From Linnemannia hyalina (Eukaryota; Mortierellomycota; Mortierellomycetes; Mortierellales; Mortierellaceae): 64,000 nucleotides of DNA. Below, piece by piece: positions 1 through 64,000 of this stretch; within the stretch, counting starts at the first letter, position 1, and each line of letters starts with the position of its first letter. The translations under genes and the position numbers were made by a program. The notes beneath the pieces were generated by a model that saw nothing but the letters and a program-made list of their open reading frames with translations, did no database searches and was not told the origin of the DNA. The DNA is taken from positions 1-64,000 of the forward strand of contig JAHRHY010000019.1 in the NCBI GenBank assembly GCA_019671135.1. The letters are read 5' to 3'.

Positions 1-590
1 AACCCTAAAAAACCCTAAAAAACCCTAAAAAACCCTAAAAAACCCTAAAAAACCCTAAAAAACCCTAAAAAACCCTAAAAAACCCTAAAAAACCCTAAAA
101 AACCCTAAAAAACCCTAAAAAACCCTAAAAAACCCTAAAAAACCCTAAAAAACCCTAAAAAACCCTAAAAAACCCTAAAAAACCCTAAAAAACCCTAAAA
201 AACCCTAAAAAACCCTAAAAAACCCTAAAAAACCCTAAAAAACCCTAAAAAACCCTAAAAAACCCTAAAAAACCCTAAAAAACCCTAAAAAACCCTAAAA
301 AACCCTAAAAAACCCTAAAAAACCCTAAAAAACCCTAAAAAACCCTAAAAAACCCTAAAAAACCCTAAAAAACCCTAAAAAACCCTAAAAAACCCTAAAA
401 AACCCTAAAAAACCCTAAAAAACCCTAAAAAACCCTAAAAAACCCTAAAAAACCCTAAAAAACCCTAAAAAACCCTAAAAAACCCTAAAAAACCCTAAAA
501 AACCCTAAAAAACCCTAAAAAACCCTAAAAAACCCTAAAAAACCCTAAAAAAACCCTAAAAAACCCTAAAAACCCCTAATAACCCCTAAA
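1..590. repeat. Telomeric repeat array, 10-bp unit
   Basis: The unit CCCTAAAAAA (G-strand TTTTTTAGGG) repeats without error for the first 550 bases. It then degenerates through two units with shifted A-tracts into CCCCTAAT and CCCCTAAA variants before ending near 590. The C-rich strand reads 5' to 3' into the chromosome, as expected for a left end. Degenerate units on the inner side are typical of a telomere-subtelomere boundary. TTTTTTAGGG is the type known from the plant genus Cestrum, but nothing else here suggests a plant. Confidence 0.97.
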
Positions 591-826
591 CCCATTCCCT
601 CTCCAATAGATTATCAAGCAGCTATGGAAGTTATTTTGGCGTTGGTGTTTCAGCAGTATCTGTCTCCATAATGTCTTTTTCTGCTAACTGGGTAAATATC
701 TCAATTATTCCCATTCATTCCCAGATATGTCATATTAAGAAATGACGGGCATAGCTTAACAAAAGACGAGAAAAATGGTGTACTCCCTCGCCCAAAAAAA
801 AGCGTACTCCCCCAATTGTCATCTTG
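591..826 (-). mobile_element. Degraded right end of a family A element, next to the telomere
   Basis: Bases 599-690 are a diverged copy of the first codons of the family A transposase gene on the minus strand, including the sequence around its ATG. Bases 690-826 match the subterminal segment that follows in intact copies (compare 30700-30850), ending in the GTACTCCCTCGCCC block with the GCG(T)ACTCCCCCAATT variant seen in copy A3. Substitutions and small indels are frequent, so this is one of the oldest pieces in the window. Bases 827-878 are unassigned AT-rich sequence. Confidence 0.8.
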
Positions 827-878
827 GACTACCAATAGTTATATATATCAAGGGATACCAAAGGAAATTGTAAGGATA

Positions 879-1048
879 GGGAATCCTCTTGGGTCGAAAT
901 AGATGAATATGTTATAGAATACCAATGGAGTTTGCAAGAATTTGTACAGACAATTATGGAAGGAGTTTTTAAAAAGATAACAAATACATCTATAAAGAGT
1001 ACATATACAAAAGCAAAAGAATCCAAATGGACATAGTTATCTAGCAGT
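879..1048 (+). repeat. Partial family A terminal unit
   Basis: This matches the first 170 bp of the 279-bp family A terminal unit (GGGAATCcTCTTGGG start). It stops abruptly after CTAGCAGT, where another unit of the GGGAAATG subtype begins at 1049. The truncation point is the insertion site of element A0. The continuation of this unit is not found in the window. Confidence 0.8.
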
Positions 1049-1452
1049 GGGAAATGTCTTGGGTCGAAATAGGTAAATGTGTTAAGGAATACCAATGGAA
1101 GTTGCAAGAATTTGTACAGACAATTATGGAAGGAGTTTTTAAAAAGATAACAAACATATCTATAAAGAATACATATACAAAAGCAAAAGAATCCAAATGG
1201 ACATAGTTATCTAGCAGTATTACAAGAGCAAAACGTAAGGAAAGAGTATTAACATAAACGTATTTTACATATCGGTAATCGATGAATAGAATTGGGGGAG
1301 TGCGCTTTTTTTTGGGCGAGGGAGTACACCTGTTTTCTCGTCTTTTGTTAAGCTATGCCCACCATTTCTTAATATAACATATCTGGGGAATTCTAGGGAA
1401 TAATTGACATAATTACGTGTGTATAATCCCTATTTTTGCAGAAAACGACATT

Positions 1453-1802
1453 ATGGAGACTGATACCGTCGTAAACCCTACGCCAAAGAAACTTGCACGG
1501 CTGCTTGATAATCTGTTGGAGAACAAATGGTGATTTCTTGATGAACCGTGGCCAATGTGCCCAAAGGTCAAGACATTTCATCGTTCAGAGTTGAAACCAA
1601 TTGCAAGAATACAGGATATGAAAAAGGTGTTGATGAAGAGACTTGGAGCCATACCAGTGTTTTTCTTTCTATCTACCATCTGGAGTAAACACTATTTCCC
1701 TGGTCCATATAACGCACTTGAGAAAGGAATTGCATTTCTATACTTTTTCGTCGCTGGAGAGACTATGGATTCCATGGCACAGTATATGCCAAAGTCCACA
1801 TT
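1453..1802 (+). pseudogene. A0 transposase, 5' fragment with premature stop
   Basis: This corresponds to codons 1-117 of the family A transposase. A TGA at 1531-1533 replaces a glycine codon of the intact copies (the residues before it read ENKW), so the gene was probably dead irrespective of the insertions. The fragment ends in ATT at 1800-1802, which is the target duplication of A1. The gene resumes at 8697. Confidence 0.9.
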
Positions 1803-2907
1803 GGGAATCGTCTTGGGTCGAAATAGATGAATATGTTATGGAATACCAATGGAGGTTGCAAGAATTTGTACAGACAATTATGGAAGGAGTTTTTAAAAAG
1901 ATAACAAATACATCTATAAAGAGTACATATACAAAAGCAAAAGAATCCAAATGGACATAGTTATCTAGCAGTATTACAAGAGCAAAACGTAAGGAGAGAG
2001 TATCAACATAAACATATTTTACATATCGGTAATCGGGCAGGACAAAAAGGTTGGAGCGCTTTTTTTTGGGCGAGGGAGTACCCAACCCACGCATTGGAAT
2101 ATTAAAGTAGATCAAGAGTAGATTATAAAATAAGAGATACATAATAGGTCAACGTGGGGAATATATTTGTCGCGGATATCAAAGCCAATCTGTAAAACAA
2201 AATACACATCTAAATGGGAATCGTCTTGGGTCGAAATAGATGAATATGTTATGGAATACCAATGGAGGTTGCAAGAATTTGTACAGACAATTATGGAAGG
2301 AGTTTTTAAAAAGATAACAAATACATCTATAAAGAGTACATATACAAAAGCAAAAGAATCCAAATGGACATAGTTATCTAGCAGTATTACAAGAGCAAAA
2401 CGTAAGGAGAGAGTATCAACATAAACATATTTTACATATCGGTAATCGGGCAGGACAAAAAGGTTGGAGCGCTTTTTTTTGGGCGAGGGAGTACCCAACC
2501 CACGCATTGGAATATTAAAGTAGATCAAGAGTAGATTATAAAATAAGAGATACATAATAGGTCAACGTGGGGAATATATTTGTCGCGGATATCAAAGCCA
2601 ATCTGTAAAACAAAATACACATCTAAATGGGAATCGTCTTGGGTCGAAATAGATGAATATGTTATGGAATACCAATGGAGGTTGCAAGAATTTGTACAGA
2701 CAATTATGGAAGGAGTTTTTAAAAAGATAACAAATACATCTATAAAGAGTACATATACAAAAGCAAAAGAATCCAAATGGACATAGTTATCTAGCAGTAT
2801 TACAAGAGCAAAACGTAAGGAGAGAGTATCAACATAAACATATTTTACATATCGGTAATCGGGCAGGACAAAAAGGTTGGAGCGCTTTTTTTTGGGCGAG
2901 GGAGTAC
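1803..2907 (+). repeat. A1 left end: three 279-bp terminal units at 413-bp period
   Basis: Units occupy 1803-2081, 2216-2494 and 2629-2907, separated by two 134-bp spacers that start CCAACCCACGCATTGG. Each unit runs from GGGAATCGTCTTGGG to GGGCGAGGGAGTAC and contains a GTTTTTAAAAAG motif. The inner border after 2907 (ACCTATTTTCTCGTC) differs from the spacer start, so only the innermost unit joins the coding body. Repeated transposase or Rep binding sites are a possible role, but that is inference. Confidence 0.92.
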
Positions 2908-3032
2908 ACCTATTTTCTCGTCTTTTGTTAAGCTATGCCCACCATTTCTTAATATGACATATCTGGGGAATTCTAGGGAATAATTGACATAATTACGTGT
3001 GTATACTCCCTATTTTTGCAGAAAACGACATT

Positions 3033-4313
3033 ATGGAGACTGATACCGTCGTAAACCCTACGCCAAAGAAACTTGCACGGCTGCTTGATAATCTGTTGGA
3101 GAACGAATGGGGATTTCTTGATGAACCGTGGCCAATGTGCCCAAAGGTCAAGACATTTCATCGTTCAGAGTTGAAACCAATTGCAAGAATACAGGATATG
3201 AAAAAGGTGTTGATGAAGAGACTTGGAGCCATACCAGTGTTTTTCTTTCTATCTACCATCTGGAGTAAACACTATTTCCCTGGTCCATATAACGCACTTG
3301 AGAAAGGAATTGCATTTCTGTACTTTTTCGTCGCTGGAGAGACTATGGATTCCATGGCACAGTATATGCCAAAGTCCACATTCCATTTGATATACAGCAC
3401 ATTCGTCAAGGTGGAACGTGCATTATTTGAGAAGGAGATTACACGCTGTTTTGCATCTATGTTCTCTTCGCTGGAAATTCGTATTCGAACAGCCAATTGG
3501 AAAAATCCCCCAATGTTCAAGCATGTAACTCTCTACTTGGATGGTCATGACTCTCGAGCAACATATGGGGAAGATAAAGCAGCAATGTATTCTTATAAGC
3601 TAAAGAAATCGGGTTTGAGAACGCAAGTGGCCATCGATGCCAATGGAATGGTTCTCTTTGTATCCAAATCAGCGTCATGTCGTGATAACAACGATGGGAA
3701 AATGTTACAAGAGATGGGCATTGGTAAGAAGATCAACAACATGGACTGTATTGCTCTCGATGGAGGATATACACAATACATTGGCGATATTGTGGAAAAA
3801 GAAAAGTTGGACGAGCGTAACTTCTGTTTTCCCATTCGTAAGAAACGACTACAGCAACTCCACGAAGAGGAATCCAACTTTAATGCTATGTTTGGTGGAT
3901 TTCGATCTACGTCAGAGGCTGTCTTTGGTGATCTCATGAAAACATTCGCCAAGTTTAATAACAAGGAGATTGTAAGAGTTGGATCCAAAAAGGAGTTTAA
4001 TCTTACATTCCGCCTTTGTCTTTTGTTGCTAAATATTCGCAACTTTGTTAAAGCAGTGGACATCGAAGAGCAGCCACATCATCGTGGATGGATGGAAGAA
4101 GGAGTAGATTATCCACGAGAAAGGCAACTTGTCCCAGAGTTAACACAAACCATTACAGTACAAAACAAACTGGAAAACGGTCTTGAGTTACAAAGAATGC
4201 AAGAGAAATTTGTAGGAATAGATGTTGCTTCAGATGATGATGATGAACAAACGTCAAATAAGGATGATGACGAGGAAATGTCAAACCACGAAGACGATAA
4301 TACCAGTCTATAA
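3033..4313 (+). CDS. Family A DDE transposase (A1 copy)
   Basis: This 426-aa protein is a probable transposase of the PIF/Harbinger or IS5-like type (DDE_Tnp_4 layout). The likely catalytic residues are D170 (YLDGHDSR), D243 (ALDGGY) and E295 in RSTSEAVFGD, where R291 and the following FGD match the R-x3-E signature. A helix-turn-helix-like segment lies around residues 98-122, and the last 40 residues are strongly acidic (DDDDE, EDD). The ATG at 3033 is chosen because homologues in all copies align from METDT. An in-frame GTG lies 36 nt upstream. A splice-acceptor-like TATTTTTGCAG precedes the ATG. The gene converges on the Rep-like gene with a 35-nt gap. The superfamily call rests on motif order only. 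Confidence 0.85.
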   Translation: METDTVVNPTPKKLARLLDNLLENEWGFLDEPWPMCPKVKTFHRSELKPIARIQDMKKVLMKRLGAIPVFFFLSTIWSKHYFPGPYNALEKGIAFLYFFVAGETMDSMAQYMPKSTFHLIYSTFVKVERALFEKEITRCFASMFSSLEIRIRTANWKNPPMFKHVTLYLDGHDSRATYGEDKAAMYSYKLKKSGLRTQVAIDANGMVLFVSKSASCRDNNDGKMLQEMGIGKKINNMDCIALDGGYTQYIGDIVEKEKLDERNFCFPIRKKRLQQLHEEESNFNAMFGGFRSTSEAVFGDLMKTFAKFNNKEIVRVGSKKEFNLTFRLCLLLLNIRNFVKAVDIEEQPHHRGWMEEGVDYPRERQLVPELTQTITVQNKLENGLELQRMQEKFVGIDVASDDDDEQTSNKDDDEEMSNHEDDNTSL

Positions 4314-4348
4314 TTAACAGAAGTCTTTCCAAAGTTTTTAAAAACCTC
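4314..4348. terminator. Convergent-gene gap with TTTTTAAAAA palindrome
   Basis: The 35-nt gap between the transposase and Rep-like stop codons holds AGTTTTTAAAAAC, a near-perfect palindrome usable on both strands as a U-rich or A-rich 3' signal. Equivalent gaps occur at 12212-12246, 25397-25431 and 29384-29418. The role as a bidirectional transcript end is inferred from position. Confidence 0.45.
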
Positions 4349-6052
4349 TCAAACGCGCTCGCACTTCATATCAAGTATATTATGTGAATTAACCACTCTA
4401 ATCGCTCGAAATGTCATGAACGGCACACCTTTCACACTACCAATTCTCTGTAGACCTTGAAGATGCTCCACACGCCATGGTCTCCAAATCTTTGCCAACG
4501 ATTTTCCTTCGCGCACCTTTATGCCACATGCTGTAATAAAATGCCAACGACGTTCAGAACGAAATTCTTTGAGACCGGCCGCCACAATGGTATACTCTTC
4601 ATCAGGCTCTAAAATTTGGTGGGCTGCAGTATACATCGAAACATGAATAGTTTTCAGATGTAATACATTTGTGTCTACTGTATCTTCATCATATTCGAAG
4701 ATATCTGCAAGTGGGGCACTATACCTGTTATGAACACGCTTTGGCCAGGCAATAGAGATGTTGTCAACTTCCACAATTCCAACTTTGCTAAATTTACGAA
4801 TGACATTAGGAGATGCATCCCTTGAAGGAAACATTCCTTTTTGCGAGCCAGCAACTAGTGTAATGGCAGTACATCCAGGCTCGCGCTTAAATGTCCTTAT
4901 TTCGCCCAAAATAACTTTCTCTTTCCCATTTACCTCTTTTACATGTCCTTCCACAAAGTATATAGGTCTATCGTTAAAGGAATAGTTAGCCAGCAAAAGT
5001 GTAATAAGCTCGGGGTTCTTAAAGTTTTGCCACATATATCCATACTTCTTAGAGGTTACCGAATTCCACCAGTGACAATAAGCAAACAGTTTCTCATGTG
5101 GAAAATGTACAGCCACCATCGAGGTAATGCATTTTGCACGTTCCTCCCACTGCATCTCAAAGGAACATTTAAATGTTTTACATTTCTTCAAGAGATTCTT
5201 TGTCTTGTCCATTTCGTCTTGATATGACTGAAGAGATCTCAAAGATGAACCTTCAAACGTCAGCTCGATACGACTATAACCATGCTTTTTATATTTTTTA
5301 ACTCGTCGTCCAAATGCTGTTTCTTTCTCCACCAAATCCTCCAAACGTGAACCAAGGCTCTTTCGCACCTCGGCACTTTCCAAAATCTGAACAAATTTGT
5401 TATACACCTTATATCGGATATTCTTTCTATCATCTTCTAAACTTCTCCATGAAATGCAATGATGTCCAACTCTTCCTAAATCATCTACAATTTCCGTATT
5501 ATTACCTTCTTTTAGTAATTTCTCTACATAAAACCGTGTGGTAATACGCGTACAATCATAGGCGAAGTCTATGTCATGTAAAGCAATGCCACTCTCGTTC
5601 AAGATAGGCAACATGCCGTCCAAAATTGGCACAACAATCTTAGCTCGTGAAAAATCTAGAGAAACCTTAATGGTAATAAAGCCATGCTGGTATTCCTTTC
5701 CAACAAACAGCCTTCTATGGCGTTTGACCATGCGTGCAGAAAAATAGTTGTCATCCATTTTAACAGCCCTAGCATCCAAAAACTTTACGGATTCCACATC
5801 TAAATCCATGTGGTTAAATGCATCGCGCAGTTCCGCAATGTACTTTCCAATTGCCGTACCTTTAGTGGAATTGTCAGCAAAATTATATATACCCCAAAAG
5901 ATGATGGAATCGCAGAAGAGCTTCGAAAACTTAGTAAACCCTTTTCTCTCTATACTTCCAGGTGGAGCAGACTTTAGGCTACCCACATTTGACAGCAAGT
6001 GGGAAACTTCGTTGAAAGCTGTATTTACAATAGATTCTTTTGTTAGCGACAT
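4349..6052 (-). CDS. Rep-like protein of family A (A1 copy)
   Basis: This 567-aa protein is found only together with the transposase in families A and B. The conserved motifs, in order, are HDIDFAYDC (about 159-167), GHHCISW (196-202), a K-x-YNK block (about 215-219, followed by LESAEV), SRIELTF (260-266), AYCHWWNSVTSKKYG (324-338) and ANYSFNDRPIYF (355-366). The series D-x-A-x-D, then Y-x-K, then R-x-E resembles Rep_trans and filamentous-phage-type replication initiators. That relation is a weak, motif-level inference, and no catalytic tyrosine is assigned. The start is set at MSLTKES because the other three copies begin there. The frame extends 39 codons further upstream. Roughly the first 210 residues diverge from the other copies while the rest is almost identical. 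Confidence 0.75.
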   Translation of the reverse strand: MSLTKESIVNTAFNEVSHLLSNVGSLKSAPPGSIERKGFTKFSKLFCDSIIFWGIYNFADNSTKGTAIGKYIAELRDAFNHMDLDVESVKFLDARAVKMDDNYFSARMVKRHRRLFVGKEYQHGFITIKVSLDFSRAKIVVPILDGMLPILNESGIALHDIDFAYDCTRITTRFYVEKLLKEGNNTEIVDDLGRVGHHCISWRSLEDDRKNIRYKVYNKFVQILESAEVRKSLGSRLEDLVEKETAFGRRVKKYKKHGYSRIELTFEGSSLRSLQSYQDEMDKTKNLLKKCKTFKCSFEMQWEERAKCITSMVAVHFPHEKLFAYCHWWNSVTSKKYGYMWQNFKNPELITLLLANYSFNDRPIYFVEGHVKEVNGKEKVILGEIRTFKREPGCTAITLVAGSQKGMFPSRDASPNVIRKFSKVGIVEVDNISIAWPKRVHNRYSAPLADIFEYDEDTVDTNVLHLKTIHVSMYTAAHQILEPDEEYTIVAAGLKEFRSERRWHFITACGIKVREGKSLAKIWRPWRVEHLQGLQRIGSVKGVPFMTFRAIRVVNSHNILDMKCERV

Positions 6053-6098
6053 AATAAAAGGTATACTTAAGGTTTTAAAAAGTGTAAGATTTAGGTTG

Positions 6099-6371
6099 TC
6101 AGTTTCTTCTAAGCATGTATTCACCAGCATCCTTATTTGTAAGCAATCCCGCATTACGTATTTTCTCACGGATGAGTTGATAGGATGCCTCCAATAGTTT
6201 CTTTATGCCGTTTGTCCCAAATGTAGTGGCGTCTTGTGGAAAGAGATTACGATGATAGTCCAGAAATTCATCCAAATAGATAAACATACACAATTCCAGA
6301 TTCTTTGCATAGATAAAATCGGCAACAACTTCCCGCTGGCGCGATTTAGTTAAACGTGATGGCCTGGGCAT
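6099..6371 (-). CDS. Small helical protein of family A (A1 copy), 90 aa
   Basis: I do not recognise this family. It has a basic N-terminus (MPRPSRLTKSRQR) followed by predicted helices and no Cys/His motif or membrane segment. It lies 46 nt upstream of the Rep-like ATG on the same strand, an arrangement kept in all family A copies and mirrored by an 81-aa gene in family B. The TTTTTAAAA motif lies between the two genes. A helper of the Rep-like protein is plausible but unproven. This copy differs at many positions from the near-identical versions in A2, A3 and A4. Confidence 0.65.
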   Translation of the reverse strand: MPRPSRLTKSRQREVVADFIYAKNLELCMFIYLDEFLDYHRNLFPQDATTFGTNGIKKLLEASYQLIREKIRNAGLLTNKDAGEYMLRRN

Positions 6372-6566
6372 AATAATTACGGAGTTAAGACTTTAAGATC
6401 CGTGTTCCATAATGTACTGCTTTGTCAATTACTCCCTTGAATAGATACAACTTGACATCTATATTAGATATTGTTGTATATGGCCCTCAAACACAAACAT
6501 TGAGAGAAATATTCCCGGGAAAAAACGTGGTATATCAAGTATCAAGAGATCACCATTCCGCCTAAT
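6372..6566. promoter_or_regulatory. Divergent intergenic region, probable two-way promoter
   Basis: These 195 bp separate the small gene (-) from the zinc-ribbon gene (+). The right part, from TCAATTACTCCCTTGAATAG onward, is shared with the other copies, including a CCCGGGAAAAAACG block. No clear TATA box is visible. The promoter role is inferred from the divergent arrangement. Confidence 0.4.
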
Positions 6567-6959
6567 ATGCCAAAAAGGATTTGCAACAGGTGTAACCAAA
6601 AGAAGCCTTCATATGATTTCTACGATGATTCCAGAAATACATGTAAGGAATGCAAGATAAAGTCTTCCAAGGAGAGCTATCAGGCAAAAAAGAATGGTGG
6701 AAAGCATGTGAAATCTGGGAGATGTAAGAAAGATGAGGATGTGCAACAATCCGATGATGATTTACAGTATGAGAATAAGAAGTTAAAGAAACGTGTCAGA
6801 AAATTAGAGAAAGAAATGGATAAGATGAACCAAATTATTTCCCAGCAGAAGAGGGAGATTTATATAATAAATGCCTTGATCAAAGGATTTGCCAGTGGTC
6901 TTATGGTAAATCAAGAGGAAGAATTAGATACAGCCAATGTTGTTGAGCTATCGGAATAA
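6567..6959 (+). CDS. Zinc-ribbon/coiled-coil protein of family A (A1 copy), 130 aa
   Basis: The N-terminus carries C-x2-C (CNRC) and a second C-x2-C (CKEC) 19 residues later, with the intervening K-P-x5-FY pattern of small zinc ribbons often seen next to HNH nucleases in phages and large viruses. A lysine-rich linker follows, then a coiled coil at about residues 70-110 (ENKKLKKRVRKLEKEMDKMN) and an acidic tail. Probable DNA-binding, dimerising accessory factor; no catalytic domain is visible. It is divergent from the small/Rep-like pair and is found only in family A. Confidence 0.7.
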   Translation: MPKRICNRCNQKKPSYDFYDDSRNTCKECKIKSSKESYQAKKNGGKHVKSGRCKKDEDVQQSDDDLQYENKKLKKRVRKLEKEMDKMNQIISQQKREIYIINALIKGFASGLMVNQEEELDTANVVELSE

Positions 6960-7175
6960 ACTTTTAAAATGTGCAATATATATACCTTCCATAAGTAGTA
7001 TTATGGGAATTATTCCCAGGAAATTCATGTACTGTCAACCAAGCTGGTACCATTATCATCATGATGTATATGCATGAGATTCACCGGGGACACACGTATA
7101 AATGCTATATATGTTATATGAACGTAGGTGTTTTAAAATGGTGGGCATAGCTTAACAAAAGACGAGAAAACAGGT
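6960..7175. other. A1 right subterminal segment, non-coding
   Basis: This segment holds a TTTTAAAATG motif right after the stop codon, a GGGAATTATTCCC near-palindrome and a second TTTTAAAATGG before the conserved GGGCATAGCTTAACAAAAGA block. That block is the inverted counterpart of 2908-2945. No gene is visible. Confidence 0.7.
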
Positions 7176-8693
7176 GTACTCCCTCGCCCAAAAAAAAGCG
7201 CTCCAACCTTTTTGTCCTGCCCGATTACCGATATGTAAAATATGTTTATGTTGATACTCTCTCCTTACGTTTTGCTCTTGTAATACTGCTAGATAACTAT
7301 GTCCATTTGGATTCTTTTGCTTTTGTATATGTACTCTTTATAGATGTATTTGTTATCTTTTTAAAAACTCCTTCCATAATTGTCTGTACAAATTCTTGCA
7401 ACCTCCATTGGTATTCCATAACATATTCATCTATTTCGACCCAAGACGATTCCCATTTAGATGTGTATTTTGTTTTACAGATTGGCTTTGATATCCGCGA
7501 CAAATATATTCCCCACGTTGACCTATTATGTATCTCTTATTTTATAATCTACTCTTGATCTACTTTAATATTCCAATGCGTGGGTTGGGTACTCCCTCGC
7601 CCAAAAAAAAGCGCTCCAACCTTTTTGTCCTGCCCGATTACCGATATGTAAAATATGTTTATGTTGATACTCTCTCCTTACGTTTTGCTCTTGTAATACT
7701 GCTAGATAACTATGTCCATTTGGATTCTTTTGCTTTTGTATATGTACTCTTTATAGATGTATTTGTTATCTTTTTAAAAACTCCTTCCATAATTGTCTGT
7801 ACAAATTCTTGCAACCTCCATTGGTATTCCATAACATATTCATCTATTTCGACCCAAGACGATTCCCATTTAGATGTGTATTTTGTTTTACAGATTGGCT
7901 TTGATATCCGCGACAAATATATTCCCCACGTTGACCTATTATGTATCTCTTATTTTATAATCTACTCTTGATCTACTTTAATATTCCAATGCGTGGGTTG
8001 GGTACTCCCTCGCCCAAAAAAAAGCGCTCCAACCTTTTTGTCCTGCCCGATTACCGATATGTAAAATATGTTTATGTTGATACTCTCTCCTTACGTTTTG
8101 CTCTTGTAATACTGCTAGATAACTATGTCCATTTGGATTCTTTTGCTTTTGTATATGTACTCTTTATAGATGTATTTGTTATCTTTTTAAAAACTCCTTC
8201 CATAATTGTCTGTACAAATTCTTGCAACCTCCATTGGTATTCCATAACATATTCATCTATTTCGACCCAAGACGATTCCCATTTAGATGTGTATTTTGTT
8301 TTACAGATTGGCTTTGATATCCGCGACAAATATATTCCCCACGTTGACCTATTATGTATCTCTTATTTTATAATCTACTCTTGATCTACTTTAATATTCC
8401 AATGCGTGGGTTGGGTACTCCCTCGCCCAAAAAAAAGCGCTCCAACCTTTTTGTCCTGCCCGATTACCGATATGTAAAATATGTTTATGTTGATACTCTC
8501 TCCTTACGTTTTGCTCTTGTAATACTGCTAGATAACTATGTCCATTTGGATTCTTTTGCTTTTGTATATGTACTCTTTATAGATGTATTTGTTATCTTTT
8601 TAAAAACTCCTTCCATAATTGTCTGTACAAATTCTTGCAACCTCCATTGGTATTCCATAACATATTCATCTATTTCGACCCAAGACGATTCCC
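7176..8693 (-). repeat. A1 right end: four inverted terminal units at 413-bp period
   Basis: Units occupy 7176-7454, 7589-7867, 8002-8280 and 8415-8693, with three 134-bp spacers, all inverted relative to the left units. Four units here against three on the left shows that unit number varies within one element, presumably by unequal recombination. Short ORFs repeat with the unit and show no sign of selection. Confidence 0.92.
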
Positions 8694-8696
8694 ATT

Positions 8697-9105
8697 CCAT
8701 TTGATATACAGCACATTCGTCAAGGTGGAACGTGCATTATTTGAGAAGGAGATTACACGCTGTTTTGCATCTATGTTCTCTTCGCTGGAAATTCGTATTC
8801 GAACAGCCAATTGGAAAAATCCCCCAATGTTCAAGCATGTAACTCTCTACTTGGATGGTCATGACTCTCGAGCAACATATGGGGAAGATAAAGCAGCAAT
8901 GTATTCTTATAAGCTAAAGAAATCGGGTTTGAGAACGCAAGTGGCCATCGATGCCAATGGAATGGTTCTCTTTGTATCCAAATCAGCGTCATGTCGTGAT
9001 AACAACGATGGGAAAATGTTACAAGAGATGGGCATTGGTAAGAAGATCAACAACATGGACTGTATTGCTCTCGATGGAGGATATACACAATACATTGGCG
9101 ATATT
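8697..9105 (+). pseudogene. A0 transposase, middle fragment
   Basis: This corresponds to codons 118-253 of the transposase, including the first two catalytic aspartates. It is in frame with 1453-1802 once A1 and one ATT are removed. It ends in ATT (9103-9105), the target duplication of A2. Confidence 0.9.
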
Positions 9106-9384
9106 GGGAATCGTCTTGGGTCGAAATAGATGAATATGTTATGGAATACCAATGGAGGTTGCAAGAATTTGTACAGACAATTATGGAAGGAGTTTTTAAA
9201 AAGATAACAAATACATCTATAAAGAGTACATATACAAAAGCAAAAGAATCCAAATGGACATAGTTATCTAGCAGTATTACAAGAGCAAAACGTAAGGAGA
9301 GAGTATCAACATAAACATATTTTACATATCGGTAATCGGGCAGGACAAAAAGGTTGGAGCGCTTTTTTTTGGGCGAGGGAGTAC
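9106..9384 (+). repeat. A2 left terminal unit
   Basis: A single 279-bp unit, followed at 9385 by the conserved subterminal block leading to AGCTATGCCCACC. Bases 9385-9600 are non-coding and mirror 6960-7175 of A1. Confidence 0.9.
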
Positions 9385-9600
9385 ACCTGTTTTCTCGTCT
9401 TTTGTTAAGCTATGCCCACCATTTTAAAACACCTACGTTCATATAACATATATAGCATTTATACGTGTGTCCCCGGTGAATCTCATGCATATACATCATG
9501 ATGATAATGGTACCAGCTTGGTTGACAGTACATGAATTCCCTGGGAATAATTCCCATAATACTACTTATGGAAGGTATATATATTGCACATTTTAAAAGT

Positions 9601-9993
9601 TTATTCCGATAGCTCAACAACATTGGCTGTATCTAATTCTTCCTCTTGATTTACCATGAGACCACTGGCAAATCCTTTGATCAAGGCATTTATTATATAA
9701 ATCTCCCTCTTCTGCTGGGAAATAATTTGGTTCATCTTATCCATTTCTTTCTCCAATTTTCTGACACGTTTCTTTAACTTCTTATTCTCATACTGTAAAT
9801 CATCATCGGATTGTTGCACATCCTCATCTTTCTTACATCTCCCAGATTTCACATGCTTTCCACCATTCTTTTTTGCCTGATAGCTCTCCTTGGAAGACTT
9901 TATCTTGCATTCCTTACATGTATTTCTGGAATCATCGTAGAAATCATATAAAGGCTTCTTTTGGTCACACCTGTTGCAAATCCTTTTTGGCAT
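9601..9993 (-). CDS. Zinc-ribbon/coiled-coil protein (A2 copy)
   Basis: This 130-aa protein differs from the A1 copy only at N10D and S15L within the zinc-ribbon region. Both C-x2-C pairs and the coiled coil are intact. The stop codon lies 216 bp from the left terminal unit. Confidence 0.7.
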   Translation of the reverse strand: MPKRICNRCDQKKPLYDFYDDSRNTCKECKIKSSKESYQAKKNGGKHVKSGRCKKDEDVQQSDDDLQYENKKLKKRVRKLEKEMDKMNQIISQQKREIYIINALIKGFASGLMVNQEEELDTANVVELSE

Positions 9994-10189
9994 ATTAGGC
10001 GGAATGGTGATCTCTTGATAGTTGATATACCACGTTTTTTCCCGGGAATATTTCTCTCAATGTTTGTGTTTGAGGGCATACACAACAATATCTAATATAG
10101 ATGTCAAGTTGTATCTATTCAAGGGAGTAATTGACAAATAGGTATATAGGGGGATGACCATTTAGACGTCTTATCGCCGCAAATATATT

Positions 10190-10462
10190 ATGCCCAGGCC
10201 TACACGTTTAACCAAAGCACGCCAGCAGGAAGTTGTTGCAGATTTTATTTATGAGAAGAATCTGGAATTGTGTATGTTTGTCTATTTGGATGAATTTTTA
10301 GATCATCATCGTAACCTCTTTCCACAAGATGCCACTATATTTGGCACTAACGGCATAAAAAAGTTATTAGAGGCATCTTATCAACTCCTACGTGACAAAA
10401 TACGTGCAGATGGATTACTTACCGAGAAAGACGCTGGTGAATATATGCTTAGAAAAAAATGA
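10190..10462 (+). CDS. Small helical protein of family A (A2 copy), 90 aa
   Basis: It starts MPRPTRLTKARQQEVV and is nearly identical to the A3 and A4 versions, unlike that of A1. It ends 45 nt before the Rep-like ATG. GACTTTTTAAAACC lies in the gap, so either co-transcription or a separate promoter is possible. Confidence 0.65.
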   Translation: MPRPTRLTKARQQEVVADFIYEKNLELCMFVYLDEFLDHHRNLFPQDATIFGTNGIKKLLEASYQLLRDKIRADGLLTEKDAGEYMLRKK

Positions 10463-10507
10463 CGACCTAAATTATAGACTTTTTAAAACCTAAGTATACC
10501 TTTTATT

Positions 10508-12211
10508 ATGTCGCCAACAAAAGAATCTCTGATAAACAAAGCCATCAACGAAATTTCCCATTTGCTGTCAAATGTGGGTAATCTACAGTCAGCACCATTT
10601 GGCAGTGTGGAGAGAAAAGGATTCACCAAATTCTCCAAACTCTTTTGCGATTCCATCATCTTTTGGGGTATATATAACTTTGCTGACGATACCACTAAAG
10701 GTACAGCAATTGGAAAGTACATTGCTGAACTGCGCGATGCATTTAACCACACCGATTTAATTGTGGAATCTGTAAAGTTGGTCGATGCTAGGCAGGTTAA
10801 AATGGATGATAACTATTTTTCTCCGCGCATGGTCAAACGCCATAGAAAGTTGTTTGTTGGAAAAGAATACCAACAGGGATTTATTGCCATCAAGGTTTCT
10901 TTAGATTTTTCCCGCGCAAAGATTGTTGTGCCAATTTTGACGAACATGTTGTCTAGCTTGAACGAGAGCGGCATTGCTTTACATGACATAGACTTTGCCT
11001 ATGATTGTACACGTATTACCACACGACTGCACGTGGAGAGATTGCTAAAACAAACGAAAACTACAAAAATTGTCGATGATGTGGGAAGAGTAGGACATCA
11101 TTGTATTTCATGGAGAGGTCGAAAAGGGGATACAAAGAATATCCGATATAAGGTGTATAACAAATTTGTCCAGATTTTGGAAAGTGCCGAGGTGCGAAAG
11201 AGCCTTGGTTCACGTTTGGAGGATTTGGTGGAGAAAGAAACAGCATTTGGACGACGAGTTAAAAAATATAAAAAGCATGGTTATAGTCGTATCGAGCTGA
11301 CGTTTGAAGGTTCATCTTTGAGATCTCTTCAGTCATATCAAGACGAAATGGACAAGACAAAGAATCTCTTGAAGAAATGTAAAACATTTAAATGTTCCTT
11401 TGAGATGCAGTGGGAGGAACGTGCAAAATGCATTACCTCGATGGTGGCTGTACATTTTCCACATGAGAAACTGTTTGCTTATTGTCACTGGTGGAATTCG
11501 GTAACCTCTAAGAAGTATGGATATATGTGGCAAAACTTTAAGAACCCCGAGCTTATTACACTTTTGCTGGCTAACTATTCCTTTAACGATAGACCTATAT
11601 ATTTTGTGGAAGGACATGTAGAAGAGGTAAATGGGAAAGATGAAGTTATTTTGGGCGAAATAAGGACATTTAAGCGCGAGCCTGGATGTACTGCCATCAC
11701 GCTAGTTGCTGGCTCGCAAAAAGGAATGTTTCCTTCGAGGGATGCATCTTCTAACGTCATTCGTAAATTTAGCAAAGTTGGAATTGTGGAAGTTGACAAC
11801 ATCTCTATTGCCTGGCCAAAGCGTGTTCATAACAGGTATAGTGCCCCACTTGCAGATATCTTCGAATATGATGAAGATACAGTAGATACAAATGTATTAC
11901 ATCTGAAAACTATTCATGTTTCGATGTATACTGCAGCCGACCGAATTCTAAAGCCTGATGAGGAGTATACCATTGTAGCGGCCGGTCTCAAAGAATTTCG
12001 TTCTGAACATCGTTGGCATTTTATTACAGCATGTGGCATAAAGGTGCGCGCAGGAAAATCGTTGGCAAAGATTTGGACACCATGGCGTGTGGAGCATCTT
12101 CAAGGTCTACAGAGAATTGGTAGTGTGAAAGGTGTGCCGTTCATGACATTTCGAGCGATTAGAGTGGTTAATTCACATAATATACTTGATATGAAGTGCG
12201 AGCGCGTTTGA
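10508..12211 (+). CDS. Rep-like protein of family A (A2 copy)
   Basis: 567 aa, start MSPTKES with ATG after ACCTTTTATT. All motifs are present: D160-I-D162 and D166, GHHCISW 196-202, K215-Y217-K219, R261-E263, H327-W-W-N330. The last 20 residues follow the same version as A1 (FRAIRVVNSHNILDMKCERV), whereas A3 and A4 carry a different ending before a common MKCERV. This copy therefore combines an A3-like N-terminal half with an A1-like C-terminus. Confidence 0.75.
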   Translation: MSPTKESLINKAINEISHLLSNVGNLQSAPFGSVERKGFTKFSKLFCDSIIFWGIYNFADDTTKGTAIGKYIAELRDAFNHTDLIVESVKLVDARQVKMDDNYFSPRMVKRHRKLFVGKEYQQGFIAIKVSLDFSRAKIVVPILTNMLSSLNESGIALHDIDFAYDCTRITTRLHVERLLKQTKTTKIVDDVGRVGHHCISWRGRKGDTKNIRYKVYNKFVQILESAEVRKSLGSRLEDLVEKETAFGRRVKKYKKHGYSRIELTFEGSSLRSLQSYQDEMDKTKNLLKKCKTFKCSFEMQWEERAKCITSMVAVHFPHEKLFAYCHWWNSVTSKKYGYMWQNFKNPELITLLLANYSFNDRPIYFVEGHVEEVNGKDEVILGEIRTFKREPGCTAITLVAGSQKGMFPSRDASSNVIRKFSKVGIVEVDNISIAWPKRVHNRYSAPLADIFEYDEDTVDTNVLHLKTIHVSMYTAADRILKPDEEYTIVAAGLKEFRSEHRWHFITACGIKVRAGKSLAKIWTPWRVEHLQGLQRIGSVKGVPFMTFRAIRVVNSHNILDMKCERV

Positions 12212-12246
12212 GAGGTTTTTAAAAACTTTGGAAAGACTTTTGTTAA

Positions 12247-13261
12247 TTATAGACTGGTATTATCATCTTCGTGGTTTGACATTTCCTCGTCATCATCCTT
12301 ATTTGACGTTTGTTCATCATCATCATCTGAAGCAACATCTATTCCTACAAATTTCTCTTGCATTCTTTGTAACTCAAGACCATTTTCCAGTTTGTTTTGT
12401 ACTGTAACGGTTTGAGTTAACTCTGGGACAAGTTGCCTTTCTCGTGGATAATCTACTCCTTCTTCCATCCATCCACGATGATGTGGCTGCTCTTCGATGT
12501 CCACTGCTTTAACAAAGTTGCGAATATTTAGCAACAGAAGACAAAGGCGGAATGTAAGATTAAACTCCTTTTTGGATCCAACTCTTACAATCTCCTTGTT
12601 ATTAAACTTGGCGAATGTTTTCATGAGATCACCAAAGACAGCCTCTGACGTAGATCGAAATCCACCAAACATAGCATTAAAGTTGGATTCCTCTTCGTGG
12701 AGTTGCTGTAGTCGTTTCTTACGGATGGGAAAACAGAAGTTACGCTCGTCCAACTTTTCTTTTTCCACAATATCGCCAATGTATTGTGTATATCCTCCAT
12801 CGAGAGCAATACAGTCCATGCTGTCCATCTTCTTGCCAATGCCCATCTCTTGTAACATTTTCCCATCGTTGTTATCACGACATGACGCTGATTTGGATAC
12901 AAAGAGAACCATTCCATTGGCATCGATGGACACTTGCGTTCTCAAACCCGATTTCTTTAACTTATAAGAATACATTGCTGCTTTATCTTCCCCATATGTT
13001 GCTCGAGAGTCATGACCATCCAAGTAGAGAGTTACATGCTTGAACATTGGGGGATTTTTCCAATTGGCTGTTCGAATACGAATTTCCAACGAAGAGAACA
13101 TAGATGCAAAACAGCGTGTAATCTCCTTCTCAAATAATGCACGTTCCACCTTGACGAATGTGCTGTATATCAAATGGAATGTGGACTTTGGCATATACTG
13201 TGCCATGGAATCCATAGTCTCTCCAGCGACGAAAAAGTACAAGAATGCAATTCCTTTCTCA
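12247..13261 (-). pseudogene. A2 transposase, 3' part, interrupted by B1
   Basis: This holds codons 89-426 of the transposase, including all three catalytic residues. It is broken within the sequence TTTCTCAAGTGCG by B1, with duplication of TCA. With 21070-21335 it gives the full 1281-nt frame with no other lesion. Confidence 0.9.
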
Positions 13262-13269
13262 GGAGGCTA

Positions 13270-13720
13270 GGAGGCCATCCATGTTCGGCTCCACCAACCA
13301 TAGACTACAGTATAAAAATATCTGTCAACACCTATTAAAACAGTGTGTTCCTTGAGAGTACAACAAATCTCATCAGCTTTTTCCTTCCACCAGTCTCCAT
13401 TTTCTACATTCACCACCACTACTTTGTAACATCATCTACTTTAGCTGAGAAAGCCTTGGACATGATCATCTCATATTGGATCCTTGATATTACAGATAGT
13501 AATTTCCTTTCCAATATGAGATGATCATGTCCAAGGCTTTCTCAGCTAAAGTAGATGATGTTACAAAGTAGTGGTGGTGAATGTAGAAAATGGAGACTGG
13601 TGGAAGGAAAAAGCTGATGAGATTTGTTGTACTCTCAAGGAACACACTGTTTTAATAGGTGTTGACAGATATTTTTATACTGTAGTCTATGGTTGGTGGA
13701 GCCGAACATGGATGGCCTCC
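13270..13720. repeat. B1 left terminal palindrome with 29-nt loop
   Basis: The arms (about 211 bp each) run from GGAGGCCATCC to GGATGGCCTCC and look perfectly complementary. The loop at 13481-13509 reads TCCTTGATATTAC..., called orientation alpha. Such a palindrome could extrude or be processed as a terminal hairpin. The bases immediately inside are TAG. Confidence 0.93.
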
Positions 13721-14309
13721 TAGTAGAGCATTTGTTTTCGTGTTTATATAATTAGCGATGGTTACTAATATCTCCTTTTCATGATATATCCTATGTGTAT
13801 ATCCAATATAGCACTCGTGATACTGGTGATGATGTAGTGGTAGTTTTAAAAAAAAAGTTGGATCCCGATTTTTTTAAAAAGTAGCATAGTGGCTTTAACA
13901 AACATTGGTTGTTGGAAAGAAAGGGTAGCTGATACGTTTTTAATGGCGTTATTGCTACACTTTCTCAACAATATTCGACATTCGACATTTGACATTCGGC
14001 ATTCGATTCGACAGCTGACAAACTGTAGTTATTACCATAGTTATGATATTTGATATGAACGCATTTTGGATGACCTCGTGATTATCGTGATGTTTAATTT
14101 TAATACATTCTTGATAAACTCGTAAGTATTACAATGTTTAATGTTGACATACTTTAGGTAAGCCCACGATTTGCACGACGTTTAATATTATTACACTTTG
14201 GTTAACTTACAATTGTTATAGCATTTATTGTTATACAGATTGTAGGTAATTACGACAATGGTAAAAACAGAGATATCGCAATTAGACCATGCATTGTGGG
14301 TAGTTGTAG

Positions 14310-15240
14310 ATATAACAATTATATCGTTTAAAATAGACGTTTCTTAAAACACATCACATATTTTATAATGCAAATGGCTATTATATTACAACGTTTCTAT
14401 TGCATTTTGTGTGATAACAAGATAGAAAAAATGTATTGTTAATAGAGTAATTATGTCGTTAAAAATAGACGTTTCTTAAAACACATCACATATTTCGTGA
14501 TGCAAATGGATATAAACATCGTGGCGTTTCTATCGCATTTTGTGTGATAATAAGGTAGAGAAAATGTGTTGTTAACAGAGTAATTATGTCGTTTAAAATG
14601 GACGTTTCTTAAAACGTATCACATATTTCGTGATGCCAATGGGTATAAACATTGTGACATTTCTATCGCATTTTGTGTGATAATAAGATAGAAAAAATGT
14701 GTTGTTAACAGAGTAATTATGTCGTTTAAAATAGACGTTTCTTAAAACTTATCACATATTTCGTGATGCAAATGGGTATGAACATTGTGACATTTCTATC
14801 GCATTTTGTGTGATAATAAGGTAGAGAAAATGTGTTGTTAACAGAGTAATTATGTCGTTTAAAATGGACGTTTCTTAAAACGTATCACATATTTCGTGAT
14901 GCAAATGGGTATGAACATTGTGACATTTCTATCGCATTTTGTGTGATAACAAGACAGAAAAAAGAAGTTGTTAACAGAATAGTTATGTCGTTTAAAATAG
15001 ACGTTTCTTAAAACACATTACATATTTCGTGATGCAAATGGGTATGAACATTGTGACATTTCTATTGCATTTTGTGTGATAATAAGGTAGAGAAAATGTG
15101 TTGTTTAAAGAGCAACTATGTCTTTAAAAATAGACGTTTCTTAAAACGTACCCCATATTTCGTGATGCAAATGGGTATGAACATTGTGACATTTCTATCG
15201 CATTTTGTATGATAACAAGACAGAAAAAAGAAGTTGTATA
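14310..15240 (+). repeat. B1 left arm tandem array, about seven 133-bp repeats
   Basis: The marker TAGACGTTTCTTAAAAC (or TGGACG) recurs at 132-133-bp steps near 14336, 14468, 14601, 14734, 14867, 15000 and 15133. Each unit also holds TTTCGTGATGCAAATGGGTAT and ATTTTGTGTGATAA. The mirrored array lies at 19096-20026. Between the palindrome and this array, 13721-14309 is non-coding AT-rich DNA with a short CATTCGACATT microrepeat near 13970-14020. Repeated protein binding sites are possible. Confidence 0.88.
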
Positions 15241-15424
15241 AATAAAAGTTATGTAGACTTAGGAAATGTCTATAAAATATCGTTTGTATACTTTGGTGGT
15301 TGGGAGAAAATTGGTGGTTACAAAAAAGTTGTCGCAAAACCGCCATGATGAAATACTTTGACATCTGGTTGAGGGGCTTGTTCCCCTATCGTGTTTATCG
15401 TTAATAGTTTTAAAAAATCCAAAA

Positions 15425-15606
15425 GTGTGTTATATAAAGGAATTTTTGCTAATAGTTTACGTTTAAATTCTCTTGAAATAGATGATATATGCATTATATT
15501 TCTATCCAATCTATCATGGAATATGAGATAACTTCTTTTATAGTGCAACAAATCTAAAAGTGTATTGTAGTATAGGCATTTTTCCTAATGGTTTACTAGT
15601 TATGCA
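15425..15606 (+). promoter_or_regulatory. Duplicated promoter-like block upstream of the B1 small gene
   Basis: The block AAAAGTGTGTTATATAAAGG followed by AATTTTTGCTAATAGTTTA lies at the inner edge of the arm (15421-15459). A diverged second copy (AAAAGTGTATTGTAGTATAGG, then CATTTTTCCTAATGGTTTA) lies at 15552-15596, just before the small-gene ATG at 15607. The arm version, read on the other strand from 18877, immediately precedes the transposase ATG. The TATATAAAGG core supports a promoter. Confidence 0.55.
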
Positions 15607-15852
15607 ATGCCAACACTTAAAGAAATTAAGCAAATAATAGCCATTTATATACATGAGCATCATATGGATCCTACAATGGCAATGTACTTGAGAGCTGTTT
15701 TGTTACGTGGTAAGTCTCAGCAAGAACTAAATGGTATGTCAAAGGAAGAACTGTGGGGATTGGTAGACTTTTTTGCACCAGATTTACAAAAACATATGCA
15801 TGCAATTGGAGCATTATCATGGTCAGCACACAGAAAATTTGCTTCAGAGTAA
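15607..15852 (+). CDS. Small protein of family B (B1 copy), 81 aa
   Basis: Unrecognised family. It is predicted to be mostly helical (MPTLKEIKQIIAIYIHEHH start) and has no zinc or membrane motif. It occupies the same place relative to the Rep-like gene as the 90-aa gene of family A, ending 55 nt before its ATG. Sequence similarity to that protein is too low to claim homology by eye. GGTTTTTAAAAAG lies in the gap. Confidence 0.65.
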   Translation: MPTLKEIKQIIAIYIHEHHMDPTMAMYLRAVLLRGKSQQELNGMSKEELWGLVDFFAPDLQKHMHAIGALSWSAHRKFASE

Positions 15853-15907
15853 AGTGGTTTTTAAAAAGTTTGTAGTACATATCTCTGCAAACAGTAAGCT
15901 ATTCAAC

Positions 15908-17560
15908 ATGTCCGCTATACCTAAATCCATTAACAAGGCGCTGAACTCATATGCCCATCTTATCTCTGATGTGGGCAAAGAGATTGCATTGCCTGGCAAA
16001 CCGAAGACGGGCTGGAAAAAGTACTCAGAGATATTCTGCGATAGTTTAATACTCTGGGGATTGCACAACCGGGCTGCACTTGTTGACGAGCAGCGCAAAA
16101 ACACCACTTCCAATATTCGCGAAGCTTTTAAAGGCCTCGATGTTAGCCACTCCATGGTTAAAGTTGTTAACGAGGGTTATATCAAAGACAATAGTTTTTT
16201 TAGCTCTAAACTACTAGAAAAACATAGAAAAAAGTTTAGAAGTTCGGCCTTATACCATGCTGGTTACTTTAGCATTAAGGTAACGCTCCATGAACTAGAG
16301 GCCATATCTCTAATATCCGAGATAATACCAATACTTGATGAACTGGAGGTTGACTACGTTATCCTTCATGATATAGATATTGCTACGGATTGTAGATATG
16401 TCACAAGCCGTCCAATTCTTCAACAGTACCTTCAAGAGAGATTTGGAGAAAATTTAGATATTGCCAACGATCTCCATAAGGTTGGTAACCACTGTCTTTC
16501 TTGGTTTGGAGTCACCGAAAAAGACCAAAAGGTCCGTTGTAAGGTCTACAACAAACTTGTACAGATGTTGGAGAGTGCTGAAGTAAAAATGTCGTTGGGT
16601 TCAAGAATGGAGAATTTTGTCATGGATGTGGATAAGGACCTACATAAGAGACTTCGAAAGGCAAAGAAAACAGGTCTAACAAGACTTGAACTTACCTTTT
16701 ATGGACAGGAGATATATACATTCTCCTATTATAAAGGAGTTTTGGATGCCATAAAGGAAGAGATCCAAGAATGTCCCACCTTCTGCGTAAAGCACAAGGC
16801 ATATTGGAAGTACATAGTTGGCAATATATCATCCATGGTAGGTATTCATGTAACAATGGGTGAAAAATCGGCATTCGCATATTGCCATTGGTGGAACTCT
16901 GTTACAGGTAAGAAGTATGGTTCATATCGTAACAATGTCGAGAAAGAGGAAGCAATGACGTTGTTAGCCAACTATAGCTTCAACGATAGACCAATATACT
17001 TTTTGGAGGTTGAGATGGATGAGAATAGCATCAAGGATATTACAGTTACCAAGTACAAACGGCCTGACGAATGTACAGCAATAACACTTGTTGCAGGAGC
17101 ACATAAAGGCATGTACCCATACATTTACGATGATGATGTTTTACAATTCGAGGATATGGGTATAGTGGAGGTAGATAATGTAAAGATCCAATGGCCTGAG
17201 AGAAGAATCCGCAAAGGTGCACCACCAATTGTTGATATTCATCTAGAAAACATGAATGGTGAGAATTTTATACAAGTCCATGATAGAGCTATCCACAAAG
17301 CAACATATAAAGCTGGATATAATGTACTTGAAATAAATACCAGCTATACAGTCATAGCAATTGCAATGGATATGTATCACAACAAAGAATATATTTTTGC
17401 AACATTGTCCAATGGTATTAAAGTACGATGTGGACTTAGTTTAGAAATAAAGATCGTTGCATGGCTGGAAGAATATCCCGATGGCCAAGTTCCGTATATG
17501 AATTTCACCACATTGCAATGCAGAACTGTTCGCGGGTTCAAGGATATTTATATACGTTAA
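15908..17560 (+). CDS. Rep-like protein of family B (B1 copy), 550 aa
   Basis: This is a clear homologue of the family A Rep-like protein over its whole length. Shared blocks include CDSLILWG (44-51), HDIDIATDC (154-162), GNHCLSW (193-199), KVYNKLVQMLESAEV (212-226), TRLELTF (258-264), FAYCHWWNSVTGKKYG (323-338), ANYSFNDRPIYF and ECTAITLVAG. The frame is open upstream to 15773 through the small gene, but the ATG at 15908 (MSAIPKS) aligns with family A and is preferred. In an element with palindromic ends, a replication-initiator or nickase role is the leading hypothesis. It rests on motif resemblance to Rep_trans-type proteins and has not been tested by structure. Confidence 0.75.
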   Translation: MSAIPKSINKALNSYAHLISDVGKEIALPGKPKTGWKKYSEIFCDSLILWGLHNRAALVDEQRKNTTSNIREAFKGLDVSHSMVKVVNEGYIKDNSFFSSKLLEKHRKKFRSSALYHAGYFSIKVTLHELEAISLISEIIPILDELEVDYVILHDIDIATDCRYVTSRPILQQYLQERFGENLDIANDLHKVGNHCLSWFGVTEKDQKVRCKVYNKLVQMLESAEVKMSLGSRMENFVMDVDKDLHKRLRKAKKTGLTRLELTFYGQEIYTFSYYKGVLDAIKEEIQECPTFCVKHKAYWKYIVGNISSMVGIHVTMGEKSAFAYCHWWNSVTGKKYGSYRNNVEKEEAMTLLANYSFNDRPIYFLEVEMDENSIKDITVTKYKRPDECTAITLVAGAHKGMYPYIYDDDVLQFEDMGIVEVDNVKIQWPERRIRKGAPPIVDIHLENMNGENFIQVHDRAIHKATYKAGYNVLEINTSYTVIAIAMDMYHNKEYIFATLSNGIKVRCGLSLEIKIVAWLEEYPDGQVPYMNFTTLQCRTVRGFKDIYIR

Positions 17561-17597
17561 GAATGCTAATAGATAGTTTTTAAAAATTACAATGGGC
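17561..17597. terminator. B1 convergent gap with AGTTTTTAAAAATT
   Basis: A 37-nt gap between the Rep-like and transposase stop codons with the same palindromic T/A motif as the family A gap, although the flanking sequence is unrelated. The mirrored copy is at 40960-40996. Its conservation between families supports a function in 3' end formation. Confidence 0.45.
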
Positions 17598-18857
17598 TTA
17601 CTTTGTACGCTTATATGATGGAATCTCCACTCCTGCAAAAATTTCACGTCGCTTATTAGTCGGCTCTTCCCGTTGTTTATCCTCGACATCCATAGTAGTC
17701 ATCTCCAAGAACTGCTCTTGTAACTTTGTTATATCTCGTGCATCATGCAACATCTCATCCACTGGAATATAATCCAAGATTTGTTCCATTGCACCATTGG
17801 CATATGGAAAGTCGAAGCCATCTCTAATCCAGGCACTATGAATGGGTTCCAGATTTAACTGCAGTAGTGCCACCATCTTCTTGATGTTCATAAGTAAGAG
17901 ACACAATCGCAATTGCAAATTATATGTTTCTATCTTGGTTACCAACACTGGTTTCCTATTGTTGTGCTTCTCAAAGGTTGCTCCAAGATCTCCAAATTCG
18001 GCTTCTATCTGAGAGCGGAAACTGCCGAAAATCTTATTGTAGTTAGTTTCATCTTGTGCAAGATCTTTCCCACGGCTTTTGCGAATTGGATAACAAAAGT
18101 TTTTCTTGCTCATGCTTGTTTCTTCTACTATTTTCTTAATGTATTGTGTGTACCCTCCATCCAATGCAATACAATCTAGCTCGTGGATGTGCTTATGTAT
18201 CTTCATACCAACCAACATAGTACCATCGTTGTTATCCTTGCAAGGTAGCGATTTAGAGACTAGTATTGCCATGCCATTGCAATCGACACACACTTGCGTT
18301 CTTACACCAGATTTCTTCAGCTTGTAAGAGTACATGTCTGAGCTAGACTTTTCTTCACATGAAAGACGTGTATCATGACCATCCAAATGCAATGTTACAT
18401 GTGGGAATAGTGGTGGATTCCTGAGTTTAGCAGACATCAAGCGTATAGGAAATGTGGAGAACATATTCGCAAGTGCATGGTTAATATGCTTCGAATGCAC
18501 ATTATAGTTAGTCTTGTAGAACTCTGTATGAATGGAGTGGAAACTACTTTTTGGTATGTGGGTTGACATTCCATCCATTGCCAAGCCTGCAACTAAGTGG
18601 TACAATATCAACAATCCTTTGTCGACTTCTCTGTATGGACCTGGATACTGCTTGAGAGACCAAATAACTACAAGAAAGTAGAATACAGGAATTGCACCTA
18701 ATCTTCTTATAAGTAAGTCTTTAACAGTTTTCATATGTGCTACTAGCTTCAACGCAGTCCTATGATTATTAGATGGTTCTTGCGTAGGCCATTCTACATC
18801 CAAAAAAGTCCATTCATCCTCTAACAACCGTTGAAATAGGCGCTTTAAGTTTGCCAT
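17598..18857 (-). CDS. Family B DDE transposase (B1 copy), 419 aa
   Basis: The likely catalytic triad is D159 (HLDGHDTR), D233 (ALDGGY) and E285 in RSQIEAEFGD. The helix-turn-helix-like segment is about 87-112. It is closer to the family C transposase (shared SFHSxH, SYKLKKSGVRTQV and FGSFRSQ blocks) than to family A. The ATG at 18857 (MANLKRLF) aligns with family C. The 18 upstream codons in frame lie partly in promoter-like sequence and are excluded. Confidence 0.87.
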   Translation of the reverse strand: MANLKRLFQRLLEDEWTFLDVEWPTQEPSNNHRTALKLVAHMKTVKDLLIRRLGAIPVFYFLVVIWSLKQYPGPYREVDKGLLILYHLVAGLAMDGMSTHIPKSSFHSIHTEFYKTNYNVHSKHINHALANMFSTFPIRLMSAKLRNPPLFPHVTLHLDGHDTRLSCEEKSSSDMYSYKLKKSGVRTQVCVDCNGMAILVSKSLPCKDNNDGTMLVGMKIHKHIHELDCIALDGGYTQYIKKIVEETSMSKKNFCYPIRKSRGKDLAQDETNYNKIFGSFRSQIEAEFGDLGATFEKHNNRKPVLVTKIETYNLQLRLCLLLMNIKKMVALLQLNLEPIHSAWIRDGFDFPYANGAMEQILDYIPVDEMLHDARDITKLQEQFLEMTTMDVEDKQREEPTNKRREIFAGVEIPSYKRTK

Positions 18858-18876
18858 GACTGTAATTACAACCTGG

Positions 18877-18921
18877 TAAACTATTAGCAAAAATTCCTTT
18901 ATATAACACACTTTTGGATTT
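18877..18921 (-). promoter_or_regulatory. TATA-like promoter of the B1 transposase
   Basis: Read on the minus strand: AAAAGTGTGTTATATAAAGG, then AATTTTTGCTAATAGTTTA. The TATA-like core is about 40 nt upstream of the ATG at 18857, which implies a very short leader. It belongs to the inverted arm, so the same sequence also faces the small/Rep-like side. Confidence 0.5.
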
Positions 18922-19095
18922 TTTAAAACTATTAACGATAAACACGATAGGGGAACAAGCCCCTCAACCAGATGTCAAAGTATTTCATCATGGCGGTTTT
19001 GCGACAACTTTTTTGTAACCACCAATTTTCTCCCAACCACCAAAGTATACAAACGATATTTTATAGACATTTCCTAAGTCTACATAACTTTTATT

Positions 19096-20026
19096 TATAC
19101 AACTTCTTTTTTCTGTCTTGTTATCATACAAAATGCGATAGAAATGTCACAATGTTCATACCCATTTGCATCACGAAATATGGGGTACGTTTTAAGAAAC
19201 GTCTATTTTTAAAGACATAGTTGCTCTTTAAACAACACATTTTCTCTACCTTATTATCACACAAAATGCAATAGAAATGTCACAATGTTCATACCCATTT
19301 GCATCACGAAATATGTAATGTGTTTTAAGAAACGTCTATTTTAAACGACATAACTATTCTGTTAACAACTTCTTTTTTCTGTCTTGTTATCACACAAAAT
19401 GCGATAGAAATGTCACAATGTTCATACCCATTTGCATCACGAAATATGTGATACGTTTTAAGAAACGTCCATTTTAAACGACATAATTACTCTGTTAACA
19501 ACACATTTTCTCTACCTTATTATCACACAAAATGCGATAGAAATGTCACAATGTTCATACCCATTTGCATCACGAAATATGTGATAAGTTTTAAGAAACG
19601 TCTATTTTAAACGACATAATTACTCTGTTAACAACACATTTTTTCTATCTTATTATCACACAAAATGCGATAGAAATGTCACAATGTTTATACCCATTGG
19701 CATCACGAAATATGTGATACGTTTTAAGAAACGTCCATTTTAAACGACATAATTACTCTGTTAACAACACATTTTCTCTACCTTATTATCACACAAAATG
19801 CGATAGAAACGCCACGATGTTTATATCCATTTGCATCACGAAATATGTGATGTGTTTTAAGAAACGTCTATTTTTAACGACATAATTACTCTATTAACAA
19901 TACATTTTTTCTATCTTGTTATCACACAAAATGCAATAGAAACGTTGTAATATAATAGCCATTTGCATTATAAAATATGTGATGTGTTTTAAGAAACGTC
20001 TATTTTAAACGATATAATTGTTATAT
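19096..20026 (-). repeat. B1 right arm tandem array, 133-bp repeats
   Basis: Exact mirror of 14310-15240 as far as can be read. An 82-codon ORF at 18972-19220 lies in the arm and recurs only because the arms are identical. Confidence 0.88.
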
Positions 20027-20615
20027 CTACAACTACCCACAATGCATGGTCTAATTGCGATATCTCTGTTTTTACCATTGTCGTAATTACCTACAATCTG
20101 TATAACAATAAATGCTATAACAATTGTAAGTTAACCAAAGTGTAATAATATTAAACGTCGTGCAAATCGTGGGCTTACCTAAAGTATGTCAACATTAAAC
20201 ATTGTAATACTTACGAGTTTATCAAGAATGTATTAAAATTAAACATCACGATAATCACGAGGTCATCCAAAATGCGTTCATATCAAATATCATAACTATG
20301 GTAATAACTACAGTTTGTCAGCTGTCGAATCGAATGCCGAATGTCAAATGTCGAATGTCGAATATTGTTGAGAAAGTGTAGCAATAACGCCATTAAAAAC
20401 GTATCAGCTACCCTTTCTTTCCAACAACCAATGTTTGTTAAAGCCACTATGCTACTTTTTAAAAAAATCGGGATCCAACTTTTTTTTTAAAACTACCACT
20501 ACATCATCACCAGTATCACGAGTGCTATATTGGATATACACATAGGATATATCATGAAAAGGAGATATTAGTAACCATCGCTAATTATATAAACACGAAA
20601 ACAAATGCTCTACTA

Positions 20616-21066
20616 GGAGGCCATCCATGTTCGGCTCCACCAACCATAGACTACAGTATAAAAATATCTGTCAACACCTATTAAAACAGTGTGTTCCTTG
20701 AGAGTACAACAAATCTCATCAGCTTTTTCCTTCCACCAGTCTCCATTTTCTACATTCACCACCACTACTTTGTAACATCATCTACTTTAGCTGAGAAAGC
20801 CTTGGACATGATCATCTCATATTGGAAAGGAAATTACTATCTGTAATATCAAGGATCCAATATGAGATGATCATGTCCAAGGCTTTCTCAGCTAAAGTAG
20901 ATGATGTTACAAAGTAGTGGTGGTGAATGTAGAAAATGGAGACTGGTGGAAGGAAAAAGCTGATGAGATTTGTTGTACTCTCAAGGAACACACTGTTTTA
21001 ATAGGTGTTGACAGATATTTTTATACTGTAGTCTATGGTTGGTGGAGCCGAACATGGATGGCCTCC
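20616..21066. repeat. B1 right terminal palindrome
   Basis: Arms as at the left end. The loop at 20827-20855 reads AAGGAAATTACTATC..., the reverse complement of the left loop. Read inward from each end, both loops of B1 therefore have the same orientation. Preceded by CTA, followed by the TCA duplication. Confidence 0.93.
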
Positions 21067-21069
21067 TCA

Positions 21070-21335
21070 AGTGCGTTATATGGACCAGGGAAATAGTGTT
21101 TACTCCAGATGGTAGATAGAAAGAAAAACACTGGTATGGCTCCAAGTCTCTTCATCAACACCTTTTTCATATCCTGTATTCTTGCAATTGGTTTCAACTC
21201 TGAACGATGAAATGTCTTGACCTTTGGGCACATTGGCCACGGTTCATCAAGAAATCCCCATTCGTTCTCCAACAGATTATCAAGCAGCCGTGCAAGTTTC
21301 TTTGGCGTAGGGTTTACGATGGTATCAGTCTCCAT
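21070..21335 (-). pseudogene. A2 transposase, 5' part, interrupted by B1
   Basis: Codons 1-88, starting METDTIVNPT (V7I against the other copies). It joins 12247-13261 once B1 and one TCA are removed. Upstream, 21336-21460 is the usual non-coding subterminal segment. Confidence 0.9.
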
Positions 21336-21460
21336 AATGTCGTTTTCTGCAAAAATAGGGATTATACACACGTAATTATGTCAATTATTCCCTAGAATTC
21401 CCCAGATATGTCATATTAAGACATGGTGGGCATAGCTTAACAAAAGACGAGAAAACAGGT

Positions 21461-22152
21461 GTACTCCCTCGCCCAAAAAAAAGCGCTCCAACCTTTTTGT
21501 CCTGCCCGATTACCGATATGTAAAATATGTTTATGTTGATACTCTCTCCTTACGTTTTGCTCTTGTAATACTGCTAGATAACTATGTCCATTTGGATTCT
21601 TTTGCTTTTGTATATGTACTCTTTATAGATGTATTTGTTATCTTTTTAAAAACTCCTTCCATAATTGTCTGTACAAATTCTTGCAACCTCCATTGGTATT
21701 CCATAACATATTCATCTATTTCGACCCAAGACGATTCCCATTTAGATGTGTATTTTGTTTTACAGATTGGCTTTGATATCCGCGACAAATATATTCCCCA
21801 CGTTGACCTATTATGTATCTCTTATTTTATAATCTACTCTTGATCTACTTTAATATTCCAATGCGTGGGTTGGGTACTCCCTCGCCCAAAAAAAAGCGCT
21901 CCAACCTTTTTGTCCTGCCCGATTACCGATATGTAAAATATGTTTATGTTGATACTCTCTCCTTACGTTTTGCTCTTGTAATACTGCTAGATAACTATGT
22001 CCATTTGGATTCTTTTGCTTTTGTATATGTACTCTTTATAGATGTATTTGTTATCTTTTTAAAAACTCCTTCCATAATTGTCTGTACAAATTCTTGCAAC
22101 CTCCATTGGTATTCCATAACATATTCATCTATTTCGACCCAAGACGATTCCC
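21461..22152 (-). repeat. A2 right end: two inverted terminal units
   Basis: Units 21461-21739 and 21874-22152 with one 134-bp spacer, against one unit at the left end of the same element. Confidence 0.9.
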
Positions 22153-22155
22153 ATT

Positions 22156-22290
22156 GTGGAAAAAGAAAAGTTGGACGAGCGTAACTTCTGTTTTCCCATT
22201 CGTAAGAAACGACTACAGCAACTCCACGAAGAGGAATCCAACTTTAATGCTATGTTTGGTGGATTTCGATCTACGTCAGAGGCTGTCTTT
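22156..22290 (+). pseudogene. A0 transposase, third fragment
   Basis: Corresponds to codons 254-298 and ends in GTCTTT, directly before the FGD of the catalytic glutamate block. The next base begins the terminal unit of A3. The remaining 387 nt of this gene are missing. Confidence 0.9.
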
Positions 22291-22785
22291 GGGAAATGTC
22301 TTGGGTCGAAATAGTTAAATATGTTATGGAATACCAATGGAAGTTGCAAGAATTTGTACAGACGATTATGGAAGGAGTTTTTAAAAAGACAACAGATATA
22401 TCTATAAAGAATACATATACAAAAGCAAAAGAATCCAAATGGACATAGTTATCTAGCAGTATTACAAGAGCAAAACGTAAGGAAAGAGTATCAACATAAA
22501 CATATTTTACATATCGGTAATCGAGGAATAGAATTGGGGGAGTGCGCTTTTTTTTGGGCGAGGGAGTACACCTGTTTTCTCGTCTTTTGTTAAGCTATGC
22601 CCACCATTTTAAATCACCTACGTTCATATAACATATATAGCATTTATACATGTGTCAACGGTGAATCTCATGCATATACATCATGATGATAATGGTACCA
22701 GCTTGGTTGACAGTACATGAATTCCCTGGGAATAATTCCCATAATACTACTTATGGAAGGTATATATATTGCACATTTTAAAAGA

Positions 22786-23178
22786 TTATTCCGATAGCTC
22801 AACAACATTGGCTGTATCTAATTCTTCCTCTTGATTTACCATGATACCACTGGCAAATCCTTTGATCAAGGCATTTGTTATATAAATCTCCTTCTTCTGC
22901 TGGGAAATAATTTGGTTCATCTTATCCATTCCTTTCTCCAATTTTCTGACACGTTTCTTCAACTTCTTATTCTCATACCGTAAATCATCATCGGATTGTT
23001 GTACATCCTCGTCTTTCTTACATCTCCCAGATTTCACATGATTTCCACCATTCTTTTTTGCCTGATAGCTCTCCTTGGAAGACTTTATCTTGCATTCCTT
23101 ACATGTATTTCTGGAATCATCGTAGAAATCATATAAAGGCTTCTTTTTGTCACACCTGTTGCAAATCCTTTTTGGCAT
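22786..23178 (-). CDS. Zinc-ribbon/coiled-coil protein (A3 copy)
   Basis: 130 aa with both C-x2-C pairs. It differs from A1 and A2 at scattered positions (for example CDKKKPLY, GNHVKSG, LEKGMDK, ITNALIKG), mostly conservative. Non-coding subterminal sequence 22570-22785 separates it from the terminal unit. Confidence 0.7.
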   Translation of the reverse strand: MPKRICNRCDKKKPLYDFYDDSRNTCKECKIKSSKESYQAKKNGGNHVKSGRCKKDEDVQQSDDDLRYENKKLKKRVRKLEKGMDKMNQIISQQKKEIYITNALIKGFASGIMVNQEEELDTANVVELSE

Positions 23179-23374
23179 ATTAGGCGGAATGGTGATCTCT
23201 TGATAGTTGATATACCACGTTTTTTCCCGGGAATATTTCTCTCAATGTTTGTGTTTGAGGGCATACACAACAATATCTAATATAGATGTCAAGTTGTATC
23301 TATTCAAGGGAGTAATTGACAAATAGGTATATAGGGGGATGAGCATTTAGACGTCTTATCGCCGCAAATATATT

Positions 23375-23647
23375 ATGCCCAGGCCTACACGTTTAACCAA
23401 AGCACGCCAGCAGGAAGTTGTTGCAGATTTTATTTATGAGAAGAATCTGGAATTGTGTATGTTTGTCTATTTGGATGAATTTTTAGATCATCATCGTAAC
23501 CTCTTTCCACAAGATGCCACTATATTTGGCACTAACGGCATAAAAAAGTTATTAGAGGCATCTTATCAACTCCTACGTGACAAAATACGTGCAGATGGAT
23601 TACTTACCGAGAAAGACGCTGGTGAATATATGCTTAGAAAAAAATGA
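23375..23647 (+). CDS. Small helical protein of family A (A3 copy)
   Basis: Identical in protein sequence to the A2 copy. Same 45-nt spacing to the Rep-like ATG. Confidence 0.65.
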   Translation: MPRPTRLTKARQQEVVADFIYEKNLELCMFVYLDEFLDHHRNLFPQDATIFGTNGIKKLLEASYQLLRDKIRADGLLTEKDAGEYMLRKK

Positions 23648-23692
23648 CGACCTAAATTATAGACTTTTTAAAACCTAAGTATACCTTTTATT

Positions 23693-25396
23693 ATGTCGCC
23701 AACAAAAGAATCTCTGATAAACAAAGCCATCAACGAAGTTTCCCACTTGCTGTCAAATGTGGGTAATCTACAGTCAGCACCATTTGGCAGTGTGGAGAGA
23801 AAAGGATTCACCAAATTCTCCAAACTCTTTTGCGATTCCATCATCTTTTGGGGTATATATAACTTTGCTGACGATACCACTAAAGGTACAGCAATTGGAA
23901 AATACATTGCTGAACTGCGCGATGCATTTAACCACACCGATTTAATTGTGGAATCTGTAAAGTTGGTCGATGCTAGGCAGGTTAAAATGGATGATAACTA
24001 TTTTTCTCCGCGCATGGTCAAACGCCATAGAAAGTTGTTTGTTGGAAAAGAATACCAACAGGGTTTTATTGCCATCAAGGTTTCTTTAGATTTTTCCCGT
24101 GCAAAGATTGTTGTGCCAATTTTGGCGAACATGTTGTCTAGCTTGAACGAGAGCGGCATTGCTTTACATGACATAGACTTTGCCTATGATTGTACGCGTA
24201 TTACCACACGACTGCACGTGGAGAGATTGCTAAAACAAACGAAAACTACAAAAATTGTCGATGATGTGGGAAGAGTAGGACATCATTGTATTTCATGGAG
24301 AGGTCGAAAAGGGGATACAAAGAATATCCGATATAAGGTGTATAACAAATTTGTTCAGATTTTGGAAAGTGCCGAGGTGCGAAAGAGCCTTGGTTCACGT
24401 TTGGAGGATTTGGTGGAGAAAGAAACAGCATTTGGACGACGAGTTAAAAAATATAAAAAGCATGGTTATAGTCGTATCGAGCTGACGTTTGAAGGTTCAT
24501 CTTTGAGATCTCTTCAGTCATATCAAGACGAAATGGACAAGACAAAGAATCTCTTGAAGAAATGTAAAACATTTAAATGTTCCTTTGAGATGCAGTGGGA
24601 GGAACGTGCAAAATGCATTACCTCGATGGTGGCTGTACATTTTCCACATGAGAAACTGTTTGCTTATTGTCACTGGTGGAATTCGGTAACCTCTAAGAAG
24701 TATGGATATATGTGGCAAAACTTTAAGAACCCCGAGCTTATTACACTTTTGCTGGCTAACTATTCCTTTAACGATAGACCTATATACTTTGTGGAAGGAC
24801 ATGTAAAAGAGGTAAATGGGAAAGAGAAAGTTATTTTGGGCGAAATAAGGACATTTAAGCGCGAGCCTGGATGTACTGCCATCACACTAGTTGCTGGCTC
24901 GCAAAAAGGAATGTTTCCTTCGAGGGATGCATCTTCTAACGTCATTCGTAAATTTAGCAAAGTTGGAATTGTGGAAGTTGACAACATCTCTATTGCCTGG
25001 CCAAAGCGTGTTCATAACAGATATAGTGCCCCACTTGCAGATATCTTCGAATATGATGAAGATACAGTAGATACAAATGTATTACATCTGAAAACTATTC
25101 ATGTTTCGATGTATACTGCAGCCGACCGAATTCTAAAGCCTGATGAAGAGTATACCATTGTAGCGGCCGGTCTCAAAGAATTTCGTTCTGAACATCGTTG
25201 GCATTTTATTACAGCATGTGGCATAAAGGTGCGCGCAGGAAAATCGTTGGCAAAGATTTGGACACCATGGCGTGTGGAGCATCTTCAAGGTCTACAGAGA
25301 ATTGGCAGAGTCGAAGGTGTACCGTTGATGACATTTCGTGCAGTAAAAAAGGTTCGTATTCATGGCGAGGACGATATGAAGTGCGAGCGTGTTTGA
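23693..25396 (+). CDS. Rep-like protein of family A (A3 copy)
   Basis: 567 aa with all conserved motifs. The C-terminal stretch reads LMTFRAVKKVRIHGEDDMKCERV, a version shared with A4 but not with A1 or A2, after an otherwise nearly identical sequence. Confidence 0.75.
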   Translation: MSPTKESLINKAINEVSHLLSNVGNLQSAPFGSVERKGFTKFSKLFCDSIIFWGIYNFADDTTKGTAIGKYIAELRDAFNHTDLIVESVKLVDARQVKMDDNYFSPRMVKRHRKLFVGKEYQQGFIAIKVSLDFSRAKIVVPILANMLSSLNESGIALHDIDFAYDCTRITTRLHVERLLKQTKTTKIVDDVGRVGHHCISWRGRKGDTKNIRYKVYNKFVQILESAEVRKSLGSRLEDLVEKETAFGRRVKKYKKHGYSRIELTFEGSSLRSLQSYQDEMDKTKNLLKKCKTFKCSFEMQWEERAKCITSMVAVHFPHEKLFAYCHWWNSVTSKKYGYMWQNFKNPELITLLLANYSFNDRPIYFVEGHVKEVNGKEKVILGEIRTFKREPGCTAITLVAGSQKGMFPSRDASSNVIRKFSKVGIVEVDNISIAWPKRVHNRYSAPLADIFEYDEDTVDTNVLHLKTIHVSMYTAADRILKPDEEYTIVAAGLKEFRSEHRWHFITACGIKVRAGKSLAKIWTPWRVEHLQGLQRIGRVEGVPLMTFRAVKKVRIHGEDDMKCERV

Positions 25397-25431
25397 GAGG
25401 TTTTTAAAAACTTTGGAAAGACTGTTGTTAA

Positions 25432-26712
25432 TTATAGACTGGTATTATCATCTTCGTGGTTTGACATTTCCTCGTCATCATCCTTATTTGACGTTTGTTC
25501 ATCATCATCATCTGAAGCAACATCTATTCCTACAAATTTCTCTTGCATCCTTTGTAACTCAAGACCATTCTCCAGTTTGTTTTGTACTGTAATGGTTTGT
25601 GTTAACTCTGGAATAAGTTGCCTTTCTCGTGGATAATCCACTCCTTCTTCCATCCATCCACGATGATGTGGCAGCTCTTCGATGTCGACTGCTTTGACAA
25701 AGTTGCGAACATTTAGCAAGAGAAGACAAAGGCGGAATGTAAGATTAAACTCCTTTTTGGATCCAACTCTTACAATCTCCTTATTATTAAACTTGGCGAA
25801 TGTTTTCATAAGATCACCAAAGACTGCTTCTGACGTAGATCGAAATCCACCAAACATAGCATTAAAGTTGGATTCCTCTTCGTGGAGTTGCTGTAGTCGT
25901 TTCTTACGAATGGGAAAACAGAAGTTACGCTCGTCCAACTTTTCTTTTTCCACAATATCGCCAATGTATTGTGTATATCCTCCATCGAGAGCAATACAGT
26001 CCATGTTGTCGATCTTCTTGCCAATGCCCATCTCTTGTAGCATTTTCCCATCGTTGTTATCACGACATGATGCTGATTTGGATACAAGGAGAACCATTCC
26101 ATTAGCATCGATGGCCACTTGCGTTCTCAAACCCGATTTCTTTAACTTATAAGAATACATTGCTGCTTTATCTTCCCCATATGTTGCTCGAGAGTCATGA
26201 CCATCCAAGTAGAGAGTTACATGCTTGAACATTGGGGGATTTTTCCAATTGGCTGTTCGAATACGAATTTCCAAAGAGGAGAACATAGATACAAAACAGC
26301 GTGTAATCTCCTTCTCAAATAATGCACGTTCCACCTTGACAAATGTGCTGTATATCAAATGGAATGTGGACTTTGGCATATACTGTGCCATGGAATCCAT
26401 AGTCTCTCCAGCGACGAAAAAGTACAGAAATGCAATTCCTTTCTCAAGTGCGTTATATGGACCAGGGAAATAGTGTTTACTCCAGATGGTAGATAGAAAG
26501 AAAAACACCGGTATGGCTCCAAGTCGCTTCATCAACACCTTTTTCATATCCTGTATTCTTGCGATTGGTTTCAACTCTGAACGATGAAATGTCTTGACCT
26601 TTGGGCACATTGGCCACGGTTCATCAAGAAATCCCCATTCGTTCTCCAACAGATTATCAAGCAGCCGTGCAAGTTTCTTTGGCGTAGGGTTTACGACGGT
26701 ATCAGTCTCCAT
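25432..26712 (-). CDS. Family A DDE transposase (A3 copy)
   Basis: 426 aa, open, triad D170, D243, E295 intact. A few substitutions against A1 (FASMF to FVSMF, EQPHH to ELPHH, LVPEL to LIPEL). Start METDTVV at 26712. The subterminal sequence 26713-26837 is non-coding. Confidence 0.85.
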   Translation of the reverse strand: METDTVVNPTPKKLARLLDNLLENEWGFLDEPWPMCPKVKTFHRSELKPIARIQDMKKVLMKRLGAIPVFFFLSTIWSKHYFPGPYNALEKGIAFLYFFVAGETMDSMAQYMPKSTFHLIYSTFVKVERALFEKEITRCFVSMFSSLEIRIRTANWKNPPMFKHVTLYLDGHDSRATYGEDKAAMYSYKLKKSGLRTQVAIDANGMVLLVSKSASCRDNNDGKMLQEMGIGKKIDNMDCIALDGGYTQYIGDIVEKEKLDERNFCFPIRKKRLQQLHEEESNFNAMFGGFRSTSEAVFGDLMKTFAKFNNKEIVRVGSKKEFNLTFRLCLLLLNVRNFVKAVDIEELPHHRGWMEEGVDYPRERQLIPELTQTITVQNKLENGLELQRMQEKFVGIDVASDDDDEQTSNKDDDEEMSNHEDDNTSL

Positions 26713-27116
26713 AATGTCGTTTTCTGCAAAAATAGGGATTATACACACGTAATTATGTCAATTATTCCCTAGAATTCCCCAGATATGTCATATTAAGAAA
26801 TGGTGGGCATAGCTTAACAAAAGACGAGAAAACAGGTGTACTCCCTCGCCCAAAAAAAAGCGCACTCCCCCAATTCTATTCCTCGATTACCGATATGTAA
26901 AATATGTTTATGTTGATACTCTTTCCTTACGTTTTGCTCTTGTAATACTGCTAGATAACTATGTCCATTTGGATTCTTTTGCTTTTGTATATGTATTCTT
27001 TATAGATATATCTGTTGTCTTTTTAAAAACTCCTTCCATAATCGTCTGTACAAATTCTTGCAACTTCCATTGGTATTCCATAACATATTTAACTATTTCG
27101 ACCCAAGACATTTCCC

Positions 27117-27165
27117 CATATGGAGGCTTCTTTTTGTCACACCTGTTACAAATCCTTTTTGGCAT
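27117..27165 (-). pseudogene. A4 zinc-ribbon gene, 5' fragment
   Basis: Only the first 16 codons remain (MPKRICNRCDKKKPPY), holding the first C-x2-C. The break coincides with the right end of A3. The upstream region 27166-27361 matches the divergent promoter region of the other copies. Confidence 0.85.
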
Positions 27166-27361
27166 ATTAGGCGGAATGGTGATCTCTTGATACTTGATAT
27201 ACCACGTTTTTTCCCGGGAATATTTCTCTCAATGTTTGTGTTTGAGGGTATACACAACAATATCTAATATAGATGTCAAGTTGTATCTATTCAAGGGAGT
27301 AATTGACAAATAAGTACATAGCGGGATGAGCATCTGGACGTCTTATCGCCGCAAATATATC

Positions 27362-27634
27362 ATGCCCAGGCCTACACGTTTAACCAAAGCACGCCAGCAG
27401 GAAGTTGTTGCAGATTTTATTTATGAGAAGAATCTGGAATTGTGTATGTTTGTCTATTTGGATGAATTTTTAGATTATCATCGTAACCTCTTTCCACAAG
27501 ATGCCACTATATTTGGCACTAACGGCATAAAAAAGTTATTAGAGGCGTCTTATCAACTCCTACGTGACAAAATACGTGCAGATGGATTACTTACCGAGAA
27601 AGACGCTGGTGAATATATGCTTAGAAAAAAATGA
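27362..27634 (+). CDS. Small helical protein of family A (A4 copy)
   Basis: 90 aa; H39Y against A2 and A3. The frame is open 12 codons further upstream here, but the conserved MPRPTRL start is used. Confidence 0.65.
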   Translation: MPRPTRLTKARQQEVVADFIYEKNLELCMFVYLDEFLDYHRNLFPQDATIFGTNGIKKLLEASYQLLRDKIRADGLLTEKDAGEYMLRKK

Positions 27635-27679
27635 CGACCTAAATTATAGACTTTTTAAAACCTAAGTATACCTTTTATT

Positions 27680-29383
27680 ATGTCGCCAACAAAAGAATCT
27701 CTGATAAACAAAGCCATCAACGAAGTTTCCCACTTGCTGTCAAATGTGGGTAATCTACAGTCAGCACCATTTGGCAGTGTGGAGAGAAAAGGATTCACCA
27801 AATTCTCCAAACTCTTTTGCGATTCCATCATCTTTTGGGGTATATATAACTTTGCTGACGATACCACTAAAGGTACAGCAATTGGAAAATACATTGCTGA
27901 ACTGCGCGATGCATTTAACCACACCGATTTAATTGTGGAATCTGTAAAGTTGGTCGATGCTAGGCAGGTTAAAATGGATGATAACTATTTTTCTCCGCGC
28001 ATGGTCAAACGCCATAGAAAGTTGTTTGTTGGAAAAGAATACCAACAGGGTTTTATTGCCATCAAGGTTTCTTTAGATTTTTCCCGTGCAAAGATTGTTG
28101 TGCCAATTTTGGCGAACATGTTGTCTAGCTTGAACGAGAGCGGCATTGCTTTACATGACATAGACTTTGCCTATGATTGTACGCGTATTACCACACGACT
28201 GCACGTGGAGAGATTGCTAAAACAAACGAAAACTACAAAAATTGTCGATGATGTGGGAAGAGTAGGACATCATTGTATTTCATGGAGAGGTCGAAAAGGG
28301 GATACAAAGAATATCCGATATAAGGTGTATAACAAATTTGTCCAGATTTTGGAAAGTGCCGAGGTGCGAAAGAGCCTTGGTTCACGTTTGGAGGATTTGG
28401 TGGAGAAAGAAACAGCATTTGGACGACGAGTTAAAAAATATAAAAAGCATGGTTATAGTCGTATCGAGCTGACGTTTGAAGGTTCATCTTTGAGATCTCT
28501 TCAGTCATATCAAGACGAAATGGACGAGACAAAGAATCTCTTGAAGAAATGTAAAACATTTAAATGTTCCTTTGAGATGCAGTGGGAGGAACGTGCAAAA
28601 TGCATTACCTCGATGGTGGCTGTACATTTTCCACATGAGAAACTGTTTGCTTATTGTCACTGGTGGAATTCGGTAACCTCTAAGAAGTATGGATATATGT
28701 GGCAAAACTTTAAGAACCCCGAGCTTATTACACTTTTGCTGGCTAACTATTCCTTTAACGATAGACCTATATACTTTGTGGAAGGACATGTAGAAGAGGT
28801 AAATGGGAAAGAGAAAGTTATTTTGGGCGAAATAAGGACATTTAAGCGCGAGCCTGGATGTACTGTCATCACACTAGTTGCTGGCTCGCAAAAAGGAATG
28901 TTTCCTTCGAGGGATGCATCTTCTAACGTCATTCGTAAATTTAGCAAAGTTGGAATTGTGGAAGTTGACAACATCTCTATTGCCTGGCCAAAGCGTGTTC
29001 ATAACAGGTATAGTGCCCCACTTGCAGATATCTTCGAATATGATGAAGATACAGTAGACACAAATGTGTTACATCTGAAAACTATTCATGTTTCGATGTA
29101 TACTGCAGCCGACCGAATTCTAACGCCCGATGAAGAGTATACCATTGTGGCGGCCGGTCTCAAAGAATTTCGTTCTGAACGTCGTTGGCATTTTATTACA
29201 GCATGTGGCATAAAGGTGCGCGCAGGTAAATCGTTGGCAAAGATTTGGAGACCATGGCGTGTGGAGCATCTTCAAGGTCTACAGAGAATTGGTAGTGTGC
29301 AAGGTGTACCGTTGATGACATTTCGTGCAGTAAAAAAGGTTCGTATTCATGGCGAGGACGATATGAAGTGCGAGCGCGTTTGA
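27680..29383 (+). CDS. Rep-like protein of family A (A4 copy)
   Basis: 567 aa, all motifs kept. Private changes include MDETKNLL, CTVITLV and ILTPDEEY. C-terminal version as in A3. Confidence 0.75.
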   Translation: MSPTKESLINKAINEVSHLLSNVGNLQSAPFGSVERKGFTKFSKLFCDSIIFWGIYNFADDTTKGTAIGKYIAELRDAFNHTDLIVESVKLVDARQVKMDDNYFSPRMVKRHRKLFVGKEYQQGFIAIKVSLDFSRAKIVVPILANMLSSLNESGIALHDIDFAYDCTRITTRLHVERLLKQTKTTKIVDDVGRVGHHCISWRGRKGDTKNIRYKVYNKFVQILESAEVRKSLGSRLEDLVEKETAFGRRVKKYKKHGYSRIELTFEGSSLRSLQSYQDEMDETKNLLKKCKTFKCSFEMQWEERAKCITSMVAVHFPHEKLFAYCHWWNSVTSKKYGYMWQNFKNPELITLLLANYSFNDRPIYFVEGHVEEVNGKEKVILGEIRTFKREPGCTVITLVAGSQKGMFPSRDASSNVIRKFSKVGIVEVDNISIAWPKRVHNRYSAPLADIFEYDEDTVDTNVLHLKTIHVSMYTAADRILTPDEEYTIVAAGLKEFRSERRWHFITACGIKVRAGKSLAKIWRPWRVEHLQGLQRIGSVQGVPLMTFRAVKKVRIHGEDDMKCERV

Positions 29384-29418
29384 GAGGTTTTTAAAAACTT
29401 TGGAAAGACTTTTGTTAA

Positions 29419-30699
29419 TTATAGACTGGTATTATCATCTTCGTGGTTTGACATTTCCTCGTCATCATCCTTATTTGACGTTTGTTCATCATCATCATCT
29501 GAAGCAACATCTATTCCTACAAATTTCTCTTGCATTCTTTGTAACTCAAGACCATTTTCCAGTTTGTTTTGTACTGTAACGGTTTGTGTTAACTCTGGGA
29601 CAAGTTGCCTTTCTCGTGGATAATCTACTCCTTCTTCCATCCATCCACGATGATGTGGCTGCTCTTCGATGTCCACTGCTTTAACAAAGTTGCGAATATT
29701 TAGCAACAGAAGACAAAGGCGGAATGTAAGATAAAACTCCTTTTTGGATCCAACTCTTACAATCTCCTTGTTATTAAACTTGGCGAATGTTTTCATGAGA
29801 TCACCAAAGACAGCCTCTGACGTAGATCGAAATCCACCAAACATAGCATTAAAGTTGGATTCCTCTTCGTGGAGTTGCTGTAGTCGTTTCTTACGAATGG
29901 GAAAACAGAAGTTACGCTCGTCCAACTTTTCTTTTTCCACAATATCGCCAATGTATTGTGTATATCCTCCATCGAGAGCAATACAGTCCATGTTGTTGAT
30001 CTTCTTACCAATGCCCATCTCTTGTAACATTTTCCCATCGTTGTTATCACGACATGACGCTGATTTGGATACAAAGAGAACCATTCCATTGGCATCGATG
30101 GCCACTTGCGTTCTCAAACCCGATTTCTTTAGCTTATAAGAATACATTGCTGCTTTATCTTCCCCATATGTTGCTCGAGAGTCATGACCATCCAAGTAGA
30201 GAGTTACATGCTTGAACATTGGGGGATTTTTCCAATTGGCTGTTCGAATACGAATTTCCAGCGAAGAGAACATAGATGCAAAACAGCGTGTAATCTCCTT
30301 CTCAAATAATGCACGTTCCACCTTGACGAATGTGCTGTATATCAAATGGAATGTGGACTTTGGCATATACTGTGCCATGGAATCCATAGTCTCTCCAGCG
30401 ACGAAAAAGTACAGAAATGCAATTCCTTTCTCAAGTGCGTTATATGGACCAGGGAAATAGTGTTTACTCCAGATGGTAGATAGAAAGAAAAACACTGGTA
30501 TGGCTCCAAGTCTCTTCATCAACACCTTTTTCATATCCTGTATTCTTGCGATTGGTTTCAACTCTGAACGATGAAATGTCTTGACCTTTGGGCACATTGG
30601 CCACGGTTCATCAAGAAATCCCCATTCGTTCTCCAACAGATTATCAAGCAGCCGTGCAAGTTTCTTTGGCGTAGGGTTTACGACGGTATCAGTCTCCAT
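29419..30699 (-). CDS. Family A DDE transposase (A4 copy)
   Basis: 426 aa and intact, with one notable change, KKEFY for KKEFN at about residue 323. Start METDTVV at 30699. The TATTTTTGCAG tract lies just upstream, as in the other copies. Bases 30700-30824 are the non-coding subterminal segment. Confidence 0.85.
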   Translation of the reverse strand: METDTVVNPTPKKLARLLDNLLENEWGFLDEPWPMCPKVKTFHRSELKPIARIQDMKKVLMKRLGAIPVFFFLSTIWSKHYFPGPYNALEKGIAFLYFFVAGETMDSMAQYMPKSTFHLIYSTFVKVERALFEKEITRCFASMFSSLEIRIRTANWKNPPMFKHVTLYLDGHDSRATYGEDKAAMYSYKLKKSGLRTQVAIDANGMVLFVSKSASCRDNNDGKMLQEMGIGKKINNMDCIALDGGYTQYIGDIVEKEKLDERNFCFPIRKKRLQQLHEEESNFNAMFGGFRSTSEAVFGDLMKTFAKFNNKEIVRVGSKKEFYLTFRLCLLLLNIRNFVKAVDIEEQPHHRGWMEEGVDYPRERQLVPELTQTVTVQNKLENGLELQRMQEKFVGIDVASDDDDEQTSNKDDDEEMSNHEDDNTSL

Positions 30700-30824
30700 A
30701 ATGTCGTTTTCTGCAAAAATAGGGATTATACACACGTAATTATGTCAATTATTCCCTAGAATTCCCCAGATATGTCATATTAAGAAATGGTGGGCATAGC
30801 TTAACAAAAGACGAGAAAACAGGT

Positions 30825-30951
30825 GTACTCCCTCGCCCAAAAAAAAGCGCTCCAACCTTTTTGTCCTGCCCGATTACCGATATGTAAAATATGTTTATGT
30901 TGATACTCTCTCCTTACGTTTTGCTCTTGTAATACTGCTAGATAACTATGT
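30825..30951 (-). repeat. A4 right terminal unit, inner part, cut by Gypsy-1
   Basis: The unit starts GTACTCCCTCGCCC and breaks in AACTATGT, where TATGT (30947-30951) is the 5-bp target duplication of Gypsy-1. It continues at 61034. Confidence 0.9.
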
Positions 30952-31158
30952 TGCAACATATTAGGTTTATCATTGCTCCCTAGTTAGTCATTCCTTGTCA
31001 CTCTCTATCATCTCTGACTCACTATGACACTACACCTAGAAACCTAGTTGACGACTTTGTATATATATTTAGTTGTACCATAGTAATAACATCAATCATC
31101 ACTGCTTCAACTCTCGTGCCCGTTCTTTACTTCTCTGTCCCAGTCTTCGCCTGTTGCA
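30952..31158 (+). repeat. Gypsy-1 5' LTR
   Basis: 207 bp, with a TATATATATT stretch near 31047-31060 as a candidate TATA box. It is followed directly by TGGTAGCAAAGG, which resembles a tRNA-primer binding site of the initiator-Met kind (31159-31170). Confidence 0.92.
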
Positions 31159-31362
31159 TGGTAGCAAAGGTTCCCTCGTTCCACCGATCTCTTGATTTTT
31201 CCCTCCTCGTTTTCACTGCCCGCGTTTTACTTTAATTTTCCCTCGTCCCAGCTCTCTCTGCACACCAGCCCTGAATTTCATTCCCTGCCCCTATTTTCCT
31301 TCGTACCCTCTTACACTCTGGACATTTTTGACCTCTCCGCACTTCTATCTGCACTACCAGTC

Positions 31363-32364
31363 ATGGTTACCCCTGCCCGCCTTAACCCCCCTCCTGTCTT
31401 TACAGGCGCCCGCGACGGTTTCTCTGCCTTGGCCTGGCTCGTTGCGGTTAACCGCTACTTCAACCTTGCTAAGATAAGTGAGACTGAACGAACACCCCAC
31501 GCTCTCTCGTACTTGGGCACGCCTGGCCCTGCCCGATGGTTTGATGGATGTGGGCTCCCTGATACTTGCAACTTCGAGACCGAGTTTACTCCTGCTTTTA
31601 AGCTAGAGTACATTCCCAACAACTTTGCGGGCTCCTGTCGACGACACCTCACCAATCTTCGCATGACCACCAACTTTTCGACCTACTTATCTACATTCAA
31701 GGAACTTTTGGGCGCCCTCCTTGGTTATGCCTCCACCGACGCTGCCAAGACCACGGTCAACGAGTTTGCCCAAACATCCTTTATCGACAACTGCCCCTTG
31801 GTTCTTCAACAGATGATCGAAGGACACATTATTCAAAACCCCAATATCACCCTCATTCAGATCTTTCAATACGCCCAAGAGATGGACCGCATTTACTCCT
31901 TCAAACCCGACACCGGCCCCAAGACCAACTCGCTCGCCATCGCCTCCGCCCCCATTATTTCTTCCTTCACCTCTTCCTCCGCTCTCTCTCAAGCCACCCC
32001 CATGGAAATCGATAACATCCAGATCGCCCTCAACAATATCACCCAACGATTTAATCGCCTAGAGAGAAACATGGGTCATAACAATAACTACAACCGCAAC
32101 AACAATAACAACAACGGCCCCCGAAACAACAACAACAACGGTAATCCCCCTTCCCTGACCCCTCAGGAACGCGAATGGTGTAAAAACAACAATGCTTGCC
32201 GTCGCTGTCGCCAACCTGGACATTATGCAAAGGAGTGCCCCATCTACGGCGACAACAACAACACCAACCGTGGCAACAACAACAACCGCCAAGGACGATG
32301 GGTTTATCAAGTAGCCGTGGGTGATTCCCCCGAGTCGGGAAAAGCCTCCGACGATCAGGCTTAG
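31363..32364 (+). CDS. Gypsy-1 Gag, 333 aa
   Basis: Structural Gag of the capsid particle. The start is ATG 31363 (MVTPARLNPPPVFTG); the frame is open further upstream but without ATG. The N-terminal two thirds is a typical gypsy capsid region. An Asn-rich linker (about 242-265) precedes a CCHC zinc knuckle C-x2-C-x4-H-x4-C at about 279-292 (CRRCRQPGHYAKEC). A second Asn-rich run follows. The gene ends at TAG 32362-32364, 19 bp after a frameshift-type heptamer that leads into pol. Confidence 0.88.
   Translation: MVTPARLNPPPVFTGARDGFSALAWLVAVNRYFNLAKISETERTPHALSYLGTPGPARWFDGCGLPDTCNFETEFTPAFKLEYIPNNFAGSCRRHLTNLRMTTNFSTYLSTFKELLGALLGYASTDAAKTTVNEFAQTSFIDNCPLVLQQMIEGHIIQNPNITLIQIFQYAQEMDRIYSFKPDTGPKTNSLAIASAPIISSFTSSSALSQATPMEIDNIQIALNNITQRFNRLERNMGHNNNYNRNNNNNNGPRNNNNNGNPPSLTPQEREWCKNNNACRRCRQPGHYAKECPIYGDNNNTNRGNNNNRQGRWVYQVAVGDSPESGKASDDQA
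32337..32343 (+). promoter_or_regulatory. Candidate -1 ribosomal frameshift site, Gypsy-1 gag to pol
   Basis: The sequence G GGA AAA sits in the gag frame exactly as X XXY YYZ. A -1 slip here enters the pol frame, which is open from this point through 32938. The gag stop follows 19 nt later. No downstream pseudoknot was verified. Confidence 0.6.
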
Positions 32365-32938
32365 TCCAGGACTTGATCGTCGACGTTCCCTCCCTTTCTC
32401 CTCTGGACAAAGGGAGTGTTTCCTTACCAGAGTTAAGTTACAGTTCCAAGAATAAAAATTCTGCTATCAAAAACACTCCCCCCTCTGTATCCATTATTCG
32501 CACTACCACATCCGCACCTCGTAGCCTACACAAACTCTCCTTCTCTCCTCCTCCACTCTCCCTTTTTCCCTCATCCATCCCTGCCTCGCCTCGTACTCCC
32601 TCCTCAATTGCCATCGACTCGACCACCACTGCCCCCAACACTCACTCCACCACGGTACCCTTTGACGATGAGTTACAACTCACCGACGACGTATCTGATA
32701 CCTCGTCTGTTGGTCTTAGCCCATCAGAAGAAGTGGACCTGGACCCACTCTCCTCTCCTGCTGCTTTAGACCAACCCATGTCCAAGCGCAGGACCAAACG
32801 CTTGCGACACAAATCCGTCCGCCTGCACGCTTTTACGGCCGAGAAAGCCTCCCGTACGCTCTTGTCGTTTATTGGTAATGTGGCTGGTGCCCCTGCGCGT
32901 ATTTTAATCGATTGCGGTGCGGAAGGGAACGTCATCAG
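32344..32938 (+). pseudogene. Gypsy-1 pol, segment 1 (start of protease)
   Basis: A low-complexity Ser/Thr/Pro-rich linker leads to the protease motif LIDCGAEGNVIS (about 32905-32938), in which Cys replaces the usual Ser or Thr of D-S/T-G. Cut by Gypsy-2 with duplication ATCAG. Continues at 46531. Confidence 0.85.
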
Positions 32939-33086
32939 TGTCGCATTTTCGTGACTGTACATTATCAAGAAGCGTACTCAGTGAGATAATTAAGGGCAGT
33001 GTCCCTTAGTATTTAAACCCTTGACTTAGTAATAAACGATCCCCCATCTTCTTTCTCACTTACTCCAAGGTACGCTATATTTTTCA
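32939..33086 (+). repeat. Gypsy-2 5' LTR
   Basis: TGTCGC...TTTTCA, with AGTATTTAAACCC as a possible TATA element. The 33087-33490 leader holds no gene, and I could not identify a primer binding site next to the LTR. Confidence 0.9.
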
Positions 33087-33490
33087 TTTTTTTAAGTGAA
33101 GATTCAAGGGTAACGTTTATTCGAAGTATCACACATTACATCCATCCATCCAAACCACTCAATCCATCAAAGCCCAAGGACAACGTCCATCAACAAGCGC
33201 GGTATCTATAACACGGAACCAAAGCACTCTCTTGAATAACACACGAACTATTATAGTGTAGTAGAGTCCAACGGACCAGATTTATAACAAGAGAGATCGG
33301 AAGAACAAAAGAAAGATCATTGTCATAACGTGATCTTGAATCAAAAAAGACTAATTGCTCATTATGCTACCCCATTCAAAAAACAGAAATGAATCAACTA
33401 TGGGAAAAATAGCAAAGAGCAACGGCAAACGACCTCGAACCACCACCATCATGGCACCAACAACAAGCGGCCATCAAACCAACACCCGAC

Positions 33491-36400
33491 ATGCCCAGAT
33501 TCTCGTTGAATCCAGCCACAGCCTATGAAACCAATGAGACCAGAGTCTTTCTCGAGCGCTTCGCAACCCATCTCAAAACACGTCTCGGCATGGATACCTT
33601 CGAAAACGAGTGTCATCGGTATCTCATCGTCCTCACTAACGACGACCATTATCAACAAGAGCTACAACGTCGATTCGCCGCCATCGAAGGAAACATCGGT
33701 TGGGACATGGCGGAGAAGGTATTCCTCAGCATCTGCCTCACCAAAGAGGAACGTTTGGAGAACATGCGGAACATGGCAGACATGGGACGCAATATGGGCG
33801 AGACGTATAACCGTTATTCCGCTCGTATCCTTCGGCATGCACGAGTGAATGGAATCCAAGACGATAACGACATCATCCTTCATCAACTCGGGAGGTCGAT
33901 CCCGGGGATGGAGTACGATTTCCTGCTCTTTAAGCATCAGATAAAGAACCCAGACGCCACAGCCTTTAAATCGATCAATACCCTATGTGCACTGATGAGC
34001 ACATTAACGGGACCTGAGGATGCAATCGATCAACCTCGGGCAGTGGGACGATCTCAGGATCAATTGCAACAGCAGCAGCAGTCTTTTGGGCCACGGCACA
34101 ACACCTTCCCAAATGGAGTTCGAGGATCACGCGGAGCATCTCGCGGAGCACTCAGAGGAACTTTCCGAGGCCGAGGACAAGGGAGAATGAACCCCATGGG
34201 ACGCAGCAACAGTCAGCCCCCTTTTGGGCAAGCACCCGGGCAACCTCCTCGAGCAGGCATGAAGTTCTGCCAAGGCTGCAGCTGGAATAACTCGCACGAA
34301 ACCAAGGACTGCCGATTCTGCACATTCTGCAGCAACAGGGGTCACACCTATGCAGACTGCCGCACAAGAATGCGTCAAGAACAACAGCAGAACGGTACTC
34401 AAGGTAAGCAATCTACCATCACCATAAATGCAATGAAACTAAATAATTATGCTGAATTAACATTTAATCAAAGCAATAATAACACTGACATACCCTTCTC
34501 TCTGCAAAATAACCCGCAGGCAACCAGCAATCCTAATGATCACGCAGACAAGACGGACATTATGAGCCACTTGGTCGAGTCCCTCGACACTAAAAACATA
34601 AACAATAGCATTAGCAACATAAACAACATAGACAATATAGAACTGAATACACAACATACACAATGTGCCATAACAATCAAAAATAATGCTACTGGTGTTA
34701 ATCGCATTCCTGTCATACAACGAGTACGTACAAACCCCACGCCTGCCACAACGGTGTCAGTGCCAAGCCCTTGTTTGGATATGCGTTTAGATGTTGAAAA
34801 GGGGGGAGAAATAAAGGAATGTCAATCAATTCAGAACGCAAAGAAAGAGGAATTTGCATTAAGCAGTCATACAACAAACAACAAAGCCACCGAAGAAGAG
34901 CCGGAACTAATTTCTCTTTCGCGTGCCCATAAGTTTACAATAAAACAAGCACTTCACCTCCGCAACCAACAACAACTATCAAAGCAAGCAAGCACAAACA
35001 ACCCAAGCATCACTGTCGCCTCATCATCCATTCTACCAGGATCAACACAATTACACAATAACATTCGGGCGATACGACTTGAGGACGCCCTTTTACAGGA
35101 ACTGCTAGGGAAAATGGATTCGCTTAGCTTCTACAATTCAACAAACAATAAAACAATCACTTTGCGAGCACTACAAGCACCCAACATCTCCGACAGAGAA
35201 AAAAGAGTTCTCACTACCATCACATTCGAAGGAGAGAAGTACGAAGCACTAGTTGACACAGGAGCCACAGACTCTTGCATTCGTCGGGACATAGCAGAAA
35301 AACACAAAGTGAACATCAACCCAGTCGATGGAGTCATCACGCTCGTTGATCAGTCAATCACAATCCCAAGAACTGGAAGAACAGATAACATCGAACTACA
35401 GGTTGGAATTCACTATGTGTCAGCACCACTGGAGGTCATAGATCAGCAATATCCATTCACAATTGGAATCGATCTCTTCCACCGATTTGGACTGGGCATA
35501 ACCGGACTACCTGACCCAGGAGCGGATGCTACAACTCTTCCAGATCCAGATCCGGACCACAAACCTTCACTCATACCAGGAAAAATTCCAAGTCAGGAAA
35601 AAACAAAACAATATATCAAAGAAAAAGAAACCTTCCTCAAGGCTATTGAAGGTGTACTAAAGGAGAATAAACAAGTTCCCGTCACCAGTCATTGTCCCGT
35701 TCCGGAAATGAAGGTATTTCTTCCTGTACCTGAAGGCACTGTGCTTTTTAGACGACCGCGTCCATTTGCAGAAAAACAAATTCCTATTTTCGATGAAGCA
35801 ATCAGGAAATGGAAGAATGACGATGTAATCAAACTAGCCCCTGTAGGCAACGTCCATAACAATTCATTAACGCTAGCAGCAAAGAAAGATGCAGAAGGAA
35901 ACAAAACACTATGGCGTGTGTGTCTTGATCCAAGACCCTTAAACAAACACCTACCAGACGACAATTATCCATTGCCACTTATACCAGATATTCTCAACCG
36001 CCTATCAGGCAACGCTGTGTACACCACGATCGATCTCACACAAGCATACCACAGACTACCAATCCACGAAGAGGACCAACCTCTCACGGCATTCATGCAT
36101 AAGGGTACTCAATACATGTTCAAAAAAGCACCATTTGGTTTGAAGCCTCTGTCGAGTCTATTTCAGCGTGGAATGAACCGGATCCTCGGTGATCTACCGT
36201 TTGTGTGCAACTTTATTGATGACATCGTTATATTTTCACGTTCGAGAAAAGAGCACGCTGAACACGTAAAGATTGTAATTAAACGTCTCAACGAGGCAAA
36301 ATTAATTATCAACCGCGATAAATGCAACTTCTTCAGCACACAGATCTCACTCCTTGGATTCCTTGTGGGTCTCCATGGCAAGAGTGTTGACACCAAGAAG

Positions 36401-37490
36401 CTTGTAAACATGCACAAGGTGGAATATGCCACTTGCGCCAAACAAATCCAATCTTACCTCGGAACGTGTAATTTTTTCCGTGAATATGTTCCAAACTTCA
36501 GTACGGTCGCAGCACCTCTGGATGCACTTCGCAGTCGAACCGACTCTTTCGTAATGAATGATGAGCAGAAGCGCGCCTTTGATGCACTACGAAATATCTT
36601 GCTCATAGCCCCTGTCTTGTCCTTCCCAGACTTCAGTCAACCTTTCTATGTAGCCACCGATGCTTCTAACGTCGGGATTGGCGCTGTACTCTATCAACTT
36701 CCAAAGGGTCCAAAGTACCCAGACACTATCAACTATATATCATTCATGTCGCGATCTTTGCAAGATCGTGAACGCAGATATTCAGCAACGCATAGAGAAT
36801 TGTTAGCGATTGTCTTTGCACTCAATCGTTTTCACTACTACCTCTGGGGAAGACACTTTGACTTATATACCGATCATCGTTCACTTGTATACATCCATAC
36901 TCAACCTGAGCTCAACTCAATGCTCACCAACTGGCAAGAAACAATCTTAAACTATACTTTCACGGTGCACTATCGCCCAGGCATTCTTAACGTATTACCC
37001 GATGCCCTATCACGCCTATATCCAATTGAAATCACAAATAAAAATACAACTAAAGCTGATCAAAAGAAAATTATTTCCTACATGCATCTAATCCAAGATA
37101 AAGAAACTGAACGCAAAGAAGTAGATCCAGTTAAAAGAAACAATATATTGTTTACAACCCATGCAATGGGACATATTGGAGCAAACGCAATGGTCAATTC
37201 TATTCATGAACAAGGACTTACTTGGCCTCATCTGTCACAAGAATGTGTCGATTTTATCAAACGATGCCGAGAATGTCAACGATTCAATATTGCACGAAAA
37301 GGATACCATCCTATGAAAGCCATCAATGCTCAACTTCCAGGAGAACACATAGCCATTGATCTGGCAGGTCCGCTTCCGTTGACAAAGAACAAAAACGTCC
37401 GACTACTTGTAGTTGTTGATGTTTGTACGCGATTTGTTTTCTTGCGCGCCTTGCCAAACAAAAAAGGTCTAACTGTAGCCACTGCGCTAT
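33491..37490 (+). pseudogene. Gypsy-2 Gag-Pol, segment 1 (gag to integrase core), interrupted by B2
   Basis: One fused frame, 1671 codons in total with the second segment. Gag is followed by two zinc knuckles at about 260-295 (CQGCSWNNSHETKDC-type and CTFCSNRGHTYADC). Protease D-T-G-A is near 587 (LVDTGATDS). RT active site FIDD is near 906, RNase H ATDAS near 1055 and TDHRS near 1128. The integrase HHCC finger is at 1222-1262 and the first integrase aspartate (AIDLAGP) near 1287. The start is MPRFSLNP at 33491. The frame is broken at codon 1334 by B2. No other lesion is visible. Confidence 0.9.
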
Positions 37491-37941
37491 GGAGGCCATC
37501 CATGTTCGGCTCCACCAACCATAGACTACAGTATAAAAATATCTGTCAACACCTATTAAAACAGTGTGTTCCTTGAGAGTACAACAAATCTCATCAGCTT
37601 TTTCCTTCCACCAGTCTCCATTTTCTACATTCACCACCACTACTTTGTAACATCATCTACTTTAGCTGAGAAAGCCTTGGACATGATCATCTCATATTGG
37701 AAAGGAAATTACTATCTGTAATATCAAGGATCCAATATGAGATGATCATGTCCAAGGCTTTCTCAGCTAAAGTAGATGATGTTACAAAGTAGTGGTGGTG
37801 AATGTAGAAAATGGAGACTGGTGGAAGGAAAAAGCTGATGAGATTTGTTGTACTCTCAAGGAACACACTGTTTTAATAGGTGTTGACAGATATTTTTATA
37901 CTGTAGTCTATGGTTGGTGGAGCCGAACATGGATGGCCTCC
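37491..37941. repeat. B2 left terminal palindrome, flipped loop
   Basis: The arms match those of B1. The loop at 37702-37730 reads AAGGAAATTACTATC..., the reverse complement of the loop at the left end of B1. Confidence 0.93.
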
Positions 37942-38530
37942 TAGTAGAGCATTTGTTTTCGTGTTTATATAATTAGCGATGGTTACTAATATCTCCTTTT
38001 CATGATATATCCTATGTGTATATCCAATATAGCACTCGTGATACTGGTGATGATGTAGTGGTAGTTTTAAAAAAAAAGTTGGATCCCGATTTTTTTAAAA
38101 AGTAGCATAGTGGCTTTAACAAACATTGGTTGTTGGAAAGAAAGGGTAGCTGATACGTTTTTAATGGCGTTATTGCTACACTTTCTCAACAATATTCGAC
38201 ATTCGACATTTGACATTCGGCATTCGATTCGACAGCTGACAAACTGTAGTTATTACCATAGTTATGATATTTGATATGAACGCATTTTGGATGACCTCGT
38301 GATTATCGTGATGTTTAATTTTAATACATTCTTGATAAACTCGTAAGTATTACAATGTTTAATGTTGACATACTTTAGGTAAGCCCACGATTTGCACGAC
38401 GTTTAATATTATTACACTTTGGTTAACTTACAATTGTTATAGCATTTATTGTTATACAGATTGTAGGTAATTACGACAATGGTAAAAACAGAGATATCGC
38501 AATTAGACCATGCATTGTGGGTAGTTGTAG

Positions 38531-39461
38531 ATATAACAATTATATCGTTTAAAATAGACGTTTCTTAAAACACATCACATATTTTATAATGCAAATGGCT
38601 ATTATATTACAACGTTTCTATTGCATTTTGTGTGATAACAAGATAGAAAAAATGTATTGTTAATAGAGTAATTATGTCGTTAAAAATAGACGTTTCTTAA
38701 AACACATCACATATTTCGTGATGCAAATGGATATAAACATCGTGGCGTTTCTATCGCATTTTGTGTGATAATAAGGTAGAGAAAATGTGTTGTTAACAGA
38801 GTAATTATGTCGTTTAAAATGGACGTTTCTTAAAACGTATCACATATTTCGTGATGCCAATGGGTATAAACATTGTGACATTTCTATCGCATTTTGTGTG
38901 ATAATAAGATAGAAAAAATGTGTTGTTAACAGAGTAATTATGTCGTTTAAAATAGACGTTTCTTAAAACTTATCACATATTTCGTGATGCAAATGGGTAT
39001 GAACATTGTGACATTTCTATCGCATTTTGTGTGATAATAAGGTAGAGAAAATGTGTTGTTAACAGAGTAATTATGTCGTTTAAAATGGACGTTTCTTAAA
39101 ACGTATCACATATTTCGTGATGCAAATGGGTATGAACATTGTGACATTTCTATCGCATTTTGTGTGATAACAAGACAGAAAAAAGAAGTTGTTAACAGAA
39201 TAGTTATGTCGTTTAAAATAGACGTTTCTTAAAACACATTACATATTTCGTGATGCAAATGGGTATGAACATTGTGACATTTCTATTGCATTTTGTGTGA
39301 TAATAAGGTAGAGAAAATGTGTTGTTTAAAGAGCAACTATGTCTTTAAAAATAGACGTTTCTTAAAACGTACCCCATATTTCGTGATGCAAATGGGTATG
39401 AACATTGTGACATTTCTATCGCATTTTGTATGATAACAAGACAGAAAAAAGAAGTTGTATA
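38531..39461 (+). repeat. B2 left arm 133-bp repeats
   Basis: Matches 14310-15240 of B1, about seven units. 37942-38530 is non-coding. Confidence 0.88.
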
Positions 39462-39699
39462 AATAAAAGTTATGTAGACTTAGGAAATGTCTATAAAATA
39501 TCGTTTGTATACTTTGGTGGTTGGGAGAAAATTGGTGGTTACAAAAAAGTTGTCGCAAAACCGCCATGATGAAATACTTTGACATCTGGTTGAGGGGCTT
39601 GTTCCCCTATCGTGTTTATCGTTAATAGTTTTAAAAAATCCAAAAGTGTGTTATATAAAGGAATTTTTGCTAATAGTTTACCAGGTTGTAATTACAGTC

Positions 39700-40959
39700 A
39701 TGGCAAACTTAAAGCGCCTATTTCAACGGTTGTTAGAGGATGAATGGACTTTTTTGGATGTAGAATGGCCTACGCAAGAACCATCTAATAATCATAGGAC
39801 TGCGTTGAAGCTAGTAGCACATATGAAAACTGTTAAAGACTTACTTATAAGAAGATTAGGTGCAATTCCTGTATTCTACTTTCTTGTAGTTATTTGGTCT
39901 CTCAAGCAGTATCCAGGTCCATACAGAGAAGTCGACAAAGGATTGTTGATATTGTACCACTTAGTTGCAGGCTTGGCAATGGATGGAATGTCAACCCACA
40001 TACCAAAAAGTAGTTTCCACTCCATTCATACAGAGTTCTACAAGACTAACTATAATGTGCATTCGAAGCATATTAACCATGCACTTGCGAATATGTTCTC
40101 CACATTTCCTATACGCTTGATGTCTGCTAAACTCAGGAATCCACCACTATTCCCACATGTAACATTGCATTTGGATGGTCATGATACACGTCTTTCATGT
40201 GAAGAAAAGTCTAGCTCAGACATGTACTCTTACAAGCTGAAGAAATCTGGTGTAAGAACGCAAGTGTGTGTCGATTGCAATGGCATGGCAATACTAGTCT
40301 CTAAATCGCTACCTTGCAAGGATAACAACGATGGTACTATGTTGGTTGGTATGAAGATACATAAGCACATCCACGAGCTAGATTGTATTGCATTGGATGG
40401 AGGGTACACACAATACATTAAGAAAATAGTAGAAGAAACAAGCATGAGCAAGAAAAACTTTTGTTATCCAATTCGCAAAAGCCGTGGGAAAGATCTTGCA
40501 CAAGATGAAACTAACTACAATAAGATTTTCGGCAGTTTCCGCTCTCAGATAGAAGCCGAATTTGGAGATCTTGGAGCAACCTTTGAGAAGCACAACAATA
40601 GGAAACCAGTGTTGGTAACCAAGATAGAAACATATAATTTGCAATTGCGATTGTGTCTCTTACTTATGAACATCAAGAAGATGGTGGCACTACTGCAGTT
40701 AAATCTGGAACCCATTCATAGTGCCTGGATTAGAGATGGCTTCGACTTTCCATATGCCAATGGTGCAATGGAACAAATCTTGGATTATATTCCAGTGGAT
40801 GAGATGTTGCATGATGCACGAGATATAACAAAGTTACAAGAGCAGTTCTTGGAGATGACTACTATGGATGTCGAGGATAAACAACGGGAAGAGCCGACTA
40901 ATAAGCGACGTGAAATTTTTGCAGGAGTGGAGATTCCATCATATAAGCGTACAAAGTAA
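39700..40959 (+). CDS. Family B DDE transposase (B2 copy), 419 aa
   Basis: Protein sequence identical to the B1 copy, with the triad D159, D233, E285. The TATATAAAGG promoter block is at about 39650-39660, 40 nt before the ATG. Confidence 0.87.
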   Translation: MANLKRLFQRLLEDEWTFLDVEWPTQEPSNNHRTALKLVAHMKTVKDLLIRRLGAIPVFYFLVVIWSLKQYPGPYREVDKGLLILYHLVAGLAMDGMSTHIPKSSFHSIHTEFYKTNYNVHSKHINHALANMFSTFPIRLMSAKLRNPPLFPHVTLHLDGHDTRLSCEEKSSSDMYSYKLKKSGVRTQVCVDCNGMAILVSKSLPCKDNNDGTMLVGMKIHKHIHELDCIALDGGYTQYIKKIVEETSMSKKNFCYPIRKSRGKDLAQDETNYNKIFGSFRSQIEAEFGDLGATFEKHNNRKPVLVTKIETYNLQLRLCLLLMNIKKMVALLQLNLEPIHSAWIRDGFDFPYANGAMEQILDYIPVDEMLHDARDITKLQEQFLEMTTMDVEDKQREEPTNKRREIFAGVEIPSYKRTK

Positions 40960-40996
40960 GCCCATTGTAATTTTTAAAAACTATCTATTAGCATTC

Positions 40997-42649
40997 TTAA
41001 CGTATATAAATATCCTTGAACCCGCGAACAGTTCTGCATTGCAATGTGGTGAAATTCATATACGGAACTTGGCCATCGGGATATTCTTCCAGCCATGCAA
41101 CGATCTTTATTTCTAAACTAAGTCCACATCGTACTTTAATACCATTGGACAATGTTGCAAAAATATATTCTTTGTTGTGATACATATCCATTGCAATTGC
41201 TATGACTGTATAGCTGGTATTTATTTCAAGTACATTATATCCAGCTTTATATGTTGCTTTGTGGATAGCTCTATCATGGACTTGTATAAAATTCTCACCA
41301 TTCATGTTTTCTAGATGAATATCAACAATTGGTGGTGCACCTTTGCGGATTCTTCTCTCAGGCCATTGGATCTTTACATTATCTACCTCCACTATACCCA
41401 TATCCTCGAATTGTAAAACATCATCATCGTAAATGTATGGGTACATGCCTTTATGTGCTCCTGCAACAAGTGTTATTGCTGTACATTCGTCAGGCCGTTT
41501 GTACTTGGTAACTGTAATATCCTTGATGCTATTCTCATCCATCTCAACCTCCAAAAAGTATATTGGTCTATCGTTGAAGCTATAGTTGGCTAACAACGTC
41601 ATTGCTTCCTCTTTCTCGACATTGTTACGATATGAACCATACTTCTTACCTGTAACAGAGTTCCACCAATGGCAATATGCGAATGCCGATTTTTCACCCA
41701 TTGTTACATGAATACCTACCATGGATGATATATTGCCAACTATGTACTTCCAATATGCCTTGTGCTTTACGCAGAAGGTGGGACATTCTTGGATCTCTTC
41801 CTTTATGGCATCCAAAACTCCTTTATAATAGGAGAATGTATATATCTCCTGTCCATAAAAGGTAAGTTCAAGTCTTGTTAGACCTGTTTTCTTTGCCTTT
41901 CGAAGTCTCTTATGTAGGTCCTTATCCACATCCATGACAAAATTCTCCATTCTTGAACCCAACGACATTTTTACTTCAGCACTCTCCAACATCTGTACAA
42001 GTTTGTTGTAGACCTTACAACGGACCTTTTGGTCTTTTTCGGTGACTCCAAACCAAGAAAGACAGTGGTTACCAACCTTATGGAGATCGTTGGCAATATC
42101 TAAATTTTCTCCAAATCTCTCTTGAAGGTACTGTTGAAGAATTGGACGGCTTGTGACATATCTACAATCCGTAGCAATATCTATATCATGAAGGATAACG
42201 TAGTCAACCTCCAGTTCATCAAGTATTGGTATTATCTCGGATATTAGAGATATGGCCTCTAGTTCATGGAGCGTTACCTTAATGCTAAAGTAACCAGCAT
42301 GGTATAAGGCCGAACTTCTAAACTTTTTTCTATGTTTTTCTAGTAGTTTAGAGCTAAAAAAACTATTGTCTTTGATATAACCCTCGTTAACAACTTTAAC
42401 CATGGAGTGGCTAACATCGAGGCCTTTAAAAGCTTCGCGAATATTGGAAGTGGTGTTTTTGCGCTGCTCGTCAACAAGTGCAGCCCGGTTGTGCAATCCC
42501 CAGAGTATTAAACTATCGCAGAATATCTCTGAGTACTTTTTCCAGCCCGTCTTCGGTTTGCCAGGCAATGCAATCTCTTTGCCCACATCAGAGATAAGAT
42601 GGGCATATGAGTTCAGCGCCTTGTTAATGGATTTAGGTATAGCGGACAT
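40997..42649 (-). CDS. Rep-like protein of family B (B2 copy), 550 aa
   Basis: Identical to the B1 protein. Start MSAIPKS at 42649. Converges on the transposase gene with a 37-nt gap carrying the TTTTTAAAAA motif. Confidence 0.75.
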   Translation of the reverse strand: MSAIPKSINKALNSYAHLISDVGKEIALPGKPKTGWKKYSEIFCDSLILWGLHNRAALVDEQRKNTTSNIREAFKGLDVSHSMVKVVNEGYIKDNSFFSSKLLEKHRKKFRSSALYHAGYFSIKVTLHELEAISLISEIIPILDELEVDYVILHDIDIATDCRYVTSRPILQQYLQERFGENLDIANDLHKVGNHCLSWFGVTEKDQKVRCKVYNKLVQMLESAEVKMSLGSRMENFVMDVDKDLHKRLRKAKKTGLTRLELTFYGQEIYTFSYYKGVLDAIKEEIQECPTFCVKHKAYWKYIVGNISSMVGIHVTMGEKSAFAYCHWWNSVTGKKYGSYRNNVEKEEAMTLLANYSFNDRPIYFLEVEMDENSIKDITVTKYKRPDECTAITLVAGAHKGMYPYIYDDDVLQFEDMGIVEVDNVKIQWPERRIRKGAPPIVDIHLENMNGENFIQVHDRAIHKATYKAGYNVLEINTSYTVIAIAMDMYHNKEYIFATLSNGIKVRCGLSLEIKIVAWLEEYPDGQVPYMNFTTLQCRTVRGFKDIYIR

Positions 42650-42704
42650 GTTGAATAGCTTACTGTTTGCAGAGATATGTACTACAAACTTTTTAAAAAC
42701 CACT

Positions 42705-42950
42705 TTACTCTGAAGCAAATTTTCTGTGTGCTGACCATGATAATGCTCCAATTGCATGCATATGTTTTTGTAAATCTGGTGCAAAAAAGTCTACCAATCC
42801 CCACAGTTCTTCCTTTGACATACCATTTAGTTCTTGCTGAGACTTACCACGTAACAAAACAGCTCTCAAGTACATTGCCATTGTAGGATCCATATGATGC
42901 TCATGTATATAAATGGCTATTATTTGCTTAATTTCTTTAAGTGTTGGCAT
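42705..42950 (-). CDS. Small protein of family B (B2 copy), 81 aa
   Basis: Identical to the B1 copy. The diverged promoter-like block lies just upstream (42960-43010 on this strand). Confidence 0.65.
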   Translation of the reverse strand: MPTLKEIKQIIAIYIHEHHMDPTMAMYLRAVLLRGKSQQELNGMSKEELWGLVDFFAPDLQKHMHAIGALSWSAHRKFASE

Positions 42951-43316
42951 TGCATAACTAGTAAACCATTAGGAAAAATGCCTATACTACAATACACTTT
43001 TAGATTTGTTGCACTATAAAAGAAGTTATCTCATATTCCATGATAGATTGGATAGAAATATAATGCATATATCATCTATTTCAAGAGAATTTAAACGTAA
43101 ACTATTAGCAAAAATTCCTTTATATAACACACTTTTGGATTTTTTAAAACTATTAACGATAAACACGATAGGGGAACAAGCCCCTCAACCAGATGTCAAA
43201 GTATTTCATCATGGCGGTTTTGCGACAACTTTTTTGTAACCACCGATTTTCTCCCAACCACCAAAGTATACAAACGATATTTTATAGACATTTCCTAAGT
43301 CTACATAACTTTTATT

Positions 43317-44247
43317 TATACAACTTCTTTTTTCTGTCTTGTTATCATACAAAATGCGATAGAAATGTCACAATGTTCATACCCATTTGCATCACGAAAT
43401 ATGGGGTACGTTTTAAGAAACGTCTATTTTTAAAGACATAGTTGCTCTTTAAACAACACATTTTCTCTACCTTATTATCACACAAAATGCAATAGAAATG
43501 TCACAATGTTCATACCCATTTGCATCACGAAATATGTAATGTGTTTTAAGAAACGTCTATTTTAAACGACATAACTATTCTGTTAACAACTTCTTTTTTC
43601 TGTCTTGTTATCACACAAAATGCGATAGAAATGTCACAATGTTCATACCCATTTGCATCACGAAATATGTGATACGTTTTAAGAAACGTCCATTTTAAAC
43701 GACATAATTACTCTGTTAACAACACATTTTCTCTACCTTATTATCACACAAAATGCGATAGAAATGTCACAATGTTCATACCCATTTGCATCACGAAATA
43801 TGTGATAAGTTTTAAGAAACGTCTATTTTAAACGACATAATTACTCTGTTAACAACACATTTTTTCTATCTTATTATCACACAAAATGCGATAGAAATGT
43901 CACAATGTTTATACCCATTGGCATCACGAAATATGTGATACGTTTTAAGAAACGTCCATTTTAAACGACATAATTACTCTGTTAACAACACATTTTCTCT
44001 ACCTTATTATCACACAAAATGCGATAGAAACGCCACGATGTTTATATCCATTTGCATCACGAAATATGTGATGTGTTTTAAGAAACGTCTATTTTTAACG
44101 ACATAATTACTCTATTAACAATACATTTTTTCTATCTTGTTATCACACAAAATGCAATAGAAACGTTGTAATATAATAGCCATTTGCATTATAAAATATG
44201 TGATGTGTTTTAAGAAACGTCTATTTTAAACGATATAATTGTTATAT
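43317..44247 (-). repeat. B2 right arm 133-bp repeats
   Basis: Inverted copy of 38531-39461. The full inverted arms of B2 are 37491-39680 and 43098-45287, 2,190 bp each. 44248-44836 is non-coding. Confidence 0.88.
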
Positions 44248-44836
44248 CTACAACTACCCACAATGCATGGTCTAATTGCGATATCTCTGTTTTTACCATT
44301 GTCGTAATTACCTACAATCTGTATAACAATAAATGCTATAACAATTGTAAGTTAACCAAAGTGTAATAATATTAAACGTCGTGCAAATCGTGGGCTTACC
44401 TAAAGTATGTCAACATTAAACATTGTAATACTTACGAGTTTATCAAGAATGTATTAAAATTAAACATCACGATAATCACGAGGTCATCCAAAATGCGTTC
44501 ATATCAAATATCATAACTATGGTAATAACTACAGTTTGTCAGCTGTCGAATCGAATGCCGAATGTCAAATGTCGAATGTCGAATATTGTTGAGAAAGTGT
44601 AGCAATAACGCCATTAAAAACGTATCAGCTACCCTTTCTTTCCAACAACCAATGTTTGTTAAAGCCACTATGCTACTTTTTAAAAAAATCGGGATCCAAC
44701 TTTTTTTTTAAAACTACCACTACATCATCACCAGTATCACGAGTGCTATATTGGATATACACATAGGATATATCATGAAAAGGAGATATTAGTAACCATC
44801 GCTAATTATATAAACACGAAAACAAATGCTCTACTA

Positions 44837-45287
44837 GGAGGCCATCCATGTTCGGCTCCACCAACCATAGACTACAGTATAAAAATATCTGTCAACACCT
44901 ATTAAAACAGTGTGTTCCTTGAGAGTACAACAAATCTCATCAGCTTTTTCCTTCCACCAGTCTCCATTTTCTACATTCACCACCACTACTTTGTAACATC
45001 ATCTACTTTAGCTGAGAAAGCCTTGGACATGATCATCTCATATTGGATCCTTGATATTACAGATAGTAATTTCCTTTCCAATATGAGATGATCATGTCCA
45101 AGGCTTTCTCAGCTAAAGTAGATGATGTTACAAAGTAGTGGTGGTGAATGTAGAAAATGGAGACTGGTGGAAGGAAAAAGCTGATGAGATTTGTTGTACT
45201 CTCAAGGAACACACTGTTTTAATAGGTGTTGACAGATATTTTTATACTGTAGTCTATGGTTGGTGGAGCCGAACATGGATGGCCTCC
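44837..45287. repeat. B2 right terminal palindrome, flipped loop
   Basis: The loop at 45048-45076 reads TCCTTGATATTAC..., opposite to the loop at the right end of B1. Confidence 0.93.
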
Positions 45288-45290
45288 TAT

Positions 45291-46306
45291 GGGAATTATT
45301 CTGTTTGATCGGCTTTCCTAAAATACTTCAATCTGACAATGGTGGAGAATTCGTCAATACAATTACAAAACTTTTGACCACAAAAATGTGCATCGACCAT
45401 CGTCTTATTACCCCTTACCACCCTCGCGGCAATGGTGTGGCCGAAAACCATGTCAAAACAGCCGTACAAATGATCAGAAAACAAGTTCTCGAGGAGGGGC
45501 ATATGTGGGACGAACACCTTCCTTTCATTCAATTATCGATGAACACACGCATTGTATCACTACACAACTCATCTCCATTTTCACTCTTCTTTGCACGTCA
45601 AAACAACGGTTTCAACCACTTCTGTGATGAGAAAAACAATCCATTAACACAAGATAAACTTCTTGAACGACTTGAGTACATGACCAAAACAGTCTTTCCA
45701 GCAATCAAAGAAAATACAGAGAACACTCAAAAGAGAATGATAGAGAGGTTCAATCGTACAGTATTACTCAACGAGTTCCCCGATGGAGCCAAAGTGATGA
45801 CACTTGATCCAATTCTCGGCGAAAAATTATCACCAAGATATGAAGGACCATACACAGTAGTCAACCGCAACGCGGGTGGCGCATATATCCTTAAAGATGG
45901 AACTGGCGCTATTTTAGAAAGATCATACGCACCATCTCAACTCAAACTGGTCCTTGACGACGCCGATGAATCAGACACCTATGAGGTGGAAAAAGTGGTA
46001 GCACATAGGCAACATACACATGACAGTACGAAGAAAGAATATTTCGTCAAATGGAAAAACTATTCCAACAAGCTCAACACCTGGGAACCAGAAGAGAACT
46101 TTGTTGAACGATCTTCTCTTACTTCCTACTGGAAAGATAAAGAAAACATTAATGAACAGCCAAATCCTCTGATAACAGCCGATTCCCCTGCAGATTCTGA
46201 TGATGAACAAGAAGAACAACAAGACGAAGAACAACATGAAGAAGAAGAATCATTATTGCCGCCAAGGCGTAAACGCAGGCGGACCCGCAATCGAAGTAAG
46301 ACATAA
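45291..46306 (+). pseudogene. Gypsy-2 Gag-Pol, segment 2 (integrase core to chromodomain)
   Basis: Resumes the frame after B2. It holds the second integrase aspartate (QSDNGGEF, about 1347) and the glutamate (GVAENHV, about 1382), which complete a D,D-35-E core. A chromodomain follows at about 1563-1620 (YEVEKVVAHR...YFVKWKNYSNKLNTWEPEEN), then an acidic and basic tail. The chromodomain probably directs integration to particular chromatin. Confidence 0.9.
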
Positions 46307-46360
46307 ATTATGTCCATCCACTACATGCCTTTGAAATCCAAGAACTCATAATTCGTTCTT

Positions 46361-46525
46361 CAAAGGGAGAGGAAAGCTGTCGCATTTTCGTGACTGTACA
46401 TTATCAAGAAGCGTACTCAGTGAGATAATTAAGGGCAGTGTCCCTTAGTATTTAAACCCTAGACTTAGTAATAAACGATCCCCCATCTTCTTTCTCACTT
46501 ACTCCAAGGTACGCTATATTTTTCA
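46361..46525 (+). repeat. Gypsy-2 polypurine tract and 3' LTR
   Basis: AAAGGGAGAGGAAAGC (46362-46377) abuts the LTR (46378-46525) and is the likely plus-strand primer. LTR end CA, followed by ATCAG. Confidence 0.9.
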
Positions 46526-46530
46526 ATCAG

Positions 46531-47217
46531 TTCTTCTTTTTGCAAACAACACTCCCTCACTCGCACTCCTGGCCCCTCCATCCCCATCATCCTTCCAAAC
46601 GGTTCCTCTTCCATTTCATCATCCACCTCCACCTTTACCATCGACCGCGACCACTACTCCGACAAACTGGAAGCACTCGTTTACCCCCTCTCCAACTACG
46701 ACCTCATCCTTGGAAAACCCTGGCTAACGACCATCAACCCTTTCATCAACTGGCGAAACAACGACCTTCACTTCACCCACAATGGACACACTGTTCTCTG
46801 GCGCTGTCGTGGTGCCAACGCCAACTCCATCTCCGCTCGCACACAAGGGAAACTCCTCTCTCACCTTCACTTTCACTCCCTTGCTACCCAACCTGGAAAC
46901 GCTGTCTACCTCGCCCTCGTCAAAATCGCTAAAAAGACCAACGACAACAACAGTAACGACAACAAGCCGACCTCCCCTCCACTCTCACCCGACATTCACA
47001 ACATCGTCCACAACGAGTTCCCCGACGTTTTCCCTTCCTCACTCCCCTCTGGCCTTCCCCCTGACAGAGGCGATGCAATGAAGATCGAAACTGATCCGAG
47101 CGCGGATCCCCCCTTTCGCCCTGTTATACATCTCTCGATTGCTGAATTGGATGAACTAAGGAAGCAACTCGACGACCTACTTGGCAAAGGCTTTATCAAA
47201 CCCTCTACCTCCCCTTA
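46531..47217 (+). pseudogene. Gypsy-1 pol, segment 2 (protease to RT start)
   Basis: Continues the protease from 32938 in frame. The typical block NYDLILGKPWL, followed by NPFINW, marks the protease C-terminal side. The gag-proximal RT leader (PPFRPV, LDELRKQLDDLLGKGFIKPS) follows. Cut by C1 at STSP/YGAP with duplication TTA (47215-47217 and 52679-52681). Confidence 0.88.
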
Positions 47218-47712
47218 GCGGCCCCTTCATGTGCAGAGGATATAAAAAGGCATATAAAAAATATCCAAAGTCCAAGGAACGGAGTGTTGACTTCCATAAC
47301 TGGCATATCTCTTCATAGTGGGCAACAGAACACAGAATAAAATAGCAATAGACAGCACAAGAATTTTTAAAATGTAATCTCTCCCCTGTATTTCACGACA
47401 AAGATACAGTTGGGAATACAAGTGCTTTAGATGATCACATACAAGAACTACTCTGTCGAATCTTGCAGTGAGGGTTACAGGTTAATAGTAGATGGACATA
47501 TTCAAGAGTTTGGTGTGCGAAAAATAAGAAGACTTTGTTGTTTGGAGAATGTAGTTGTGTTTAGTAGGATAATCGCGCAAGGAATGTTACAGTGGTTGTT
47601 TTAAATGGTTGATATCATACATACACTCTCCTCTAATGGACGCGGTGGATATCGTCAAGATCTGCAGAGATGTAACAAACACCATATGATAATTTGGACT
47701 TGAAAGGCCTCC
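47218..47712 (+). repeat. C1 left 495-bp direct terminal unit
   Basis: Contains GATATAAAAAGGC and a GAATTTTTAAAATG motif. Imperfect inverted ends (GCGGCCCCTTCATG against GGAGGCCTTTCAAG, 9 of 14). Immediately inside is TAG. Bases 47713-47835 are non-coding with two further TTTTTAAAA motifs. Confidence 0.9.
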
Positions 47713-47835
47713 TAGGTGGAAGTGTCGAAGACATGTTACATTTTTAAAAAGTTCATGCTATATATACAACCACAAATGCCAACTGTTGACAATTGGATAG
47801 TTTTTAAAATATCTACTCTTCATCTGTCTCAACAA

Positions 47836-50082
47836 CTACCAAAACTTTACATCTGGAGAGTACAATTTAGGCAATTCCTCGATCGTGAACCCCATGGCAA
47901 TTAACTTCTGCTTTTGTTTGTTGTTGGTAAATTTGTCTCGACTATAGTTACTGTCACCGTTTGCAGGTATCTTATACAGCAGTCCAACAATAATGTCCTC
48001 TTCGTACCTCTTGAGCAGATGACATCCGTCGAAAAGGTAGTTGGTTGCATATTCATGCTTCTTGTCAAACGAACATGTTGTCCATTTAATTTCGTCTTTA
48101 TCTATGACGATTATACCCGAGGAGCTTTTATCTTTAGGGTACCTTTTCCACATAACATCCTCAGCATCTTTATCATCCTCAGCATCTTTATCATCTTCAG
48201 CATCGTTATCACCCTCAGCATCTTTGTCATCCTCAGCATCGTTATCACCCTCAGCATCTTTGTCATCTTCAGCATCTTTATCACCCACCGCATCTTTGTC
48301 ATCCTCAGCATCTTTATCGCCCTCAGCATCTTTATCATCCTCACATGTGCTCTCATCTTTCTGTGGCAAGCTTTGCTTATGCTCATGCGGTTTAAATCCC
48401 ATAGCAAACAACTTCTCTTTTTCCTTCTGGCTAAGAGAATGACACTCTACATTCTCTGCAGCAATATGGTCATCAGTCATCAAGCCGATTACAGTGTCTT
48501 TTTTGCGCATCTTGAGAATGTGCATTCCATTTACAAGTACATTCTCGGAATATTCCAAGTACTTGTTAAGTTTTTTCCATATCACCTTGGATTTATCTGT
48601 TGGTCCTTCTACTGGTACTTCTTCTTCTACTTCGATCTCCTCGTTGAAAAGCGTCTTTCTCTCTTCATCAGACAATGGTTGAAGTTTCATCTTGCTAAGC
48701 ATGGAGCGTTCCAAGATATCCAACTCTGGAACATCACCGACACCGCGCAGAGCATCAAGCGTAAACAGGCCAACGTATGTATTCTTTCCAGATAGCCTGA
48801 CAATGTACTTGCCATTCATCGTAAACTTAGTTGCATACTCAAGCATGTCGTTATTAGGATGAATCATCCATCCTCTGTCCTTCGCACGTGCTATGTCTTT
48901 CTCTGATCTAATGTTATGCACCGTTGTGGCCAGTGCAAATGTATGTTCATCTTTTCCATCCTTAGAAACGTCTACATTAGAAGATGGCTCTGCATTTTTG
49001 GGCATCTCTGAATGCCTTTTCTTTCGAGAAGTCTTCTTCTCATCATCCTTAGATGACTTTTTATGAGATAGTTTTTCATCAGGGTTATCCTTAGAGGTAT
49101 CATCTCCAGATTCTACATCAGGTCTGTTATTGGACTTGCCATCATCAGAGTCTTTATCATCAGGGGAATCATCGTCAGAGCCAGCATCATCAGACGTATC
49201 ACCATCATCTGTATCATCGTCAGAATTCTCATCAGCAGAAGACTCTTCTATTTTTTCTACATCAGCAGGAGTTGCCTCTTGGAGTCCCATCTTTTGTAAT
49301 ATACGTACCTCTTTGTCAGATAATTTCGGTACAGGAAGATTTTTCCCCATGAGCTCAGGTGGACACAATACAATGTAGAGGTCCTTTTCCTTCAGCTTAA
49401 TAATGTACTTGCCATTTACAGTATAGTTTTTTGCATACAGGAAAGCTGGATTAGTTGCATAACGCATCCATATGCCTGTATTAGCGAGTGGTACATTTTT
49501 CTTGGACGTTATGTCAACTACCTTTGGACTCAACGGAAAGGAGACGGCAATTATATCTTCTTCATCATCATCGGACGGCTCCTCATCCGATGACTCCTGC
49601 TTGTTTCTCTTTCGCTTCTTTGGTTCTTCATCCTCGGAAGTCATATCATCATCTGAAGGGACAAACTCAGGAGTATGTGTCTTCTTGGTTATCTTGGAAG
49701 ACTTGGTACGCTTGTTGGCAGGTGCCTTATTGTTACTGCTTTTCATATGACCTTTATGCTGCTCTCGATGACGTCCACAGTATGTTTCACCAAGTTTGGC
49801 TACACTACCACAATTAGCGCCCTTAATGGTTGTGCCTTGACACTTGCGCGCAGGATCGTGGACATAACAATGCATGCCTTCATCATCAACTTCCTTCATG
49901 CATTTGCGCTTGGACTTGGTGCACTTTGCACCACAAAAGTAGTATCTCTCTACTCCCTCATCCTCATCAAGCGCCTTAAAGATCTTATTTGCATCTTTCT
50001 TGGTAAACTCCACTCCCTTCTTAGAAGAAAATGTCTCGAAGGCCTTGGTGATGAGCTCGATTGTAAGCTGAACGTACTGCAT
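47836..50082 (-). CDS. Family C acidic Cys/His repeat protein (C1 copy), 748 aa
   Basis: Not a recognised full-length family. Residues 50-75 (C50, C54, C61, C72, H75) and 81-105 (C81, C91, C102, H105) form tandem zinc-type modules. The second, CQGTTIKGANC...YCGRH, resembles the small C-x-G/A-T-x2-G...YC-x2-H domain (DUF5763-like) seen in phages and large viruses. Four copies of a 65-aa repeat follow at about 204-270, 404-470, 501-567 and 668-740, each with W, a central (N/D)G(K/M/C)(Y/H) and a VGL-type strand. Between them are acidic, low-complexity linkers, including ten DDKDAE-type hexapeptides. Probably a DNA- or chromatin-binding partner of the transposase; the role is inferred. ATG 50082. 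Confidence 0.75.
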   Translation of the reverse strand: MQYVQLTIELITKAFETFSSKKGVEFTKKDANKIFKALDEDEGVERYYFCGAKCTKSKRKCMKEVDDEGMHCYVHDPARKCQGTTIKGANCGSVAKLGETYCGRHREQHKGHMKSSNNKAPANKRTKSSKITKKTHTPEFVPSDDDMTSEDEEPKKRKRNKQESSDEEPSDDDEEDIIAVSFPLSPKVVDITSKKNVPLANTGIWMRYATNPAFLYAKNYTVNGKYIIKLKEKDLYIVLCPPELMGKNLPVPKLSDKEVRILQKMGLQEATPADVEKIEESSADENSDDDTDDGDTSDDAGSDDDSPDDKDSDDGKSNNRPDVESGDDTSKDNPDEKLSHKKSSKDDEKKTSRKKRHSEMPKNAEPSSNVDVSKDGKDEHTFALATTVHNIRSEKDIARAKDRGWMIHPNNDMLEYATKFTMNGKYIVRLSGKNTYVGLFTLDALRGVGDVPELDILERSMLSKMKLQPLSDEERKTLFNEEIEVEEEVPVEGPTDKSKVIWKKLNKYLEYSENVLVNGMHILKMRKKDTVIGLMTDDHIAAENVECHSLSQKEKEKLFAMGFKPHEHKQSLPQKDESTCEDDKDAEGDKDAEDDKDAVGDKDAEDDKDAEGDNDAEDDKDAEGDNDAEDDKDAEDDKDAEDVMWKRYPKDKSSSGIIVIDKDEIKWTTCSFDKKHEYATNYLFDGCHLLKRYEEDIIVGLLYKIPANGDSNYSRDKFTNNKQKQKLIAMGFTIEELPKLYSPDVKFW
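48159..48342 (-). repeat. 18-nt coding minisatellite in C1
   Basis: About ten 18-nt repeats encoding (D/G)D(K/N)DA(E/V). The whole stretch matches the one in C2 (56135-56318 region). In-frame periodicity keeps the ORF open, and also keeps a long antisense frame open. Confidence 0.9.
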
Positions 50083-50765
50083 GTTTTTGGATATGAACGA
50101 TATAGATTGTACTTGTGATATGGTGGGTGTGAATGACTTTTCAGTTTATGTGTGGTAGATTGCAGCTGCTTAGTACACTGATATAAAGAATTGCAATAAA
50201 AGATGGTTGTATAGGTATGGATGGTTGTATAGATATGGATAATGGTTGGTTGGTTACTAGATAAGATAAAGATTAAGCAAGAGGGAAGTGGAGTCCTTTA
50301 TTTATACTAATTCATGGGACACTGCCACACTGGATATTAATAGCGCTTGCTTATTAACACTGCTTGGCGCTTAGTAACAAAAGAGTTTTAAAAAGGCATC
50401 TAAGTGGTTAATAACGTAGTGTTCCTCGTATGACGTAGATCTTGCTTATTAAGACTGCTTGGCGTTAAAGACGGGGTTTAAAAATGGTTAAGAATGTAGC
50501 ATTCTTTTATGACGTAGGTTTGTACATGTGTTTATCCTCTTTGTTAAATAAAAAGGAATGTTGTAGAATAGCATAGAATAGCATCCGATCTACTACAATA
50601 ATACCATGACTTTTAATAATAGATACCGGTGCATATTAGCGTCTAGGCAGTTAATACCGTATCTCAACGCTGACTAAATAGGCTATGTATGTCTATTCTT
50701 TTAAAAACCTGCAATAAGTCTACAAATTACCATTAACATCCATTTGTCGCTTCGTACTACGTACC
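50083..50765. promoter_or_regulatory. C1 intergenic region with promoter of the large gene
   Basis: 683 bp without a gene. On the minus strand, AGTATAAATAAAGGAC (about 50294-50310) is a TATA-like element about 215 nt before the ATG at 50082. Near 50180-50245 there are short GGTTGTATAG(G/A)TATGGAT repeats. Two diverged direct repeats of the type CTTGCTTATTAA(C/G)ACTGCTTGGCG (about 50347 and 50451) and three TTTAAAAA motifs follow. Confidence 0.45.
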
Positions 50766-52022
50766 TCAAAGCGCAATGGAAAGGCCGGGTTGCAGTATTA
50801 CTGGTGGATCCATTGGTGTGTCCTCATCAGAGTACTGGTCCTCATCAACATTACCATGAAGTTTAATACCAAGAAATTTGTTCTGGAGTTGTGCCATTGT
50901 ATTTCCATCCTCCACTAGCGCACCAACATCAACATATCCCATTGGTTGCTCAACGTCGTTCTCTGTTGTCGGATACTCGAATCCTTCGCGAAGCCAAGCT
51001 GTATGAATTGGTTCTGCAGAAATCTTCAACAAAGCAACCATCTTTTTCATGTTTAAGAGTAACAAAGATAACTTCAACTGCAAATTATATGTTTGTTTCT
51101 TATCCACCAACACAGGAGTACGGTTGTTGTGTTTCTCAAATGTGGAACCAAGGTCTGCAAACAGAGATTCCATCTGCGAGCGGAAACTACCAAAGGTGGT
51201 ATTGTATAACGCTTCTTCCTGTGTAAGTTCCTTGTTCTTCTGTTTACGGTATGGATGAGCGAAATTTTGGACTTTAAGAGTATCAGACTCATCTATAAGC
51301 CTCCTTAAGAACTGTGGATACCCTCCATCGAGAGCAATGCAATCCATCTCATGCACTCTCTTGTCCAACTTCATCGTTAGCAGCATTGTTCCATCAGCAT
51401 TGTTCTTGCAAGATGCAGATTTGGAGACAAATAAAGCCATGCCATTACAATCCATTGCTACCTGTGTGCGTAATCCTGACTTTTTCAGCTTGTAAGAGTA
51501 CATATCAGCACTACTCTCACCTTTGTATGTTGCTCTTGTATCATGACCATCAAGATGCAATGTAACATGCTTAAATAATGGAGGATTCTTTTCCTTTGCA
51601 GACAAAAGGCGTATTTTAATTGTGGAGAACATTGTTGCAATACAGTTGGTGATGTACTTGTTGTGCAAAGTATATTCTTTCTTATAAAACACAGAGTGCA
51701 TTGCATGAAAACTACTTTTTGGCATGTGTGGTTCCATTGCTTCCATAGACAGTCCTTTGACAAGATGATAGAGCATTAAAAGACCTTTCTCCACTTCTTT
51801 GTATGGACCAGGATACTTAACCTTTGGCCAGATGTCAACAAGAAAGAAGTACACTGGAATAGGACCAAGGCGTCGATTTAGGGTTTCTTTTATTTCTGGC
51901 ATATACCCAATTTCCTTGCTTACAGTACGATGATTATTACGTGGTGTAATTGTTGGCCATCCAGCGTTGAGGAAAGTCCAATGGTCATCAAGCAGTTGTT
52001 GGAAGTGTTTTGTTAGATCCAT
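50766..52022 (-). CDS. Family C DDE transposase (C1 copy), 418 aa
   Basis: Triad D158 (HLDGHDTR), D232 (ALDGGY) and E285 (RSQMESLFAD). The start MDLTKHFQ at 52022 aligns with the family B transposase start. In-frame ATGs also exist at 52049 and 52112. A TGA after QPGLSIAL ends this copy 11 codons before the C2 version, which continues LRGTKRQMDVNGNL, so the last residues may not be needed or this copy may be slightly truncated. Confidence 0.85.
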   Translation of the reverse strand: MDLTKHFQQLLDDHWTFLNAGWPTITPRNNHRTVSKEIGYMPEIKETLNRRLGPIPVYFFLVDIWPKVKYPGPYKEVEKGLLMLYHLVKGLSMEAMEPHMPKSSFHAMHSVFYKKEYTLHNKYITNCIATMFSTIKIRLLSAKEKNPPLFKHVTLHLDGHDTRATYKGESSADMYSYKLKKSGLRTQVAMDCNGMALFVSKSASCKNNADGTMLLTMKLDKRVHEMDCIALDGGYPQFLRRLIDESDTLKVQNFAHPYRKQKNKELTQEEALYNTTFGSFRSQMESLFADLGSTFEKHNNRTPVLVDKKQTYNLQLKLSLLLLNMKKMVALLKISAEPIHTAWLREGFEYPTTENDVEQPMGYVDVGALVEDGNTMAQLQNKFLGIKLHGNVDEDQYSDEDTPMDPPVILQPGLSIAL

Positions 52023-52183
52023 AATAATATTTATGTATTGGATTGTCATGACGTTAACCAACAATAACAATTTTTTAAAAAGGCTTATACTTAACTGTAT
52101 ACACAACAGCATGTAGGATGGTATCTATCATACAGCAAGCACATAGTTGAGAATACAAATATATTTTTATATTTTATTCGGTA

Positions 52184-52678
52184 GCGGCCCCTTCATGTGC
52201 AGAGGATATAAAAAGGCATATAAAAAATATCCAAAGTCCAAGGAACGGAGTGTTGACTTCCATAACTGGCATATCTCTTCATAGTGGGCAACAGAACACA
52301 GAATAAAATAGCAATAGACAGCACAAGAATTTTTAAAATGTAATCTCTCCCCTGTATTTCACGACAAAGATACAGTTGGGAATACAAGTGCTTTAGATGA
52401 TCACATACAAGAACTACTCTGTCGAATCTTGCAGTGAGGGTTACAGGTTAATAGTAGATGGACATATTCAAGAGTTTGGTGTGCGAAAAATAAGAAGACT
52501 TTGTTGTTTGGAGAATGTAGTTGTGTTTAGTAGGATAATCGCGCAAGGAATGTTACAGTGGTTGTTTTAAATGGTTGATATCATACATACACTCTCCTCT
52601 AATGGACGCGGTGGATATCGTCAAGATCTGCAGAGATGTAACAAACACCATATGATAATTTGGACTTGAAAGGCCTCC
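52184..52678 (+). repeat. C1 right 495-bp direct terminal unit
   Basis: Same orientation as 47218-47712 and preceded by GGTA. Bases 52023-52183 between the transposase start and this unit are non-coding and hold AATTTTTTAAAAAGG. Confidence 0.9.
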
Positions 52679-52681
52679 TTA

Positions 52682-55194
52682 TGGTGCCCCTGTGTTGTTT
52701 GTAAAAAAGAAGGATGGTTCCTTGCGTATGTGTGTTGATTACAGAGGGTTAAACCGGATTACAAAAAAGAACAGACACCCCCTTCCTCGCATTGATGAAC
52801 TTATCGACCGTTTCCGCGGGGCACGCTACTTTACCAAACTTGACCTCCTCTCCGGTTACCATCAGCAACGTATAGCAGAAGAGGACACACACAAGACAGC
52901 CTTCCGTTGCCGCTACGGCCATTTCGAATTTAATGTGGTCCCTTTCGGGTTAACGAATGCACCGGCGTCCTTCTCCAATATGATGCTACGAGTATTAGAC
53001 CCTGTTCTCGACAAGTGGGTTGTTGTTTACCTCGACGACATTCTTATCTACTCGCGCACCGAGGCCGAACATCTACAACATCTCCGATCCGTCCTCACGC
53101 TCCTCCGCAAGTACGGTCTCTACGCCAAGTTGAGCAAGTGCTCCTTTATGCAGGAAGAGACCGAGTTCCTCGGCCACGTCATCTCCAAGGACGGTATCCA
53201 CACGAGCGGCGGTCTCGTTCGTGCCATCCGTGAATGGCCCCGTCCCCAGAAGCAGAAAGATGTTCAGCAGTTTGTTGGTCTTGCACAGTTCTATCATCAG
53301 TACATCGCTAACTTTGCCTCGATCGCCCTACCGTTGACCGCTCTCTTAGGTGAAGGCGTTCCTTTCTCTTGGTCTCAGGAGCAGGAAGTAGCGTTTACGA
53401 CTCTGAAGGAGGCCATCAGTAAAGCACCTGTTCTACGTATCTTCGACCCCGACCTTCTAACAACCGTCGAAACCGATGCCTCCGGCTTTGCTCTCGGTGC
53501 CGTTCTCTTTCAGACCGATGAGCATGGCGAGTCGCGCCCCGTCGCCTTCACCTCCCGCAAGCTGAACTCTGCCGAACGCAACTACCCAACACACGAACAG
53601 GAACTGTTGGCTGTTGTACATGCATTGAAGACATGGCGCTACTATCTGGACGGATCCCACTTCATTGTATACACCGACCATGCCACCCTCCAACACTTCC
53701 CCACTCAACCCAAACTCACCCGCCGTCAGGCCCGCTGGATGGAACTGTTGCAGGAATACAACTTCACCTTCAAGTATAAGAAAGGAGCCGACAACATTGT
53801 CCCAGATGCCCTGTCTCGCCGACCGGACCATAGAGAGATTAACACACTCTCAGTACAGCTCGACCCCAGGCTCCGGCAGCGCCTGATGGATGGTTACAAA
53901 GAGGATCACCGCCTCAAACCGATCTATGAAAGCTGCCTCCAGGGAAGTCCACCGTCTAATTACTCTCTTGTTGATGGTGTTCTTTGCATTCAACGTAATG
54001 ATCTTTTACTTGTTTGTATCCCCTCGAACTCTGACCTTCGGCTTTCTCTTCTTCACGATGCACACGACTCCGCTATAGCTGGTCACTTCGGTTTCGAGAA
54101 GACGTACGGTCATCTCCACTCGCGGTTCTTCTGGCCATCTATGGCGAAGGACACCCGGCTGTATGTGCAGACCTGTGAGTCGTGCCAAAGGACTAAGCCC
54201 AGCAACCAACCACCTGCTGGCCTCCTCCAGCCCCTACCCATTCCCGATCGACCCTGGCAAACGGTGACAATGGACTTTGTCGGCCCCCTACCCAAGACCC
54301 CACGCGGCTTTGACTCCATTACGGTCTTTGTTGACAAACTCACAAAGCAAGTGCACTTTGCCCCCTGCCACACCACCGACTCCGCCTCGCAAGTTGCACG
54401 CATTTTTTTCGACCATGTTTTCCGCTTGCACGGCATGCCGACCACTATTGTCTCCGACCGCGATACCAAGTTCACGAGCCGCTTTTGGAAAGAATTGAGC
54501 CGTCTGATGGACGTCCACCTTGCCATGTCGACTGCCTTCCACCCTCAGACCGATGGCCAGACCGAGCGTGCCAACCGCACCCTTATCACCATGCTCCGTA
54601 ACTTTGTCGACCAACGGCAGTCTAACTGGGACCTCCTACTTTCCGCCGCCGAATTTGCCACGAACAACGCCACCAATGCCTCCACTGGAGTCTCCCCGTT
54701 CTTCTTGAACTCCGGAGCCCATCCCAACATGCCCATGTCATTGTTGACCCCTACTCCCGGCCCCAACCCATCGGTTAACGAGTTCGTGCAATCTCGAAGC
54801 GAAGCCCTCACCCTCGCTAAGGAGTCCCTTGCTGCCGCCCAAGAACGTCAAGCAGCCAACGCCGACATCCGTCGGCGAGAGCATGATTTCAAGGTTGGTG
54901 ACCACCTTCTCCTTAACCTTGAGAATATCACCTTACCCTCGGACCGCACCCGCACGTCGCAGAAACTCTTGGCTCGCTTTGCCGGCCCCCACACCATTGT
55001 TGAACAGCTGTCCCCGGTCTCCTTCCGCCTTGATCTTCCACCGTCCATGAAGATTCACCCCGTCTTCCACGTCGACCGATTCCGACGCTACCAACCATCA
55101 CCTGCGACGCTAGGACCAAGAACACCAGCACGGCCACCACCGGTTATCGTTGAAGATGAGGAAGAGTATGAGGTCGAGGCCATTGCAGATCATA
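52682..55194 (+). pseudogene. Gypsy-1 pol, segment 3 (RT, RNase H, integrase)
   Basis: Carries RT with VKKKDGSLRMCVDYRGLN and the YLDD active site (VVYLDDILIYS, near 53028), RNase H (TDASGFALGA near 53475; YTDHATL near 53675), and the integrase HHCC finger (AGHFG...CESCQRTK). The core catalytic residues are D (TMDFVGPLP), D (VSDRDTKF) and E (DGQTERANRT). The C-terminus reaches the first strand of the chromodomain (YEVEAIADH). Cut by C2 with duplication ATA. Confidence 0.92.
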
Positions 55195-55689
55195 GCGGCC
55201 CCTTCATGTGCAGAGGATATAAAAAGGCATATAAAAAATATCCAAAGACCAAGGAACGGAGTGTTTACTTCCATAACTGACATATCTCTTCATAGTGGGC
55301 AACAGAACACAGAATAAAATAGCAATAGACAGCACAAGAATTTTTAAAATGTAATCTCTCCCCTGTATTTCACGACAAAGATACAGTTGAGAATACAAGT
55401 GCTTTAGATGATCACATACAAGAACTACTCTGTCGAATCTTGCAGTGAGGGTTACAGTTTAATAGTAGATGAACACATTCAAGATATTGGTGAGCGAAAA
55501 ATAAGAAGACTTTGTTGTTTGGAGAATGTAGTTGTGTTTAGTAGGATAATCGCGCAAGGAATGTTACAGTGGTTGTTTTAAATGGTTGATATCATACATA
55601 CACTCTCCTCTAATGGACGCGGTGGATATCGTCAAGATCTGCAGAGATGTAACAAACACCATATGATAATTTGGACTTGAAAGGCCTCC
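55195..55689 (+). repeat. C2 left 495-bp direct terminal unit
   Basis: Variant with AAAGACCAAGG, GATGAACACATTC and GATATTGGTGAGCG. The right unit of C2 carries the same variants, whereas both C1 units carry the other form, so the two units of one element are kept alike. 55690-55823 is non-coding. Confidence 0.9.
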
Positions 55690-55823
55690 TAGGTGGAAGT
55701 GTCGAAGACATGTTACATTTTTAAAAAGTTCATGCTATATATACAACCACAAATGCCAACTGTTGACAATTGGATAGTTTTTAAAATATCTACTCTTCAT
55801 CTGTCTCAACAACTACCAAAACT

Positions 55824-58034
55824 TTACATCTGGAGAGACAATTTAGGCAATTCCTCGATCGTGAACCCCATGGCAATTAACTTCTGCTTTTGTTTGTTGT
55901 TGGTAAATTTGTCTCGACTATAGTTACTGTCACCGTTTGCAGGTATCTTATACAGCAGTCCAACAATAATGTCCTCTTCGTACCTCTTGAGCAGATGACA
56001 TCCGTCGAAAAGGTAGTTGGTTGCATATTCATGCTTCTTGTCAAACGAACATGTTGTCCATTTAATTTCGTCTTTATCTATGACGATTATACCCGAGGAG
56101 CTTTTATCTTTAGGGTACCTTTTCCACATAACATCCTCAGCATCTTTATCATCCTCAGCATCTTTATCATCTTCAGCATCGTTATCACCCTCAGCATCTT
56201 TGTCATCCTCAGCATCGTTATCACCCTCAGCATCTTTGTCATCTTCAGCATCTTTATCACCCACCGCATCTTTGTCATCCTCAGCATCTTTATCGCCCTC
56301 AGCATCTTTATCATCCTCACATGTGCTCTCATCTTTCTGTGGCAAGCTTTGCTTATGCTCATGCGGTTTAAATCCCATAGCAAACAACTTCTCTTTTTCC
56401 TTCTGGCTAAGAGAATGACACTCTACATTCTCTGCAGCAATATGGTCATCAGTCATCAAGCCGATTACAGTGTCTTTTTTGCGCATCTTGAGAATGTGCA
56501 TTCCATTTACAAGTACATTCTCGGAATATTCCAAGTACTTGTTAAGTTTTTTCCATATCACCTTGGATTTATCTGTTGGTCCTTCTACTGGTACTTCTTC
56601 TTCTACTTCGATCTCCTCGTTGAAAAGCGTCTTTCTCTCTTCATCAGACAATGGTTGAAGTTTCATCTTGCTAAGCATGGAGCGTTCCAAGATATCCAAC
56701 TCTGGAACATCACCGACACCGCGCAGAGCATCAAGCGTAAACAGGCCAACGTATGTATTCTTTCCAGATAGCCTGACAATGTACTTGCCATTCATCGTAA
56801 ACTTAGTTGCATAGTCAAGCATGTCGTTATTAGGATGAATCATCCATCCTCTGTCCTTCGCACGTGCTATGTCTTTCTCTGATCTAATGTTATGCACCGT
56901 TGTGGCCAGTGCAAATGTATGTTCATCTTTTCCATCCTTAGAAACGTCTACATTAGAAGATGGCTCTGCATTTTTGGGCATCTTTGAAGGCCTTTTCTTT
57001 CGAAGAGTCTTCTTCTTATCATCCTTAGATGACTTTTTATGAGATAGTTTTTCATCAGGGTTATCCTTAGAGGTATCATCTCCAGATTCTACATTAGGTC
57101 TGTTATTGGACTTGCCATCATCAGAGTCTTTATCATCAGGGGAATCATCGTCAGAGCCAGCATCATCAGACGTATCACCATCATCAGACGTATCACCATC
57201 ATCTGTATCATCGTCAGAATTCTCATCAGCAGAAGACTCTTCTATTTTTTCTACATCTGCAGGAGTTGCCTCTTGGAGTCCCATCTTTTGCAATATACGT
57301 ACCTCTTTGTCAGATAATTCCGGTACAGGAAGATTTTTCCCCATGAGCTCAGGTGGACACAATACAACGTAGAGATCCTTTTCCTTCAGCTTAATAATGT
57401 ACTTGCCATTTACAGTATAGTTTTTTGCATAGAGAAAAGCTGGATTAGTTGCATAACGCATCCATATGCCTGTATTAGCGAGTGGTACATTTTTCTTGGA
57501 CGTTATGTCAACTACCTTTGGACTCAACGGAAAGGAGACGGCAATTTTATCTTCTTCATCATCATCGTCGGACGGCTCTTCATCCTCGGAAGTCATATCG
57601 TCATCAGATGATACAAACTTAGAAGTATGTGTCTTCTTTAAAGCCTTGGAAGACTTGGGACGCGTAACGACAGGTGCATTCTTGTTACCACGTTTTATAT
57701 GACCTCTATCTTGATCTTGATGACGCCCACAGTATGTTTGACCAATTTTGGCTACACTACCACAATTAGCGCCCTTAATGGTTGTGCCTTGACACTTGCG
57801 CGCAGGATCGTGGACATAACAATGCATGCCTTCATCGTCAACTTCCTTCATGCATTTACGCTTGGACTTGACGCACTTTGCTCCACAAAAGTAGTATCTC
57901 TCCACTTCCTTATCCCCATCAAGCGCCTTAAAGATCTTATTTGCATCTTTCTTGGTAAACTCCACTCCCTTCTTAGAAGAAAATGTCTCGAAGGCCTTGG
58001 TGATGAGCTCGATTGTAAGCTGAACGTACTGCAT
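55824..58034 (-). CDS. Family C acidic Cys/His repeat protein (C2 copy), 736 aa
   Basis: Same architecture as the C1 protein. Differences: a basic stretch (KKRKRNKQESSDEEP) is missing after the second Cys/His module, one extra GDTSDD is present in the first acidic linker, and the C-terminus ends earlier (ELPKLSLQM) through a 1-nt deletion near 55840. The hexapeptide tract (10 copies) and repeats 2-4 look identical to C1 apart from E416D (LEYATKF to LDYATKF). Confidence 0.75.
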   Translation of the reverse strand: MQYVQLTIELITKAFETFSSKKGVEFTKKDANKIFKALDGDKEVERYYFCGAKCVKSKRKCMKEVDDEGMHCYVHDPARKCQGTTIKGANCGSVAKIGQTYCGRHQDQDRGHIKRGNKNAPVVTRPKSSKALKKTHTSKFVSSDDDMTSEDEEPSDDDDEEDKIAVSFPLSPKVVDITSKKNVPLANTGIWMRYATNPAFLYAKNYTVNGKYIIKLKEKDLYVVLCPPELMGKNLPVPELSDKEVRILQKMGLQEATPADVEKIEESSADENSDDDTDDGDTSDDGDTSDDAGSDDDSPDDKDSDDGKSNNRPNVESGDDTSKDNPDEKLSHKKSSKDDKKKTLRKKRPSKMPKNAEPSSNVDVSKDGKDEHTFALATTVHNIRSEKDIARAKDRGWMIHPNNDMLDYATKFTMNGKYIVRLSGKNTYVGLFTLDALRGVGDVPELDILERSMLSKMKLQPLSDEERKTLFNEEIEVEEEVPVEGPTDKSKVIWKKLNKYLEYSENVLVNGMHILKMRKKDTVIGLMTDDHIAAENVECHSLSQKEKEKLFAMGFKPHEHKQSLPQKDESTCEDDKDAEGDKDAEDDKDAVGDKDAEDDKDAEGDNDAEDDKDAEGDNDAEDDKDAEDDKDAEDVMWKRYPKDKSSSGIIVIDKDEIKWTTCSFDKKHEYATNYLFDGCHLLKRYEEDIIVGLLYKIPANGDSNYSRDKFTNNKQKQKLIAMGFTIEELPKLSLQM

Positions 58035-58708
58035 GTTTTTGGATATGAACGATATAGATTGTACTTGTGGTATGGTGGGTGTGAATGACTTTTCAGTTTA
58101 TGTGTGGTAGATTGCAGCTGCTTAGTACACTGATATAAAGAATTGCAATAAAAGATGGTTGTATAGGTATGGATGGTTGTATAGATATGGATAATGGTTG
58201 GTTGGTTACTAGATAAGATAAAGATTAAGCAAGAGGGAAGTGGAGTCCTTTATTTATACTAATTCATGGGACAATGCCACATTGGATATTAATAGCGCTT
58301 GCTTATTAACACTGCTTGGCGCTTAGTAACAAAAGAGTTTTAAAAAGGCATCTAAGTGGTTAATAACGTAGTGTTCCTCGTATGACGTAGATCTTGCTTA
58401 TTAAGACTGCTTGGCGTTAAAGACGGGGTTTAAAAATGGTTAAGAATGTAGTATTCTTTTATGACGTAGGTTTGTACATGTGTTTATGTATTCTTTTATG
58501 ACGTAGGTTTGTACATGTGTTTATCCTCTTTGTTAAATAAAAAGGAATGTTGTAGAATAGCATAGAATAGCATCCGATCTACTACAATAATACCATGACT
58601 TTTAATAATAGATACCGGTGCATATTAGCGTCTAGGCAGTTAATACCGTATCTCAATGCTGACTAAATAGGCTATGTATGACTATTCTTTTAAAAACCTG
58701 CAATAAGT
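58035..58708. promoter_or_regulatory. C2 intergenic region
   Basis: Matches 50083-50765 of C1 but carries an extra tandem copy of a 37-bp segment (GTATTCTTTTATGACGTAGG start, about 58451-58522). TATA-like element on the minus strand near 58249-58262. Confidence 0.45.
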
Positions 58709-59998
58709 CTACAGATTACCATTAACATCCATTTGTCGCTTCGTACCTCTAAGCTCAATGGAAAGACCGGGTTGCATTATTACTGCTTGATCCATTGGTG
58801 TGTCCTCATCAACATTAACATCAACATCACCATGAAGATTAATACCAAGAAATTTGTTCTGGAGTTGTGCCATTGTATTTCCATCCTCCACTAGCGCACC
58901 AACATCAACATATCCCATTGGTTGCTCAACGTCGTTCTCTGTCGTCGGATACTCGAATCCTTCGCGAAGCCAAGCTGTATGAATTGGTTCTGCAGAAATC
59001 TTCAACAAAGCAACCATCTTTTTCATGTTTAAGAGTAACAAAGATAACTTCAACTGCAAATTATATGTTTGTTTCTTATCCACCAACACAGGAGTACGGT
59101 TGTTGTGTTTCTCAAATGTGGAACCAAGGTCTGCAAACAGAGATTCCATCTGCGAGCGGAAACTACCAAAGGTGGTATTGTATAACGCTTCTTCCTGTGT
59201 AAGTTCCTTGTTCTTCTGTTTACGGTATGGATGAGCGAAATTTTGGACTTTAAGAGTATCAGACTCATCTATAAGCCTCCTTAAGAACTGTGGATACCCT
59301 CCATCGAGAGCAATGCAATCCATCTCATGCACTCTCTTGTCCAACTTCATCGTTAGCAGCATTGTTCCATCAGCATTGTTCTTGCAAGATGCAGATTTGG
59401 AGACAAATAAAGCCATGCCATTACAATCCATTGCTACCTGTGTGCGTAATCCTGACTTTTTCAGCTTGTAAGAGTACATATCAGCACTACTCTCACCTTT
59501 GTATGTTGCTCTTGTATCATGACCATCAAGATGCAATGTAACATGCTTAAATAATGGAGGATTCTTTTCCTTTGCAGACAAAAGGCGTATTTTAATTGTG
59601 GAGAACATTGTTGCAATACAGTTGGTGATGTACTTGTTGTGCAAAGTATATTCTTTCTTATAAAACACAGAGTGCATTGCATGAAAACTACTTTTTGGCA
59701 TGTGTGGTTCCATTGCTTCCATAGACAGTCCTTTGACAAGATGGTAGAGCATTAAAAGACCTTTCTCCACTTCTTTGTATGGACCAGGATACTTAACCTT
59801 TGGCCAGATGTCAACAAGAAAGAAGTACACTGGAATAGGACCAAGGCGTCGATTTAGGGTTTCTTTTATTTCTGGCATATACCCAATTTCCTTGCTTACA
59901 GTACGATGATTATTACGTGGTGTAATTGTTGGCCATCCAGCGTTGAGGAAAGTCCAATGGTCATCAAGCAGTTGTTGGAAGTGTTTTGTTAGATCCAT
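58709..59998 (-). CDS. Family C DDE transposase (C2 copy), 429 aa
   Basis: Triad as in C1. The acidic C-terminal region is rearranged (LHGDVDVNVDEDTPMDQAV) and reads through to a basic end, RGTKRQMDVNGNL. Start MDLTKHFQ at 59998, with upstream in-frame ATGs at 60025 and 60088. Confidence 0.85.
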   Translation of the reverse strand: MDLTKHFQQLLDDHWTFLNAGWPTITPRNNHRTVSKEIGYMPEIKETLNRRLGPIPVYFFLVDIWPKVKYPGPYKEVEKGLLMLYHLVKGLSMEAMEPHMPKSSFHAMHSVFYKKEYTLHNKYITNCIATMFSTIKIRLLSAKEKNPPLFKHVTLHLDGHDTRATYKGESSADMYSYKLKKSGLRTQVAMDCNGMALFVSKSASCKNNADGTMLLTMKLDKRVHEMDCIALDGGYPQFLRRLIDESDTLKVQNFAHPYRKQKNKELTQEEALYNTTFGSFRSQMESLFADLGSTFEKHNNRTPVLVDKKQTYNLQLKLSLLLLNMKKMVALLKISAEPIHTAWLREGFEYPTTENDVEQPMGYVDVGALVEDGNTMAQLQNKFLGINLHGDVDVNVDEDTPMDQAVIMQPGLSIELRGTKRQMDVNGNL

Positions 59999-60161
59999 AA
60001 TAATATTTATGTATTGGATTGTCATGACGTTAACCAACAATAACGATTTTTTAAAAAGGCTTATACTTAACTGCATACACAACAGCATGTAGGATGGTAT
60101 CTATTATACAGCAAGCACATAGTTGAGAATACAAATATATATTTTTATATTTTTTTCGGTA

Positions 60162-60656
60162 GCGGCCCCTTCATGTGCAGAGGATATAAAAAGGCATATA
60201 AAAAATATCCAAAGACCAAGGAACGGAGTGTTTACTTCCATAACTGACATATCTCTTCATAGTGGGCAACAGAACACAGAATAAAATAGCAATAGACAGC
60301 GCAAGAATTTTTAAAATGTAATCTCTCCCCTGTATTTCACGACAAAGATACAGTTGAGAATACAAGTGCTTTAGATGATCACATACAAGAACTACTCTGT
60401 CGAATCTTGCAGTGAGGGTTACAGTTTAATAGTAGATGAACACATTCAAGATATTGGTGAGCGAAAAATAAGAAGACTTTGTTGTTTGGAGAATGTAGTT
60501 GTGTTTAGTAGGATAATCGCGCAAGGAATGTTACAGTGGTTGTTTTAAATGGTTGATATCATACATACACTCTCCTCTAATGGACGCGGTGGATATCGTC
60601 AAGATCTGCAGAGATGTAACAAACACCATATGATAATTTGGACTTGAAAGGCCTCC
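60162..60656 (+). repeat. C2 right 495-bp direct terminal unit
   Basis: Direct repeat of 55195-55689. One visible difference: GACAGCGCAAG against GACAGCACAAG. Confidence 0.9.
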
Positions 60657-60659
60657 ATA

Positions 60660-60802
60660 GGAAGGTTAACAACAACATGGAGTACCTTCTACAATGGCAA
60701 GGATACCCGCGCGAGGACTGGACATGGGAACCAGAGAGTGAACTGGCACACTGTAAGGACATCCTCAACAAGTACAAGCGCGACCATGGCCTTAGGACTT
60801 AG
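60660..60802 (+). pseudogene. Gypsy-1 pol, segment 4 (chromodomain end)
   Basis: Completes the chromodomain (YLLQWQGYPREDWTWEPESEL) and ends at TAG 60800-60802. The four pol segments add up to an uninterrupted frame. Confidence 0.9.
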
Positions 60803-61033
60803 CGGATTATTTTTAAGAGGGGAAGGTGCAACATATTAGGTTTATCATTGCTCTCTAGTTAGTCATTCCTTGTCACTCTCTATCATCTCTGACTCACTAT
60901 GACACTACACCTAGAAACCTAGTTGACGACTTTGTATATATATTTAGTTGTACCATAGTAATAACATCAATCATCACTGCTTCAACTCTCGTCCCCGTTC
61001 TATACTTCTCTGTCCCAGTCTTCGCCTGTTGCA
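60803..61033 (+). repeat. Gypsy-1 polypurine tract and 3' LTR
   Basis: AAGAGGGGAAGG (60815-60826) abuts the LTR at 60827. Differences from the 5' LTR: CTCT for CTCC, TCCCC for TGCCC, and TCTATA for TCTTTA. Confidence 0.92.
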
Positions 61034-61632
61034 TATGTCCATTTGGATTCTTTTGCTTTTGTATATGTACTCTTTATAGATGTATTTGTTATCTTTTTAA
61101 AAACTCCTTCCATAATTGTCTGTACAAATTCTTGCAACCTCCATTGGTATTCCATAACATATTCATCTATTTCGACCCAAGACGATTCCCATTTAGATGT
61201 GTATTTTGTTTTACAGATTGGCTTTGATATCCGCGACAAATATATTCCCCACGTTGACCTATTATGTATCTCTTATTTTATAATCTACTCTTGATCTACT
61301 TTAATATTCCAATGCGTGGGTTGGGTACTCCCTCGCCCAAAAAAAAGCGCTCCAACCTTTTTGTCCTGCCCGATTACCGATATGTAAAATATGTTTATGT
61401 TGATACTCTCTCCTTACGTTTTGCTCTTGTAATACTGCTAGATAACTATGTCCATTTGGATTCTTTTGCTTTTGTATATGTACTCTTTATAGATGTATTT
61501 GTTATCTTTTTAAAAACTCCTTCCATAATTGTCTGTACAAATTCTTGCAACCTCCATTGGTATTCCATAACATATTCATCTATTTCGACCCAAGACGATT
61601 CCCATTTAGATGTGTATTTTGTTTTACAGATT
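61034..61632 (-). repeat. A4 right end, continued after Gypsy-1
   Basis: 61034-61190 finishes the interrupted unit, 61191-61324 is a spacer, 61325-61603 a second full unit, and 61604-61632 the start of another spacer, cut by A5. Confidence 0.9.
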
Positions 61633-61759
61633 GGGAATCGTCTTGGGTCGAAATAGATGAATATGTTATGGAATACCAATGGAGGTTGCAAGAATTTGTA
61701 CAGACAATTATGGAAGGAGTTTTTAAAAAGATAACAAATACATCTATAAAGAGTGCATA
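61633..61759 (+). mobile_element. Left end of family A element A5
   Basis: GGGAATCGTCTTGGG start after ATT (61630-61632), in a spacer of A4. Only 127 bp of the first unit are present before C3. The rest lies beyond the window. Confidence 0.75.
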
Positions 61760-62078
61760 GCGGCCCCTTCATGTGCAGAGGATATAAAAAGGCGTATAAA
61801 AAATATCCAAAGCCCAAGGAACGGAGTGTTGACTTCCATAACTGGCATATCTCTTCATAGTGGGCAACAGAACACAGAATAAAATAGCAGTAGACAGCAC
61901 AAGAATTTTTAAAATGTAATCTCTCCCCTGTATTTCGCCCCAAAGATACAGTTGAGAGTACAAGTGCTTTAGATGATCACATACAAGAACTACTCTGGCG
62001 AATCTTGCAGTGAGGGTTACAGGTTAATAGTAGATGGACACATTCAAGAGTGTGGTGTGCGAAAAATAAGAAGACTTT

Positions 62079-62573
62079 GCGGCCCCTTCATGTGCAGAGG
62101 ATATAAAAAGGCATATAAAAAATATCCAAAGTCCAAGGAACGGAGTGTTGACTTCCATAACTGGCATATCTCTTCATAGTGGGCAACAGAACACAGAATA
62201 AAATAGCAATAGACAGCACAAGAATTTTTAAAATGTAATCTCTCCCCTGTATTTCACGACAAAGATACAGTTGAGAGTACAAGTGCTTTAGATGATCACA
62301 TACAAGAACTACTCTGGCGAATCTTGCAGTGAGGGTTACAGGTTAATAGTAGATGGACATATTCAAGAGTTTGGTGTGCGAAAAATAAGAAGACTTTGTT
62401 GTTTGGAGAATAGGTTGGTGTTTAGTAGGATAGTTAAACAAAAAATGTTACAATGGTTGTCTTATATGCTTGGTATCATACATACACTCTCCTCTAATGG
62501 ACGCGGTGGATATCGTCAAGATCTGCAGAGATGTAACAAACACCATATGATAATTTGGACTTGAAAGGCCTCC
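62079..62573 (+). mobile_element. Solo 495-bp family C unit (C4)
   Basis: A lone terminal unit with its own target duplication TTT (62076-62078 and 62574-62576), inserted in the same type of unit belonging to C3. It shares the GGAACGGAGTGTTGAC form with C1. Either a solo remnant of a full element after recombination between its direct units, or a unit mobilised by itself. Confidence 0.9.
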
Positions 62574-63213
62574 TTTGTTGTTTGGAGAATAGGTTGGTGT
62601 TTAGTAGGATAGTTAAACAAAAAATGTTACAATGGTTGTCTTATATGCTTGGTATCATATATACATTCTCATCCCATGGTCGCTATGGATATTGTCGAGA
62701 TCTACAGAGATGTAACAAACACCATATGATAACTTGGACGTGAAAGGCCTCCTAGGTGAATGTTTTAAACAAATATGGGTAATGCAATAGTGCTGAGGGT
62801 GCATGCATTGTGGAACTTCTCAGATGAAGTTATCGTGGTTTTCATGATGTTTGATATAACATACTTTGTTGGAAGTCACGATTGTTATGATATTTGTTGA
62901 TATACAGATCGTTGGTAAACATGCCAATGGTGAAAAAATAAATGTCATAAAGAGTGCATGCATTGTAGAACATCTTAGATATAGTTATTGTAATTTTCGT
63001 GATGTTAAATACAAGCAGATTGTGGATAAACACCACTGTGGTCAAGAAAGAAATATTGTAAATTGTGCAAAGGATGGTCGAAGTTTTTAAAAAGATGGGT
63101 GATATATCTGGTGAATCTCATTGGAAGGGACGAGGATATTACTACATGTGTATTCCATATATAAAAGCTTTCTTTGTGCAAGTGGTATATCTACAGTTTT
63201 TAAAATTCTTGAT

Positions 63214-64000
63214 CTACTCTTCTGCGGTCTCAAATGTTACTTCAAGAGGCTTCTTTTCTTCCATTGTACTTTTCTCTTTGGCTTGAATACTATCTAATAC
63301 ACTTTGCACTATGGTTTTTCTGTTGTTAGATCCTTCTTTTGCGAACTTACATAATATATCGCAATGTGGTTCGCGGGAACCAAACTTATCCATGTGCCAT
63401 GTTTCGTAGTTGGAATATTCTTTCTCCAACAAACCTAGGTGAAAAATTAGTTCTTTTTCTTCTGCATTACCATCTGCCGAAACGTATTCCTCGCGGAGTT
63501 CTTCTTCGATAGCTGTTATTTTGCTATATACTTCTCCCATTGCCTTCAGAAAATCATGATGGTCTTTTGTAGTGTAAACACTTGAGGCATTCACATTTTC
63601 GCTTCCCATAGGTCCACCATCTTCTAAAGTTTCCTTAACATTCGACTCTTGCACCTCATCATCTACCTTTTCTACCGGTTCATCTTTCTCTGTCGACCTA
63701 TCCTCAGACCATTGTGGCTTAAAGCCCATAGCAAAGATCTTTTCTTTTTCCTTTTGGTTAAGATTATCATAGTCGACATTCTCTGCACCAATGTGGTCAT
63801 CAGTCACCAAGCCAACTACAATGTTTTGCTTGCGGATCTTGAGAATGTGCTTTCCATTTACAAGTACATTCATGGAATACTCCAATTGCTGCTTGTGAAA
63901 CCTTTTCCATTTCATCTTGGATATATCTGTCGGTCCTTCCACTGAAAGTCCCTCTTCTACTTCAACATCGTCGTTGAAAAGCATCTTTCTCTCTTCATCA
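63214..64000 (-). CDS. C3 relative of the family C repeat protein, partial
   Basis: At least 262 codons, with the 5' end outside the window. The part seen starts in DEERKMLFNDDVEVEE, then one 65-aa repeat (WKRFHKQQLEYSMNVLVNGKH...VVGLVTDDHIGAENV) close to repeat 3 of C1. It then replaces the hexapeptide tract and repeat 4 with a different, helical C-terminus of about 150 residues (HDFLKAMGEVYSKITAIEEE). Divergent codons throughout show that C3 belongs to a separate subfamily. Confidence 0.75.
   Translation of the reverse strand, partial: DEERKMLFNDDVEVEEGLSVEGPTDISKMKWKRFHKQQLEYSMNVLVNGKHILKIRKQNIVVGLVTDDHIGAENVDYDNLNQKEKEKIFAMGFKPQWSEDRSTEKDEPVEKVDDEVQESNVKETLEDGGPMGSENVNASSVYTTKDHHDFLKAMGEVYSKITAIEEELREEYVSADGNAEEKELIFHLGLLEKEYSNYETWHMDKFGSREPHCDILCKFAKEGSNNRKTIVQSVLDSIQAKEKSTMEEKKPLEVTFETAEE

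What the first reader, a model, noticed from the sequence alone, without database searches (positions are those of the whole stretch)
13270..45287. Flip/flop of terminal hairpin loops between two copies of a DDE transposon
B1 and B2 look essentially identical over 7,797 bp, yet the 29-nt loops at the centres of their 451-bp terminal palindromes (13481-13509, 20827-20855; 37702-37730, 45048-45076) lie in opposite orientations. Read inward, both ends of B1 are one form and both ends of B2 the other. Inverting a whole element cannot cause this, because the loop pair is symmetric under inversion. Such inversion is the hallmark of hairpin-end replication (parvovirus- or poxvirus-like ends) or of hairpin opening and re-ligation. 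I know of no cut-and-paste DDE transposon with this behaviour.
Basis: partly seen in the sequence, partly recalled or inferred. Interest (0 to 1): 0.93.

Follow-up and report, generated by a model that had tools for sequence, protein, structure and literature searches.

The report
Jumping gene with flip-flopping hairpin ends
A fungal jumping gene carries a 451-base hairpin-forming sequence at each end whose 29-base tip points either way at random and independently from copy to copy, and it also carries a second gene that resembles bacterial enzymes which nick hairpin DNA, so its movement may include a hairpin step not known for this class of transposon.

Summary
B1 and B2 differ by one substitution outside the loops, and both loops are flipped. 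Genome-wide, 100 of 101 counted loops were listed. For the 60 that are element ends, the loop read inward is one form 32 times and the other 28. The two ends vary independently: 19 pairs are TT 6, AA 5, TA 5, AT 3. Six of 15 elements with intact target-site duplications have unlike ends. Loop alleles match between the two ends in 17 of 19. In the three clean groups where one insertion was copied with its surroundings, orientation is kept. Flipping therefore looks tied to transposition rather than to time in place, on few cases. Substitutions mirrored in both arms show arm-to-arm copying.

The partner gene is not the usual Myb/SANT protein. Its invariant residues, and more weakly its predicted fold, resemble Rep_trans rolling-circle nickases, but sequence profiles do not recognise it.

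Best reading: a PHIS-like DDE transposon whose terminal hairpins are opened or recopied during transposition. Who does it (host repair or the Rep-like protein) is open. Parvovirus-like replication is possible but not shown. Raw reads were not available.

The parts
13270..21066 (+). Element B1 (7,797 bp), loops T (left) and T (right) read inward
37491..45287 (-). Element B2 (7,797 bp), inverted relative to B1, loops A and A read inward; TSD TAT/TAT
13270..13720 (.). B1 left terminal palindrome (211 + 29 + 211)
20616..21066 (.). B1 right terminal palindrome
37491..37941 (.). B2 left terminal palindrome
44837..45287 (.). B2 right terminal palindrome
13481..13509 (+). Loop, T form on + strand
20827..20855 (-). 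Loop, T form on - strand
37702..37730 (-). Loop, T form on - strand
45048..45076 (+). Loop, T form on + strand
13270..15460 (+). B1 left long terminal inverted repeat (begins with the palindrome, holds the 133-bp array 14317-15229)
18876..21066 (-). B1 right long terminal inverted repeat (133-bp array 19117-20019)
37491..39681 (+). B2 long terminal inverted repeat
43097..45287 (-). B2 long terminal inverted repeat
15773..17560 (+). B1 ORF1, 595 aa, Rep_trans-like protein (residues 82-337 TBP/Rep_trans-type fold; D90, D202, D206, Y259, K261, R304, E306)
17598..18911 (-). B1 ORF2, 437 aa, DDE_Tnp_4 transposase
40997..42784 (-). B2 copy of ORF1
39646..40959 (+). B2 copy of the transposase
13262..13269 (.). 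8 extra bases GGAGGCTA between the B1 TSD (TCA, 13259-13261) and its left tip; the right TSD TCA is at 21067-21069
   Evidence: comparison with uninterrupted family-A sequence at 3285-3320

Best explanation
B is a two-gene, PHIS-like DDE transposon whose ends are 451-bp foldback palindromes. Each palindrome can fold into a hairpin or cruciform. In the course of transposition (excision, re-insertion or repair of the donor gap) each terminal hairpin is opened or recopied at random with respect to strand. The 29-nt tip is thus inverted with probability near one half, separately at each end, and arm sequences are copied onto each other. Afterwards the orientation is inherited stably. Shown: random and independent orientation, arm-to-arm copying, and stability in the few clean duplicates. 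Inferred: the coupling to transposition and the hairpin intermediate. Undecided: whether host repair or replication enzymes do it, or the element's own Rep_trans-like protein. Nicking hairpin DNA is the known job of the enzymes it resembles.
For: (1) 60 element ends: 32 T, 28 A, p = 0.70; 19 pairs TT 6, TA 5, AT 3, AA 5, Fisher p = 0.65. (2) 6 of the 15 pairs with exact 3-bp TSDs have unlike ends, so crossing-over between different elements is not the cause in these; four of the six (C1, C13, C29, C33) also have the same allele at both ends, while C5 and C16 do not. (3) Ends share the loop allele in 17 of 19 pairs against 41% expected, p = 1.7e-5, so most flips did not import foreign loops. 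(4) B1/B2: one substitution, two flips. Element C13:770770 (A,T) is identical to B1 over the 2,760 bp compared. So three near-identical transposed copies show three states. (5) Clean duplicates of one insertion keep orientation: C5/C6/C19/C23 at both ends (left flank of C5 and C6 99.9% over 871 bp, elements with 48 mismatches in an 8,104-bp BLAST alignment), C29/C37 at the one end read, and the solo trio C16/C44/C29. That is 0 flips in 5 comparisons counted conservatively, 9 if every copy counts. (6) Two of 42 palindromes read in full carry the same substitution in both arms, against one with a change in one arm only. (7) In 29 ends the arms have pi 0.0003-0.0007, the next 500 bp 0.0057. (8) 71 of 71 interior ends found are joined to a palindrome. 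(9) Rep_trans-like ORF1.
Against: The stability argument rests on few independent duplications. The shared flank of C5/C6/C19/C23 is a family-C sequence with 70 copies, so 'one insertion' rests on the same site, the same interior strand and the unusual A/G allele pair; three of the four copies may be recent near-identical ones, and C5/C6 differences cluster in the tandem arrays. The trio lies in a family-A repeat. For C29/C37 one flank was compared. Other groups that share a 30-bp flank do differ in loop orientation: C12/C29 (different private SNPs, so separate insertions), C9/C13/C16 (C13 and C16 have the same interior orientation, and differ by loop and by a 9-bp insertion, so an in-place flip is possible there), and C11:1253887/C21:2017 (one truncated). 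Family A, which has a homologous Rep-like protein, has no palindromic ends in this window. No reads, no intermediates, no biochemistry.
Confidence: 0.5

Rival explanations
1. Ordinary homologous recombination without any hairpin. A palindrome has the same sequence in both directions, so gene conversion between the two ends of an element, between sister chromatids or between copies can use either register. Each conversion inverts the loop half of the time, at any time, independent of transposition.
For: Explains 50:50, independence, shared alleles (conversion within the element), mirrored arm changes, near-identical long terminal repeats within most elements (0-2 differences outside loop-edge alignment slips in 6 of 7, 25 in C3) and low arm diversity. 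Recombination between palindromes is seen: C8:23774 and C8:27885 carry exchanged flanks (ttt/ata and aaa/tat) that fit an inversion between them. Loops imported from other copies exist (C5 A/G, C16 G/A, C13 T-G-T). C13/C16 may be an in-place flip. Hairpin-loop inversions are known in chloroplast DNA (PMC12928735, passages).
Against: Clean duplicates of one insertion show no flips while near-identical transposed copies show two; a constant-rate process in place does not fit both easily. Frequent conversion from other copies would break allele matching.
Confidence: 0.3
2. Dedicated rolling-hairpin amplification: the Rep-like protein nicks at the palindrome border or tip, the 3' end copies the hairpin as in parvovirus terminal resolution, and the DDE transposase only integrates the product.
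For: Flip/flop independent at both ends is what this predicts; a parvovirus replication model predicts flip/flop at both termini (PMC1185569, passages). ORF1 resembles nickases that act on a stem-loop with the nick site at its tip (PMC4797284, passages). The centre folds into an asymmetric bulged mini-hairpin. Palindromes with interior on both sides exist (2 of 100 listed).
Against: Parvovirus concatemers are described as head-to-head or tail-to-tail (PMC3087758, abstract start, which also reports a bocavirus exception), but the one B dimer whose strands are known, C13:780385-795523, is head-to-tail. Family A has the Rep-like protein but no palindromes. Elements keep exact 3-bp TSDs as in cut-and-paste. 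ORF1 activity is untested and profile searches do not find Rep_trans.
Confidence: 0.13
3. Assembly artefact: loops placed arbitrarily by the assembler or polisher.
For: Reads not available. Four contig ends (C4 start; C6, C19, C23 ends) fall inside a palindrome, so palindromes trouble the assembly.
Against: Duplicated insertions on four contigs agree at both ends, including the unusual A/G allele pair; the Gx trio and the C29/C37 pair agree too. TSDs are intact in 15 of 19 pairs. A 451-bp palindrome is short for long reads (general knowledge; the read type is unknown).
Confidence: 0.05

Closest known systems
PHIS superfamily DDE transposons (PIF/Harbinger, ISL2EU, Pangu, Nuwa)
   Same: DDE_Tnp_4 transposase; two genes; 3-bp target-site duplications
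   Different: No TWA-type target rule (ATG, CAT, TAG, AAA, TTT, TAA and others seen); second gene is not recognisably Myb/SANT or YqaJ but Rep_trans-like; ends are long palindromes
Rep_trans rolling-circle replication initiators (pT181 RepD/RepSTK1, inovirus RstA type)
   Same: Ordered residues D...DxAxD...YxK..Q...RxE...YG and, at a modest score, the TBP-like fold region
   Different: Not recognised by the Pfam model or by profile-profile comparison; longer protein; encoded by a eukaryotic DDE transposon
Parvovirus terminal hairpins (AAV, LuIII)
   Same: Imperfect terminal palindromes, tip in both orientations, both ends independent
   Different: Chromosomal element with TSDs; no HUH or helicase domain found; no known extrachromosomal form; the one dimer with known strands is head-to-tail
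Foldback-like transposons such as Galileo
   Same: Very long terminal inverted repeats containing tandem arrays; recombination between copies
   Different: Other transposase family; the one Galileo paper searched has no hit for palindrom, hairpin or gene conversion (PMC3573991, term search only)
Small hairpin-loop inversions of chloroplast DNA
   Same: Short spacer between inverted repeats found in both orientations (5-50 bp inversions, cited in PMC12928735, passages)
   Different: Those are sites in an organelle genome with 11-24 bp repeats; here 211-bp arms, about 100 dispersed copies, and an apparent link with transposition

Membership tests
PHIS superfamily | DDE_Tnp_4-type transposase | tested here: met
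   PF13359 E 2.4e-7, 31 bits against a cut-off of 24.8; most listed relatives carry PF13359
PHIS superfamily | Short TSD, typically 3 bp | tested here: met
   15 of 19 pairs; 21 of 36 solo palindromes with both flanks read, four of the 36 being nested pairs on C33 and C47
PIF/Harbinger group | TWA target (recalled) and a second ORF with Myb/SANT domain (PMC4482050, passages) | tested here: not met
   TSDs include ATG, CAT, TAG, AAA, TTT; no Myb/SANT among the families listed for ORF1 or for its 60-member alignment (25 of 36 families listed)
Rep_trans (PF02486) | Match to the family profile | tested here: not met
   No PF02486 row among the 25 of 36 families listed for 60 members; no match in the own genome at E 10, control rings in B. 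subtilis; hhalign against 40 RstA-type proteins probability 0.3%, controls with the transposase profile 0.1%. One distant homologue, 1 of 60, matches phrog_702 'replication protein' at 1.6e-6
Rep_trans (PF02486) | Active-site residues D, DxAxD, Y, RxE in order | tested here: met
   D90, D206, K257, Y259, K261, R304, E306 in 60 of 60, D202 in 59, A204 in 43. Full pattern found in the RstA-type consensus at a 60% but not a 70% threshold, not in the transposase; in 0 of 200,000 column shuffles of ORF1. Positions of RepDE from PMC4797284 (passages). The arginine of RxDxAxD is D200 here, and the literature motif YxxK is met only as YxK
Rep_trans (PF02486) | TBP-like crescent fold | tested here: inconclusive
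Rep_trans (PF02486) | Hairpin nicking activity | not testable with these tools
   -
Parvovirus-like rolling-hairpin element | Terminal hairpins in flip and flop at both ends | tested here: met
Parvovirus-like rolling-hairpin element | HUH-type Rep/NS1 with helicase | tested here: not met
   no such domain listed for either ORF by Pfam
Parvovirus-like rolling-hairpin element | Head-to-head or tail-to-tail dimers | tested here: inconclusive
   one dimer with known strands, head-to-tail; C27:64640 and C9:2132 not resolved
Parvovirus-like rolling-hairpin element | Hairpin-ended extrachromosomal DNA | not testable with these tools
   -
Foldback/Galileo-like | P-superfamily transposase | tested here: not met
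   transposase is DDE_Tnp_4

The most novel reading that the evidence does not exclude
A eukaryotic transposon that combines a DDE transposase with a Rep_trans-like hairpin nickase and moves through a hairpin-ended intermediate. At each move the Rep-like protein opens the terminal palindromes and they are recopied, so the tips flip and flop as in parvoviruses, while the DDE enzyme makes the 3-bp insertion.
Probability: 0.22. Interest if true: 0.95.

Novelty: new variant of a known kind. Interest (0 to 1): 0.8.

Why it matters
If flipping is tied to transposition, a DDE cut-and-paste transposon has a hairpin-processing step at its ends that simple cut-and-paste does not have, and loop orientation becomes a free natural record of transposition events. 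If ORF1 is a Rep_trans nickase, a fold family described as restricted to bacterial mobile elements until its recent recognition in archaea (PMC13107129, passages) sits in fungal transposons beside a DDE transposase. Both points are directly testable.

Tried and rejected
Whole-element inversion: cannot change the inward loop state (checked on the sequences). Crossing-over between different elements as the general cause: rejected for the 15 pairs with intact TSDs. Palindromes popping out of element ends as independent units: no naked interior end among 71. Solo palindromes (38 of 100 listed, including truncated, nested and contig-end cases) may be mobile miniature elements or deletion products of full elements; both would leave a TSD and I could not separate them. 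C12/C29 as an in-place flip: rejected, C12 has three private SNPs at both ends that C29 lacks. C9/C13/C16: not resolved. A second palindrome at 61477-61759 is two family-A ends facing each other, not a B-type end. A first diversity contrast (pi 0.0108, 62 segregating sites in the next 600 bp) was inflated by one truncated end; one search gives 0.0057 and 14 sites in 500 bp, with or without that end. Rep_trans by profile: negative. tblastn of a distant ORF1 homologue found nothing in phages and two weak hits (E 3 and 6) in plasmids. PDB sequence search of the transposase and of the ORF1 profile: nothing. The open frame in the palindrome arm (51 aa) has no Pfam match. Absence from print: the searches listed, by title and start of abstract, no DDE transposon with flip/flop palindromic ends and none with a Rep_trans-type partner; subscription papers are not held and listings were capped at 10-20 rows. 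Of the papers used I saw passages only (PMC12928735, PMC4482050, PMC1185569, PMC4797284, PMC13107129), a term search without hits (PMC3573991), or the start of the abstract in a listing (PMC3087758).
Full report
WHAT IS THERE. The window is the start of contig C11 of a 51.5-Mb, 50-contig assembly. It opens with a telomere-like array of AACCCTAAAA, 1-590. The named sources among the nearest proteins are mostly Mortierella-type fungi; the organism itself is not named. B1 (13270-21066) and B2 (37491-45287) are 7,797-bp elements with 2.2-kb terminal inverted repeats that begin with a 451-bp palindrome (211-bp perfect arms, 29-nt centre). B2 sits in the integrase region of a chromodomain Gypsy-type retroelement. 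B1 sits in an element of another family; it has TSD TCA plus 8 extra bases at the left tip. The two genes are a DDE_Tnp_4 transposase and ORF1 (595 aa).

CENSUS. A pattern search with up to 3 mismatches counts 101 loops and lists 100. Another finds 72 interior-to-palindrome junctions; 71 are exact and the 72nd, with 3 mismatches at C5:1727941, was dropped before counting. Of the 100 listed palindromes 60 have interior on one side, 38 on neither (including truncated, nested and contig-end cases), 2 on both. Seven of the 71 junctions have no listed loop: three run into contig ends, two flank a palindrome that lost its centre (C9:2132-2489), two on C33 are unexplained. Independently, 71 interior ends are found by their own sequence, and they are the same 71 places.

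ORIENTATION. Read from outside inward, the 60 loops are T 32, A 28 (binomial p 0.70). Nineteen pairs of facing ends give TT 6, TA 5, AT 3, AA 5 (Fisher p 0.65). Two further pairs that involve a palindrome with interior on both sides were left out. Pairs were made by adjacency; five exceed 10 kb, presumably through nested insertions, and their interiors were not read. Fifteen of 19 have an exact 3-bp TSD; among these the states are TT 5, AA 4, TA 4, AT 2. Among the seven copies of exactly 7,797 bp they are TA, AA, AA, TT, TT, AA, AT. So all four states occur in intact single insertions. Loop position 5 has three common alleles (G, A, T; 33, 17, 10 of 60); both ends agree in 17 of 19 pairs (expected 41%, p 1.7e-5). 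The exceptions are C5 (A/G) and C16 (G/A); in addition the C13 dimer reads T-G-T.

WHEN DOES IT FLIP. B1 and B2 differ by one substitution and two flips. C13:770770 matches B1 at 1,260 of 1,260 and 1,500 of 1,500 sites compared and has a third state. On the other hand, insertions copied with their surroundings keep orientation. C5, C6, C19 and C23 share the left flank, the interior strand, loop A(+) on the left and G(+) on the right; the right loops of C6, C19 and C23 are read for 21 of 29 nt because the contigs end there. That flank is a family-C sequence with 70 copies in the genome, so their identity as one insertion rests on site, strand and the unusual allele pair together. C5 and C6 flanks are 99.9% alike over 871 bp; the elements show 48 mismatches in an 8,104-bp BLAST alignment (68 in the MAFFT alignment), many in the tandem arrays; the interiors of C19 and C23 were not read. 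C29:19966 and C37:25141 agree at the one end compared, with 266 of 266 inner bases alike. The solo palindromes C16:806122, C44:11306 and C29:8795 agree with both flanks and a rare loop allele. Other shared sites are not clean: C12/C29 differ in private SNPs; C9, C13 and C16 share a flank, C13 and C16 also the interior orientation, and C13 differs by loop and by a 9-bp insertion; C11:1253887/C21:2017 involves a truncated copy. In each of these groups at least one orientation differs, so an occasional flip in place is not excluded. Under free flipping in place, the chance that the clean comparisons all agree is 1/32 counting conservatively and 1/512 counting all nine; the independence of the nine is doubtful.

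LOCAL COPYING. Of 42 palindromes read in full, 38 have both arms equal to the reference. Two carry one substitution mirrored in both arms (C8:1168929 position 156, C11:1252503 position 78), one has a change in one arm only (C3:1977491), and one is truncated. In 29 element ends the outer and inner arms have 2 and 1 segregating sites in 211 bp (pi 0.0007 and 0.0003), the next 500 bp have 14 (pi 0.0057). The centre is not simply unpaired: both orientations fold into a bulged mini-hairpin.

MECHANISM. Strand transfer by a DDE enzyme keeps the link between interior and palindrome, so an inverted tip needs either a cut at the inner palindrome border with rejoining, or recopying of the folded arm (inference). 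Both can happen if the hairpin is opened during transposition, by the Rep-like protein or by host repair of the donor gap. Register-free homologous recombination in place is the main rival; recombination between palindromes does seem to happen in this genome (the flank exchange at C8:23774/27885), but alone it fits the stability of duplicated insertions less well. Rolling-hairpin replication is allowed, not shown.

KNOWN OR NEW. Second genes of PHIS elements are Myb/SANT or YqaJ proteins (PMC4482050, passages). My literature searches list nothing with flip/flop ends in a DDE transposon or a Rep_trans-type partner (titles and abstract starts). I rate it a new variant of a known kind, with a minority case for something categorically new.

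Noticed in passing
1-590: Telomere-like array AACCCTAAAA, so the region is subtelomeric
   Followed up: no
13262-13269: Eight extra bases GGAGGCTA between the B1 target duplication and its left tip; they begin like the element tip itself
   Followed up: partly
about 1802-8694 and other copies: Family A: DDE_Tnp_4 transposase plus a homologue of ORF1, 413-bp tandem repeats in the terminal repeats, no terminal palindromes seen in the window
   Followed up: partly
47216-52680, 55193-60656: Family C: DDE_Tnp_4 transposase, unrelated 748/736-aa partner, one tip ending GGCCTCC like B and apparent 3-bp TSDs (TTA, ATA), no palindromes
   Followed up: partly
G000:C8:23774-28335: Two solo palindromes with exchanged 3-bp flanks, fitting an inversion of the DNA between them
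   Followed up: yes
G000:C13:780385-795523: Head-to-tail dimer of B sharing one palindrome; loops T-G-T
   Followed up: partly
L049 (G000:C9:2132-2489): Palindrome with interior on both sides that lost 93 bp at its centre
   Followed up: partly
G000:C4 start; ends of C6, C19, C23: Four contig ends lie inside a B palindrome, three at the same loop base
   Followed up: partly
13481-13496 and the 100 listed loops: The half TCCTNGATATTACAGA of the loop stays constant while the other half varies in a few; it resembles, from memory, the TAATATTAC nick-site motif of small circular DNA viruses
   Followed up: no
13510-13720: Palindrome arm contains an open frame of about 50 codons with protein-like composition, perhaps a captured gene piece; no Pfam match
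   Followed up: partly
G000:C44:2818445-2851884: A family-C motif recurs every ~8.35 kb five times, suggesting a tandem array
   Followed up: no
61477-61759: 283-bp palindrome made of two family-A ends facing each other across 27 bp
   Followed up: yes
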